Source of the DNA: Spirogloea muscicola
Taxonomy: Eukaryota; Streptophyta; Zygnematophyceae; Spirogloeales; Spirogloeaceae
Direction of reading: 5' to 3'
NCBI GenBank assembly: GCA_009602725.1
Contig: WELB01000048.1
Coordinates: forward strand, 71,789-130,390
DNA length: 58,602 nucleotides
Position numbers and translations under genes: made by a program. Numbering within the stretch: the first letter of the stretch is position 1; each line of letters starts with the position of its first letter. Under the pieces are notes generated by a model. It searched no databases. It saw only the letters and a list, made by a program, of their open reading frames with translations, and was not told the origin of the DNA. Below, piece by piece: positions 1-58,602 of this stretch.

Positions 1-3000
1 CTCGGCGGGGGCGGCGGCCGAGCCCCTGTGGCGCCCGCTGTCGGCGGGTGACCTCGACGGCGCCGCAGGCGACGGCGCCACCCTCTGCCTCGTCACGCGG
101 CCATGTGAGCGCCGCCGCCTCCGCCGCCGGCTCTGCGGCCGCTCCTCCTCCTCCGCCGCGCCATCTGCGCCATGCCAAGAGGTACAGCAGCTGCATGTGA
201 TTGAGTTTCATTCAAATCCATTCTAATTTGATATCCATTCAATGGCTCCGCGAGTGCCGCTCAGGGGTGGGGCTCACCCGCCGCTACCTGGCGGACGTGG
301 AGGCCGCCGTCGCCGCCGAGCCGCAGCGGTACGCCGGCCTCCGCTTCGCCGTCCTGGACCCCGCCATTCAGCCCGAGCTGGCGGAGCGCCTGGACCTGAG
401 GTCCATCCCCTCCCGTGAGAGCCGCTGATTACACCCCGCTTGCCTGCTTCTAGAATTGACCATCAAGTCAATTTCTGCAATACATAAGCGCGCGACGTGC
501 TCGCTTAACCTCCGTGTTTGAGCATTATTTGACGCTTTTCGTCGAGCGCTTACAATGAGTTCTCTAGTCGACTGGCTGCAACATTGCCCGAAGGGGACCC
601 AGCAGCTCTAGTCGAAGAGCGTCTGATCCAACTCTGGCGCCATCCGACGCCATTGCGCGGTGTATCTGCATGTGCAGTTTATCTCCTGCGCAGGACCCAT
701 TGGTACCCTTACGTCGACCGCTTCGATGCGCCCGCAACTCTGGCAGCAGCGCTGCACTTTGCAGGCCTCCCCTTTGAGCTGCTGGGCGTCCGTAACCTGC
801 AAAGCGCTGAGGAGCTTCATGGGCTCCAGCAGGAAGCGGCCAGCTCTGTTGTGCTGTTTGACCACTGCGGCTGGATGGCAGCAGCTGCTGGCGGCAGTGA
901 AACGGGTGTCGCACAGAATGTTGTCAAGGAAGCCAACGTCTCAAGAGGTTCCCCAGAAACGGCAACTGCTGTTCCCAGTGTCAGCGAGGGCAGGCCGAGG
1001 GCCATGGCTGAGGCTGAGCGCCTGGAAGCTGTGCCGCTTAGGCCCTACTCTCAGAGATGCACTGCCGACACAGTCTCAAGCAGGCAAGGCATACATGATG
1101 CAGGGGCGGACGGCACAGCCGCAAACTCCAGCGAGGTACCAAGCACCCTGCATTTGCCTCCCAAGCAGTCTTTGGGGCGTGGCGCCAAGTCAAGTGCAGG
1201 ACAACCGGCAGTCGAGCAAATGACGTCGCAGGCAAAGGCGCGTCTTAGCAGGAGTCAGCGGTCGTGTCGCAATAGCGAGCGCCGCCGCTTCCGACGCGCA
1301 CACGCGGAGCTCCGTCGCCTTGCGACAACGCAGGCTGCCGGGCCCCATGGCTGGTCCTTTGGCCTCGTCACGGATGCGGCGGTAACGACTCATGTTGATG
1401 CTGCTTTGGCCAAGGAGCCATGGGGAGCTGTCGTTCACGTGCGTGAGGGCGGGCAAACCTCCGTGTTCCTTGGCCAGTCGCCCATGATGCAATTTCTTAG
1501 AAACGTCTCCAAGGATCCTGTGAAGAAGGTGACCTCAAACCTGACTCAGCAGCACAATTCTATTTGTTGAATCTATTCAGAGCATCTGTGCCCAGTTGCC
1601 TACTTGCTGTGGTCATCTTACTGGCTTGCATGTCAGGCAGTCACTGAGGTGTAGTGAGAGAAGCTCTTCTCAAGCACTAAGCGTGTGTGGGTGAGGACTT
1701 GCACTCATATAAGAGGCTTCTCTCCTTGGAAGACCTGCATCTATAATTTCCAAACTCCTTGGGGTATTCTAGAGCGTCAATGCAAATACTCATTTAGCCC
1801 GTTTCAAGATTGCAGCTCACGCCAGACAATTATGGGCCCCAGCTCAGCGGCTGCGTGCCGGCTCTCATTCTGTTCATTGACCAGATCTCCTTCCCAGACG
1901 CCAGTGAGGCTGCACTGCTCGCCGTGCGATCGGCTGCCCGGCACTTTGCGACGCAAGCCGTCACCAAGGCTTCTGAGGAAGAGAGCACGGTTGCTGATGT
2001 AGATGGCATGGACAGGGAGGAAGATGTCCAACAGGCAGTGCTGCTGCAGGACGCCCATTTGGGAGCAATGCAATCTCTCGCCGCCGGGGTGGTGCCAAGT
2101 GGTGAGCTGCTGCGCCAACTGGCAGGGCAGCAGGGGGCGATCGTTGTGCAGGTAGGAGGTGGTGAGCCGGTCGAGCTCCCATCTCCCCTAGCTGCGCAGC
2201 TGGCAGACGGTGGCATCGACCTGCCGTCTCTACTCAAATCCTTGTGGGCGACCATGGCCCCCCATCAGCACGCCAGGCCCGCTAGGGATCCTGGTGAGGC
2301 TGCTGAAGGCGAGCAGGCCGGAGGCCTGGGTGCGGCCAGTGTGGAGAGTGGATCTGTTGGATTGCGAAAGCAGACCGCTTCTGCTGGACTTGGGGACAAC
2401 GTCGATGCCAGTGCCAGCAACAACGCTGCTGCAAAGGCTGATGCTGAGGCTGAAGGTGACGCCGATGCTGCTGCTACTGCTGGTATTGATGCTGGCGGCG
2501 ATGCCTCCATCCTGGTTGACCGAGCACAAGAGCCTGACCCTTTGTTTGGAGGCGAGCAATGCCCGTTGGAGCCACCGGCGGGGTCCGAGACTGCACGCGG
2601 TGCACCTGCTGAGGCCTGCGAGGCCTACAGTGCAGACACAGAGGCTGCTGAGCCTCGTGACGACGCCGCATCCTCCATGCATGTGCCGCCGTTGCTTAAA
2701 TTCTTCTACATGGATGGCGAGGAGGCTCTCCTCCACATGCTCGAGTCCCCCCCGCTGTCATCGCGCCTGCCCTGCACCATTGCCATACTCCGTCCTGGGA
2801 GGCAAGCTGCCTACCTGCTGCATAAGTGCCCTCCGACGGTCGAGGAGGTCATTGCCTTCTCGCAGGCTGCTCTGGATGGGCAACTGCTGCCCTGGGTACG
2901 TCCCAAGGAAGAAGAGCGCTCAGCTACCTCTGTGCCTACACAGCCTCGAACTCCTCCTCTTCCGGAGCAAGAGTTCCAAGCATCTGATGGGGTGCCACGC

Positions 3001-4858
3001 CTTACGCCCCTGGAGCTGAGAGCGCTGCTCCACCGACCACCCATATCGCATACAGCAGCGGATGCCAACCGCGGCAATGGCACAAGTCAAGTGAATGGGC
3101 ACTCCACCGAGGAACCTGAAGCGACGCTGCTCCCGGTCCCATCAGGAGCTGCCAGCCGCACTTTGTTGCTGGGGCTGACCACCAAACCAGCGTCCCACAT
3201 CGGAGAAGTCCCAGGTCCAGAGGGTCCTCCAATCACAGCAGATGCGTCTACCAATGCAGAGGCAGGCATGCACGTGTTGCAGGAGACATCCAGCTCAGAG
3301 CCCTTCAGAAACAACGATGTGGCAGTGCTCTTCACTTCCCCTGGCTGCGGCTTCTGCCAGCGGGCAGAGCTTGTGTTTTGTGAGATTCACAAAGCAATGG
3401 GCTTACTCTTGGCACAGAAAGATTGGCCATATGTTCCCGCTGGCTTGACAGTCTTGAGGCTGCAGCTAGTGCAGGTGGAGTGCTTCAGTGACAAATGTCA
3501 GAGCGCCTTGGTGGACAGCGGTATGCAGGTGTGGGATGTAATCAACACCTGCATTGTTGCCTTGATGCTGCAACTTGTGTGTGATTGGAGTTTGCCTTAT
3601 AGCTGATCTAAATTGTCCAGAGAGATGTTCGTTTGACGGAGTGCTGCTATACTTTCTGGTTGACTTATGAGATTAAACTCAATGACAGTCAGCATCACCT
3701 CATACTCGCCTGTCCGCCTCTCTTATGTGCATGCAGCTGGAGCTTGGGGATTTTCCCTCGCTGGTCTTGTTCCGTGGTAGTGCGGACCATCCTGAGCCGC
3801 CCAGTGTGTATGCTGGCCAGATGTCAGTCAGGGCGGTCATTGACTTCTTGGCCCATCAAGGCTCCTCATCGCTGGGCCTGCTGAAAGTTTTCGGGAAAGG
3901 TATGTGGACGTTATTGCATACGTAGACCCGTCTTAAAGGCCGCGTGAGCTGTGGAATGTGCAGCATGTCAGCACTCTTCGTTTTAATGCAAAGGCGCTAG
4001 TTCCATATTCGTGTTATTTCGTGTATGTGCTGCTCTCATGCTTTGCTCTCTGAAACAGATGTGAACAGCAGATTGCAGAGCATGGCCGTGCCAGTCAGGA
4101 AAAGACCAGGGGTGACAGGGACAAAGACCAAGCAGAAGGCTTCCGTCACTGGTCCAGAGATTCCTCCTGAGACAGGATGCAGGCAGCTTATCGAAACTGG
4201 CCAAAGTCAGGGTGTGCTCGGTCCAGCTGTACTTCCTCCCCGAGGCTCTCTCTTGGTGGCCACGGAGGCTCTCTCGTCTTCGTGGCTCTTCAGCAAGACT
4301 GTGGTCCTCATATTGGACTGTGGCGGTCAGCCTGCTGGTGTAATCCTGAACCGCCAACTGACGTGGCAGGCTGTGCAGCCTCTCTTGCAGCAACCGCTGC
4401 GCACGGCTTTGGAAGCAGCTGAAGGATCGGTCTTCCTTGGGGGCCCCGTGGGCTCAGCTGAGCCAGGTGGTGCGTCCTCCCTTGGGGTGTTGACCCTCAA
4501 GCGCGGCATGGAAGGCTTTTCCGAGATCCTCCCCGGCTTGTCTTGGGCTGATGTCGACCAACAAGGCCTGTCCAGAATGAACGAGCAGTTGGAGCCAGTG
4601 CGTTTTGTTGAGAACGGAGCCACGGCAGGCACAACCTCAAGCAAAGACCTCTCGAGATACTTCTTCCAGAGGTGCATGTGGGCCCCAGGCCAGCTGCAGG
4701 ACGAGATCCGCAGAGGGATGTGGGTTGTGGCCAGCTGTGCTTCAGATGTGATGTTTCCGCTGTCTGGTGATCAGGGGTTACTTTGTGGTGATGACGATGT
4801 GGGGAAGAATGAGGACTGCTTGTGGACAAGGGTCATGGAGAGTCTAGATAGGAGATAG
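1..4858 (+). CDS. Thioredoxin-fold protein with C-terminal UPF0301 (DUF179/YqgE-AlgH) domain; 5' end may lie outside the window
   Basis: I read exons at <1-104, 265-414, 594-about 1530, 1816-3528, 3737-3899 and 4059-4858 (stop 4856-4858). The first exons carry a degenerate thioredoxin fold (LCLVTRPC, then a PELAERLDLRSIPS segment). The fourth exon ends with a clear thioredoxin active site, SPGCGFCQRAE (CGFC near 3346), and its beta-strand half (FPSLVLFRG, then YAGQMS) is in exon five. The last exon is a UPF0301 domain: RGSLLVATEAL, GVILNRQLTW, VFLGGPVG, then RRGMWVVASCASD. Plants have the same thioredoxin plus DUF179 architecture (for example At3g19780), of unknown biochemical role, probably redox-linked and in the secretory system or an organelle. 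A low-complexity Ala/Asp-rich spacer sits at about 2300-2530. The start codon is not identified. Confidence 0.75.
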
Positions 4859-5100
4859 TCAGCTGTCCGCGGACACCTAGTGCCTTCTGTACATTGTTGC
4901 CATAGATTATTTATTCATTCATTCTTTCAGCAATTTCTTTCCCACGTTCCAGATCAGCTCGCATTTTCTCTGAAACACCATGAATATCCGACAACAGGAA
5001 GTGTACCTGCTTCAAGTTGACCAAAGTGATGAATAGATCAAAGAACAGTGGTATGAATCGTGGCCATGTTGACAACATAAGCTTGTGGACCTTGTTTTCT
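4859..5100. other. 3' flank of the thioredoxin/UPF0301 gene
   Basis: AT-richer than the coding sequence, with TATTTATTCATTCATTC at about 4908. I see no open frame or RNA gene here. It probably contains the 3' UTR and polyadenylation region. The retrotransposon tract starts just after it. Confidence 0.4.
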
Positions 5101-5590
5101 CTTTTTGGGCTGGCCTCTTGTCAGGGGGATTGCTTTCCGGCTGCTAGTCTTTCTGATTTGCGGCTCCTCACTAGAGGTTACTAAGTGCTTCATCCTACCG
5201 GGCAAGCTTTGAGAAAGCGCTTTTGGCCCCTTCGGACCTTGTCAATTATTTTGGGGCTAGCTGTTCACAGCCCTTGCCCCCCCCCTTTCAAACCTTGTGT
5301 GTCTTTTCGGGCGCGTCAGCGCTCTTTGGCTCATGCGGTCCACGCGCGGGCTGGCCGTGCTATGGCTGCTGCTTCCGGGTCTCGGCAAAGTGCCGCTTCT
5401 CCTGCTCCGAGTTACTCTGATCTGCTGTTGCTCACACTTGGATACTGAGCAGCCATCTGCATCTCCCTCTGCACCATCTTGCACTTTGTAGTGTAGTCCT
5501 TTTTCAGCACCTCTTTCTTTGGCTTTGAACATTGTCCATTCTTTTTGGGTTGGCTTTGCCAGCCCCTCTTCTCAATGGGCGAGCACCTTC
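5101..5590 (+). mobile_element. Two 5'-truncated LINE 3' ends (family F2), head to tail
   Basis: The first copy ends its ORF with SDLRLLTRGY and stop TAA at 5182-5184. A short 3' UTR follows with a hairpin at 5254-5273 (GGGCT...AGCCC). The second copy encodes HARAGRAMAAASGSRQ and ends YSDLLLLTLGY with stop at 5446-5448. Its UTR has the hairpin GGGTTGGC-TTT-GCCAGCCC at 5547-5565, followed by the family 3' end ATGGGCGAGC. Other copies in the window share the peptide ending, the UTR phrase CTTGTCCATTCTTTT and the hairpin, which identifies these as truncated copies of one element. No poly(A) tail is visible. Confidence 0.75.
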
Positions 5591-6172
5591 TTTCGGGCTG
5601 GCTTCTCACTGGCCCTTGCCCCACATCCGGCGATGGAGGTGTCTGGCATCATGCCAATCTCCTCAAGGCGCGGCAAGCCATACGTGCGGCGTCTGGACGT
5701 GGTCGCTACCCAGCGGGGCGGTGGGCATCGTCTGCTCTTGGACGTGGTACTGATTGACGCATACAAGGCTGGCGCACCCACGTCAACTGTGTCTGGCTGG
5801 GCCACGTCCAGCGCGGAGCGCAAGAAGGAGCGGCACTACCATGATCATCCTCGAGAGGACCATCTTTACCCGTGTGCCATGGATATCTACGGAGGCTACG
5901 GCGTGAAATGGTCCTCCCTGATCCAGCATCTGGCCCGGCTGGTTGATGCGCGTCATCAAAGTCGGGGGGGCAGCTTGGGCCACTCCAGCATTCCGCAGGC
6001 CTTAGTTGCATAGCATAGAATGCGGCTCTCGCTTAGTTTGCAGCGCTCGCAAGCATTGGCTCTTCATCAACGTGCAGGGCGCGCTCTAAGTCAGGCCTCC
6101 GGCTTTCGCGGCGGCGCTCCAGCTCCCCAAGTTAGCTTGTCAGATTTGTTTGTGCTCACTCGTGGGTACTAA
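5591..6172 (+). mobile_element. LINE ORF2 C-terminal fragment with restriction-like endonuclease region (family F2-like)
   Basis: One frame (about 5630-6010) reads RRLDVV...GGG-x-R-x-LLLDVVLIDAYK...ERKKERHYHDH...YPCAMDIYGGYG. It matches the LINE copy at 33.5-33.9 kb residue by residue in its conserved positions. The two spaced acidic motifs (LD-V and LLDVV) resemble the PD-(D/E)XK-type endonuclease at the C-terminus of R2- and Dualen/RandI-type LINEs. The reading frame shifts near 5970. The ORF end then resumes as LSLQRSQALALHQRAGRAL and SLSDLFVLTRGY with stop at 6170-6172. It is broken and 5'-truncated. Confidence 0.7.
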
Positions 6173-6247
6173 TGTCACCTTAGGTACCTTAGATTAGCTT
6201 AGGTCTCCGTACCATGTAGCCTTGTTTAGTCTGCACTCGACTCTGCC

Positions 6248-6325
6248 TGAACAATGTATTGGCTTGAATTTGCCTCCCTTTCAATTCATGCGCCCCGCGC
6301 GCCTTCTCTCACATCGAGAGAGCTA
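6248..6325 (+). repeat. Dispersed repeat RB (GGCTTGAATTGGCCTC...GCGCACCGCGCGCC)
   Basis: This sequence recurs at 15527-15566 (-), 15607-15650 (-), 25852-25925 (-), 25930-25985 (-) and 55813-55876 (+), with weaker versions at 44049-44095 and 49629-49672. It usually starts TGAACAATGTATTGGCTTGA and ends near CGCGCGCCTTCTC. I see no coding potential. It may be part of another retrotransposon 3' region. Confidence 0.6.
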
Positions 6326-6379
6326 CTCCATCTTTTCACAGCAGAAGAGTCTTCTCTCTCTTTTCACACGTGGCAGACG

Positions 6380-6880
6380 CGGTGCATCTACGTGCCGGTC
6401 GCGTTGGTTGCAGCCTCTGGCTGCAGACAAGGGCATTCCTTAGTGCTTTTTGGGAGGGAAAAGCGCTTTGGGAGAAGAGCGCGCTTTTGGTCCCTTCGGA
6501 CCCGGTCAACTCGCTTCGGGCTGGCTGTTTACTGCTGAGTGATCCATCCTCCCCCTGTGCTGACATGACATCGTCAGGATGGAAGAGCTCGCCCATTGAG
6601 GATAGGGGCTGGAACAGCCAGCCCAGAAAAGAATGGACAAAGTACGAGAAGGGAGCCAGGGGAAGCGCTAAGAAAAACAAGCACAAGAAGAAACAAAGCA
6701 GCTACGAATGACTCAGTAATTCCTGCTGAGCAGCCGCAGATCAGAGATGCCTAGCTAGGGTCCTGGAAGTGGGTCCCCTGGACAGAGCCAGAGGCAGCAG
6801 CTAGGGCTCTTCCGGCACGAAGGTGCAGCGCACGGGCCATGGACCTCTGCAGCGAGACGGCCCCTCTGTAGCTGCTAAAC
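6380..6880 (-). mobile_element. F2 LINE 3' end (minus strand), abutting a degraded plus-strand copy
   Basis: On the minus strand 6880-6580 reads VSLQRSMARALHLRAGRALA...TGTHFQDPS, then an ORF end SDLRLLSRNY with stop at 6713-6715. The 3' UTR follows, with a perfect hairpin at 6605-6624 and the terminal ATGGGCGAGC. A 4-base duplication (CTAGCTAG) in the ORF shifts the frame relative to the otherwise near-identical copy at 43311-43505. On the plus strand, 6370-6540 holds an older decayed copy (AVHLRAGR) whose UTR hairpin at about 6519 is weak. Confidence 0.7.
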
Positions 6881-6882
6881 GC

Positions 6883-7085
6883 TGGTCGGCCCCTCCAAAC
6901 CCTTGTCAATTCTTTATGGGCTGGCTTATCACAGCCCTTGCCCCCATTTGGAGTGCCACTTCTTCTTTGTTCACAGCACCTTGCCCCCACTGGGAGAGAA
7001 AGAAGTGGCACTCCCAATGGGGGCAAGGGCTGCGAAAAGCCAGCCCAAAAAGAATGCACAAAGGTTCAGAGGGGCCTAAGAGCGG
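6883..7085. repeat. Inverted pair of F2 LINE 3' ends (fold-back)
   Basis: The left arm (6883-about 6990, +) and right arm (about 7000-7085, -) are the same 3' UTR segment in opposite orientation. Each has its own small hairpin (6918-6937, GGGCTG...CAGCCC; 7027-7046, complementary orientation) and the flank CTTGCCCCCATTGGGAG. An RNA copy of either strand could fold into a long imperfect hairpin of about 90 bp with a short loop. I see no coding sequence. Confidence 0.7.
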
Positions 7086-7097
7086 TGAGCAGCTGCG

Positions 7098-7430
7098 GGT
7101 CAACCTGCTGTAGGTTATGTGGATATTTAGATGTGCTTGCTTTCCTTTGTACTTGGCCATTGGCCTATGTTTGTTTCAAATACACGAAATTTTCTACAAA
7201 GGGGCCTGAGGATGCAATGGTAAAACAGGGGGAGGATGGATCACTCAATAAGTACGAGTGAGGAGCCTCAGATCCGACAGACTAGCTGCCGGGAAGCTAT
7301 CACCCTGACGAAAGCCAGAGCCGGCAGCGAGAGCACGGCCAGCTCGCAGATGCAGAGCGTGGGCCATGGACCTTGCCTCCACTGGGAGAGCCACTTTCTT
7401 CTCAACCATTGCCTTCACATTCGGAAGCGG
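7098..7430. mobile_element. F1 LINE tail (+) followed by F2 LINE ORF end (-)
   Basis: 7098-7195 is the F1 tail: CTGTAGGTTATGTGG...TACTTGGCC...GTTTCAAATACACGAAA, the same as after the ORF at 34084. 7400-7245 on the minus strand encodes MAHALHLRAGRALAAGSGFR, and then SLSDLRLLTRTY with stop at 7245-7247, which is the F2 ORF end. No full ORF remains. Confidence 0.7.
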
Positions 7431-7439
7431 CTGTTCCGT

Positions 7440-7630
7440 TCATTCCTGAGGCCCCCCCGGGCTCACGCCTGCGAGCACGTGTCAGGCTCTAGCGCCCCGC
7501 CTGCGCCGTGCCCCGGCCACGTGGCGGGCCTGCCAGGGCCCCCACTGTTGCCGCCAGGTGCCCCTCTCAACCCCCCCCTCCCCGACAGTGCACCTGCGCC
7601 GCTGCCCCTCGCCCACTCTCCGCGCCGCGC

Positions 7631-7668
<38 letters not shown>

Positions 7669-8552
7669 CNCGGAGGAGGGCGCCGCGCTCCAGGGCCCGC
7701 CGCAGCGCTGCCGCAGTCGCGGCCGCGCCCTCGCCGCCTGCCTGACTGGTCGGCCCCCACCTCCGTCCCGTCTTCTGCCGCGGTGAAGCCCGTTGGCGCG
7801 CTCATGCGCTCCGTCTCGCGCCGTGCCCGACATGGTCACTCGTTGAGGACAGCGTCCCTTCAGAATCGTCGTGCTCGGCGCTCCTGCCGGTCGCATGCCG
7901 AGGAGGCTGAGAGACGAGCATGCCTCGAGTTCACGAGGTGCTTCGGCTGCGACGTTTCACTGCGGTGTTGCCTGGGTGCACTGGCAACGGCGGCGCGCAC
8001 TCTTCAGTATAATAACCAGTTATACTGAAGATTCCTGATCCTCTCTCTGCTTCTGCATGGCCTCACGCTCCGCTTCACTGGGCCGGTTTGGCTGCAGCAG
8101 GAACCATCTGCCTGCAAAAGCGTTAGCATGCCAGCGGGTGGCTTGAAGGCCCGGCGGCTTGGAGGCCTATGACGGAGCGCGGCCCGGTTAGGGGAAGCAG
8201 GGGCGAGCGCCGTCCTATCTCCTGCTTGGGAGCTGCGAAGGCCCTGGTCGGCGGAGCAAAGCCTGGCAGCGGCGACCTCGACCCTGCCAGAAGGAATGAG
8301 ACCTTCGTGCAGAGGTGAGGCAGGGAGGGCGCCTGAAGGCCAGGGCTCGCACTTTGCCTTCTTGACCACTTTGGTGGCCACCCCAAGTTCATAGTGTGTG
8401 TAATTTAACTTTGATTTGGTGAGGAGCCTGGTCTGCTTGCTCGTGGCCTCTAGTTGCTTGATTGGTCTTTGAATAGAGAGGTACAGCTCTCTTGCGTGCA
8501 TCGCAATCTGCAATTACTGTCAAAATATAGGGTTCTTTCTTTGGACTGGCTG
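7440..8552. other. GC-rich CGG-repeat tract and upstream region of the PP4R1-like gene
   Basis: 7632-7669 is an uninterrupted CGG/GGC repeat with one N at 7670. The surrounding 7440-7860 is very GC-rich and open in several frames because of composition, which is not evidence of coding. The region lies just upstream of the PP4R1-like gene and resembles the CGG-rich 5' ends of ACP and CHLP. It therefore probably contains that gene's promoter and perhaps an unrecognised first exon. For 8030-8540 I see nothing recognisable. Confidence 0.4.
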
Positions 8553-11500
8553 CAGATTATACCATGTTTGCTACATGGCCGAGGCTGCTGAGCGAGCTGG
8601 CCGCCACACCTCGGCGGAGGTTTTCGTTCCCCTCTGCAAGGAGCTAGCGGGTGACAGTGAGCCGGAGATCCGACAGGCCCTGGCCAATCAGCTCCCTCAA
8701 CTTGCACGCATCTTCTTGGATGTATGTGGATAGCTGTTCTTACACTGCTTTCTTCTCTTCGTCGAGCAATAACAGCGCAGCTAGGCTGAGTCCTATACTT
8801 TCGCTTGACCAATTAGGATTGCTGTAAAGGCAAGGGGAGTCTTTCAAGCAAGCAACGTGCAAAATTTCAGGCATGGAAGCAAATCAGCAATGTCAGATCA
8901 TATGCACAAGGCCCTAGCAATTTCCCTGCAGTAAAGCGCTTGTGGGCTATGTCTAATAGGGTGGCCAGGAGGCCCTCTCTACTGAGCTGCTGGGTCTTCT
9001 TCATGTCAGCAAGGCTCTTCTCAAAGATTCCTGTGGAGAGGTTGCAAATGAGTCCCATGCCTTTTTCGAAGTTATTAGACCTTCATTTCGCCATGTTCTT
9101 AATCTTCATGGTAGCATTGTCCACGAGGTGCCAGTTGTGGCGTCTCTTATCTTCTCTGTTGAGTACCAGCACTTGGGGAGCAGTATTTCAGTGGCAAAAC
9201 TTGGGGCAATTTTGTGCAGGTCCAGGTGGCTGCAGAGCATGCCTCATTGACATGTTGCAGAAGGCTGAAGGTCTCACACAGTTGGAGAATGAGCTGGTGG
9301 AGATCGTTAGCACGCTCTCAACAAGCAGGGAGGAGACACAGAGGATGTGTGCAGCCAATGTGCGTAACATGCCAGCCAGATACAGGGATCCAATCTGTAC
9401 ATACTGTGCACAGAGACATGGCAGGCACGATGCACAATCAGACGACGAGGTTGTAGTAGGTCTGAAATCTCTACCGTCATTTGTGTGTCTATGCACGTGG
9501 TAAAGTGACCTGTCTGACAAGTTCAGCATAGTGGTCTGCAGCTTGCAGTTTGTTGCTCGGAAGGCTTACAGCTTGGACTCTTTGAGGCAAACATTGCCCC
9601 TGAGATGGTCAAGCTTGCAGCTGACTCCGAATTCCGTGTCCGAAAGGTTGGCTACGCCTCTGCTACTTACAGGACTTACTGACTGGGCTGCTTGCTCCAA
9701 GCAAACACTTTGTCTGAATGAAATTGCAAGCCCTTTTGATTGTTGATGATTGATTATTGATAATGATTGATTGTTGTGCTAGATCTCGCTTGCAAGTATT
9801 GACCCTTAGAGGACCCCTATGTTGTGAAGGCCGTAGCGGTTGGATTGCCAAGATGCTGCGAGATTCTGGCAAGGAAGTCCAGCACAGTGATTGACCAGCT
9901 GGTACTTTGCTCCTTCCAATATTGCCCGCTACTATGTGCTGATCCATCTTTAATTGCTTCATAGGATGCAATTGTCGAAGACCTGCTACGTGGCAGGCAG
10001 CTTGATTGAGGTGCACATTTCACTCAGGTAGTCAATTGCATCAGATCAACTATAAGGTGAACACTACCAGGTCTTCTGTGCACGCTACAAAGAAAGCTGT
10101 GGTCTTTGGTAACATTGATATTGCTGGGCAGAATATAAGCAAGACGCCAAATTGTGTATGGTGGAGCAATCACTGCTGCAATTGACTTTGCAACTTCTGC
10201 AAACCCTCCTTGCAGCTGGATGTGTTCGTCATGCTTTCAGCAGACTCTGTTTGGGCTGTTCGAACGGCATGTGCCGAGGGTATTGTGCATATTGAAAAGG
10301 CTGTGAAATCTGCTGCTCGAGATGAACTACTCGCTGGAGTCATCGAGCATCTTGCCAAGGATGTAAGATATGTAGAGCAGCCCACATGTTAATACGAAGT
10401 TGTGACTATGGAGCCTAGAAATATCCAGGGTATTCATTGAGCATCTTGCTCTGAAAGTTGCACTGACTAGCTCAATGTGTGCTTAGACCTGTTGCTGTAC
10501 AAGCTCCTCAATACAAACTGCTAACAAGTGGCAGGGCTGTCTACTTGGTGGCAGGAGTCTACATGGGTGAGGGACGCTGCATTTCAGATGCTTGGTCCCT
10601 TGATCTCCGTCCTAGATTGCCCCTTGCAGGTGAAGTACCTAGCTTAATGTGCTAATTTGCATGCAATTGATGTCTGGCAAGAGTACTGTGGCTCACATGA
10701 CATGACCCTTTGTTAACAAGCAAGTAGTGGATGGATGCATAACTTTCAATTTGAGTACGTCTGCAGCAATCTGCGAGACTGGTCGAGCTGTACACCAGTA
10801 TGGCTGACCCGTCTTCAGAGGACAGCCGATTACGTATGTATTGCGCCTTCAATTTTCCAGGTATTGTCCTCATCCCAAGAAGTATACCAGGAACATTGTT
10901 GATTACATGAATGCATAAGAAAGTCTGCCACGATGCATGTTATTGCATTGCCATGCTTGTCTCAATACCAGCGTCTGAGTCGGACGAGCAAGAGCAAACC
11001 GCCAGGTGCTCTTTCGGACAGCCTGCAGATCTCAGGTAGTTTCCAATTAGCAATGAAGTCGCTCGGAGTGTGGTGATCCTCATATATCCTCACATAATTT
11101 CATTGATACTATTGAAATCGGCATGTGGAGATGGGCATGCAGCTGTTGTGCAGAAACTTGGTTCAGAGAGGTGGCATGAGTTGAGTACTTCATTTCAGGT
11201 CTTGCTGACGTGCGACCAGGTCTGTGTGAGATGCAAGTTTCCTTTTCCATAGACGTCTTACTTGACAGACGCACAAGCATCAGGAATGCCGTGTTGCTTC
11301 GATGTACAACCACTAAACAGAGTGCATGGGGAACATGTCTCTTTTGTTTTTGTGATTTGCTGGTCTCTGCTTCTCATAACTGAGTAATGAAACCTGTTTC
11401 TTTCGCTGATGCACTTAGTCCTTTGGCCTCTTTTCGAAACTGATCGATCATTTCCCTTATGGCTTGCAGGAGGCTGTGCGCAGGTCACTTGCCTACTCAC

Positions 11501-14280
11501 TGCATGAGTTGGCCAAAATTTTGGGGAGCAACCTTAGCGAATCACACCTCCTCCCTGCCTTCTTCACTTTGACCGAAGATGTAGATGAGGTCGTTGACAT
11601 TCCAAAGCTTTGCTTGCACCAGCCTTACCAGCCAAATATTAGCTTCTTGAGTGGTATCACTCAGGACGTGTACTGTAGATGTTATCGACTCTACTCATAT
11701 CAAGCACCAGCACTGATGTCGGACTTGTATGCTGTGAAACAGGTGAGACCAGGGCTTCTGAAAAATCTGGTGAACTTTGTGGAGGTACTGCCCAGGAAAT
11801 GCAGGGCCCAAAGTCTTCGTTTACTACGAGATGTACCCTGGAGGTCAGAAGGACAAGAGCAGCAAGCGAAATTTTCGGAGCGGGTTGTCAAATGCAGCAG
11901 CCTCTGGAGCCTTCGGACAGTTCTTGCTGAGTACGAGTTGCAACTATCATCAACAAGCCCACAACATTTTGTGTTCAGCACGCAATCATCAGCCTCAGAT
12001 AACATCTGACAATAATCAAGTGGTTCTGATGGAAACGCTGTTATTACCTGTAGTAGGGTCCACCATCTCTATCACCGATTGAAATATGCAATGCGTGCAG
12101 CCAGCTGGACGACTTGGCGAGATTGCTGGACCCATCAGAAGTGAAGTCGATACTTGTCCCTTTCGCTCTCCAACTTTGCAGGTAGCTGCATTTGCGGAGA
12201 CCATTGCCAACTTCATGGCAGCAGCAGTTGTTGAGCAGTGGACATAGGTAGATGTGTTTCCCATTTCCCATAGCAAGTGTGCACAAAGACAGGTGGCTGT
12301 GGACGCGCACTGTTCGCGTTTCAACCGTGTATCTGAGTTTGTTGTCGACTTGTATGACAGAGACCCTGTGGCAGGAGTCCGCAATGACGCAGCTAGGCAG
12401 GTATGTAGCTGACATGAGGCTGTCACATCAGACTTAGAAAATTGAGTGATCTACATCGGAAAGCTATTGGCAGCTCAATAGATGAGCCTGTCTGGTCCAG
12501 AAAATCACAATGAATCAGATTGAATCAGAACCAATGCCAACCAGATAATCTAATTCTTGAAGCATTCCAGCGAATGACTTGGATGCCGACGTCTTGCTCC
12601 AGCTTGGAGGTCTAATTTTATACTTATCTCAAGTGAGCGATGGCGACGTGCACCTGACATCCATCCTCGACCAAACCCGCCTCCTCTCCACAAGTAACAA
12701 CTTCCGAGATCGACAGACGTGAGTGCAGCTTGATTAGCTACTAAAGCAGTCTGGGACGTCTCACATTGATCATGTGCTCTTGCCTGGCCAGCACGTTCAA
12801 TTAGCTTGTCAAAGATAGTTGCACATTCTCCACAGTCCTGTCCTCAGTAAAGAGGAGAATGTTTGAGTCATTGCACAGCTGCCTTAAGGTGTATTGCTAG
12901 TGATTGCTCTGCCACTTGCAGAAGCCGAATGTCAACAGCCACTGAGCCACTGTGCTACCATGGTAGTGACCCTATGTACATCGTTTGCTATGATGACCAG
13001 CTTTGGCCTGTCTGACCTGCATTCTGTCCTCCTGCAGATTTGTTGCAGTATGCTCGCAACTCACTCCATTATTTACTTGCGAGAGACTTGGACAGCAGAT
13101 TCTTCCCTCCCTTCTCCAGCTTGCCAAGGTATCAAGCGAAGGCTAACAGTAATTTCCAAGGCCGCATGATATGTCAGAGCAAGGAATTTAGTTTCTTAGT
13201 TCTGAACCTTGTTTCAATCAGAAAATCTGGAGCAGTCAGCCACTAGTCTGGAGATCACAACAGCGGTCATGAGTCGTACTTGCAGGACAAGGTAGCCAAC
13301 ATTAGGATCGTCACAGCGAGGCTGTTTATGGAGCAAGTGGCATCTCATGGTGGGGTTCTATCCACCGGTGGCATTCCTATGCATCATGCTCATCGCTGCA
13401 TCATGCACAGCTGCTGGCCACTGCATCCAGAAAAATTCTAACAGATCATAACCTTCTAATGCTCCTGAATGTTATTGTTCTGTTCTTGCATCGTGATACT
13501 TCGAAATAGTCTTGTCATGCTTGCCAATTGCGATCGAATTTCTGCAGAATCGTTAGCTAAGCTGCACTGCACGAAGGCCATCCTGCACCAGCTCCTACAG
13601 GACACAGACCGTGATGTAGCTTTCTACACACTGCAAGCCCAACACCTCCTGCAGTTTGACTCCTCTGGTACTTCCGACTACCAAGCACATGCTCTACACT
13701 TTGCATCAGCTTGATGAAGCACATATTAAGTTCTTCATCATCGGTCAACTGCATTAGCTTTCGTTAGTATAGCAATCAATCGGCCCCTCTCTCCCTCGCT
13801 ATTTCATCTCCCGCCTGTCCTCCCTCCCCCCCCTCTTCCCCCTCCTGCCTCTCATGCATTTATGCGCAGGCATTGCGTACATTTACAGTACTCTTGGTAT
13901 ATGTTTTGCATAAACTCACAGATATGGAGAACGTCATAGGAAGCTGTCAAGAGGATAGCAGTACGATGGAGTCAGGCGATAACGCCAAGTCAGCTGAGCG
14001 GCCCTCTGGAGGTTGCTTGGATGGCAACCCAGAAGCAGGTTTTACACCTGAGAGTGAGGCAGGCACTGCTCATACCAAGGCTACAGCAATGCCGTCATTG
14101 AAGCCAGATGACAGGTTTTCAGACTTCTTGATGAGCTTCAGGGCGATGAGGAAGCGGAGCCTGCTCATCCACCCTGCCCCAATTGCGATTGTCAAACCCC
14201 GCCAGCGGATCACAGCATCCTTCCTGGGAGCTGCCGCATCCGCCCTCTCTGGCTACTTGGTCACAGTCGGGCAGCAATGA
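8553..14280 (+). CDS. HEAT-repeat protein, PP4 regulatory subunit 1 (PPP4R1)-like
   Basis: Many short exons encode HEAT-like helices typical of PPP4R1, the scaffold that regulates protein phosphatase 4. Exons I can support: 8553-8721 (EPEIRQALANQLPQLA), 9211-9357, 9543-9645 (DSEFRVRK), 10214-10370 (SDSVWAVRTACAEGIV), 10556-10629 (STWVRDAAFQMLGPL), 10768-10850, 11471-11580 (EAVRRSLAYSLHELAKILG), about 11742-11830 (VRPGLLKNLVNFVEVLPR), 12101-12176 (VKSILVPFALQLC), about 12290-12400, 13036-13130 (FVAVCSQLTPLF), 13288-13354 (DKVANIRIVTARLF), 13552-13660 and 13870-14280 (C-terminal tail, stop 14278-14280). The motifs line up in order with the family. The start is not resolved and may lie upstream of 8553. 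Some middle exons (9000-9200, 9810-9880) are tentative. Confidence 0.7.
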
Positions 14281-14940
14281 CGAGGCTACGTGCTCTTCTC
14301 ATTATGCCGCTAGTTGCGGGTCTGCTAATGAGCGCCTAGAATTTTTGGAACTGAGACAAACCTTAGTAGCTTTGTATATTACATTTGTGGCTTAGTCTTG
14401 GAGTACCTTAGCGTGCCCACATGAGTCGCCAGCATCAGCTTTTCCCAACTACTCAGCTTGCGTATGAGCACCTTGCCGAAAGTGTAGATATAGTGAATGC
14501 TTGCAAGCACCGGTTATAATTTGAGCATGCAGCAACCGATGTAACACCAGCCTCAAGCACGTCGTGGCCACAGGATACGGCCTATCTGTTGGTTGGCAGG
14601 CGCATTTTGGCGTGGTTGTAAACTGGATGTTGCCCCCTCGATTATAAGCCAGTGCGCATCCTTAGAGTAAATTGCAGTGCGTCTGCCAAAGAAAGCCCGC
14701 AGGGAAGGACGTGTCTGAGATGTGGAGGACATGGAGGAACCCAAGCAGCTGCGTTTGAGCAGGCGAGGGTTGCAAAGCAAATAAGTCCAGCGGCACAGAC
14801 TACGAAGTCTCTGGTGCTGTTGCTAGAGGCAGCAGAGAGAGAGCGAGAAAGAGAGGTTCTTCTGCGAATGAGCAGTGCTAGAGGCAGGAAAGGGGAGGGG
14901 AAGAGTGTGTGTGCGAGAGAAGGAAGCTCTTCCAATCTAG

Positions 14941-15890
14941 TCAGTGGCTGTGTTAGGCCAGCCCAAAAAGAATGTGTGTATGTGAGAGAGAGTGAGAGAG
15001 AGGGCAAAGTAAGAGACAGACAGACAGAGGTTCTTCCACAAAGGAGACAGGGAAAAGAGACCGCGATTGGCGCTATACTTGGACCTTGCCGTGGAGCGCC
15101 CACTGCGTGTGAAGACTGCGGCGCTCGTCCCAGAGAGGAGGCTCCGATCCCCGCACATGGGTCAGCGCGGCGTCAGTCCCTGCGCCTGCGCCTGCGCCGG
15201 CAGCCTCTCAGCGGCAGCGGATGGCCTTCCGTCGCCGGCCGCCGCCGCCGGTCCCGCCGCGGCCGCCGCGGCCTGCGCCGCAGCCAAGCGGGCCTCATAC
15301 GCCTCCAGCTGGTCGTAGTAGGTGTCCCAGACGCACGGCGCGCAGCCGCCGCCGCAGCAGTCGTCGGGGTCAGGCCTGTCCGGCGGCGAGCCTGGCGCAG
15401 CTTCCCGCTCCGCCGCCGCCATGGCGCGGCGGCGGCGGCAGCGGCCTCAGCCGGAGGCGCCGCTGCCGGCTGGGGGGCTGCCGGCGGTGCCCAACCAGAC
15501 GCCCGGGCTCCAAGGGAAGAGCGCATGAAATGAAAAGGAGGCCAATTCAAGCCAATACAGCGTTCAAGCGGAGTCTAGGGCAAATCAAACGGGGAAGAAG
15601 GCGCAGCGGTGCACATCAAGTGAAAGGGAGGCCAATTCGAGCCAAGGCATTGCTAGGCAGAAAGAGAGCAAGCGCGGCCAGATTAACTGGTAGCTGGGAG
15701 AGGCCAGCCCAAAAGACTGGACAAGGTCTGAAGGAGTCGGAGTGCTAAGGACTGAGACAGCAGTAAGCGAACTCTCAGTAACCTCTCGTCAGTAGATGCA
15801 AGTCTGAGTAGCTAGCAGGCGGAAAGACGTCGCCCTGACGGAAGCCGGAGGCCGCCGCCAGAGCGCGGCCTGNGGCGGAGCCCCGCCGCC
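14941..15890 (-). mobile_element. F2 LINE 3' ends (minus strand) with RB repeats
   Basis: 15885-15775 on the minus strand encodes GRALAAASGFRQGD and then SYSDLHLLTRGY with stop at 15775-15777. The 3' UTR continues to the hairpin at about 15692-15710. A second hairpin half-copy lies at 14946-14963, next to the phrase CCCAAAAAGAATG. RB repeats lie at 15527-15566 and 15607-15650. Between them, 15060-15530 is a GC-rich CGG/GCC tract without a supported gene. The element ends about 50 bp before the first supported exon of the glycosyltransferase gene. Confidence 0.65.
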
Positions 15891-15941
15891 GCCGCCGCCT
15901 TCGGCCGCCGGTGGCCGGCTGCCGGCTCACCACCCGGCGCT

Positions 15942-18728
15942 GTGGCCCTGGATGATGGCGCCCTGGACGCCATGCAGGCTGCAGGGGTCGATGATCCGCC
16001 AATCCCTGCCGCCGAGCCAGCGCCGGGCCCTGCTACGTCCCGTGGGCCTTCGCCGCCGCGAGCGGCTGCAGGCAGCGGCCGCCGCGGCGACTCCCTGACC
16101 TGGACGGCGGCTGCGGAGGCCAGGATCTTCGGCGAGCTGGACCGCCTTCAGCATCCGAGCGCCTGCGACCGCCCCGACGTCAAGTTCCTCGCCGTCCAGA
16201 TGGACGTCAGCGGTGAGCTAGTGACGTCTCTCGGGCTACAGTCTGACTCGTCAAATCCAATGATCAGGCACAATGATCAGATCCACATGCATGCCGGACG
16301 TTGTGTAGTATCGAGATGTTATTGTTGTACCACTGCGGTCTGCTCAGCGACTGATGCTCGGTGTCAGATTGCCGTGGTTGGCTCGCTGACGACGATCCGC
16401 ACCAGGCCTCATGTGGAACTTCCAGTCCTTCGTGAGGGCCCTGCTGCTGGGACTGCAGCTGAACAGGACTGTGGTTCCAGTGGCCCTGCCGCCGGGCCTA
16501 CCGCAGTGGCAGTACGCCGCATTCTTCGGCTGCGACAACATGCACCTAGGATGCTTCTTTCCCAACATCACTTCCTGCTGGCTGCCTGCAAAGCATCAGG
16601 TACTCATCAAGCCGGTCATGCCACACTGCAGCTCACGAGAGCACCTCCAAGTCTTGATAACCGTTGCTTTAGGCCGCACTTGTTGGACAAGGATGCTGAG
16701 ATCAGGACATGCGAAACGAGCGGCCCACCAAGACTTCTAACACATACGAATATGGGGCACATGCGGATGTCAGGCAGCTGCACTTACCATAAGGAATCAA
16801 ATATCAACTAAGCGGGAGCTAATCGAATTGATGTGCAGGAGCTCAGTGATGAGCCTGCGTTTACATGGAACTTCACTTGTGCCAGTTCTCAGTACGATGT
16901 TGCCAATGGAAGCCAACCTCACGGGTGCTCGCCCCTGCAAAATGCACTCCGGGTTAAGCAGCATAAGATCTTGCACTTGCATCCCATGAACGGAGTCTAT
17001 CCTGGCTGGCTTCCTCAAGTAGGACCTCTGAGTGTTTGGGAGGAGCTGGTAGCTGCAGGAGCCATTGTGACTATGAAGTGAGTACAGTCCTCTTTCATTT
17101 CAGTGAATTCAGAATAAGCCTTCTGGAATTCTGCCATCTGACAAAGATCTATCACCTTTTTAGTAGTCATACTACTTATCGCAGCTAAGCCTCATAATAC
17201 TTTCTGTTCAACAGCGACAGGCCTCCCCCAGATTTGCAGGCACTCAGGCCGCAGCAGCCCATCTTCTTCTTCCACGCAGTCATTAGCAGGTGGCTATTCA
17301 GGCCCACGGTTGACATCCAGCAACTGGCACGATTGATCATAGAACAGCACCCAGGATGGCGGCCACCTGTTGCAGCTGTCCACATTCGCAGGACAGACAA
17401 GAGAAAGGAAGGTAACAAGCCATACCCACAAAGAGACCACAATTACAATCTGCTTGACTTGTGGTGCAGCATCTGTTGCGATGCCACGAGCACTGTTGGC
17501 GACTTCCGTGGTCGTACGTTAGTTCGCCATGACTGACCTTGTTGATACGTGGAACAAGCTGACCCAGTCACCCAGTGGCCACACAGACCCGTTCTGGGCA
17601 CATCATGGCCAGAAGTACCGCAGCATCCAATCTTATCTGGAAGCTGTGAAAAGCCTTGAAGGGCTGCAGAATAAGACTTTTGAGTCACTTTTTCTGCTCA
17701 GTGACAGGTAATTGTTCCACAAACCATCAGGCTTGGTTCCAAGTTGCACATGAAGGGGCAGATGCTGTAGTCCTGACGATGAAGCACTCCAAATTCTCAC
17801 AAGCTCCTGCCTTTGTAAGTATATACTGCACTTTGACGATGAAAGTCTTCAGTCTGAGATTCTGGACTTGATGATCCTGCTCCTCAGTGAGGTTGTGGTA
17901 AAGAACATCACCACCGTGGCGCCAGACTATTATGGACTGCGGCCTACAACTACGATTCTGTACAATAAAATGCTGGACAGATCAGTGATAGAGGAGGTCA
18001 GCAAGCTATGGCATGCTTGCTTTCTGACGCTGCCCTTACTGTAAGGTTGCTGGCATTGCTGGAGCTTTCTGACAACACTGTCACCCTTGCAGAATGGAGG
18101 TCACGTTGATGTCCCGCATAATCTCAAACTCAATGTGACGAACCACTTCCTGGCCACTTTACAGGCGATGCTAAGTGTCACAGGTTGTTACTCTTGCTTA
18201 AACAGGCCTGCATGTTCTTAATGAATGCCTACAAGACAAATGGTGCGAGTGTCAAACTTCTGGCTCAACGTAGACTGAGCCCTGTTCATAATCAACTCGT
18301 CTTATGCCGGATGTCAGTGGCTGACTTGACCCTTGGTGCAGATGCTGCGGTGGGAACACTTTCATCCAACGTATTCAGGGTCATCATGCAACTCATTGGA
18401 GGCAAGGTGAGGTGTGAACAAGTGACAGCTGGTGGAGGGCTGCTCGGCATCTCACTCGATGAGGCTGAAGGGGGCTGGCAAGGGTAGGCTGCAGACCAAG
18501 CGTTGATGAAGATGCTAGGCAGCCTGTACTATTGCTTGATGCTCATGGCAGTCTTTGACCAGTGTGGGCACTAGTTATTGAGTACAGATCTGAGGACATC
18601 CTTGTACAAACTGCTGCATGTCATTGCTTGAATGCATTATCATGCACCTTGCACTTCAGGACTGGGACAAGCCAAGCATCGACTTTGACATGAACAGTCT
18701 GTCCAAGGCTATCCTTCTTCTGACCTGA
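15942..18728 (+). CDS. Alpha-1,6-fucosyltransferase-like glycosyltransferase (GT23 / FUT8-NodZ type)
   Basis: Supported exons: about 15942-16212 (GELDRLQHPSACDRP), 16406-16599 (WNFQSFVRALLLGLQLNRT), 16839-17077, 17215-17411, about 17530-17706, 17886-17996, 18093-about 18126, about 18318-18404 and 18659-18728 (stop 18726-18728). The diagnostic donor-binding motif HIRRTDK is at about 17382-17402. The late motif ADLTLGADAAVGTLSSNV matches the family's D-x-L...TFSSNV loop. Such enzymes transfer fucose from GDP-fucose, usually in the Golgi. I could not phase the junction after the HIRRTDK exon, so a small exon may be missing. The N-terminus is Ala/Pro-rich, begins next to an N at 15873, and may be incomplete. 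The acceptor substrate cannot be told from sequence. Confidence 0.6.
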
Positions 18729-18749
18729 TATAGTCTGCGCTGATGGGCT

Positions 18750-20065
18750 GCCGAGTGTCACATGTGAAACCCACTAGCCCAACTACACTGATCTTACACT
18801 CGTGCAGCAATGGCTGCACAAAGGGCCTCCAGCTATTGACTTGTTGTTTGGGCCCCACATATTGAGCCACGGTGGTGGGGCTCCACCGAGCAGAAGGGGC
18901 CCAAGTCTGTGATGCCGCTACTAAGCTTGCCCAGCTATGGCTTCCGACTCTATCCTGTCTGCGACAGCCGTGGTCGACTTCCACGTCCTGCATTGGGAGC
19001 GGGCCTCGTTACCGACAGTCTTTCATGAGAAACATGGAGCACGGGCTAAGGAGCCCATCTGTGGACGGTGGCCCATCTCCAGAGCCTCCCCCGTTCCTCC
19101 CCCTCCGACCACTTGTCTGCGCTGCCTGCCGCAGCGGGGCTGGCAGCTGAAAGCCCTCGGGAGACGCAAAGAGCATCTGCAGGGGCTGCTCAGTAAGGAG
19201 GAGAATGTCAAGGGAGATCCAGCTCCTGCAGCGGCTATATGGGCCATACAGCAAGCATACAAGGTAATCTTCAAGGCATCACCCCTCAAGAAGGTAAGCA
19301 TTCCCAGTAGCAACGGCTTGCATTAAGAAGACACAGAAGACCTAGCAGAGATGTCGCAAGGTAAAAGGGCCTCACAGAAAGAGACGGAAGGTTGGCCCAG
19401 GGCGTGGTGCAGGCAGCGTGGCCAGATGACGTTCTCTCCAGGGGCCCGTTTTCTTCATTCTCTTTGAAGGCGGTGGGGCTGGCTGGAGGTGCCGTGGCAA
19501 CTGCATCCATAGGCCCCTCAAGGACTGGCTCGGGTAGTCTGTCTGACCTGGCACTCCTGCCACGTACATGGGTTTGTGTCAATCTCGAGAGGCAATGGTC
19601 AGGAACTAACCTGAATTCGTTGTAAGTTAGTTATAAACGTCTGCTGAGGCCTGTAGGTGTCAAAGAATCTGCAGATGCTGATTTGCAGACATAGCAAGCC
19701 CCTTAGCAGCGACGGCCAACGTTTATCACCTCCTCAACACTTCTGTGGCTTCCAGAGCGAGCCTCTTGGCCAGTGTCTGCATTGCACCGAGAGGTTTCTC
19801 GCCTTCCTGGTCCAGTACTGCAGCATCCTCATCCTGTATCCAGAAAACGATTGCTGCTCCAGCTGCTGGGCAAAGCGGGCTGGTACAGCTTGACTGATGA
19901 TATATGGTCATGAAGCACCAGGTGATGCATTCCAAGGACACTAAATGCAATTGGAGCACTAAAGGGTGGACATAGATGAGTGGCATGAGTACCTCAGCTT
20001 TGGGTCGCCTTCGTGGCGTAACCGTCGGGGAATCATTGGTCACCATTTCCTCTCCACTCAGAACG
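18750..20065 (-). other. Possible exons downstream of MYB3R (minus strand), unassigned
   Basis: Several minus-strand stretches look coding by composition but I cannot join them. They are 19850-19726 (QDEDAAVLDQEGEKPLGA, ALEATEVLRR), about 20060-19985 (SGEEMVTNDSPTVTPRRRPK), about 19550-19430 (EPVLEGPMDAVATAPP, KENEENGPLERTSSG) and about 19245-19160 (LLLTEQPLQMLFASPEGF). They could be the 3' exons of the MYB3R gene, whose plant relatives have a further C-terminal conserved block, or a separate gene. They end close to the stop of the convergent glycosyltransferase. Confidence 0.35.
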
Positions 20066-20223
20066 CTGTTGAAACTGTACAAGTGCAATTCATAATGTGC
20101 TGACTTAGGGGAGAGTGTCGTTGACCATTGCAGATGATGATGTGCCTTGTCAACAAGTGGCAAGGTTGCAGAAGGTAGGATTGCAACTGGAGGTCATGAA
20201 AATGCAGGTCATCAGCACGTTGC

Positions 20224-23200
20224 TTACAATGTCTCTCCTTCAGAATCATGGCTGCTGCGCGAGGAGTTCCTGAGTAGGGGCTCCGCAGCAATGGCCATGG
20301 CCGCCACTGTGGCAGACCCGCAAGGCGTGAGGGGCGTTGTCCAGCCCGGCGAGGAGCTGAGAAACGGCGCTACGACGGCCAGCTCGCCCTCGACAGCCAG
20401 GCCCCCACCCTCGGAGGCACCGAGCCGCAAGAGGAGCCCGTCGGCCCGCGAGACCTTCACGCCAGGCGCCTGTCCGCCAAGGCTGGTCGGGCTTGCCATG
20501 AGGAGCCTGCCTGCCGCCTCGGGCGAGAAGATGGATGCAAGGAAGCTGCCGGACGGCTGCCTGTTCAGAAGCTGCTCCGTCAGCACCGACGCCTGCGCGC
20601 CGCCAACGCTCGCAACCTGCACCGCTGGCTGTGCCAGGACTTGGCCTTGCTTCCTTCCGCCGCCCCCGCCGCCGGCACTGCCAGCGCCACCGCCACCGCC
20701 TCTGTAGCCCCGACCACCAGCCGACCCGCCTGCCTCGCTGGACTCCCACAAGTTCTGGTCCCACAGGTGCCGCCGCCCGCCTACACTACCGGCAGCGCCC
20801 AGCTTGCCGCTACCACCATTGCCGTCACCTCGCCGCCGCTTGGTCTCCCTGCTCCTCCCTGGGCGCACTGGGCTCGCATCCAGCGACCCATTTGCGCCTC
20901 TGCCCTTGCCTCCGCTGCCGCCGCCCAGCTGCTGGTACTCATACCGCCCATCCTTGGCTGTCACCAGCATGGCACTCTTGTTGAGGAGGTTGTATGAGGG
21001 CGACACCAGCAGTGTGGGCCGTGCGAGCGAGGCGACAGTGGCCGCAGCAGCAACGTCTGCGTCTTCCTCCTCGTCGTCTGGCGCCTCCTTGCGCCCATCT
21101 TTAGATGGCAGCGTCCGCCCCACCTCAGCCTGCTCGCCATCTGGTAGCAGCCGGTCCGCCTCCAGAATGTCCATTGGGGACGAGGTCTTCATCTCCATCT
21201 TCCCTTCCTTGTCCTCAAAGGTGAGCCTTGCTACGGCGTCCTCCGCTAGAGCGGAAGGCCTGGCAGCCTCCCCGACCCTCTCGCCTGTGGCCGCAGTGCA
21301 ACCAGGGCTTCCTCCATAGCCTCCTGGCGACGCAACCCGTCGCGAGCGAACAAGAATAGACGGAGTCCGCCCGAAGGTCCTTGCAGCACTTCGGAGCATC
21401 GACTGAGGGCTGCTATCTGGCAGCGCCCGAAACGGCGAAGGCGTCGGGAGCTGTGGCAGCGGGGAGCTGAGGTGGAGGGAGGAGATAACGCCCCGAGTCT
21501 GCAGCGGCGAGAACTGCAGCCGGGTTGGGTCAACGTCAAGGGCCACCGCAAAGTCCGCGAATGGCGAGAGCGTGGATGGCGACGCTGCTCCGACCCCCGA
21601 CAGTCCGGCCTCGTGCGCTGCTGCTGATGCGCCTACTGCAAGGGCCTCCACGCCGCCATCTAGCACATTGCTCACGCCATGCTGCCTTCCTACGTATTGA
21701 GCCTGTTCCTGCTCTCAAGACAGCACAAGGGGGATGGTCATCAAGCTGCCGCAAATGTCACAACAATTTTAACCGACATAGCAATCCTCGAAAGTTATCA
21801 ACATAGCAATCTAAGTAATCATCTTGAAGAACTTCACCTGAGTCAGCCTAAATATCACGAGCTGACAAGGGTGTGCTCTCAGCAGCGGGCTCACCTTCCC
21901 AGGGAAGCCCACAAAGTGCGCCTCCTTTCTCTCGGTGGCGCTGACGGCGGTGCCATAACGCAACACCGGGCCTGTAAATCCAGGCGGTAGATACTGCAGG
22001 CCCTTGAAGCTTGGGAGCGACGGCAGGGCTTCCATCTTCTCGCCACCTGCCCTGCCAGCAGCTGCCGCACGACCAATGGCCTCGCTGCTTCTGGCCTTTG
22101 CAGCCACTGGCGCACCAGCTGCCGTAGGCACTGGTGCCGGAGGTATGCTGTCAAGGGTGTACATCGCCATCGATAGCTGCACGGACGACACAGCTGCAGC
22201 AGACGAAGGCAGAGCTGTAGTGTGCTCGGTCTTGGCCGGGCTGCCGCAGAGGAAAGCAGCGCTGTCCCAAGCTGGCGCTGTAGAGGGGCCGGCATCACCG
22301 GCGACGGTGGTCCTGGGCCTCTGTGAGAGCGCCAGAGCTGCAGCTGGCATCTTCTTATGGCTCTTTCCAGGTAGCGCCTTGGTCTGCGGCCTCTGCGACG
22401 CAAACGCGTGACTGTGCACGGGCATCGCAGGCTGAGGAGCAGCCCTGGCGGTACTCGGTGCGAGGCCTCCCCCGCCAGCTTCGTTGCCGATTGCGGCTGC
22501 TTGAGGCTGGCCAGCGTCCCTCTGCTTGGCTGACTCGACCGCCAGAGAGGCCTCTGGAGCCGGCGCAGATGGTGCAGCCAAATGCCATGTGGACTGCACT
22601 GCCGGCTTGCCCTGCATCTCAGTAGCGATGCCGGAATGGGGCGCCAGCTGCGGCAAGCTCTGCAGCGGAGGCTGCGGCAAGCCCTGCAGTAGCGGCGGCT
22701 GCCAGTCCTCCCCACCACTCCTCGGGGCCACCAATTGCGGGATTGGTGGCAGCGCGGCATCAGGCTGCGAGTGCTGCAAAGGAGGCTGGCTCGCCTCGCC
22801 ATCCCAATCGCCGGGGAGCTGGCCGCCATTGGCCATCTCCGCCTGCGCCCCACAGCCGCCAAGTGCCGTGGTGCATCAGTCACTGCAATACGGCAATACT
22901 GCTCGCAAACGGTCCGCCGAAGGCATGCTGTGTTGCCGATACCTGGTACTTAGCCAGGGCCACCAGCACACGGTCGCTGGCTGACGACTCCACGTCGATG
23001 CGTTTCTTCATGCAGCTGTTCCAGTGATTCTTGATTGAGTTGTCCGTCCTGCACAACCAAGGTATGTAACGAGCGGCAAATGTGAGCCAGGACAAACTTC
23101 CACTTCCAGACCTTGCGAGGCGTCATGCCAGCAAGTTCAGCAGTGAAGCGGCACAGTGCGTCCAGTGCATGTTGCAAAGCACGCCAGGAGTGCATACCTG

Positions 23201-24176
23201 CCAGGCAGGAACTTGGCAATCTCGGCCCACTTGTTGCCGTACTGCCGGTGCGCTGCGATGAGTGCCAGGTCCTCCTCTTCGGACCATGCATCGCGCTTGA
23301 TTTCAGGATTGAGGTGGTTGTGCCACCTGGAGACAGGCACGACGACCTTTAGAGTGTCACGTAGCGTGACACCCATTTGCCATCCTCCTTGTAGCACTGA
23401 AGGAGCACAACTGCTGTGGCTAGCGCCATCAATTTGCCTTCTCCAGAGTAAGGCACCATAACTAATTGAGATGACTAGACTTGCATCATCTTCTTGTACT
23501 TGCTGTCTTTGCTCCTCAGAAAGTCTGCGCCAAAGACGTCAGCTTTTTCCTACAAAAGCAGCGATGCCGTAAAACTTATTTTTGACAAGAGTAATAAGGC
23601 GGACCTCTCACGGCACTGCTTGCCAATCCTCCCAGGTAGATTCTGGGCAATCAGAGACCATTTGCGCGCGCCGAGCTTCTCCACAAGGTCCGCGATACGC
23701 TCGTCCTCCTGCAGGTCGCATCATCTGTCAGCACTCCCAGCGAGACGGCAGGGACGGACGATCTTGATGCCAGGCTGCAGTGCGACCTTGCAAGAGCACC
23801 TTGTGGAGGGTGGTGTGTCTCACCTCCTTGGTCCAGGGACCCTTCACCAGGTCGGGATTGAGGACCTTCTGCCACCGGTGCAGGCACTGGACATCCGTGC
23901 GATCCGAAAAGAACTCCGCTGCCCCAGCCACCATATGTGTCTATGTCCAGTCAGCACAAACCCCCGCAGTGACACAGGACCTTAGCATGCCACAACGGCA
24001 CTGCTTCCCACCATGCAACAACTTTGAGTGTGCCAGGACAAGGGGGGTGGGGGGTGAGGAGGAGGGGGGAGGGGAGGGGAGGCGGTGTGAGGGGGGTTGG
24101 GATTACGAGGGGGCTCACCGATTTTCTTCCAGTTCTTGCCTTTGTAGCACTGCACCGCTCGGCGGAGAATCTCGTC
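20224..24176 (-). CDS. Three-repeat MYB transcription factor (MYB3R / R1R2R3)
   Basis: Exons (minus strand): 24119-24176 (DEILRRAVQCYKGKNWKKI), 23824-23918 (EFFSDRTDVQCLHRWQKV, LVKGPWTKE), 23605-23708 (EDERIADLVEKLGARKWSLI), 23198-23326 (WHNHLNPEIKRDAWSEEED), 22943-23048 (TDNSIKNHWNSCMKKRID), about 22887-21896, and about 21690-20224. The junctions are in phase and rebuild three contiguous MYB repeats with the regular tryptophans. This is the class that controls G2/M genes in plants and animals. The C-terminal part keeps a MYB3R-like block, SPFRALPDSSPQSMLRSAAR followed by GRTPSIL, and is otherwise Ala/Gly/Pro-rich. The start of R1 (W-T-x-EED) is missing and must lie upstream, probably in the N gap. 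The end at 20224 (SHDSEGETL-stop) may instead be an intron edge. Confidence 0.85.
24040..24100 (+). other. G-run tract inside a MYB3R intron
   Basis: Many runs of 3-6 G on the plus strand, so the pre-mRNA is C-rich in the intron between the two exons of MYB repeat 1. A run of G3+ tracts this dense could form a G-quadruplex on the non-template DNA strand. In the RNA it acts as a long pyrimidine tract. Confidence 0.5.
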
Positions 24177-24383
24177 CTGCAAAGCCGAGATGCAGCATGC
24201 CATGGGCAGCACCGAGTCAATCGTTCGTCTGGCGCATGATCTGGACCCTTTCTGATAGGTGCAGGAGATGCTTTGACCAGCAGGATTGGGGCCTCGTGAC
24301 GGTAAGCAGGATACCACCAGCATCTCAGAGTGCATCTAGAGGGGACATCTTCTGGCCTTTACAGCCACCTGGCTCCTGACCCA

Positions 24384-25210
24384 NNNNNNNNNNNNNNNNN
24401 NNNNNNNNNNNNNNNNNNNNNNNNNNNNNNNNNNNNNNNNNNNNNNNNNNNNNNNNNNNNNNNNNNNNNNNNNNNNNNNNNNNNNNNNNNNNNNNNNNNN
24501 NNNNNNNNNNNNNNNNNNNNNNNNNNNNNNNNNNNNNNNNNNNNNNNNNNNNNNNNNNNNNNNNNNNNNNNNNNNNNNNNNNNNNNNNNNNNNNNNNNNN
24601 NNNNNNNNNNNNNNNNNNNNNNNNNNNNNNNNNNNNNNNNNNNNNNNNNNNNNNNNNNNNNNNNNNNNNNNNNNNNNNNNNNNNNNNNNNNNNNNNNNNN
24701 NNNNNNNNNNNNNNNNNNNNNNNNNNNNNNNNNNNNNNNNNNNNNNNNNNNNNNNNNNNNNNNNNNNNNNNNNNNNNNNNNNNNNNNNNNNNNNNNNNNN
24801 NNNNNNNNNNNNNNNNNNNNNNNNNNNNNNNNNNNNNNNNNNNNNNNNNNNNNNNNNNNNNNNNNNNNNNNNNNNNNNNNNNNNNNNNNNNNNNNNNNNN
24901 NNNNNNNNNNNNNNNNNNNNNNNNNNNNNNNNNNNNNNNNNNNNNNNNNNNNNNNNNNNNNNNNNNNNNNNNNNNNNNNNNNNNNNNNNNNNNNNNNNNN
25001 NNNNNNNNNNNNNNNNNNNNNNNNNNNNNNNNNNNNNNNNNNNNNNNNNNNNNNNNNNNNNNNNNNNNNNNNNNNNNNNNNNNNNNNNNNNNNNNNNNNN
25101 NNNNNNNNNNNNNNNNNNNNNNNNNNNNNNNNNNNNNNNNNNNNNNNNNNNNNNNNNNNNNNNNNNNNNNNNNNNNNNNNNNNNNNNNNNNNNNNNNNNN
25201 NNNNNNNNNN
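24384..25210. other. Assembly gap (827 N)
   Basis: A continuous run of N between the first visible MYB exon and a CGG-rich flank. Any protein read through it is meaningless. It probably hides the first exon or exons of the MYB3R gene. Confidence 0.99.
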
Positions 25211-25236
25211 CGCGGCGGCGCGGCAGCGGCGGCCAT
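25211..25236 (-). other. Possible start of MYB3R (Met-polyAla), cut by the gap
   Basis: On the minus strand an ATG at 25234-25236 is followed by MAAAAAPP and then runs into the N gap. ACP has the same Met-polyAla start in a GCC repeat, and CHLP probably does too. The position fits a first exon of the MYB3R gene, but nothing links it directly. Confidence 0.3.
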
Positions 25237-25679
25237 GGCGGGCTTCCCCGGGGGCTGCGGCGGGGGGGGGCGGCCGGGGCAGTTCAGGGGCCGGTAACGG
25301 GAAGTAGGGGGCGGGGCAGGTGCCGCGACCGCGCTGCCAGTGGGCCGGGAGCCCCTTCCACCGTTCAGCCCCATCGGCAAACTGCCATCTGTCCTCTGCA
25401 AGCCCCGGAATTGCCCTCCGCGCCGGCCGACCGGCGCGGCCATCCCGGAACAGCCCGCCGCGTCGTCGGCGGGCCGTCCGATGACGACCCCCGCCGGGCA
25501 CCCCCGGCCGTTACCCGCAGAGGACGGGCCCCCCCCCAAACGCCCCCAGAGTTTGAATCGCCGACCGTTCGGGGTCCCCGTTCACACGGCCACGCGCCCG
25601 GGCTGCGCGGGGCATGCCGGGCGCCACGTGGCGTCACCTTTGCCGCCAGATTTGAATCAATCCACGGCCGTCTTCTCGC

Positions 25680-26216
25680 TTCGTCAAGCGCTTTCTCTAT
25701 GGGTCCCCGAAGTGTAAGCAAAAAGTGCATCTTTCCGAAGGGGCGAGGGCTGTGAAAAGCTAGCCCGAAAAGATTTTGCAATGTCCGATAAGCGCTGAAC
25801 ACACAAGTAAGCAAGTAGACCGAGAAAGTGTGCTTCTTTCTCAAGAGAGAGAAGGCGCGCGGTGCGCATGAAATCAAAGCGAGACCAATTCAAGCCATTA
25901 CATTGTTCAGGCAAGAAGAGACAAAGTAACGGGCGGTGCGCATGAGCTGAGAAGGAGGCCACATCAAGCTACAGTAGTACACTCATCAGGCAGGAGCTAG
26001 TGCTAAGTAATGGGCTGCACATAGCGAAGCCCCATGCTAAGGGCTGGCTTTGCCAGCCACTCTTTCCCATGGGCGAGCTCTTTCAATGCTAAGGGGGGGC
26101 TGAGGTCCGGGCCTTTCAGACCTTGTCAACTCTCTTTTTTGGGAAGTTCGCCCTCTTGGAAGAGTCTGTCATGCCGCAGGAATGCGTGTATATTAAGAGA
26201 TGGGGAGGCCATGTGA
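25680..26216. repeat. F2 LINE 3' UTR copies and RB repeats
   Basis: A minus-strand F2 hairpin lies at 25747-25766 (GGGCTGTGAAAAGCTAGCCC). Two RB repeats follow at 25852-25925 and 25930-25985. A plus-strand hairpin copy (GGGCTGGC-TTT-GCCAGCC, then ATGGGCGAGC) is at 26041-26075, with the phrase TTTCAGACCTTGTCAACTC at about 26120. The segment at about 26182-26215 (TGCGTGTATATTAAGAGATG) recurs at about 32033-32065. No intact ORF is present. Confidence 0.65.
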
Positions 26217-26640
26217 GTCTGTCATGCCGCAGGGCGTCGACTGCCATACCACGTCAATAGGGCAGATTGTAGCGAATTGCATGACATGTCAGAGGTTCTA
26301 CGTGGCAGGCAGAGCAAACCAGAGCAAAGTGTAGAAGGATGTCAGCAATTCTATTTTGCATAAAACTTCAGAAGTGAATAGCAGATGACGTGGTGGTTAA
26401 TTGAGGACTGGTCTCAAGTGAATTTGAGTTTGTAAACATAAACTGTTAAATAGGTCGAGCATGTGAGCTGAAATTTGCAATGAAGCGCCTATATAACTGG
26501 CTGACCCAAGGAAGAGCACAATGACTTCATACGTGTATGTGCTGGAATCTCAAGACAAGACCTTGGCATCGTGAGGTGATAGACCTTGGTCTGAGAATTG
26601 GTGACCGAAGTAAACGACCTCTGTGAGCTCAAATCGACAT
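26217..26640. other. No gene recognised
   Basis: AT-richer sequence with stops in all frames. A direct repeat AGTCTGTCATGCCGCAGG occurs at about 26163 and 26216. It is probably part of a decayed LTR element that continues to about 27.5 kb. Confidence 0.4.
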
Positions 26641-27550
26641 TTTCTTAGGTGACAACGAAGTCTAGCTCGTGTCCAGTACTACTGTAATATGAGCCACATG
26701 CTCTGAGTAGTCCTTGCTTAAAAGCAGTACGTCAACTATGTAATCACGAGCAAAACGGGATACCTCGCAGAACCACATTCATGACTCGTAGGAACACAAT
26801 GGGAGCATTCTTAAGTCCAAAGGGCATTTTGACCCATTGGTTTAGAACACCAAACCCTTGGTTGACCCCCAGATCGCCGTTTTGTGTCTGTCACAAGGCT
26901 CAATATCGATCTGCTTGAAACCTTGCCTAGAGTCTAGTACGGAATTGATCTTCCTTGCGCCAACAAAGGGATAATTGATCAAATATCCCTTTGGGCGTAG
27001 GCATACGGTAACGGGCCAAAGGCGTAGCGGCGTTCAGTTGTCGGTGATCACCTCACATCCTTCGGTCTGTGTATTTTACCGAAATCATTCTTTTTGGCAG
27101 GTAGAAGAGTTGAGCTGCAAAGGAGCTATTGGATGGCTCTATCAAACCGATGGCTAACAACTCTTGGCAATCGTCATGATGGAGTCATATTCAAATATGG
27201 ACAAAGATGTATCATTCTCTAAAATTAGGCTTATCTTTGTTTAGAGTAACTTAAGAAATGAGCACCTTTGTAAGTACCCAGGTCAGCTGAGGAAAGAGCA
27301 AAAGCTGTGAGTTTTGTTGTCAACAACTTGACTTAAGTACTCTGTTATGCGAGGCTCGACGTTCTCAACGATGTATCCCACAGGTCGAGTTGTGCGCATG
27401 CTGCGTGCGTAAATTCCATCGTTGGCTTGAAGAGGGCGGTCTTCAGGTGCCGGTAACCCCGCCCATACCCAGAGGGGTTCTTCAGTATGGCGGAGCCTGT
27501 GGCATACGAAGCAATGCAGGACCACTTATGTGCCTGCTTACACAATCTGG
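26640..27550 (-). mobile_element. Decayed Ty3/gypsy-type LTR retrotransposon (reverse transcriptase remnant)
   Basis: Reading the minus strand from about 26945 down gives QGFKQIDIEPCDRHKTAI, then a frameshifted MPFGLKNAP...MNVVLRG, then DYIVDVLLLSKDYSEH. These correspond to the GYHQI-x-I, MPFGL-x-NAP and Y-x-DD-x-L-x-FS motifs of Ty3/gypsy reverse transcriptase. The catalytic YLDD is replaced by YIVD and there are stops and frameshifts, so the copy is dead. Upstream to about 27525 more open sequence is present but I cannot assign it. I found no LTRs or target duplication. Confidence 0.65.
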
Positions 27551-28530
27551 GGTTATTTAACGGTGGCCAGCAACTGTGCCAGCCTGTAGCAGACCACCAC
27601 CCTCGTTGCTCGCTGTACGGCCTACTGTAATGCTGAAAAGCGGGTTCTGTTGTTACAGACTTCAGGCGGGAACTGCACCTTTCTGCTACACGTAAGTAGA
27701 GCTTATATAACCAAGCGCGCAGCGACAGAAGTTTGTACGCGCTTCTTCAGGCCTGCTGAATGTTACCATTCTACATGTTGTACAAGGACATTTTGGGCAT
27801 TGTCAGCCTGCAGCCTTGCACCAACCCTGAATGGCTTCAGCAATATACTGTACTGACTTTTCTTCAGCTTATCGGTTATCTGCAAAACCAGCATATTGAC
27901 ACCTTGACTTTCTCTCAGCTACTTAATGACCTACCAATCTGACCCACTCGATATAGAAGAGTGCGTATCTTTCCGGCCCAAGGAGAAGATAGTGGTCATG
28001 ATATCTCGAGCATGAGTTGGCTGATGCTGATTTGAAGTATTGTCGCTATATTGCTCTGGACTCTTGATGTGGCGTGGCAATTGAGCGTAATGACCTTACG
28101 ATTCACCCACTTGGTCTGCGAGTGCGAAAGTTGCCTGCCCAAGGAAGATATAGTGGTCATAATATCTCGAGTTGCATGAGGTGGCAGATGCGTTTTTACT
28201 GCTATGTTGCTGTTTTCGAATGCTGCAACGGCTAGGGAAGAGCTTATTATGCCTCATGCCAACCCAACAGGGGAGGAAATGTTCTGATTGAATCATTAAA
28301 TATTCCATTGACGTCGAGGAATGCAAAGATCCTCAGGCGGAAGCCTTCTTGGACGTAAATGGTGTTGTGCAAGGTCTTGCTAGAGGCTTCTCTAAAAGCA
28401 CTAGTGACTGCAGCAACTTGGTGGCCTTGCCACTTGTCGAATAAAGGCTGATGGTGATTTCTGCCAACAGTCTGTGATTGCATATGAGCTGCCCCTGAAC
28501 GACACGTAGGTGCTAAACACCTGCTCTAAC
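27550..28530. repeat. Intergenic region with a diverged tandem repeat (unit about 161 bp)
   Basis: The block at 27977-28012 (AAGATAGTGGTCATGATATC, TCGAG) is repeated at 28138-28175 (ATAGTGGTCATAATATCTCG), both followed by similar sequence. No known protein is readable. The part next to 28530 probably contains the 3' UTR of the geranylgeranyl reductase gene. Confidence 0.45.
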
Positions 28531-31500
28531 CTAGGCGGCAATCTTCTGGCGCTCCTGCCGAAGAGCATTTGCACGGACAAGGCAACCAATGGTATTCACA
28601 GCGAGCTTCAGGTCCTGGATGGGGTTGCCTGGAGCCACGATCTTGTACAAGTAACTGCAGAAAGAGGCACAGACAGAAAGTAGGTTGACATCCAAGATGG
28701 CATAGGCACTCACGACAGAAAGCTTTGCACATAGATCTTCAACTAGGACCACATTGTAGATAGCTTGTAAACACTAAGATGATAGTGCACTGTCACCTAG
28801 AAGTAATGAAACGAGGCCAAGATTACATACCTGTCAAAAGTCATTTTCTGAACATAATCGTCAGCGCACATCTCCACGAAGGCCTCCCTGGCAGGATTGG
28901 ACCTGTAGAACACCTTCTGCAGGATGTCTAAGACTTTGTAGGTGGACCAGTACTTCTTATCCCATTTGTCAAGGTAGACACGAATGTCAGACTCGTCAAT
29001 GTGACGAGTCCCATGCTCTGAGCCAGCCACTATGGCCTCAGCGCACATGCGGCCCGACTTGGCAGCAAAATAGATGCCCTCTCCAGAGCACTTTGTGACA
29101 TAACCTGAAACGCAAGAAGAAAACCATGTCCAAGCATTAGCTTCAGTGCCTGTCACAACTTTAGAAAAGCAAAGAGGAAATAACAATGAGGTGAATATAA
29201 TATCCTTGTATATGCTTCATGCATCACTAGTAGCAAATCACTAAAACGTCAGCCTGAACGTTTTCCATTCCATATGGTCATCTCTGTGGAATGTGGAATG
29301 TGTACCAGCAGCATCTCCAACAAGAGCCACTCGGTCCTTGCACCTCCTTGGCCTAGGATGCTCTGGGATGGGATGTGCTTCGACTCGGATGATCTTACCA
29401 CCAGCAATCTTGTCCTTCGCACGATTCCTGCACGAGACATATGTCAGAAGTCTTGTCCTTGGCACGCTTCCTGCACGAGACATATGTCAACCAAGTTCTG
29501 AACGCAAAAGAACGAGCATGCAACAGCTTTGCTCATCGCTGTCTGCAAGAAGCAACTCTTCACCTGGTAGCAGTCTGGTACTGCTTGATAGCTGGCTTGT
29601 TAATGACCGTGCCAGTGCCAACGGCTACATGGTCACACTTAGGGAACACCCAACCATAGAAGTCCGGAGAGACATCGTCGCCGACGTACATCTCTGCCAA
29701 GTCCTCATAGTAAGACATCTTATCGGCAGGTAGCTTTATTCTCTCCTGTACAGTCACAAACAGAGGAATTCAGCCTCCTCATCCAATGCACAGTGCCAAC
29801 ATGATCCCGGATGTGAATCTGCACCTTCGTTAAGAAGTTGAGCATGAGTGCATGCCTTTCTAGAGACAATGAGAGTCATCATCTCCTGGAAAATTAATGC
29901 ACCTGGAATGCAATGGCATAGTCATATTCGCCAGCACCGATGTCTCTAGCAACCCTGCTGTTGGCCCCATCCGCACCAACGACAGCATCCACTTCCAGCA
30001 CTGATGCCTTCCCAATCTGCGTCAGTCACTACAGTGTGTGAGTGCTGTGCAGCACTGATTCTTCAAGCATCATATTTCAGCTAATGCAAGGTGAACTCAA
30101 GTGCTCATACATATGTATCTCAAATCATCCAGGATAATAGTCATGAATTAGCCCACCACTGAAATAAAAATCAGACATTCATACGTATGCATACATGACC
30201 ACGAGCCAAGCATCAGTGTTAAGTTGTCATGTAGAACACAAGATAAAGCTTGGCGAGCACTTTACCTTTGCATTACCAGCGTAGTCACTGTAGTGCAACT
30301 TGTAAGGAGTGGTAGGGTCTGAAGGTGCCTCCATCCTGCCAAGCTCAGCCCACACACCAGCAGTCAGCCCTGCTTTGCAGTATACACTCTAGCTTGTTGT
30401 AGCTTGCAGCTGTGCATAACAGCTAATCACAGTTGGTTTCCTCCAGATGTGATTACGCAAGAGATTGTTTTCCAGGCTTTCATAAAGGCAGACATGATGT
30501 AAACCTGAACACACTTACTAAAAGCAAACCCCGTAATAGAATGCCATGGTTACAAGCTGAAGCATTTGCCACTACTAACCTCAGGAACAAGCCATTGATC
30601 ACTGTAGTACCCATCTCCTGAGCACGATCCCGAAGGTATGAATCCAGAACCTCCCTGCCAGAAGGCAAACCATGGTCAAGGCCAGGGCCAGGCCAGGGCT
30701 AAAAACTGAAGACAGTAACTTCCTCATCCTTCTCGATTTGACTCCCTTATTGTGTGCAACTGAGCGCCACACGTATAAACAATCTCAAGCAAATCTGACC
30801 CACCCCTTCTGATTAATTGGCAGGACAGTGTGGACACTCACCGGCGGCACATGCCAATGTACTCTGTCTCGCTCAAGGTCTTGCCCACATCAACCTCAAC
30901 ATTGGATGGAGATATCATCTTCATCTTGGTCACTTTCCGATCAACAATCTCGGGAGGAAGCTGAAAAGAACGAGTTCAACCTCAGAGACTTGCTGCATGT
31001 CTGTCTGTGATGAGAAGCGAATGAGCACAGCATTTCTCTCACAAATAATCACCAACTGCAACAGACACCCAGAGCTACCAACAAAGGAGGGGGTTCCTGT
31101 GACAATTGGAGCTGGTCATAGAGGGGTTTTGATGGAGAAAGATCCAGCAGGGATATCAAGCTCTTGCCTGAAATTCGTCAATCATGCACAGGGGAATGGC
31201 ACCTCCACAAGGCTTGGCATTGTCGAGCTTGCGCTCGATCAAAAATGTCTCTATGCCATTCTTAGCTAGGATTTCAGCAGTGCAGCCGCCTGCAGGTCCC
31301 CCGCCAATGACTGAACACGTACGGCAGAGCAGCTTAGTAGGCATGCAAAAGGTCTGAAGAACGATTGGGCTGTAAAAGTGATTTGTGGCAAGGACTCAAT
31401 GCTCGACTGCTGGAGTGCCCCTAGTAACATGGACAAATTGCATCTGCCGATTGTCTTTGCTGGCTCAACCTTCAGTTATAGAGCATGTTTCAATTCTTCT

Positions 31501-31941
31501 TACCAGCAACTCTCATCTTCCGGCCTTCAATCTTAGGGCTATTCTTGGCAGCGCGAATACTTAAGCTGGAAGATCTCCTCCGTCCACCTCTAGCAACCTG
31601 TAACAAGCGGTGCAACATACATGAGGTGATCAGGCAACAAGTCATCTAAATCGTCACCCCTGTACGTACTACGTACTATGTCTGTCCAAGAGACTGGCAG
31701 CAAGGTCGAACATGGTAAGAAGTGTTCAATTTGATTCATCAGACGCCGATGAGACAGAGCACAGAGGGCAGCAATGCCAGGCCGCGGCAGGGCCTGAAGC
31801 GCACCAGCGGCGCGCAGAGCGCGTGGGAGCCGGAGAAGAAGGAGGACCGGCCCCCGGCGGCCCGGGCACCGGCCGCCCCGGCGGCAAGCCCGCCGGCGCT
31901 GGCGCAGCCACTCAGGCCCNGCGGCTACCGCTGCGGCGGCC
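28531..31941 (-). CDS. CHLP: Geranylgeranyl diphosphate / geranylgeranyl-chlorophyll reductase, chloroplast
   Basis: Exons (minus strand): 31504-31597, 31168-31310, 30842-30960, 30580-30654, 30266-30335, 29903-30016, 29564-29745, 29306-29427, 28831-29104 and 28531-28654. They join in phase to 438 codons plus stop. The FAD-binding motif VIGGGPAGG is followed by [73 protein letters not shown] and [14 protein letters not shown], all characteristic of CHLP. The enzyme reduces geranylgeranyl groups to phytyl for chlorophyll, tocopherol and phylloquinone, using NADPH in the plastid. A first exon with a transit peptide probably starts at the ATG at 31939-31941 in a GCC repeat with one N (31920). Its boundaries and frame are uncertain. 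The intron after 31168 begins with GC. The acceptor before 29427 is duplicated. Confidence 0.93.
29409..29489 (+). repeat. 43-bp tandem duplication across a CHLP splice acceptor
   Basis: CTTGTCCTT(C/G)GCACG(A/C)TTCCTGCACGAG... occurs at 29409 and again at 29452, offset 43 bp, with two mismatches over about 38 bp. On the gene strand each copy contains a CTCGTGCAG acceptor plus the first codons of the exon (N/K-R-A-K-D-K). Confidence 0.85.
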
Positions 31942-31959
31942 ATTGCCCGGAGCTGCGGC

Positions 31960-32396
31960 GGCGGCGGCGGCGGCGGGGCCCGCGCTGGTGGGTGATTGGT
32001 CGACGGATGCACAGCAGCTGGCTTCGGGGAAAATGCGTGTATATTAAGAGATGGGGAGGCCATGTGTGGCCAAGTACAAAGGCAAGCAAAGCAGCTGGCT
32101 TCGGGGGGGGATCTCAGGGCGCTGCGGTAAATATCTGCGCGGCGAAATGGGGGGCCACTGTACCGGCTGTGGGGGTTTTCTTGCTGTCTGTGGAGCGGGC
32201 GCTGCATTCGGCCACGGTTTCGATTCCGCGGCGCGCTCCGCAGTGCCCCCACGGGGGCCGTGATCCGAGCGCAGCCAATGGGTGTCCAGGCGCCGCATCC
32301 GACGGCTTGGCGGCCCAGCCGCGCCCGGCGTTGCGACCAGCTTCGCCGCAGTCCCCCCTTTTCATTGTTTTTCTGCATCCTCAGGCCCCTTTGTAA
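31960..32396. other. GC-rich upstream region of CHLP with a diverged LINE tail
   Basis: CGG repeats occur around 31955-31978. 32033-32095 holds a minus-strand tail (GGCCAAGTACAAAGGCAAGC) related to the F1 LINE tail but with a different terminus. 32100-32396 is GC-rich with no supported coding region. It probably includes the CHLP promoter. Confidence 0.45.
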
Positions 32397-32789
32397 CTGA
32401 TTTGTAGCTGCTTTCTTTCTTTGTGTGCTTTGGTTTCTTAGCGCTTCCTCTGGCTTCCTCTGGCCCCCTTCTCGTTCTTCGTTCATTCTTTTTTGGGCTG
32501 GCTTGTCCAGCCCCTATCCTCAATGGGCGAGCCCTTTCCTTTGTAGCTGCTCACCGCTCTTAGGCCCCTCTGAACCTTTGTGAATTCTTTTTGGGCTGGC
32601 TTTTCGCAGCCCTTGCCCCCATTGGGAGTGCCACTTCTTCTTTTCTGGGCCTTCTCTCTCTCTTCTGGGCTGGTTAATCACAGCCATCGCCCTCTTCTTT
32701 TTGTGCTTGATTTTCTTAGCGCTTCCCCTGGCCCCCTTCTCGTACTTTGTTCATCTTTTTTGGGCTGGCTTTTCCAGCCCCTATCCTCA
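32397..32789 (+). mobile_element. Stack of F2 LINE 3' ends (four hairpin units)
   Basis: Four consecutive F2 tails lie head to tail, with hairpins at 32495-32513, 32592-32611, 32667-32685 and 32762-32780. Each is preceded by a form of CTTTGTNCATTCTTTT. The first shows the full sequence from GTAGCTGCTTTCTTTC to the terminus ATGGGCGAGCCCTTTC and is followed at once by the next unit. The last one is interrupted by the F1 LINE that starts at 32790. Confidence 0.75.
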
Positions 32790-34184
32790 TGCATGGTGGT
32801 GGATCTCTACAAGGAATATGGATGACTCCCTTCAGCAATCCCTGGCATCCCTACTACATTCTTCATCTTTTCCCCTCAGATGCAGCTTCCCCCCAGGCCT
32901 CCCTTCCCACCCGCATGGGCGGCCTTGGCTGCCGGTCGTTGTGTCAGACGGCGCAAGCAGCTTTCCTGGGCTGCTGGCACCAGATCGCCTCTCTGCTACC
33001 CATGCGCTTTCCTTGCCTCCACGACCCTGTACGCCTTGTGGAGGAGGGCCCCTTCTCCTTCCAAGTGGATCTGAGGAGCATCCGCGACTTAGCCATCGGC
33101 TCTTTCCCCTCTCTCCAACCCCTGCTCACGCCATTCTCCGCCCTTGCCCAAGCTTCCGATAGAGGGGCACAATCCAGACTGGTTACGGCAGTGGAAGACG
33201 AGCGCCGCAGAAGGTTGAGGAGGCTGCCAGAGATTCAGGACAATCCAAGGAGCCTGGCAAGACTTACTTCTCTAGCCACACCTGGTGCCACGGATTGGAT
33301 CACCTCACGCGCCGTCGCCAATGCCTTCAGCATCAGCTCCGAGGCCTTTCGGACGTCGCTGCAACTCTTCCTCGGCCTCCCACCTAATTGCCTGATTGGG
33401 TTGCGCCAGTGCGAGTGTGGCTTCCGTGCAGAGGTGCTGAGCTCGCCGCTCACATGCTGAGATGCCCCACAGGACCAGAAGTGGTGGGCATCCACAACCT
33501 CCTCCGCGATGCCCTGGCGGGCTTGATGCGCGACGCCGGCTACCGTGCGGTCGTAGAAGTCAACAATATTATGCCAATTACCACGGACGCCCAGGGACGT
33601 CATCATCGCCGCACACTTGACATTGTGGGCGTGCAACCTGGTGGAGGACCTCGGGCCCTGTTCGACGTGGTTGTTACAGAGGCGTACAAAGGTCCAGCAT
33701 CGACACAAATCGCTGGCCACGCAGTGGGCATTGCAGAGCAGAGAAAGCTACAGCACTACTCCGACTACCCCCGGTGCGATCAGCTCCTGCCAGCTGCAGT
33801 TGACACCTTTGGCTGTCTGGGTCCGCGTTTCCACACCCTCCTCCACAACATTGCCAATCTAGGCTACACACGACGTGCAGATGTGTTCCCGGCTGAGATG
33901 TGCTTGCCAGCTGCATATCTGTCTTTCTTGCGACGACGAGTTTCGGCCTGTTTGCAGCGTGCCCAGGATAATGCCTTGCACCAGACAGCTGGGCGTTCTC
34001 TAGTTGGTGGCAGAAGGGCTTCTTATCTGACATCTAGTATTCAGGCATCGATTAGCGACCTTTACGTTTTGACCCGCGGTTACTGAGCGGGTCATTCTGC
34101 TGTAGGTTATGTAGGTCTCAAATGTGCTTGCCTTTGTACTTGGCCATTTGGCCTTCGTTTGTTTCAAATACACGAAAATTACTT
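32790..34184 (+). mobile_element. 5'-truncated LINE (family F1), ORF2 C-terminal part, with target-site duplication
   Basis: The insert is flanked by CCCTATCCTCA at 32779-32789 and 34185-34195 (11-bp duplication). It encodes the end of a LINE polyprotein: RMGGLGCRSL, TDWITSRAVANAF, SSEAFRTSLQLFLGLPP, then a Cys-His cluster CEC...AHMLRC split by a frameshift near 33435. A restriction-like endonuclease region follows (RTLDIV...GGGPRALFDVVVTEAYK...AEQRKLQHY...AAVDTFGCLG), and it ends ASISDLYVLTRGY with stop at 34084-34086. The 3' UTR is about 98 bp and ends TTTCAAATACACGAAAATT, without poly(A). The reverse transcriptase core is missing by 5' truncation, as is usual after abortive target-primed reverse transcription. 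Confidence 0.85.
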
Positions 34185-35110
34185 CCCTATCCTCAATGGG
34201 CGAGCCCTTTCTTCTCCTGGAGGAGACTCTTCGTCTCCATGAGCTGCTACTGCTGCTGCCCAACTTCTCCTCTAGCAGCCCCAGCAGGACAGGTCGACAA
34301 GGCCCCAGTCGGCACTTCCGGCCCTCTTTCCCCCCCCCCTCCATTCCTCCTGCCACTGCTGGTGCCTCACTCCTCTAGCAGCCGGCCCTCTCTNCCACAC
34401 GCGTGCCGGCCGCGCTATGGCTATGGCTGCTGCCTCAGGGTCTAGCCGGAAGAAGGCTCGCCCATAAAGAAAGAAGAAGGCTCGCCCATAGAGAAAGAGG
34501 GGCTGGCAAAGCCAGCCCAAAATGAATGGACAATGTCCAAAGCCGAAGAATGAGATGCCGAGGAAGGACTCCCCCCCCAACCCCTCCATTCCTCCAGGCA
34601 CAGCTGCTGCCTCACTCCACTAGCAGCTCCAGTAGCTGCTAGATGCTAGCTGCTACGTCATAAGATGTGCTTACCTTTGTACTTGGCCATACTGGCCTTC
34701 GATAGTTTCAAATACACGAAATTTATTCATGAGCTGTTTCTTGCCTTCTGCTTCTTGCCTTCAGATTTTAGAGGAAAAATAGCTCTTTCATTGTAAGGCA
34801 ATGGCTTTGTGAGGATATGCACGAGGAATGTACAAGGTTGTAAAGCTCTCCGGCCCCTTCAGGTCTTGTCTGTGCTTTTCAGGCTGGCCTCTCATAGCTG
34901 CAAATAACTCCACCTTGGGGTGCTGACTCGGGGTTACTCAGAAGTAAGAAGGAAATACTGTTCCAGTAGAAGGCGTTGGCTGTGATCGGCCAGCCCACGG
35001 AGAAGAATGAACAGAGTGCGAAGGTGCCAGAAATGCGCTAACGCACACTGCGACCTAAGTGGCAACTAAATGCTCAATATCCCCTGTTGAGCAGCCGCAG
35101 GTTGGTGGTG
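34185..35110. mobile_element. Further F1 and F2 LINE fragments
   Basis: 34196-34215 is the displaced end of the F2 tail (ATGGGCGAGCCCTTTC). 34440-34550 is a minus-strand F2 3' end with the perfect hairpin GGGCTGGC-AAA-GCCAGCCC at 34499-34518. 34662-34722 is an F1 tail only about 60 bp long. 34881-34900 and 34978-34996 are weaker hairpin copies, the latter on the minus strand and followed at about 35090 by the GAGCAGCCGCAG segment of an F2 ORF end. No intact ORF is present. Confidence 0.65.
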
Positions 35111-36023
35111 GAGGGCTGACAACCAACACGGCGACACTAGACGGGCGTGCATAAATTTTACAATGGACTGATGTTTTCCAGCTCATCATTTACTGTATTG
35201 TTCTTGCATATGTGCACATACTGCATGCCATCACTGCAGATCTTACACGATGTGAGCAATGTCAGCATGTAGTCTTTAGTCACAGTTGTCAACCACTCTA
35301 TGACCATCTGTCAAGCATAGATATGCCTAGGCCGAAAGAATGGGCTGAACCTTGGTGGGCTTGTTCCCTGGCCCTTTGCTGTAAGCATTGTCCATGAGTT
35401 TTCAGCTGATTTGTAAACATGATTACTGTCTAGCATAGAACTGACAGATATCTGCTCCAGAGAAAAAACTCATATGGCTCCCTAGGCGCTTGCATGAAAT
35501 GACCATGTAATCTACCATAGACCCCAAAGCACGTTGAAGTTACAAGGAACGCGAGCTTGATGAAGGACATGTAAAACCAGGCAACTTTGAAAGCACCAAA
35601 TGGGAAAATGGAAGTGCAGAGCATCTAAGCACGATACTCAAGATATCTACCCACAGAGGAGGGACAGTCCAACTATAACAGGCCTAGAGGGAGATACCTG
35701 AGTGACAACAAATTACATATTTGATACAGGGTCACTAAGGCCATGCATGCTGAAATAATAGCAGCGCAGGAGTCTCCTACCCCATGCAGTTATTCTGCTT
35801 TGAACCTCAGTGAAGGGGGCACATCTCTGCCGCATATGACGTCAATATTAGCAGAAAAAAGACCTGTGACTACAATATTAGTATGTCAGGTACGGAAGGG
35901 AAGTTGTGACTAGATTTCAAAGGTGCAAATGAGAGTCAGAAGGACTTGATGTGCTCGTACATTAGGAAAAGGCAAAGGCCAATTGGCCACTCGTTCATAA
36001 TCCTGTACCTAATTGCTTTCATT
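35111..36023. other. 3' flank of the ACP gene, no gene recognised
   Basis: About 900 bp of AT-richer sequence without a supported ORF, RNA gene or repeat. The part next to 36023 is presumably the ACP 3' UTR. Confidence 0.4.
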
Positions 36024-37061
36024 TCATGCAGGTTCTCCATCTAGACGAGCCTGAATCAAATCTGCAGCATCCTGCACAGTCTGGATCTTATCATTGTTCT
36101 GTTCCTCCTCTTCTAAGGAGATGTCAAATTGCTCCTCAAGTGCCATCATAATTTCTACCTGCACACCAAATGAGAATTCATCAGGAGCAGGTCAACCTAC
36201 ATGCAGCATGAGTATGCAGCACGTAATTGCTGAGAGTTACAAAAGATACGGCCCTTCTTCAGTCATCGAAAAATAGAGCCTGCCAGTACAGAGAAATAAC
36301 AAATGTGTGGGGCTAAGTTTTTTGCAATTGAGGTCCTGCAGTTTACCGTGTCAAGGGAGTCAGCACCAAGTTCTGTGAACTTTTTATCAGGCGTGATCTC
36401 CTCTCCTTCTTTCAGAGATAGGTGCGTCTTGATGACCTTACACACAAGATCAACTGTCTGTGGCGAGGCCTGCCGAAATTACCAAGAAAAGATGAACAAA
36501 ACTTATCAACTGCTTCCATACCGTATAGTACTCATTTCCGCAATGTCTCAAAAGTAGAGCAGCAACAACAGAAGCAGGCATCCATAAGCCATGTACAGGA
36601 CTGGCCACATGCACTTGAACAGCTTCTGACCAATGAGGCAACCAGCGGCTGCTGCAGATCGTAGCAGGCACCCATGGAACCGAGATCCTACCGCTGCTGA
36701 CACCCTGAGGGTGGTCGCGCGCCTGGCAGTAATGACGCCCGCAGGCCTCCTCAATGCGAGGCATGGGCACGCTCGGAGGCCAGCACTGACAGTGACCTGC
36801 TAGACGAAGTAGGCACAACAATCAGCTTCTCCAAAACATCCACAGGTGGACAGCGTCTCCTCGAGCTGGACCCGAGAATGTCCAGACGCGCTGAGGAGCC
36901 GTGGACGACCTCAAGGGTCAGCATCACAGGCAAGTAGGTAGGCGGCGACGCCCAGCGGCGGCCAAGAAACGGGGCCGGCGACGGACCTGCTTCCGGAGGG
37001 CCCGGGGGACAGTCGAGACTGCGGCGGCGGCGGCGGCGACGGCGGCGGCGGCGGCGGCCAT
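36024..37061 (-). CDS. ACP: Acyl carrier protein, plastid precursor
   Basis: Four exons (minus strand): 36987-37061, 36692-36796, 36347-36469 and 36024-36158 (stop 36024-36026). All junctions are in phase, giving 145 residues. The first exon is Met plus polyalanine encoded by a GCC repeat and the second is basic and Ser/Thr-rich ([20 protein letters not shown]). Together they form a chloroplast transit peptide. The mature protein starts near [13 protein letters not shown] and carries [20 protein letters not shown], whose Ser receives the 4'-phosphopantetheine arm. It ends [14 protein letters not shown]. It carries growing acyl chains in type II fatty-acid synthesis in the plastid stroma and supplies octanoyl groups for lipoate. 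Length and motif positions are normal. Confidence 0.95.
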
Positions 37062-37230
37062 GGCGGCGGGTGGAGGCGCTGCGGATTCTAGGGCCTGGAG
37101 CTTCGGTGAGGGACTGAGGGGTCCTGGACCAGGCGGGGGGAAGTGGGGGAGGAGGGGGGGGCTGGGGCCTCTGGGCGAGGGACCTGGTAAGCGAGTGGGG
37201 CCGATCTGGGGAGGGGGGGGAGGCCCGCAA
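37019..37230. promoter_or_regulatory. CGG repeat and G-run region at the 5' end of ACP
   Basis: 37019-37062 is a CGG repeat that includes the first codons of ACP. 37118-37220 has many G3-G8 runs on the plus strand, just upstream of the start on the template side. This is where the ACP promoter must lie. I see no clear TATA box. The G runs could form a quadruplex. Confidence 0.4.
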
Positions 37231-37479
37231 AGGATATGCGCCATGCGCGGATTGCCACAGCGGACGGCCCGCCTCGCTGGGGTCTCATCGGACGGCCCGC
37301 GGCGGCCGCCGCGCCGCCACCTGGCGCCCGGCCGTCCGTTGGGCCGCGGGTGGAGGTGGTGGGGCCGTTGGTGGCCCACCGGCGAGTTCCCGCCCACCTG
37401 GGGCCCTCTGACGGCGTGACGGGACTCTTCCAACCGGACGGGACCCTGGGTCCCCTCCTCTCGCCTCTGTGGCTCAATA

Positions 37480-37785
37480 TAAAGCAAGCGCGGCCAGATT
37501 GACTGGTGGCTGGGAGAGGCCAGCCCAAAAGGAATGGACAAGGACAGAAGAATCCTGAGTGCTAAGTCAATGTAGTCATGGAACACCGTCTGTATGCACC
37601 TACCTGGCTGGCTTTGACAGCCGCTCTGTTTATTTGTGCAGCCGCTTTCTGCTGAGATCGACCAACCGCCCCCGCCCTGCCCACCCTCCGAAAGGAAGTG
37701 GCTCTCCTCCATGGCTCTCTTCAGGGCGACGCTTTTCCGCCCTCGTGTTAAGTTTGACTAGCACTTACTGACTAAAGGTTATTGA
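37480..37785. mobile_element. F2 LINE 3' fragments between ACP and the SPOT1-like gene
   Basis: A minus-strand hairpin with the UTR phrase CCCAAAAGGAATGGACAAGG lies at 37507-37545. A weaker plus-strand hairpin is at 37606-37624. A decayed plus-strand ORF end (TKGY-stop, near 37767-37781) is present. Confidence 0.55.
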
Positions 37786-37795
37786 GAGCCCACAG

Positions 37796-40700
37796 TCAAC
37801 TACAAGCTGCTCCGGATGGGCAATCCCTCTGAGTGGCCGGCCGCAGTGCTAAGTATCCTGCCGTGAGGGCTCCTTCAAAAAGTGCAAACTCGGCAATGCC
37901 TCTCGATGATGATGACCAAGTGAAAATGCAGTGGGCCCAATGTGCCTTGGCCAACTGCTTGCGCACCTTGCTCAGTATAACGTGGTCTTGGGCGCCTTTT
38001 GTCTCCACTTCTGCTCTGTTCCACGTTCTGAAATGACTCATGCAAGCCCCAAGCAATTCACTGCCCCTTATTGCCCCTGCAGAGCCCCCCAGAGCGACCT
38101 CATCATCGTGCTGTAAGGACTACAGCATCTCCATGTGCCAAGTGAGAACCACCTTGTCAAAGAATGTCAAAAGCGCTTTCTCTTTATTCTTAATATCCTG
38201 TCCCTGCGCAACCAGACAAAAACGCCTCCAAAGCCTGCCAGTGCGAATCCAATCAAAGGAATCCAAGGAATAGGTGGATCCTGCAAAAAATACGTAGGCG
38301 CTCAGCAATGGCCTTCAGCATATCAGCAAAGTCCCTTCCAGAACAGTGCATGTGAAGAAGGTGCTCTGCTGTCTGACGTTCACAATAGCTGCTGTCTCCA
38401 CCACATTGTCTAATGACGCCACTATCTACTCCATCATTCAGGCCTATGTACAACATCAATAAGACGAAACGACTACCACAGAGAAAGTGGACTGAGGTTT
38501 GTATGGAGGCCTTACAGAGAAGCAAGTGAGCTGGGTGTGGACATCTGCCGCAGACTGCTGCAGAATGATGTGAAGTGCATCCAGATCGTGGCGCACTGAG
38601 CGAAGGTAGAAGTAGGCAACATCAAAGTTCAGGATGGACAAGGAGGCTGTCGCCTTTAGGAGCTTGTGATGAACCACATTCCACCGCTGTGTGAATTCTA
38701 TACGCTTATGGGGCCTCAGGAGCACCTCCTCACCACCATACGCCTGCCAAAATGGTAGGGTATCTGAGCTTCACAGAGTTAAAGATCTTTACGAGAAGAT
38801 GATACCGATATAATGACAGCAACAGCACAAGCTGGACGACCAGGAAGCCTGCAACTTTCAGAAGCAGCCCAAGCTAGACACTTCTGAATCATCAACAAGA
38901 GGAGGCGAGGGTGACCTCTGCCACCAATCCACCAATGCATGTTGAGCAGACATCAATCATCATTCCTCTTTGCCCCATACAGACTCTTATCTCAATGCCA
39001 AGGCTGGCACTGACATTAGCTAGGCATCAAGTGGCTCGTCATACCTTCACAGCAATGAGTGTGTCAGAGACATCGCTGACGGTCTGGTTGAGCAGAGTGT
39101 ACAGCTGATTGCGCAAAGCGGCATCTCGCTGGACAAAGGTGAGGCTGGACAGGTCTCCTATGGGGGAGAATGGTGTCTGACCAAGGGCCCACCTGTAGTC
39201 ATCGATCGTTCGATTATGCACCTCGCTCCATATTGTGTGCCTGCACCGTACTTAAGGAGCAAAATATGCTGAAGGATGCTGCAATATGTGTTGAATTTCT
39301 ATACATATGCTGAGGTGAGACAAGGTGAGCCTGAGTAAAGGCACTGCGAAAGGATACGTTGGGGAAACACCCCAACCAGATTGAAGAATAGCTGCAAGCA
39401 CTGGTCTAGTCACATCTCCAACGTCCATACTGACTTCCTTGCCATTGCATCTGAGGCGGGCATGGGGACAGAGGAACATTCAAGGAATATCAGAATTATT
39501 GGAGAGTGTTCTCCTCACTCATGTATCAAGTGCCCTGAACAAAAGCCCCGCATATTTTGTGAATTAGGATGAGATGTTTTGAAAGTTCAACAAAATACCA
39601 CATGTGCAGCTTCATGCTCTCACTCAAAGTGTGTCGAGACGTTTGCTGGCTTTGTGCGCACTGCAATGACCATGTCATCAAATGCGACGGCCTGCACCGC
39701 ACTCAGAGCTTCCTTGTAAGTATGTCGGGTGATAGAAACCAACTTTCTTGAGAGGCGGCAGACGCAACGAGAAAATGTACTTATACTGATCTTGGATGAT
39801 GGCAATGACGTCATGCAATACCAGGAAATGCCAAATGGGTCTTAGACGCTACCTGTTCTGTGTGATCCAGTAGCAGGGGATAATCCCCGTCAAAGTCAAA
39901 GAGGAAGACAGGTATGACTCGCCCGCTTTCAGGAATCTCAGCCCTCAAGTAAAGTGGGTCATCAATGTGACCCGAGCCTGCAGCGTGATCGAACGTTAGA
40001 TGAGAATCTGAGACTGCAATCACAAAGCCACTAAGCCCCTACTGAAGCAAGGAAACAACTGCGAGGATGAACGTATCATGCACCCAGGCTTTTCTGCAGA
40101 GCTTGTTCAGTCCAGGGACGAGCAAATTAGTACTGTGCCACTACGTCATGTGATGGATAAGTCAAGATGAATGTGATGCAATCAGGAAGGTGCCTTACTC
40201 TTGATCTCAGGCCAAAAATCTGCTAAGAGGTCGTGGAGCTCTACGGAATCTAGATAGTCTTGTGTTTGTAGGTTCCCTTTCTCATCTAAATGACCTTCAG
40301 AGGACGTCTGCATGCAGATCAATATGAACAAGAGAGTTGGATGCAATTTATATGTCACCGAGGACTGCTGACTTCGTAGAAGTCTGACTTCAGTCATACA
40401 TCCTCTGCCTTGATGTCCACATCTGCTAATAGATGGATATGACTTGGTGAGTGTTTCTGCAAAACTCCATGGTATTCTGTATGCTTACCTTCAAAGCTCT
40501 GGAGTATGCAGCTGTACAGAACGCGCAAGCAGAGAAGTGAAGTGAGTGGCCTTTGAATGCTATCCTTTGCCCAGGGAGCTTCATGATCCATCCAGGGAAC
40601 TGCGCCATCATCTGCACTTGCCACCAACAGGTGTGGCCTTATTGTGCTAAATAATCTTGGCACAATAATATCATGGAGGTGGCAATGGCTCGACGTCTGG

Positions 40701-43182
40701 ACCAAGCTACCTAGGCAATACTTCTGCAAAGAGAACAGCTTGCATGCTAACACACATAGCAATTTGTACCTCAGACTCTATTTGCCGCCAATCAATGATT
40801 GCGGAAACCTCTGGCAGCTCAATGTCGCGCTCCTGCATTCGCACAAGGTGTATCTCCGTGCTGGTGAGGCTGGGGATTGGATAGTGGTACATTGGGGGGG
40901 AGAACAGATGCTGTGTCACACCCCAGATCATAGACGCTAGATCTGCTTGAAAAGACTGCACAAAGACAATAGGCCCATTTGGAATGTCAATCCCAGGCCG
41001 TCCAGTGATGCGCACAGCCAATTTCAAATTGATTACAGTGTCTCCCTGACAAATGCTTGCCTTGATAAGACACCATAAGAACCAGAACAGACCGTCAAGA
41101 CATTGGCAAGAGCTGTTTGTTGTGCTATAGGTGCAATTAGCATGACCATTATCCTGGCTACGTCTCACGACAAAGCAAGCCACTGGATGCATCTCCACTG
41201 CCAAGCTTTGACAGGATAGAGGGCCCTCCTGCCATTCTGTAACGCACCCCTTGCATCTGAGCCACTGTGTAGGACCGTGGTTGCGGAAAGCTGCTCTCTG
41301 TCACGAAGCCCTCTCCCCTGACCAAGGGGCCACAAGTCACTGGGCCTGCTCCAAGGTCTACCCAGACATACCGCCCCTGCCAACACCAGATAGCAAGCGA
41401 ATCATCAGTGAAGAGCTGTGAATCCCAGGGGATCACAATATCTGCCACCATCAGAAGGAGTACTATGAGTGTGTAGAGGTCCACATATCACGGCCTAGCA
41501 AAAACATTTACATAGGTCAATTAAGAGTTAATGCGACTGAGCAAAAGAGTCACGAAGCTGACCCTGCCAGTTGAAAGTGGGCCTGGACAGTAAGTGTGCC
41601 TCAGCTTGGCATTCCGCTGTGTGCTATGATATGCATACTTTGTTGGCATCTCACGCAGGTGGATGATATATAGATTGTAATTGCCCACAGCCCGATCAAA
41701 TTCCGGCAAGTGCTCATCTACAACGACTGATGGCAATGACAGCAGGCCATCGTCGTCTGTTCTGTTTGAGACGTTGACCTGTGGTTGCAAAGTACATGAG
41801 TCTATTAGACTCACATATGCAGAGAGACTGTCTGCAAAGTCAACGCATGCAAGAAGACCTAGCTGAACAACGCAGCCGCTTGATATGATACTGTGCATCT
41901 TCTTGTTCTGCTCAATGAACAAGTGTGCAAGACAGGCCAGGTCACGTATATAGGAGATCGTCCTGTGTGGGATTGCTTATACTGTACTAGCCCAATTCTG
42001 CTGAGCCCTACGGGTGAGGCAGGCAAGCTAAGAACGTCATGCTACCTGGGATAAAGACTTCCCTGCCTCTCTTTGGCGCTTGAGGGCAGTGCCAGTGGTG
42101 GTTGACTGCGCAGATTCTATATTGCAAAACACACACACGAGCCTGCTGCAGATAAGGGCTGCACTTACCAGTTCAATGTGATTCTTCAAAGCATCAGCAA
42201 GAGTGATCGCCAGCTGTTTGGGTGCCTTCTCGACGCTGTACATGAGCTTGAGGCGAAGAGGTAAGGTATGAGACTGCGCACGTGCTAGCAAGGTCCTGTC
42301 AGTGCACCGCGCGTGCGCAGGAGCAAGGTCGTCCGTCAAAGCGAGTCAGAGGAATTTGGAGGAGATTTTGCTAAACGTCACTGAGTACTCAATACTTCTG
42401 CGACGCGCTGTGGCACGTTATATTGACTCTCGCTCCATTTAGCACATTGCAAGCGAGTCAAGGTGCCAAGGCTGCCCCAAGCTTTGCACGATCGGCAGGG
42501 CGCAACAAGTAACTGCAGGACGCTAAGAGTGCCTTGCTTTGAATGCCCCAGGTCCCAAGAATGGGATTAAGCGTGGCAACTTACCTCGCCATGCACAACA
42601 TTGACCCGCAGCTGCTTGTTCAGCGCATCCAGATACTTCATGAGGTCGCTCTGATGAGAAGCCCGGGAGAGACAGCACAAGAGCAGTCAAAGCCTGCTGT
42701 GAGATGTTGCAAGAGGGCCACTACTATCGCTTTATCTGAGCTGCTGCTGGTATAGGGAACGTATCTAGGTCTGATCTTACTTCGGTAACAAGAAGGCCAT
42801 CATTTAACGGCGCACGATCAAACGACGGACTGGCGCAGCCTCACCTCCTTGAGGCGGACGTCGTCGCCGAACTCATTGTCGAAGCCGACGAGCTTGACGT
42901 CCACGGCGATGGCGACCTCGAGGTCCAGGAGGCTGCGCAGCTTGGCGTCCGCGCCGACGTGCGCGGGGTGCGACCACCGGGCCTTCTCGCGCTCCGACAG
43001 GACGCCGAAGCTGTCCTCCGTCCCCAGGGGGTCGCGCTCCGCCGTGAAGAGGAGCGACGCCGGCGAGAGCGCGCCGCCGCCGCCGCCGACACCGCCGGCG
43101 GCAGCCGTCAAGCCGCGCAGGCTGGCCGCCATTGCCAGAACAGCCAGCAGCGCCGGGAGCCCCGACGACGCACGGCCGCTCN
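37796..43182 (-). CDS. Large secretory-pathway protein, SPOT1 / At5g58100-like (DUF7906)
   Basis: Many exons on the minus strand follow the order of the plant At5g58100 (SPOT1) family. They include 42845-about 43182 (possible signal peptide ALLAVLAMAA, then GTEDSFGVLSEREKARW and VDVKLVGFDNEFG), 42585-42650 (YLDALNKQLRVNVVHGE), 42169-42235, about 41560-41780 (VGNYNLYIIHLREMPTKYAY), about 41160-41460 (RYVWVDLGAGPVTCGPLV), about 40770-41040, about 39840-39990 (RVIPVFLFDFDGDYPLLLD), about 39640-39720 (DDMVIAVRT), about 39380-39440 (CNGKEVSMDVGDVTRPVLAA), 39045-39240 (RTIDDYRWALGQTPFSP) and 38516-38743. The last exon at 37796-about 38040 ends with a possible membrane segment, GALTAGYLALRPA. Plant relatives act in pollen wall formation, and the molecular function is unknown. 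The start codon is uncertain because of an N at 43182. Confidence 0.65.
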
Positions 43183-43299
43183 GCCGCCGCCGCTGCGTGC
43201 CGCGGTCGCCGAGGCGCCGGCGCCGAGTTGGCGGGCGGCCGAGCTGCCTCCGCCTGTGCTGCAGGAGGCCTCTGGATGGGGGGTTTCGGCACAAGCGGG

Positions 43300-43577
43300 G
43301 GGCTGCTGACTGGGACCCACTTCCAGGACCCTAGCATCTCTGATCTGCGGCTGCTCAGCAGGAATTACTGAGTCATTCGTAGCTGCTTTGTTTCTTCTTG
43401 TGCTTGTTTTTCTTAGCGCTTCCCCTGGCTCCCTTCTCGTACTTTGTCCATTCTTTTTCGGGCTGGCTGTTCCAGCCCCTATCCTCTATGGGCGAGCTCT
43501 TTCTTCTGCTGACGCGGGTGTATTGGCTTTCGGTGTGTTGGCTTGATCTGGCCTCCCTCTCAAAATACACGAAATTC
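43300..43577 (+). mobile_element. F2 LINE 3' end followed by an RB-like segment
   Basis: TGTHFQDPSISDLRLLSRNY ends with stop at about 43369-43371. The 3' UTR contains the hairpin GGGCTGG-CTGTT-CCAGCCC at 43460-43478 and the terminus ATGGGCGAGCTCTTTC. It is nearly identical to the inverted copy at 6580-6775. At 43525-43577 an RB-like segment is interrupted by TACACGAAATT, the last bases of the F1 tail, flanked by CCTCTCAAAA on both sides. Confidence 0.75.
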
Positions 43578-43925
43578 CTCTCAAAACATTGCCAATCTAG
43601 GCTACGCACGTCGTGCAGATGTGTTTCCGGCTGAGATGGGCTTGCCGGCTGCATACCTGTCTTTCTTGCGACGACGAATTTCGGCCTGTTTGCAGCGTGC
43701 TCAGGCTAATGCCTTCCACCAGAAAGCTGGACGAGCTCTAGTTGGTGGTCGAAGGGCTTCGTATTGACATCTAGTATTCAGGCATCGATTAGCGACCTAT
43801 ATGTTTTGACCCGTGGTTACTGAGTGGGTCAATCTGCTGTAGGTTATGTAGGTCTTTTAGATGTGTTTGTACTTGGCCTTTGTACTTAACCATTTGGCCT
43901 TCGTTTGTTTCAAATACACGAAATC
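43578..43925 (+). mobile_element. 5'-truncated F1 LINE
   Basis: It starts at NIANLGYARRADVFPAEMG and runs to GRALVGGRRASY. A 1-base deletion (TATTGAC for TATCTGAC) near 43765 shifts the frame. The remaining ORF end (SISDLYVLTRGY) lies in the next frame, stop about 43819-43821. The F1 3' UTR and tail end at about 43923 (TTTCAAATACACGAAAT). It is very similar to the copy ending at 34184. Confidence 0.8.
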
Positions 43926-44107
43926 CTTCTCTTGTTAACCCACGCGCCGCGCGCCTTATCTTTCTGTACAGTCCTCCCACTTCCTTGAGGATATTAGTGC
44001 ACCCCTTAGCTAACTCGTTACCCCGTTACCAGGACATTTGCAAGGCTAGAATCGGCCTCTCTTTACATTCAACGCGCACAGAGCGCCTTCTCTCCTTGAC
44101 GTCAACA

Positions 44108-44390
44108 TTACTGCAGGGGGAGTTCGTCCACTTCCAGTAAGGTGACAACAGGCTTGGCTTCTGTCTGCCAGATGTTAACACGCTTGGGCAGGGCGTGCAC
44201 TTGGATGCAGCAGCTTGTCATGTTCGAGTAGGCATTGCAAGCGCCCCAGGCAAATTGCAGCCCTCCTGATGTCTCCATTGGGCTCCGTCTATTTTCTGAG
44301 GTCCCTTCATTCGTCACAGTGACTAAATCGGCAGAGTGGAGCTCAATGAAAGTAGCAAGAGCATCTCGAGTGGGCCCAGAGTGCGCATAC
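44108..44390 (-). CDS. Last exon of an unidentified gene
   Basis: After an acceptor (CCACATTCAG) near 44391 the minus strand reads YAHSGPTRDALATFIELHSA, then SPMETSGGLQFAWGACNAYS and PVVTLLEVDELPLQ with stop at 44108-44110. Composition and the splice site look genuine, but I do not recognise the family. It may belong with the exons at 44867-45185. A possible intermediate exon at about 44490-44545 (SDALLQVAVVTSVLHSTVK) could link them. Confidence 0.4.
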
Positions 44391-44866
44391 TGAATGTGGG
44401 AAGGGCAGCATGGAACTCACTGGCAGTACTTCTCGTCTTCAACTGCCTGCCATCTTATGCAGCCGCAGGCATCAAGATCACTTCTTCACAGTGCTATGCA
44501 GGACAGAGGTAACTACAGCGACTTGGAGAAGCGCGTCACTGTAAGCATTGCATTGCGACCAGGGGAAGGCGGTTTTGAAGGGCGCAGGGGGGTTTGGGGC
44601 ACGACCGGGGGGCCGTGGACACTAAAGAATGACAACATACAGCAGGGACCCCTCAAGTGTGGGCTAAGTTCTGCATCCTGTGTCCCCACAGGTCAGAATA
44701 ACAATGACAGTCTGCACCTAACACCTAATTGTTCTATGGCTGATTGTTCATGACAGCCGACGAGCATCTGTGGCCTTGCAGCAAGGCAGAGTGACAAATA
44801 AAGCAGACAGACAGGCAGGATGCTCATGAGCAAGCATCAATCTGGACCCAACATTTCTACGACTTG

Positions 44867-45185
44867 ACGACCCACCGTGCATCAAGCGCAACAACTTGTC
44901 CACTCAAGGCACTGACGACAAGAAAGGCAGCAAGCATGAATCAGTATGACCTACAGCATGCTCGCCACTAGTGAGGGCTGTGCTTGGGCAGCTATTCTTC
45001 GCACGCCTGCTGGGGCTAGTGATGCAACCAGCTGACGAAACAGCTGCAAATACCCCCCTCCAGCGACATGGCAGATTCACGAGCATCATATACCTGGCAA
45101 GCCAACGTGTCCACATCAAGGTTTTGTTTAGAGGGGAAGTAATACTGGTCCCACCAATGCAAGACACTGTCATCGTCCAGCTGCT
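44867..45185 (-). CDS. Three in-phase exons of unknown function just downstream of importin alpha
   Basis: Minus-strand exons at about 45185-45099 (LDDDSVLHWWDQYYFPSKQN), 45050-44961 (LFRQLVASLAPAGVRRIAAQ) and about 44919-44867 (ALSGQVVALDARW) join through GT-AG junctions in phase, to a stop (VVKS-stop) at about 44867. An alternative donor after VALDAR would continue further downstream. The first exon starts only about 30 bp after the importin alpha stop codon on the same strand, so the 5' end of this unit is unclear. I do not recognise a family. Confidence 0.4.
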
Positions 45186-45217
45186 CTGTTCATTGAGAAG
45201 TTGTCCAACGCCTCACC

Positions 45218-48205
45218 TCAACCAAAATTGAAACCTCCCGATGGCATCATCGACTGGCTCTCTCCAAAGGCGTATGTCTGATGTCCAGGATCCATTGCTG
45301 GAGCAAGAGACTGGTCCTCTTCCACATCAAGGTCAAAGTACGCCTCAAGAATCTTCATAGCCTTCTCATAGATGTCGTTGTTATTGTGGGTCTGCAAATT
45401 CTCAATCTTCTCCAGGCCCTCTGCTTCGTCAATGTACTGTGCATAGAGGTTGATGCCACCTGTGTGGCCAAGCTCTTTCTCTGCCTCTCCAACCTTGAGG
45501 ATATTTTCAAGGCCTTCCAATGCCACTGTCACTATTCTTGCATCAGGGCAAATGAGGAGGTCACAGAGGGGCTTAATGCAGCCCTGGCTGACAAGATACC
45601 TGCAAGCCAGGAGCCACAACAACATGAGATCAAGCATCAAAGACTTGCACAGCTCTTTCAATCAGCGAAACTTGACGCAAGGTGTGGCATTGGCTCCATC
45701 ATGCAGCACTTGTCTCACTTGATCTGCTCATATGTTCCACCAGATGTGGCATTCGAGATGGCCCACGCAGCCTCCTTCTTGATGTCAAACTCCGCATTCG
45801 CAAGAAGCGAAACCAAAGGAGGAATGATATTTGCATCTATTACAGCCTGTAAAATTGACAAGTGGAAGTGTTGGTTAACAGCACTACAGCGCACAAAAAG
45901 CTGGACATGTCCTAAACAGACCCTTTCCCCACAATCATTGTCTGGGATCAATGGTGCTCTCAGTTTGAGTTTCAACATTGCTCGCTCAAATATATGAGGC
46001 AACTTGAGGCGACTGCTACTGGGTACCTCACCTGGATCTGCTCCTTGTTTCCAGCTGTGATGTTGGAAATGGTCCAGCAAGCTTCCTTCTTGATGCTCTT
46101 CTTATGGTTGTGCGTGAGGAGTGCCAGTAAGCAGGGCAATGCTCCATTATTGATGATGATCTGCACACCAATTGCAGAAGTAGTAACAAAAGAGCTGCAT
46201 GTCAAGCAAATGACCCTCTCGATCCTCATCTGTGACAAAAGTAAATGACAATCTGCAACTCTGGCTCCCAAGCCAGCTTCTGAGATTGATGCGTAGCATA
46301 TGTAGCAGAGGTTCAACAGATAAATATGCAACAAAAGTGAGAACTGCCTCCACATATGCAGCCTTGCAGACCCTTGTGACAAAGTTGTTGCTTAAGAGAA
46401 GCATTTCTACCTGTGTCTGCACGTCATCGCCTGTCACGATGTTGCCAACTGTGCGCAGTGCTGGGATGAGTACTGATGGTGATGGGTGTCTGGTTTAAAG
46501 TGGAGAAGACAGAAGAGTGTCAGGGCGCTATGTCACAAAGCTACTGAAGCACTGACAAGGAGGATGAGAGATGAAGCGAATGTGATATAGTGGGGCCTAG
46601 AAAACACTCACAGCAACAACTCGACCAGCCGCCTGCAAACATTCGCCTCAATGACGGCCTGGATCTTGTCATTGGTCCCATCCGAGAGGTACGATAGTGC
46701 CCAGCAGGCATCTGTCAAAACCTCCTCATCTGTGGAGTGGATGAGCCTCTCAAGTGCTGGAAGCGCTGGCTTGGACTGCAGCCACCATCAATCAGGAAAA
46801 CGGAGGCGGCTCAATGATCAACGCAATATTGCCAGATGCACAATATCATGTCAGCTAGCACTTGTCCCCTTCATGCTCTCACCTGCTCGAATGGAGGTTG
46901 AGGCTTTCCTCGGCAAAAGTTGGAGAGCGTCCACGTGGCATTTCTCAGCATCGACAGCTTGGAGTTTTCATTGAGCTGGGCCAACAACGGCATCAGTGCT
47001 CCATTGCTAAGGACCAGGTCTCTGCACTTTGGCGAGTCGCCTGCTATATTACCAAGCGCCCAGACGGCCTGATAGAGCACACAAGAATGACAAGATCAGG
47101 CGATTACTGCCAAAGAGGCAGAGCAAAAGACTGCTATATGTAGTCTGGGATAATGCCAGGCATATATCACACAATCGTGTAATCCGTCATCGCCTGGAAA
47201 GTACATCTACCTGCTCGCGAACATCATCGCTTGGAGATGACAGGAGTTGGACGAATATGGGAACTGCTCCATGGTCGATGACCACTCTGGTGTGCTCGGA
47301 TGTCCCTGAAGCGATATTCGTCAGCGCCCACGCAGCTTCAAACTGCCACGACAAGTGCATGTTCAGCCCCTGCTTAGATCAATCGAATCCTGGACCCATC
47401 GACCAGTGAGCTGCCTTCATGATCGACATGTTGATCCCCCATATGGGGATCATGAATGCAGGACCGCAGAGGCGCATTGGCTTGTCCAGTAAGTGCTGCT
47501 CTCGAGAGGTCGCAGAGGTCAGTTGCGGAAGGACCTGCAGTTGGGGGAAGTCCGACTTGATGAGGAATTGGACGAAACGAGGCACCACCTCGGCCTTGAT
47601 GACCTCCTCGATTGGCGGGCTTCGCTCTGCAACACATATTGCCACGTTGCTCAGCAACACTGCGCCGCTCGGCCTGGCACTTTGAATCACCCAAAGAGCA
47701 CCATGTACTGCACAGCAGTGACTATGACGAGAGATTCAGGTCCTTGCCTATGGAGAGCAGCTTCCTAAATTGGGTGGTGGCCTCGAGCTGCATCTGGGGG
47801 TCATCCGAGCGCACGCCCTGCACCATGGCCGGTAGGCTCTCCAACTGCACAAGGCAGCAGTCAGCACCGGAAGCAAGGCAGGCGTCCAGCCGCGGCACGC
47901 TGTACACGATACAAGCTGGCCAGTCGACAGAGGCAGGCGAGGCCGGGGCCGGCTGCGATGCGAGGCGTCGACGGCCTCCGCTGCAGCGCACACACCTTCT
48001 TCTCGACGGTGGCGGCGGGCGTCTTGAGGACGTCGAGCTGCGCCTGCATGCCCTCCCGCCGCTTCTTCAGCAGGCTCTCCTCGCGCTTGCTCTTCCGAAT
48101 CTCCACCATGTTGTCCTCGCGCTTCCGGCGCGCCTCGTCGGCATCCACCGCCTGCTTGTAGTGCTTCTTGCGGGCCTCCGTCCGGGCGCTCGGCCGGAGC
48201 GACAT
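45218..48205 (-). CDS. Importin subunit alpha (karyopherin alpha)
   Basis: Ten exons on the minus strand: 47996-48205, 47748-47844, 47535-47626, 47211-47342, 46883-47068, 46612-46775, 46411-46489, 46032-46160, 45719-45846 and 45218-45599. They join in phase to 532 residues, the usual family length. The N-terminal importin-beta-binding domain is basic ([28 protein letters not shown]). Armadillo repeats follow, with the expected W/N ladder ([108 protein letters not shown]). It ends PSGGFNFG. It binds classical nuclear localisation signals and importin beta for nuclear import. The second intron begins with GC (ATAG/GCAAGG). The start lies 47 bp from a T53 run. Confidence 0.95.
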
Positions 48206-48252
48206 GGCGGCGGCGGCGGCGCACGCGACGGCGGCGCCGGCGGCTGCGGCGN

Positions 48253-48306
<54 letters not shown>

Positions 48307-48310
48307 GCGC

Positions 48311-48341
<31 letters not shown>

Positions 48342-48345
48342 CGTG
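48189..48345. repeat. CGG repeats split by a T53 homopolymer and an N
   Basis: 48253-48305 is 53 consecutive T, preceded by an N at 48252 and flanked on both sides by GGC/CGG repeats (48200-48251 and 48306-48345). It lies immediately upstream of the importin alpha start on the minus strand, where it reads as poly(A). It may be an assembly fault, or an inserted poly(A) tail. Confidence 0.7.
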
Positions 48346-48654
48346 GCGGCTGCGGCGGGCAAGGGCGCGGGGAAATGTGATATCAGTTTGCTGCTGCAGG
48401 GGCTAAGGGATCGTGAACTAATGCAGGGGCGTCGGGATCAGGCCCCGGCCCGGTAAGAGCACTGTGTTCGGGGAGTGGTTGAATGAGAGTAGGACACGAA
48501 TGAACCGGATGTCGATGTGGGCTGGGTGCTCGGCAAGCCGACTGGGGCGGCGAGGGGGGGGGCCCCGGTCGCGACCGGCCCGGCCCCTTGCCTCGCCCCC
48601 GGTCCGCTTCGTCCGCCTGTCGTTCGGCGGCCCAACGTCGGCTAAGAAACAGAA

Positions 48655-48895
48655 ATCGCTCAATCCATGTAATGAATGGGCGAGCTCTTTCTACGTAAGG
48701 AAGTTTCGTGTATTTGAAACAAACGAAGGCCAAATGGCCGAGTACAAAGGCAAGCACATCTAAAGACCTACATACTCTACAGCAAACTGACCCGCTCAGT
48801 AACCACGGGTCAAAACATAAAGGTCGCTAATCGATGCCTGAATACTAGATGTCAGATACGAAGCCCTTCTGCGACCAACTATGTAAGGCATCCAG
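48655..48895 (-). mobile_element. 5'-truncated F1 LINE 3' end
   Basis: The minus strand reads RRASYLTSSIQASISDLYVL and TRGY with stop at 48796-48798, then the F1 tail ending TTTCAAATACACGAAAC at about 48704. Beyond it, 48665-48685 is an F2 terminus (ATGGGCGAGCTCTTTC) in plus orientation. It is closely similar to the copies ending at 34184 and 43923. Confidence 0.75.
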
Positions 48896-49480
48896 AAGAA
48901 GTGGTACTCCCAATGGGGGCAAGGGCTGCGAAAAGCCAGCCCTTGCCCCCATTCCAGAGGGCCAGCGACTTTCTTTGATTTATTTCTGGAGCTGGCCAAT
49001 CACAGCCTTCGCCCACTGCTGGAAGAGTTCTTTGCCTGTGAGGCCAGCAAAAATAAAACAACGTCTTCGAGTTTACGGCAGTGGCTGTGAAGAAGTAGCT
49101 CTCCCAATGGGGGCAAGGCTGTGAAAAGCCAGCCCGAAAAGAATTGACAAAGGTTCGAAGGGGCAAACTGACGGAGGGGCCTAAAGCGCTATGTCAGAAC
49201 GGGAGTGGGAGGAGGAGGGACCACTCAGTAGCGAGGAGTGAGGAGCCTCAGATCCGACAGACTAACTGCCGATAAACAATCCCCTTGGCAAAATCCAGAG
49301 GCTGCAGCGAGAGCACGGCCAGCACGGAGATGCAAGGTTTGTGCCATGGGCCGCTGAAGGGAGACCGATAAGCGCATGCTATAGACCTTGGCCCATGAGC
49401 TAGAGGCGTTGAAGTCAGCCGGCTCACCTCGCCTACAGGACACGCTGTGAGAGGCCAGCCCAGAGGAACGTCCGAAGGGG
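48896..49480 (-). mobile_element. F2 LINE 3' ends
   Basis: Minus-strand hairpins lie at 48923-48942 and 49117-49135 with the flank CCCAATGGGGGCAAGG. An F2 ORF end at 49443-49225 reads LSVSLQRPMAQTLHLRAGRA, then SLSDLRLLTPRY with stop at 49225-49227. A partial unit is near 49447-49465. There are several overlapping truncated insertions and none is intact. Confidence 0.65.
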
Positions 49481-50356
49481 CCGGCTGGCGCCTAGTTGCG
49501 TGGCCCACCGGTAACGCTATGTGGCCCCCAACTCGCCCTTTCAAACTCATTATATTAAGAGCACCCGTTCCGATGGTGGCGGCAGCTGCGGATGAACCTT
49601 CATCACGAGAAGCGAGCCGAGAGAGGGCGGGCGGCGTTGCGCATGTACAGAAACGGAGGCCAAATTAAGCAAGTGCCCTCTGTCAGAAGAAATAGGAAGA
49701 TCCTAAGAAGGAAAACTCTTCCAGTAGAGAGCGATGGCTGGGCATGGTGCTTGACCAGTGGTTGGATGTGTGGTGGCTTATAAGCAACGCTTCATTTGCC
49801 TGCTTACGCAATCAACACTCTTCCGCAACCTCCTACTTCTTTGACCTCCAGCCATGCTGTGGGGAAGAGCTACAGTTGCATGCTCCGAACATACAAGTTC
49901 AAATGCTGTAGCAGCTGGTCAAGCTGTTTTGAAAGGCTTCCCTCTGCCCTGCATTGAAGTCATTGCAATCGCCGAAGGCCTCAGGTCAAATGCACTACAT
50001 CTCTTGACCAGGCCAAGCTGACAACCTTATCAATAGTGCTCAACCAACAGCAACATGAACAAATGGGCATTAAGTGATCAGCGAGGTCTTCTCAAGCACT
50101 TCTGCGCCCTACACAGTGACAAGACCTTCGTTGGCTATATGAAGGGCTGAAAAGTACGCAGGAGTTCCTCCACAGCTTTCTCTGATAACAACAATGGGGA
50201 GTAATTATCAATTGTGCTCTTGTCAAAAATTGGATGGAGCTAGCAACTCATCAAAACGTTGGCCAGACCACACAAGTCACTTCTAGAAGCGATGTAATAG
50301 CAAGAGTGGAATAAAGCGAGCCGAGGCATGGTTAGTGTCCTTGGCAGGCAGCAGAC
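49481..50356. other. 3' flank of the TIC62-like gene, no gene recognised
   Basis: Apart from a weak RB repeat at 49629-49672, I see no ORF or RNA gene. It probably includes the 3' UTR of the gene ending at 50357. Confidence 0.4.
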
Positions 50357-53300
50357 TCAGGCTACTAATTCGAAGAGTTCTGCCAGTGTTCGCGACGGCG
50401 CCATTTCCTGCTCCACAGCCTATACACATCAAAAAATCATAAATCATGTCAGCCTAGGGAATAAGATGCAATGGCAAATTAAGTTGTCAGAAGGCAATGA
50501 GGTTAGAGAGCTGTATATGCAGACCGACCAGAATGACCTCATATCCAGGCTACCAAGTTAGATGCCATTCAACTACTTGTACACGTATCTGTCATAATTG
50601 AAGTGTTCTTGCAGTGGCTTGCATCATTGAGCAGCTGATTAGTACCTCAACGATCTTATCTGACGCCTTGTCCAGCACAAGTGCTTCGACACAAACCTCA
50701 GCTACCTGCAAGAGATGCGGCACAACTTAGGCACAATTAATGATTATAAAATGCAGGAGGTGTGCGCGTGACAGGTAACCCCACGCAATTCACCATCCTC
50801 AAAGGTCCAAATGTTTGTAATACCAATTGCTGCACTACCACTAACTGCTCCTACTGACTATCGATTGATTTGAGCCCTTGGTACCTGGGTACTCTAAACA
50901 GTAGTGATATGAAGCGAGTACCCTCTGAAGTGGATTGCTGTGATCAAGATAGCTTACCTGGCCGCGGGTTATGGCTCCCATAAATTGCGAGTCAGCCTGC
51001 TTGAGCACAACGCTCGCATTCTGATCAAGGAGGACACAGAAGTACATGTCTGAGTATAGGGCACAGACATACTGCTAGGCACCCACAAGACATCAACAGC
51101 ATGTTAAAGACAGCCAGTCCAATCAGAAGCACCATCTCTTAATAAACGTGCTACACAATCCATATGTGCAATTGACACCCTTCGAAGTAGCACGGAAGCT
51201 ACAAGATGATGTGCTATGTACAAGGCTGCAACTGCAAGAAAGCTCAAGACTAAAGCGAGAGGACATACGTTTGCCCCACCAGACATTGCATACCTTCCTG
51301 GTTTCACTTTTAAGTCCGCCTGGACGCACAATGGTGTAAGTCAAGCCAGATCTTTGCAGGTACAGTTCCGCTTGCCTCTTCCTGCATAAATATGCCTTGA
51401 TGTCAATCTTGTACTTGGAAGCTAATGTGTGCATGCAGAGCTTATGCAAGACGATTACTAACATTAAATAACTTTCTTGACTTCATCACAGCATGCAGAC
51501 TAGCGCCAGGTCTGAGATGCAAAAGGTCCTTGTATAGGTTGCCTTGTCAGCCTTTGTTTTCTATCCAAGAGTACTGTTTGTCACGTTACCAGGGGCTTCA
51601 CTCGAGCCAAGTGCCCATGTTTCCTTACCAGAATGTTATTCCCCCAAATAGATTCAAGGGATTCAGTAGGTTCGAAACACCGATTGATGTCACGAACACA
51701 AACTGCACCGCAGCAATGGAAGTAACCAACTGCAGTCAGCACTGCAAGCTCCACATTGTTCACCAGTGCTAGAGCTGGGTCCTGCAAAATGAGCCTCAAG
51801 ATGTTCATTCACACGCCCTACATACTGGTGATACAATATTTTGCTACAGATAGCTCGTAACTACACCTTATCGATATTGCCGTTATTCTTGGCTGCAGAA
51901 ACCAGGTTGGCCACCCCTTCATACTCAACCTGTTTGCCAGCTATGGCAGCCATGTCAGTACCAAGTCCAACTTTGCCGACAAGTTAAGATGGTTTTGCCA
52001 GCCATACATCAGTACCAGTACTCCTAGGTGCATCCCAATCCCAAAATCACCTTGTAAGGACCAAATGGATCCAATGGACTTGGCCGATAACCGATAGCAC
52101 AGATGATCGCATTGCTGCGGAAGCCCACAAGTTGCATCTCAACCGTGTCAGCGACAATGTCCAATCTGCATCAGGTCTGAAGTGCAAGCGACACGGGCCT
52201 GCACTGCAAATGGCAATTTATGCGTGTCCCTTTACAAGAAACAATCATGCGCTTCAAATACAAGGCCATCTCACCAGTCCCCAATAGCACGCTTCAGCGT
52301 CTCGTATCTAGTCAGATCAGCTTCCACCAGCTGAGATGACATCAACAACAGAATAAGATCTCATTACTTTCCATTATTCACGCGCCAAGAGAATGTTGCC
52401 AACAACTTCAAATGTTCACAACAATGTGAAGTCTACATCAACGACCGGCAGTCAGCAATTACAGATTGCTTGCAAGCTGCCAAAGCATTCACTGCAGAGG
52501 GCTTGTGCAAAGAACACCTCGTGATACGATCAATACAGTAATCAGCTTAGATTGAATCACAATCACGAGTGAGAAAGCACCTCCACGCCTTGGAGCTGAC
52601 GAAGGTACCGCTGGCGGGTGACATTTGTGGCAACAGCCCGGACTGGCACTCCCTTTGCTACAAGGTTCTCCACTACCATTCTGAAGATTCACAGGTCGGA
52701 CACTTGTTAGTACTATTTCGCAACTGATCCAAAATCAGTGCCAGGTCCTTAATACTTCCAGTTCAAGACCAATCAAAATAGACTGGAGATGCAACAGTGC
52801 TGACAGGAAGTTGGAGATAACCCACCTCCCAGTCCTGCCAGAGGCGCCCACCACGAGCACCTTAAGGCCCTTGTACTTGCCACCTGAGCCACCCTCTTCT
52901 CCCTCCTTCTCAATGTTCACCATGCTGCCTGCCGGCTTGTAGACCTCGACCAAATCACCCCCGTCAATCCTAGTTGTCCTCTCAGGCTCTGGCCCTGTTT
53001 CCTGAGACTCCCTGGGGCTGGACATGGAACCCTTCATAGAGCTCTCTGCAGAGCTCTCACTACTGTCAGGCCCCCGCAGTCCGAGGGACTCTGCAGTTCG
53101 CCTGAACGAATCCATGGTGTCCTTGCCCACAATCTCCTCAGCGATGTCTTCGCCAGTCTCGCGGAGGGCTTGCCCTACATCCTCCAGAGCAGCCCCGCTC
53201 TCGGCCGCAGCCTCAGCCATGACCGATTGAACGTCCTCACCAGCCCTAGACGACCTGCCAGAGAGATGCTAGATATTCAGGAATTTGCCAGCAATAGTAT

Positions 53301-54896
53301 GATACTAAACAGATCTACTGCAGTTTTACATCTAGCAACCCTTAAATCTAAGCCTCGGGCCCCTACTCAAACCTTGACCATCACCAAGTGTCACAGGCAA
53401 CAGACAGGTCACAGAAATGGGATGATTAGGCTCGTCCATGCCAGTTTTGCACCTGTCAAAGGCACGGGAGGTGGCATTCTGGAGCCTCTCGCTGGCTTCC
53501 TCGGCACTGGCCTGCACCTTGCGGCCACTGCTCTGAGCCTGCTGAGCGACCGCGTCAGCCCTCTCTGCCCCCTCCGCCACGAGGCCCTGCAGGTTCTGCT
53601 GGGCAGACTCGGCAGCCGCCTGCGGATCGTCTAAGGCTTCCTGCACTCCCTCCTGGCCCAACTGCGTGAAGAAGCGAGGGCATAGAGTTGGTCAGTAGAA
53701 GAAGACTTAAATACTGGTCAGTGGCCAACGCATGAAATTCTTCCAGAACCAATGTTGACTGGCATCTCCTCATCAACATATGACTCACACAACCATGATG
53801 GCTGCTGAGAGGCCGCACAACATGACCTGTAAGTGTAGGCCTGCGAGCAATGCAGCAAGGCCCTGTCCCATCAAACCATATTATTCATGATCTTATCAAG
53901 GTCCCAGCCACGATGACTCCACGGTTGAGGACCTCACCCTGGCTACTCTGCGGGCCTGCTCCCCAACCTCGTCGCCGACATTGGCAGCCTGCTCCTGCAC
54001 AGCTTCGCCAACCCTCTGCGCCGACTCCAAAGCGTCATCACTGTAACGAGCCTCCTGCCTCACTTGGTCCCCAACTCTGCTGGCCCCTCCCTGGACGGCG
54101 TCTGCGGCACTGGATGCTGCTTGCCCCGCCTGCTCGCCTTTACTCTCCAGGCTGTCCTGCACCTGCTCCTTCTGCGTATCGCGAGCCACTGAGGGCGTCT
54201 GCGGTGGCGCGCTGTAGCTGCCGGCGTTATCAGCCGATGTGTAGGCCGGGGACTTGCTCGGGCTGTTCCAGACATCAGCATTGGCCGCCCTTCTCAGCTG
54301 CTCGTTGTACGCTTCGAGTCCGTCACCGGGACTGATGGGGCCCGACGAGGCGGCAACCATAAAGGGCACTCTCTTGCTGCCGCCAGTAGCACCTGCGCAG
54401 AGCGCAAAGGCCATCCACACCCGTTCGCCTCGGATTCAGGAGCCTCAGGTCAAAGACAACATGGTAGCGAAGAGGCGATTGCAGCGTCCCTGCCATAAAT
54501 GTAGGAGCCTCAGATCGGAGACAATCTGGCAGCGAAGATGCAGATTGCAGCGTCTGAGCCAATATCTGGAGTAGATGAGCACGTGACATACTGGTGGAGC
54601 GCCTGGCAAGGCGAGCCAATCCACTGTGGCTGTCCACGGGCGACCTCGAGACTGCGCGCCACAAAGCGGTCAACTTGAGGGCTTGGCGCGAACGTCTCTG
54701 GCGTCGGCCTGCCGTCTGATTCCTGCGGTTCCCTGGTCGTCGCTGATCTGACCTTCGATTGCGATATGGCAAGCAGGAGCTTTTGCCAAGCTGAGACAGC
54801 CAAATTCTGCTCACCTCGTCGTGTTTGCTGGGACGCGGCGCTGGGAGCGGCCGAGGCCACCCCCAGCGCGCACCGCATGCCGGCCAGGGCCGCCAT
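50357..54896 (-). CDS. NAD(P)-binding atypical SDR, TIC62/YCF39-like, with a helical N-terminal extension (plastid, probable)
   Basis: Thirteen minus-strand exons: 54815-54896, 53938-54392, 53453-53661, 52826-53254, 52581-52680, 52275-52330, 52051-52165, 51870-51932, 51629-51702, 51294-51381, 50958-51020, 50646-50705 and 50357-50419. They total 619 codons, in phase. The Rossmann motif VLVVGASGRTGR is followed by GVPVRAVATNVTRQRYL, ADLTRYETLKRAIGD, IICAIGYRPS, LLNPLNLFGGITFWKRQAEL and YTIVRPGG, typical of TIC62 and related atypical SDRs that bind NADPH in the plastid. The N-terminus has a short transit-like segment. About 230 residues of Ala/Gln/Glu-rich amphipathic repeats follow (DAVQGGASRVGDQVRQEA, QEALDDPQAAAESAQQNLQG), resembling LEA or apolipoprotein-like helices. 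The junction of 52275 and 52165 creates TGA under normal GT-AG splicing, either a sequence error, a non-canonical junction or a broken allele. Confidence 0.8.
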
Positions 54897-55479
54897 CTCC
54901 GCGACGAGCGAGCGAGCGCCGCTACTGCAACGACGACGAGAGGCAGTGGATCGATATCCTGTCAGACAGCACTGCCGGCAAGCCCGTCCTCTCGTCGGCC
55001 AGCAGACGGCGCCGCCACGGCCAGCCGCACTGGCAGGACCAGTAGAGGCCCCCAGCGAGACGAGCAGGACGGCAGGAAACCTGAGCAGCGCTGCGAGCCG
55101 TCTGCTGGCTGCGCGTGCGGCGCGGAGCCTGCCTCCCTCACCTTCCGCGCGATGGAGGAAAGAGCGAGAAGGAAACGTCCACCGCAAACTCGCGTGGCTC
55201 GCGTCGCCGCCGCCGCCGCCGCCGCCGTCGTGGAAATGACACTGGGGAGGGGCGACTGCAGCCCGAATGTGGGGGGAGGGAGGGAGGTGGGCGGAGGAGA
55301 GGGGCTGGTAAGGGCTACGAGCGGCGACCGGGGAGGGGAGGAGGGGGAGCTTCTGGGGGGGTGACGTGGAACGAGGCCGCAGGGGACGGGCCTTGCTCCC
55401 GGCTCCACGCGGCGGCGTCCAAAGCCACCACGTGGACAGTCCGCGGCCCTGCCCCCGCGAGCGCCCTGGAGACTCCGGC
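54897..55479. promoter_or_regulatory. GC-rich upstream region of the TIC62-like gene
   Basis: Includes a GCC repeat (55204-55230) and dense G runs on the plus strand (55268-55360). It must contain the promoter of the minus-strand gene starting at 54896. Long open frames here reflect GC composition and I do not call them genes. Confidence 0.35.
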
Positions 55480-56700
55480 TCCTTCAGACCTTGTCCATTC
55501 CTTTGGGCTGGCCTTTCCCAGCCACCAGTGAATCTGGCCGCGCTTTCTCCCTGGAGAAGGTTGAGGTCCCTGGTTTCGGGCGGCATCCATAAATTGTACA
55601 TGTCCTCTTGGGCTCTCACTCAATTTTGCACCTCTTTCTTTGGCTTGTCCATTCTTTTTGGGCTGGCTTTGCCAGCCACTCTTCTCTATGGGCGATCACC
55701 TTTCCTGGCCCTCATTACCACCGCTGTCACTGCTGCTGCCCACTCACCCCGCAGCTCCAGCAGTGGTCGTTTGATGGGTCAACAAGGCCCCCTTATCTTT
55801 GCTCTAGTTTTTGTCTGAACAATGTATTGGCTTGAATTGGCCTCGCTTTGATTTCATGCGCACCGCGCGCCTCTTCTCTCTCTCTTATGGGCGAGCACAT
55901 TCTTCACAGCCATTGCCTTACTATGAGATTGAGCTTTTTCTTTTCCCCAGCAGCCGCGAGAGCGGTCAGGAAGGATCCGGACATGCGCAGACGTGGCCCA
56001 GCGAACGGGGGCAAGTCGGATAAGAATATCAGCTCTACGAAAGTGTAATATGCACCTTCTACAGGGGGAATGGAGTGTGTACAGAGTGATGGAGGGCGTG
56101 AGTGGCCAAGTACGAAGGCAAGCACATCGGCAAGATGTACGTCACCTCCTGCTTAGCAGACCCGCTCAGTAACCACGAGTCAGCACGTAGAGGTCGCTAA
56201 CTGATGCCTGTCATCGGACGGCAATTGACAAGCGCTTCTACCACCAGCTAAAGCTCGACCAGCTTTCTGGTGCAAGGCATGAACCTGAGCTCGCTGCAAT
56301 CAGGCTGACACACGACGTCGCAAAACGACAAAGAGGCTGCCGACATGTCGGCTGGAAGCATATACTCACGTCGTGCACATCCTAGACATGCAACGTTCTC
56401 AAGTAGGGTATGAATACGAGGACCCATGCCCAGGGGAACTAAGCTCCCGTCCGCTGTAGTCTCGTGCATAGCTGTGTGGTTTAAGCACCTTCCGGCTTTC
56501 GCCTCTGCGGACCTTGTCCATTCTTTTTGGCTGGCCTTTTCCAGCCGCCTCCTTAAATTGGGTGAGCTTCTTATCTCATGCAGCCAAAGGTGTCAATTGC
56601 GCTGGTAGGAGGTGATCGCTACAGGGGTAATCAGAGTAGTGCACAGGGGGCGAGGTGTGTTTCATGCCAGCCCAGAAAGAGTGGACAAGTTGCGAACCTG
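55480..56700. mobile_element. F1 and F2 LINE fragments and an RB repeat
   Basis: Plus-strand F2 tails with hairpins lie at 55505-55523 and 55660-55677 (perfect GGGCTGGC-TTT-GCCAGCC), and another at 56529-56547. An RB repeat is at 55813-55876. On the minus strand, 56420-56166 is an F1 ORF fragment (GMGPRIHTLLENVACLGCAR, then SVSDLYVLTRGY and stop at about 56166-56168), followed by an F1-like tail to about 56090. A half hairpin is at 56664. Confidence 0.65.
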
Positions 56701-57033
56701 CTGCAGCTGCTGCTAGTGCAGGTCTTTTGACTTTGCGCATCCAAAAGACTTGTTGGTACCCCCCTTCCCTCCCCTGACAGCTCTTTCCACCTTCCTAGGA
56801 TCTTGACTCCTTACCAATATTGCAGATTGATGCTTGGCTGGCCACCGCAAAGTGTTAAGAGTAAGAATGTGCTCACTGGTAAATGAGCCACTCTCGCCTA
56901 AGAGGGGCTCTCAATGTTATCATGTGTGAGCTGCATCTAGCAGCACAGAAACACGATTTAAGCTCCGCATCTTTCAGGGGAGGGTCTTTTCTTCCTTCCA
57001 TTTGCCGCCCTGGATTCTGCTAGAAGCCTATCA
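56701..57033. other. 3' flank of the octanoyltransferase gene
   Basis: Nothing recognisable; it presumably contains the 3' UTR. Confidence 0.4.
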
Positions 57034-58211
57034 TCATAGTGAGTCTAAATTATAAGCTGGAAGGGAAGGACAAAGAAATTGGGAATCTGGCATACTAGCA
57101 TCTGAGTGCATGAGCTCAAGGTCGAAGACGGCCGCAAAATGCTCAAGCAAGTGAGCCCGAGCCACGCTCAGGAGCACCTCATCGTTGGCGTCACAACATG
57201 GTGGTTGCATACTGGACGAGCTTGTTACACATTCAGGCAATCCGGGGCCTTTGTGCCATGTATGTGTTCGCTCCCGGAGCAGCTCCTTGACGCTGTTGAC
57301 GGCGCGCCCGGAGATTCCACAAGGCACGATCAGTTCATATGGTGCAAGGGCGGTGGTCACATTTACAGCCACACCATGGTACGTGACCCACTTGGACACC
57401 CGCACGCCAATGGCCGCCACCTTGCCACCATCTGATTGCGCCACCAGACAACGTCGGGTACAATAGACAGAGGTCGGGGCCAACTTTGAAGCTGGCAGAG
57501 CAGGGTAAGTCTAAGTCGCAGCTCACTGTAGACTTGTGGAGGATGAGGGGCACACACAGGGTGCAAGGCATAACCCCCTATGACGCAACGAGAGCTGCAT
57601 ACTGGGACTTAGTATAAACGTGGGACTGCACCGGCCCAGACGCCCGTGAGGCCGTCTTCTCGTGTGGCGCAGATACGAAACGCACTCCAAAGAGCTCGAA
57701 TCACCACCTCCTCCAGTGACCGCAGGTACCAGTGCAAGTCCTGCCGGTGGCGCCGCAGGTCCAGGATAGGGTACAGCACAAGCTGTGTGGGGCATGTGGC
57801 CAACGCCTCACGATGTCAGGGGTGGTGTACGAACAGACAAATCCCAACGACTGGATGCTGCGCTTAATGGCAAAGAGGAGCGAGGAAGCGGCCGAGAACC
57901 TGGCCAGGGCCGTGGTAAGTGACCTCGCCGCCGCGCTCAGTGCGGACTAGCTCCACGGGCGGGCGTGCAGGGTCAAAGCGCAGGTGCTCGAGGCTGCTGC
58001 CCGAGCCAAGCGTGTAGACCGGACGGTGCTGCAGCAGCAAGACCGCGTCATGTTGGCCAGCGTCACCAGATGGCGAAGCTGCTCCAGAGCTCTTGTCGAG
58101 GCCATCCAGGGCAGCGATGCGGGCGGCCACAGCGGCCCGCTGCCAGTCCCACGCCTCCTGGTATGGGACTTCTCTCGCGGACCAGTCGTGGCAATCGCAC
58201 CTGCACACCAT
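57034..58211 (-). CDS. LIP2: Lipoyl(octanoyl) transferase (LipB/LIP2 family)
   Basis: Exons (minus strand): 57900-58211 (5' limit uncertain), 57632-57782 and 57034-57431, in phase for 286 residues from the Met at 58211. Family motifs are [66 protein letters not shown] and [14 protein letters not shown]. The Lys in KVAAIG and the Cys in VPCGI are the catalytic pair. The enzyme moves an octanoyl group from octanoyl-ACP to lipoyl domains such as those of pyruvate dehydrogenase, in plastid or mitochondrion. A targeting sequence would need an upstream exon. Ala-rich sequence at 58240-58564 is a candidate, but in-frame stops show that it is not simply continuous. The C-terminal tail ([20 protein letters not shown]) is a little longer than usual. 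Confidence 0.9.
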
Positions 58212-58602
58212 TGCAACGACATTGGCGACAGCCCTCTCAACTCCGACGCCGTCCAGGCTTGCAAGCCGGCAGGCCGCGGCCGCGAGGCTTCAAGGCATTG
58301 GGGCCGGCAGCTCGCCGACCTGCGAGGTCTCCCAGCTTCGAGCTCCGAGCTCGCGTGTTCCACGTTCGCTGCATTCCACGTTGCCAGCGTAGCCGCAGCG
58401 CTCTTGGCATCGGTGGCTTGCGCCGTGCCAACGCCACCAGCCCCGCGAGCCAGATGAGCCGCCCGAGCTGCGTCCGCCGGCGCTTCAGCTGCTGTCAGTA
58501 CTGCCACCACTGGCCATCGCTGCGCAGCATCAGTCGCGCTCCCGCCGGCGCCGACCTGCGCCACGGGCGCGGCCCGCCGTCGGAGCGCTCGGCCTCGCCC
58601 CG

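Follow-up and report, generated by a model that had tools for sequence, protein, structure and literature searches.

A candidate template-recognition hairpin at the 3' ends of LINEs with an R2-type endonuclease signature in Spirogloea muscicola

A group of LINEs of the zygnematophycean Spirogloea muscicola have a small hairpin that is real and belongs to their 3' ends. We studied it in a stretch of 58,602 nucleotides (the window; contig WELB01000048.1, positions 71,789 to 130,390), and genome-wide the same small RNA hairpin is found at the element tips, at a fixed distance and in thousands of copies. We consider it probable (roughly 0.6), on structural rather than experimental evidence, that this hairpin is a 3'-terminal recognition element, i.e., a template-recognition hairpin, of LINEs with an R2-type endonuclease signature.

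Within the window, the exact arrangement GGGCTGG N2-16 CCAGCCC occurs five times where 0.02 occurrences are expected, and 11 tail motifs with no more than three mismatches compare with 0.97 expected. A profile built from sequence alone yielded 23 matches at E<=0.01; Table 1 gives 3' ends together with neighbouring LINE features. The initial annotation had already recognized the LINE hairpin; its number of about 28 copies is too high, because four of the 23 matches have E values above 0.0005 and the one at 34185-34213 has a tail but no hairpin. Of 18 coordinates listed there, all fall within profile matches except 32667, and seven (6605, 7027, 25747, 34499, 37507, 48923 and 49117) lie on the minus strand.

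Table 1 Hairpin-bearing 3' ends and neighbouring LINE features in the window.
Feature	Position	Strand	Remarks
A-lineage 3' end	5531..5592	+	hairpin GGGTTGGC-TTT-GCCAGCCC (T.G at pair 4) at 5547-5565, tail ATGGGCGAGCACC; bipartite fold, z -2.14
A3-type 3' end, hairpin and tail	6581..6641	-	profile E 9e-19; basal helix TTGTCCATT/AATGGGCGA in fold, z -2.96
B-type 3' end, GGGCTG..CAGCCC	6902..6964	+	profile match
B-type 3' end	7000..7062	-	profile match
5'-truncated F1 copy	7097..7194	+	inserted in opposite orientation at GTAGCTGC site of B 3' UTR
Diverged hairpin 3' end	14921..14974	-	profile E 6e-8
C-type 3' end, TAATCTGGCCGCGC after hairpin	15666..15725	-	profile match
Weak B-like hairpin	25742..25780	-	profile E 7e-4
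Copy of hairpin and tail only	26034..26095	+	flanked on both sides by its 10-bp target-site duplication ATGCTAAGGG
B 3' UTR, left part	32376..32395	+	interrupted by A2 copy at CCTTTGTA
A2 copy nested in B 3' UTR	32396..32538	+	hairpin 32495-32513, tail 32523-32538
B hairpin and tail, downstream of nested A2 copy	32577..32639	+	profile match
A2 hairpin without ATGGGCGAGC tail	32746..32789	+	profile match
F1 LINE ORF, C-terminal part	33388..34086	+	sister family lacking the hairpin; encodes CCHC-like knuckle and RLE-like core
Tail-only A2 copy (CCCTATCCTCAATGGGCGAGCCCTTTC), no hairpin	34185..34213	+	abuts F1 3' end
A-type hairpin, then duplicated tail unit	34450..34534	-	profile match, tail-motif matches
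C-type 3' end	37483..37542	-	profile match
A3-type 3' end, bipartite fold	43443..43505	+	profile match; fold z -2.10
B-type 3' end	48896..48942	-	profile match
B-type 3' end	49090..49151	-	profile match; ORF end near 49240 on minus strand
C-type 3' end	55490..55548	+	profile match
A-type 3' end	55645..55702	+	profile match
Diverged 3' end, TGGCTGG..CCAGCCG	56513..56572	+	profile match

The position of the hairpin was determined in copies chosen blind to it. It was present in 35 of 40 A2 and 16 of 20 B copies selected by their ORF ends, and in 37 of 41 copies selected by their tails. Where the tail motif followed, it began 9 nt after the hairpin in 30 of 32 A2 copies and 8 nt after it in all 15 B copies, confirming a fixed distance to the element's end. 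The hairpin lies a median of 88 nt (41-113) after the stop codon in A2 and 97 nt (35-101) in B, in agreement with the spacing annotated initially. The stem-loop therefore occupies a conserved, fixed place near the 3' terminus, as in stringent-type LINEs. Mapping of 3' ends relative to target-site duplications, which had been proposed as a check, showed that A-lineage copies terminate at GGGCGAGCNCTTTC(TTC)n and lack poly(A); among 18 nested copies at one site, 13 have a duplication of 6-12 bp after the tail. Poly(A) was absent from all 3' ends read, as described before. The terminus ATGGGCGAGC(T/C)CTTTC, which had been thought common to all copies, is restricted to the A lineages, whereas B copies end in ..CCCCATTGGGAGTGCCACTTCTTC and C copies run on ..CAATCTGGCCGCGC. 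The hairpin element, formerly taken for a single family F2, consists of several related lineages, and two sister families of the window, F1 and F3, have other 3' ends that lack this hairpin. The stem core GGGCTG/CAGCCC is common to lineages with 63-73% identity of the protein C-terminus, as judged from A and B copies aligned to A2.

Two other readings of these ends were given up. ATGGGCGAGC is neither the 5' end of a next element nor a target, because ORF-selected copies continue directly into ATGGGCGAGC and then into unrelated flanks. In 40 copies with truncation points within 70 nt of the tail, these points ranged from 9 to 69 nt and formed no clear peak by eye, and the hairpin as a stop for the reverse transcriptase was therefore dropped.

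Single decaying copies are expected to be free to lose pairing, and decay is indeed seen in both arms. Among all distinct copies, most of them decaying, apical pairing did not exceed expectation, 658 out of 1000 shuffles being as good, and pair 3 reads A.C in 42 copies and G.T in 75. The outer GGGCT/AGCCC pairing, reported as kept, has lost its outermost G-C pair in 9 GGGCTGG/CCAGCCA and 8 TGGCTGG/CCAGCCC copies out of 100. RNAalifold did not return the hairpin from 98 A copies (z -1.40) or 14 C copies (z -1.02), while an alignment of 30 B copies retained it (z -2.86). Given this decay and the RNAalifold outcome for A and C, we relied on lineage-level tests in place of covariation across all copies. 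Covariation, the check suggested at the outset, was not significant in 14 lineage sequences: one pair had a two-sided change, a single haplotype found three times, and 96 of 500 shuffles (two helices) or 92 of 500 (apical helix only) matched it. In the same sequences, 93.3% of cells are paired, compared to at most 61.2% with slid partners. In stem types represented by two or more copies, changes kept pairs 2-6 in four cases and broke them in none, whereas single-copy changes kept them in two and broke them in 6 to 9, a count that depends on doubtful rows, one of which is a parsing artefact from a copy with an internal duplication. This contrast (p 0.011 to 0.030; p 0.06 without the weakest type, the haplotype with the two-sided change) comes from a small, partly hand-classified test and is favourable to kept pairing at the lineage level. 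Independent mutation of paired positions, which had been named as a refutation, thus occurs in single copies.

In the A lineages, AATGGGCGA, initially described as terminus, can also pair with the upstream TTGTCCATT to form a basal helix, a pairing that had been overlooked. Three A-type copies folded better than shuffles (Table 1), and two B copies did not (z +0.86 and +0.66). Pairing often fails at the ends of the basal helix, and at one of them the end pair is lost in 7 of 14 lineage sequences. A basal helix in B and C was not supported; in B, its columns would need a register shift.

These data bear on how the hairpin should be understood. The arms might be a primary-sequence binding site for the LINE protein, in RNA or DNA, with incidental pairing; the nearly invariant 5' arm GGGCTGG across lineages and the non-significant covariation fit such a site. 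We regard this as unlikely, albeit the most serious of the alternatives: perfect 7-bp inverted repeats exceed chance by far in the window, loops differ in length and sequence between lineages with the arms still complementary, and multi-copy changes preserve pairing. The hairpin might also be neutral sequence shared by recently expanded copies; many copies are young and similar, and single copies decay in both arms. The stretch between stop codon and hairpin, however, differs by eye among A, A2, B and C with constant arms, and together with the contrast between multi-copy and single-copy changes this makes a functionless hairpin very improbable.

A hairpin fixed 8-9 nt ahead of the tail motif, in ends read without poly(A), could also act in 3'-end formation or stability of the transcript rather than in recognition by the reverse transcriptase. 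No known RNA family matched in the window at the Rfam gathering score, which is weak evidence against such a role, and we judge it improbable.

The proposed recognition element would serve a protein of R2 type. In the sister family F1, one long ORF holds a reverse transcriptase (RVT_1, E 1e-16), followed at the C-terminus by a CCHC-like knuckle and an RLE-like core. Among LINE structures, R2 (E 2e-4) is a better match to F1 than L1 (E 0.03); its best structure matches overall are group II intron and related reverse transcriptases, not R2. We take the C-terminal motifs, where no Pfam domain was found, to be of RLE type; apart from the RLE-like core, F1 shows no endonuclease domain in Pfam, and hence none of the AP-like (non-RLE) type of the UnaL2/L2 clade. 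In L017, a copy of hairpin lineage A, both the CCHC-like knuckle and the RLE-like core are again present just upstream. For this C-terminal part, where an RLE core would read R..D..V, then D-V, next to the CCHC knuckle, residues R68, D71 and D86 are invariant across five sequences, namely two from F1, one from F3, L017 and a frameshifted A2 copy in L029; the decayed L020, which lacks the first Asp, was left out. The hairpin LINEs thus appear to bear an R2-type (restriction-like) endonuclease signature, which had gone unnoticed. The equivalent region reads N in the hairpin-lineage copies L124, L021 and L014, and we infer the reverse transcriptase of the hairpin lineages from F1.

In our preferred reading, recognition of the 3' end, the RNA would terminate in an apical stem-loop of 6-8 bp, a spacer of 8-9 nt, the tail motif and a short pyrimidine tail. 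In the A lineages this tail would be (TTTCTTC)n, and the tail motif may pair with the upstream box to form the basal helix. The element's own protein most likely binds the stem-loop, which would fold as such in the cell, and the reverse transcriptase would recognize it. The bound stem-loop would set the pyrimidine tail, by annealing, at the nicked target, and reverse transcription would then begin at the tail (target-primed reverse transcription).

Among the copies read, flanks are mostly unrelated, with the exception of one hotspot. This insertion hotspot lies within the 3' UTR of a sister LINE and holds 30 junctions, compared to none at either of two control positions. A broader scheme, which we offer tentatively and hold to be possible rather than probable, is that R2-type LINE lineages share one apical recognition hairpin, with tails swapped and the basal helix added in some. 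The A lineages would prefer the B 3' UTR at CCTTTGTAGCTG, upstream of the B hairpin, where the primer strand could anneal to the hairpin-presented CTTTC(TTC)n tail; hairpin, tail and target would form one priming device, with LINEs parasitising LINEs. The mapped junctions of the hotspot make tail-target annealing testable.

LINEs of the L2 clade employ an endonuclease other than RLE, and the R2 3' UTR structure is longer than a compact hairpin. The hairpin, short spacer and short repeat tail replacing poly(A) resemble UnaL2-type LINEs, so the comparison drawn initially is borne out in anatomy; the R2-type signature, known here from sequence, argues against an obvious relation to L2/UnaL2. Passages of PMC4176376 describe UnaL2 (eel) and ZfL2-1 and ZfL2-2 (zebrafish), of the L2 clade, as stringent-type LINEs with a 3' stem-loop, and R2Bm and R2Dm as requiring their own 3' UTR; according to PMC3747384, the tail of UnaL2 is a short repeat and not poly(A). 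As in stringent-type LINEs, the Spirogloea elements with the hairpin have a stem-loop near the 3' end, and each LINE has its own 3' tail; no SINE partner sharing the tail was seen by eye among the 41 tail-selected copies. RLE-encoding clades comprise CRE, R2, R4, NeSL and HERO, as given in part of PMC4640811. The F1 architecture resembles that of R2/RLE LINEs, whereas the mostly unrelated flanks with one hotspot, instead of one target gene, and the compact hairpin differ from R2. Template-recognition hairpins are already known from other organisms, and the present case would most likely add R2-type LINEs. If true, the idea of stringent recognition would extend to abundant, mostly dispersed R2-type LINEs in a 153-Mb genome, in which thousands of copies and lineages with different tails form a natural data set for asking whether the enzyme reads the apical stem, the basal helix or the tail. 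Plant L1-clade LINEs and SINEs, a different clade, have a hairpin near the 3' end, and the Chlamydomonas elements L1-1_CR and SINEX-3_CR have poly(A) at their ends, according to passages of PMC3747384. The CGAG conserved in the 3' flank of the plant stem recalls GGGCGAGC in the A lineages, possibly by coincidence.

The hairpin, a GGGCTGG..CCAGCCC-type stem-loop near the 3' end of the related LINE lineages A (with A2 inside it), B and C, and the terminal motif 3' of it (the tail) both occur far more often than expected. In the window (G000:C48:71789-130390 of the genome assembly), the exact form GGGCTGG-N2-16-CCAGCCC is present five times (0.02 expected) and the tail motif 11 times (0.97 expected). 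A sequence-only hairpin profile, trained on 36 copies and applied at E ≤ 0.01, matched 23 places in the window. Seventeen of the 18 hairpin coordinates in the initial annotation fall inside these matches, while 32667 lies outside. Because 14 arbitrarily picked 10-kb stretches gave 19 profile matches in their 140 kb, the 58.6-kb window is rich in them. Across the genome searched (153.1 Mb, 471 contigs), ATTCTTTTTGGGCTGGC has 7462 matches with at most one mismatch, as against none for its reversed sequence; the corresponding figures are 5773 against 2 for the tail and 1937 against 0 for the combination TTGTCCATTC-N28-44-ATGGGCGAGC.

The architecture of the 3' ends was read at 40 A2 and 20 B places, each set taken from 150 listed ORF-end matches and picked blind to the hairpin; as first-look ORF-end candidates numbered 16830 and 17834, the A2 and B sets are samples. 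These copies run from the stop codon through the 3' UTR, the hairpin and the tail into unrelated DNA. The hairpin is found in 35 of the 40 A2 copies (absent from L037, L041, L052, L056 and L067) and in 16 of the 20 B copies (absent from L129, L131, L136 and L141, the first two being broken up by another LINE), and the tail motif follows it in 32/35 and 15/16 cases, respectively. The proposal that the hairpin sits at a fixed distance from the 3' tail was confirmed: the gap measures 9 nt in 30 of 32 A2 copies, with 8 and 20 nt in the two exceptions, whereas all 15 B copies have 8 nt. In a tail-selected sample (40 places among the first matches listed), 37 of 41 tails were accompanied by the hairpin. 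Tails of A end in ..ATGGGCGAGCNCTTTCTTC and those of B in ..CCCCATTGGGAGTGCCACTTCTTC; C copies run on as ..CAATCTGGCCGCGC, and at least two TTC units lie 3' of the tail in 17 of 32 A2 tails. No A/B/C-type hairpin is present at the 3' ends of two sister families in the window, F1, which terminates in ..CAAATACACGAAA followed by T/C-rich sequence, and F3, which terminates in ..CATGCGCACCGCGCGCC. At window positions 34450-34489 (minus strand), a single hairpin is followed by two tail units ATGGGCGAGCCTTCTTC.., as if reverse transcription had slipped when it began.

Genome-wide, A-type tails join the B 3' UTR at GTAGCTGCTCACC (TTTGTAGCTGCTCACC), or 1-3 bases beside it, at 30 junctions; two control sites in that UTR, CTCTTAGGCCCCT and CATTGCATCCTCA, have none. 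The hotspot motif occurs 40 times in the loci read, a count inflated by loci fetched for the hotspot, and the controls 41 and 21 times, so that the control motifs are about equally or half as common. Since more than one type of tail is found at the junctions and the A copies are truncated at many positions, many of the junctions represent independent insertions. The target CCTTT is similar to the tail CTTTC, and judging from this likeness the tail may anneal to it. The comparison covers one target UTR, and the 30 junctions are a small fraction of A copies; the hotspot merits separate study.

Features located in the window, in local coordinates
Feature	Position	Remark
A copy at the B hotspot site	32376-32547	one A-tail junction in the window
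5'-truncated F1 copy in B 3' UTR at GTAGCTGC	7097-7194	opposite orientation
DUF179/AlgH-like, host-like gene piece	4001-4858	E 8e-16
Lipoyl ligase A/B, host-like gene piece	57034-57510	E 6e-9

The nested A copies, whose tail continues into (CC)TTTGTAGCTG of the B 3' UTR, also provide the sharpest map of the 3' end. We considered 23 such places, comprising 20 and 2 others of the 30 junctions plus L129. The left half of B lies upstream of the A copy in 18 of them, and 13 of these 18 show target duplications of 6-12 bp, which map the proposed terminus for the A lineages. The other five gave lengths of 0, 2, 3, 4 and 39; in L160 (length 0) and L162 (length 39) the script had halted at a mismatch or picked another B copy, and on direct reading their B left halves end in CCCCTTTGT and CCCCTTTG. 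One more junction, L003, has no B left half within the stretch read. Outside this context, a copy at 26034-26095 consists of hairpin and tail alone with ATGCTAAGGG flanking both sides, and flank repeats of at least 8 nt accompany 13 of 59 truncated copies as compared to 3.9 for mismatched pairings, part of the 13 stemming from adjoining repeats or simple sequence.

In an F1 copy, a single open frame that spans 1350 codons between stops encodes an N-terminal CPVC..H..C motif, the RT motif YADD, a CECG..H..LRC knuckle and, close to the C-terminus, RTLDIVG..ALVDVVVTEAYK. A domain search with this protein returned RVT_1 (E 1e-16) and no endonuclease domain. In the structure comparison it matches group II intron-like RTs best (E 2e-5), and among LINE structures R2 (E 2e-4) ranks ahead of L1 (E 0.03). 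Within the hairpin lineages, L017 carries an F1-like knuckle and the RLE-like core RRADLVA..IITDVVTTDSYD; a frameshifted A2 copy in L029 shows a core of this kind as well. R68, D71 and D86 are invariant across five aligned sequences; in L020, a decayed copy, the first Asp of the core is missing. From its motifs, we read this C-terminal core as a putative restriction-like endonuclease. The C-terminus of the hairpin lineages shares 37% identity with F1 (E 6e-14) and, because the RT part reads N in the copies fetched, it is this homology that points to an RT in these lineages. The ORF bodies in L124, L021 and L014 read N, whereas the F1 body in L125 does not.

For three A-type window copies the predicted fold is more stable than in dinucleotide shuffles (z -2.96, -2.10 and -2.14), with a basal helix AATGGGCGA/TTGTCCATT beneath the apical hairpin; no gain over such shuffles was seen for two B copies (z +0.86, +0.66), F1 (-0.49) or F3 (-1.03). 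When distinct full-span copies (182 in all) were reduced to lineage majority sequences, the basal helix recurred in both A clusters, which together hold 98 copies. The majority sequences of the B cluster (30 copies) and of the largest C cluster (7 copies) form the apical hairpin alone, and those of two small C clusters, with 3 and 2 copies, adopt other folds. Across 14 lineage sequences, 93.3% of both-helix cells are paired, as opposed to at most 61.2% with slid partners. The covariation test suggested by the initial annotation did not reach significance: these 14 sequences contain one two-sided pair change, matched by 96 of 500 shuffles (92 of 500 for covariation in the apical helix alone). 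This G-C to A-T change belongs to one haplotype with three copies genome-wide, and the one-sided states of the pair occur in 42 (A.C) and 75 (G.T) copies. Among all distinct copies, the apical helix shows no paired-cell excess (658/1000 shuffles as good) and the basal core a slight one (33/1000). RNAalifold recovered the hairpin from 30 B copies (z -2.86), did not recover it from 98 A copies (z -1.40) and gave a different fold for 14 C copies (z -1.02).

Most copies are dead and decaying in both arms. Stem types were compared in 100 copies out of the 1937 selected by their flanks. Relative to the commonest stem, the types represented by two or more copies carry four changes at inner pairs 2-6, and each of the four preserves the pair (pair 4 as T.G, pair 6 as G.T, pair 5 as T.G and pair 3 as A-T); hand-classified single-copy changes keep it twice and break it nine times (p 0.011), one of the nine being a parsing artefact and others doubtful. 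Stricter counts yielded p values of 0.015, 0.021 and 0.030, and 0.061 when the three-copy A-T type was also left out, all on small numbers and with types sharing a change not fully independent. Two of the multi-copy stem types no longer form pair 1.

LINEs insert by target-primed reverse transcription. Our analysis is best read as the hairpin being a protein-bound device that places the tail on the nicked target: the LINE protein would bind the 3' hairpin, presumably folded in the RNA, and this binding would put the pyrimidine tail onto the nicked target for priming. PMC4176376 describes 3' stem-loops in L2-type LINEs and a requirement of R2 for its 3' UTR. A 3' hairpin with a conserved CGAG beside the stem has already been described for plant L1s, as has a Chlamydomonas LINE/SINE pair (PMC3747384). 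RLE LINEs are for the most part target-specific, and HERO is often non-specific (PMC4640811). In the open-licence PMC literature we found no title on the hairpin or the hotspot, and we do not claim their absence from print.

Individual copies carry altered hairpins. L108 and L012 keep the flanking motifs, but the hairpin is absent or broken off internally, as if the stem had been jumped over; in L108, CATTC is joined directly to AATGGGC. Copy L089 (G000:C3:1023028-1023080) has the loop AAA where others have TTT (GGGCTGGCAAAGCCAGCCC), which looks like an inversion of the hairpin in situ.
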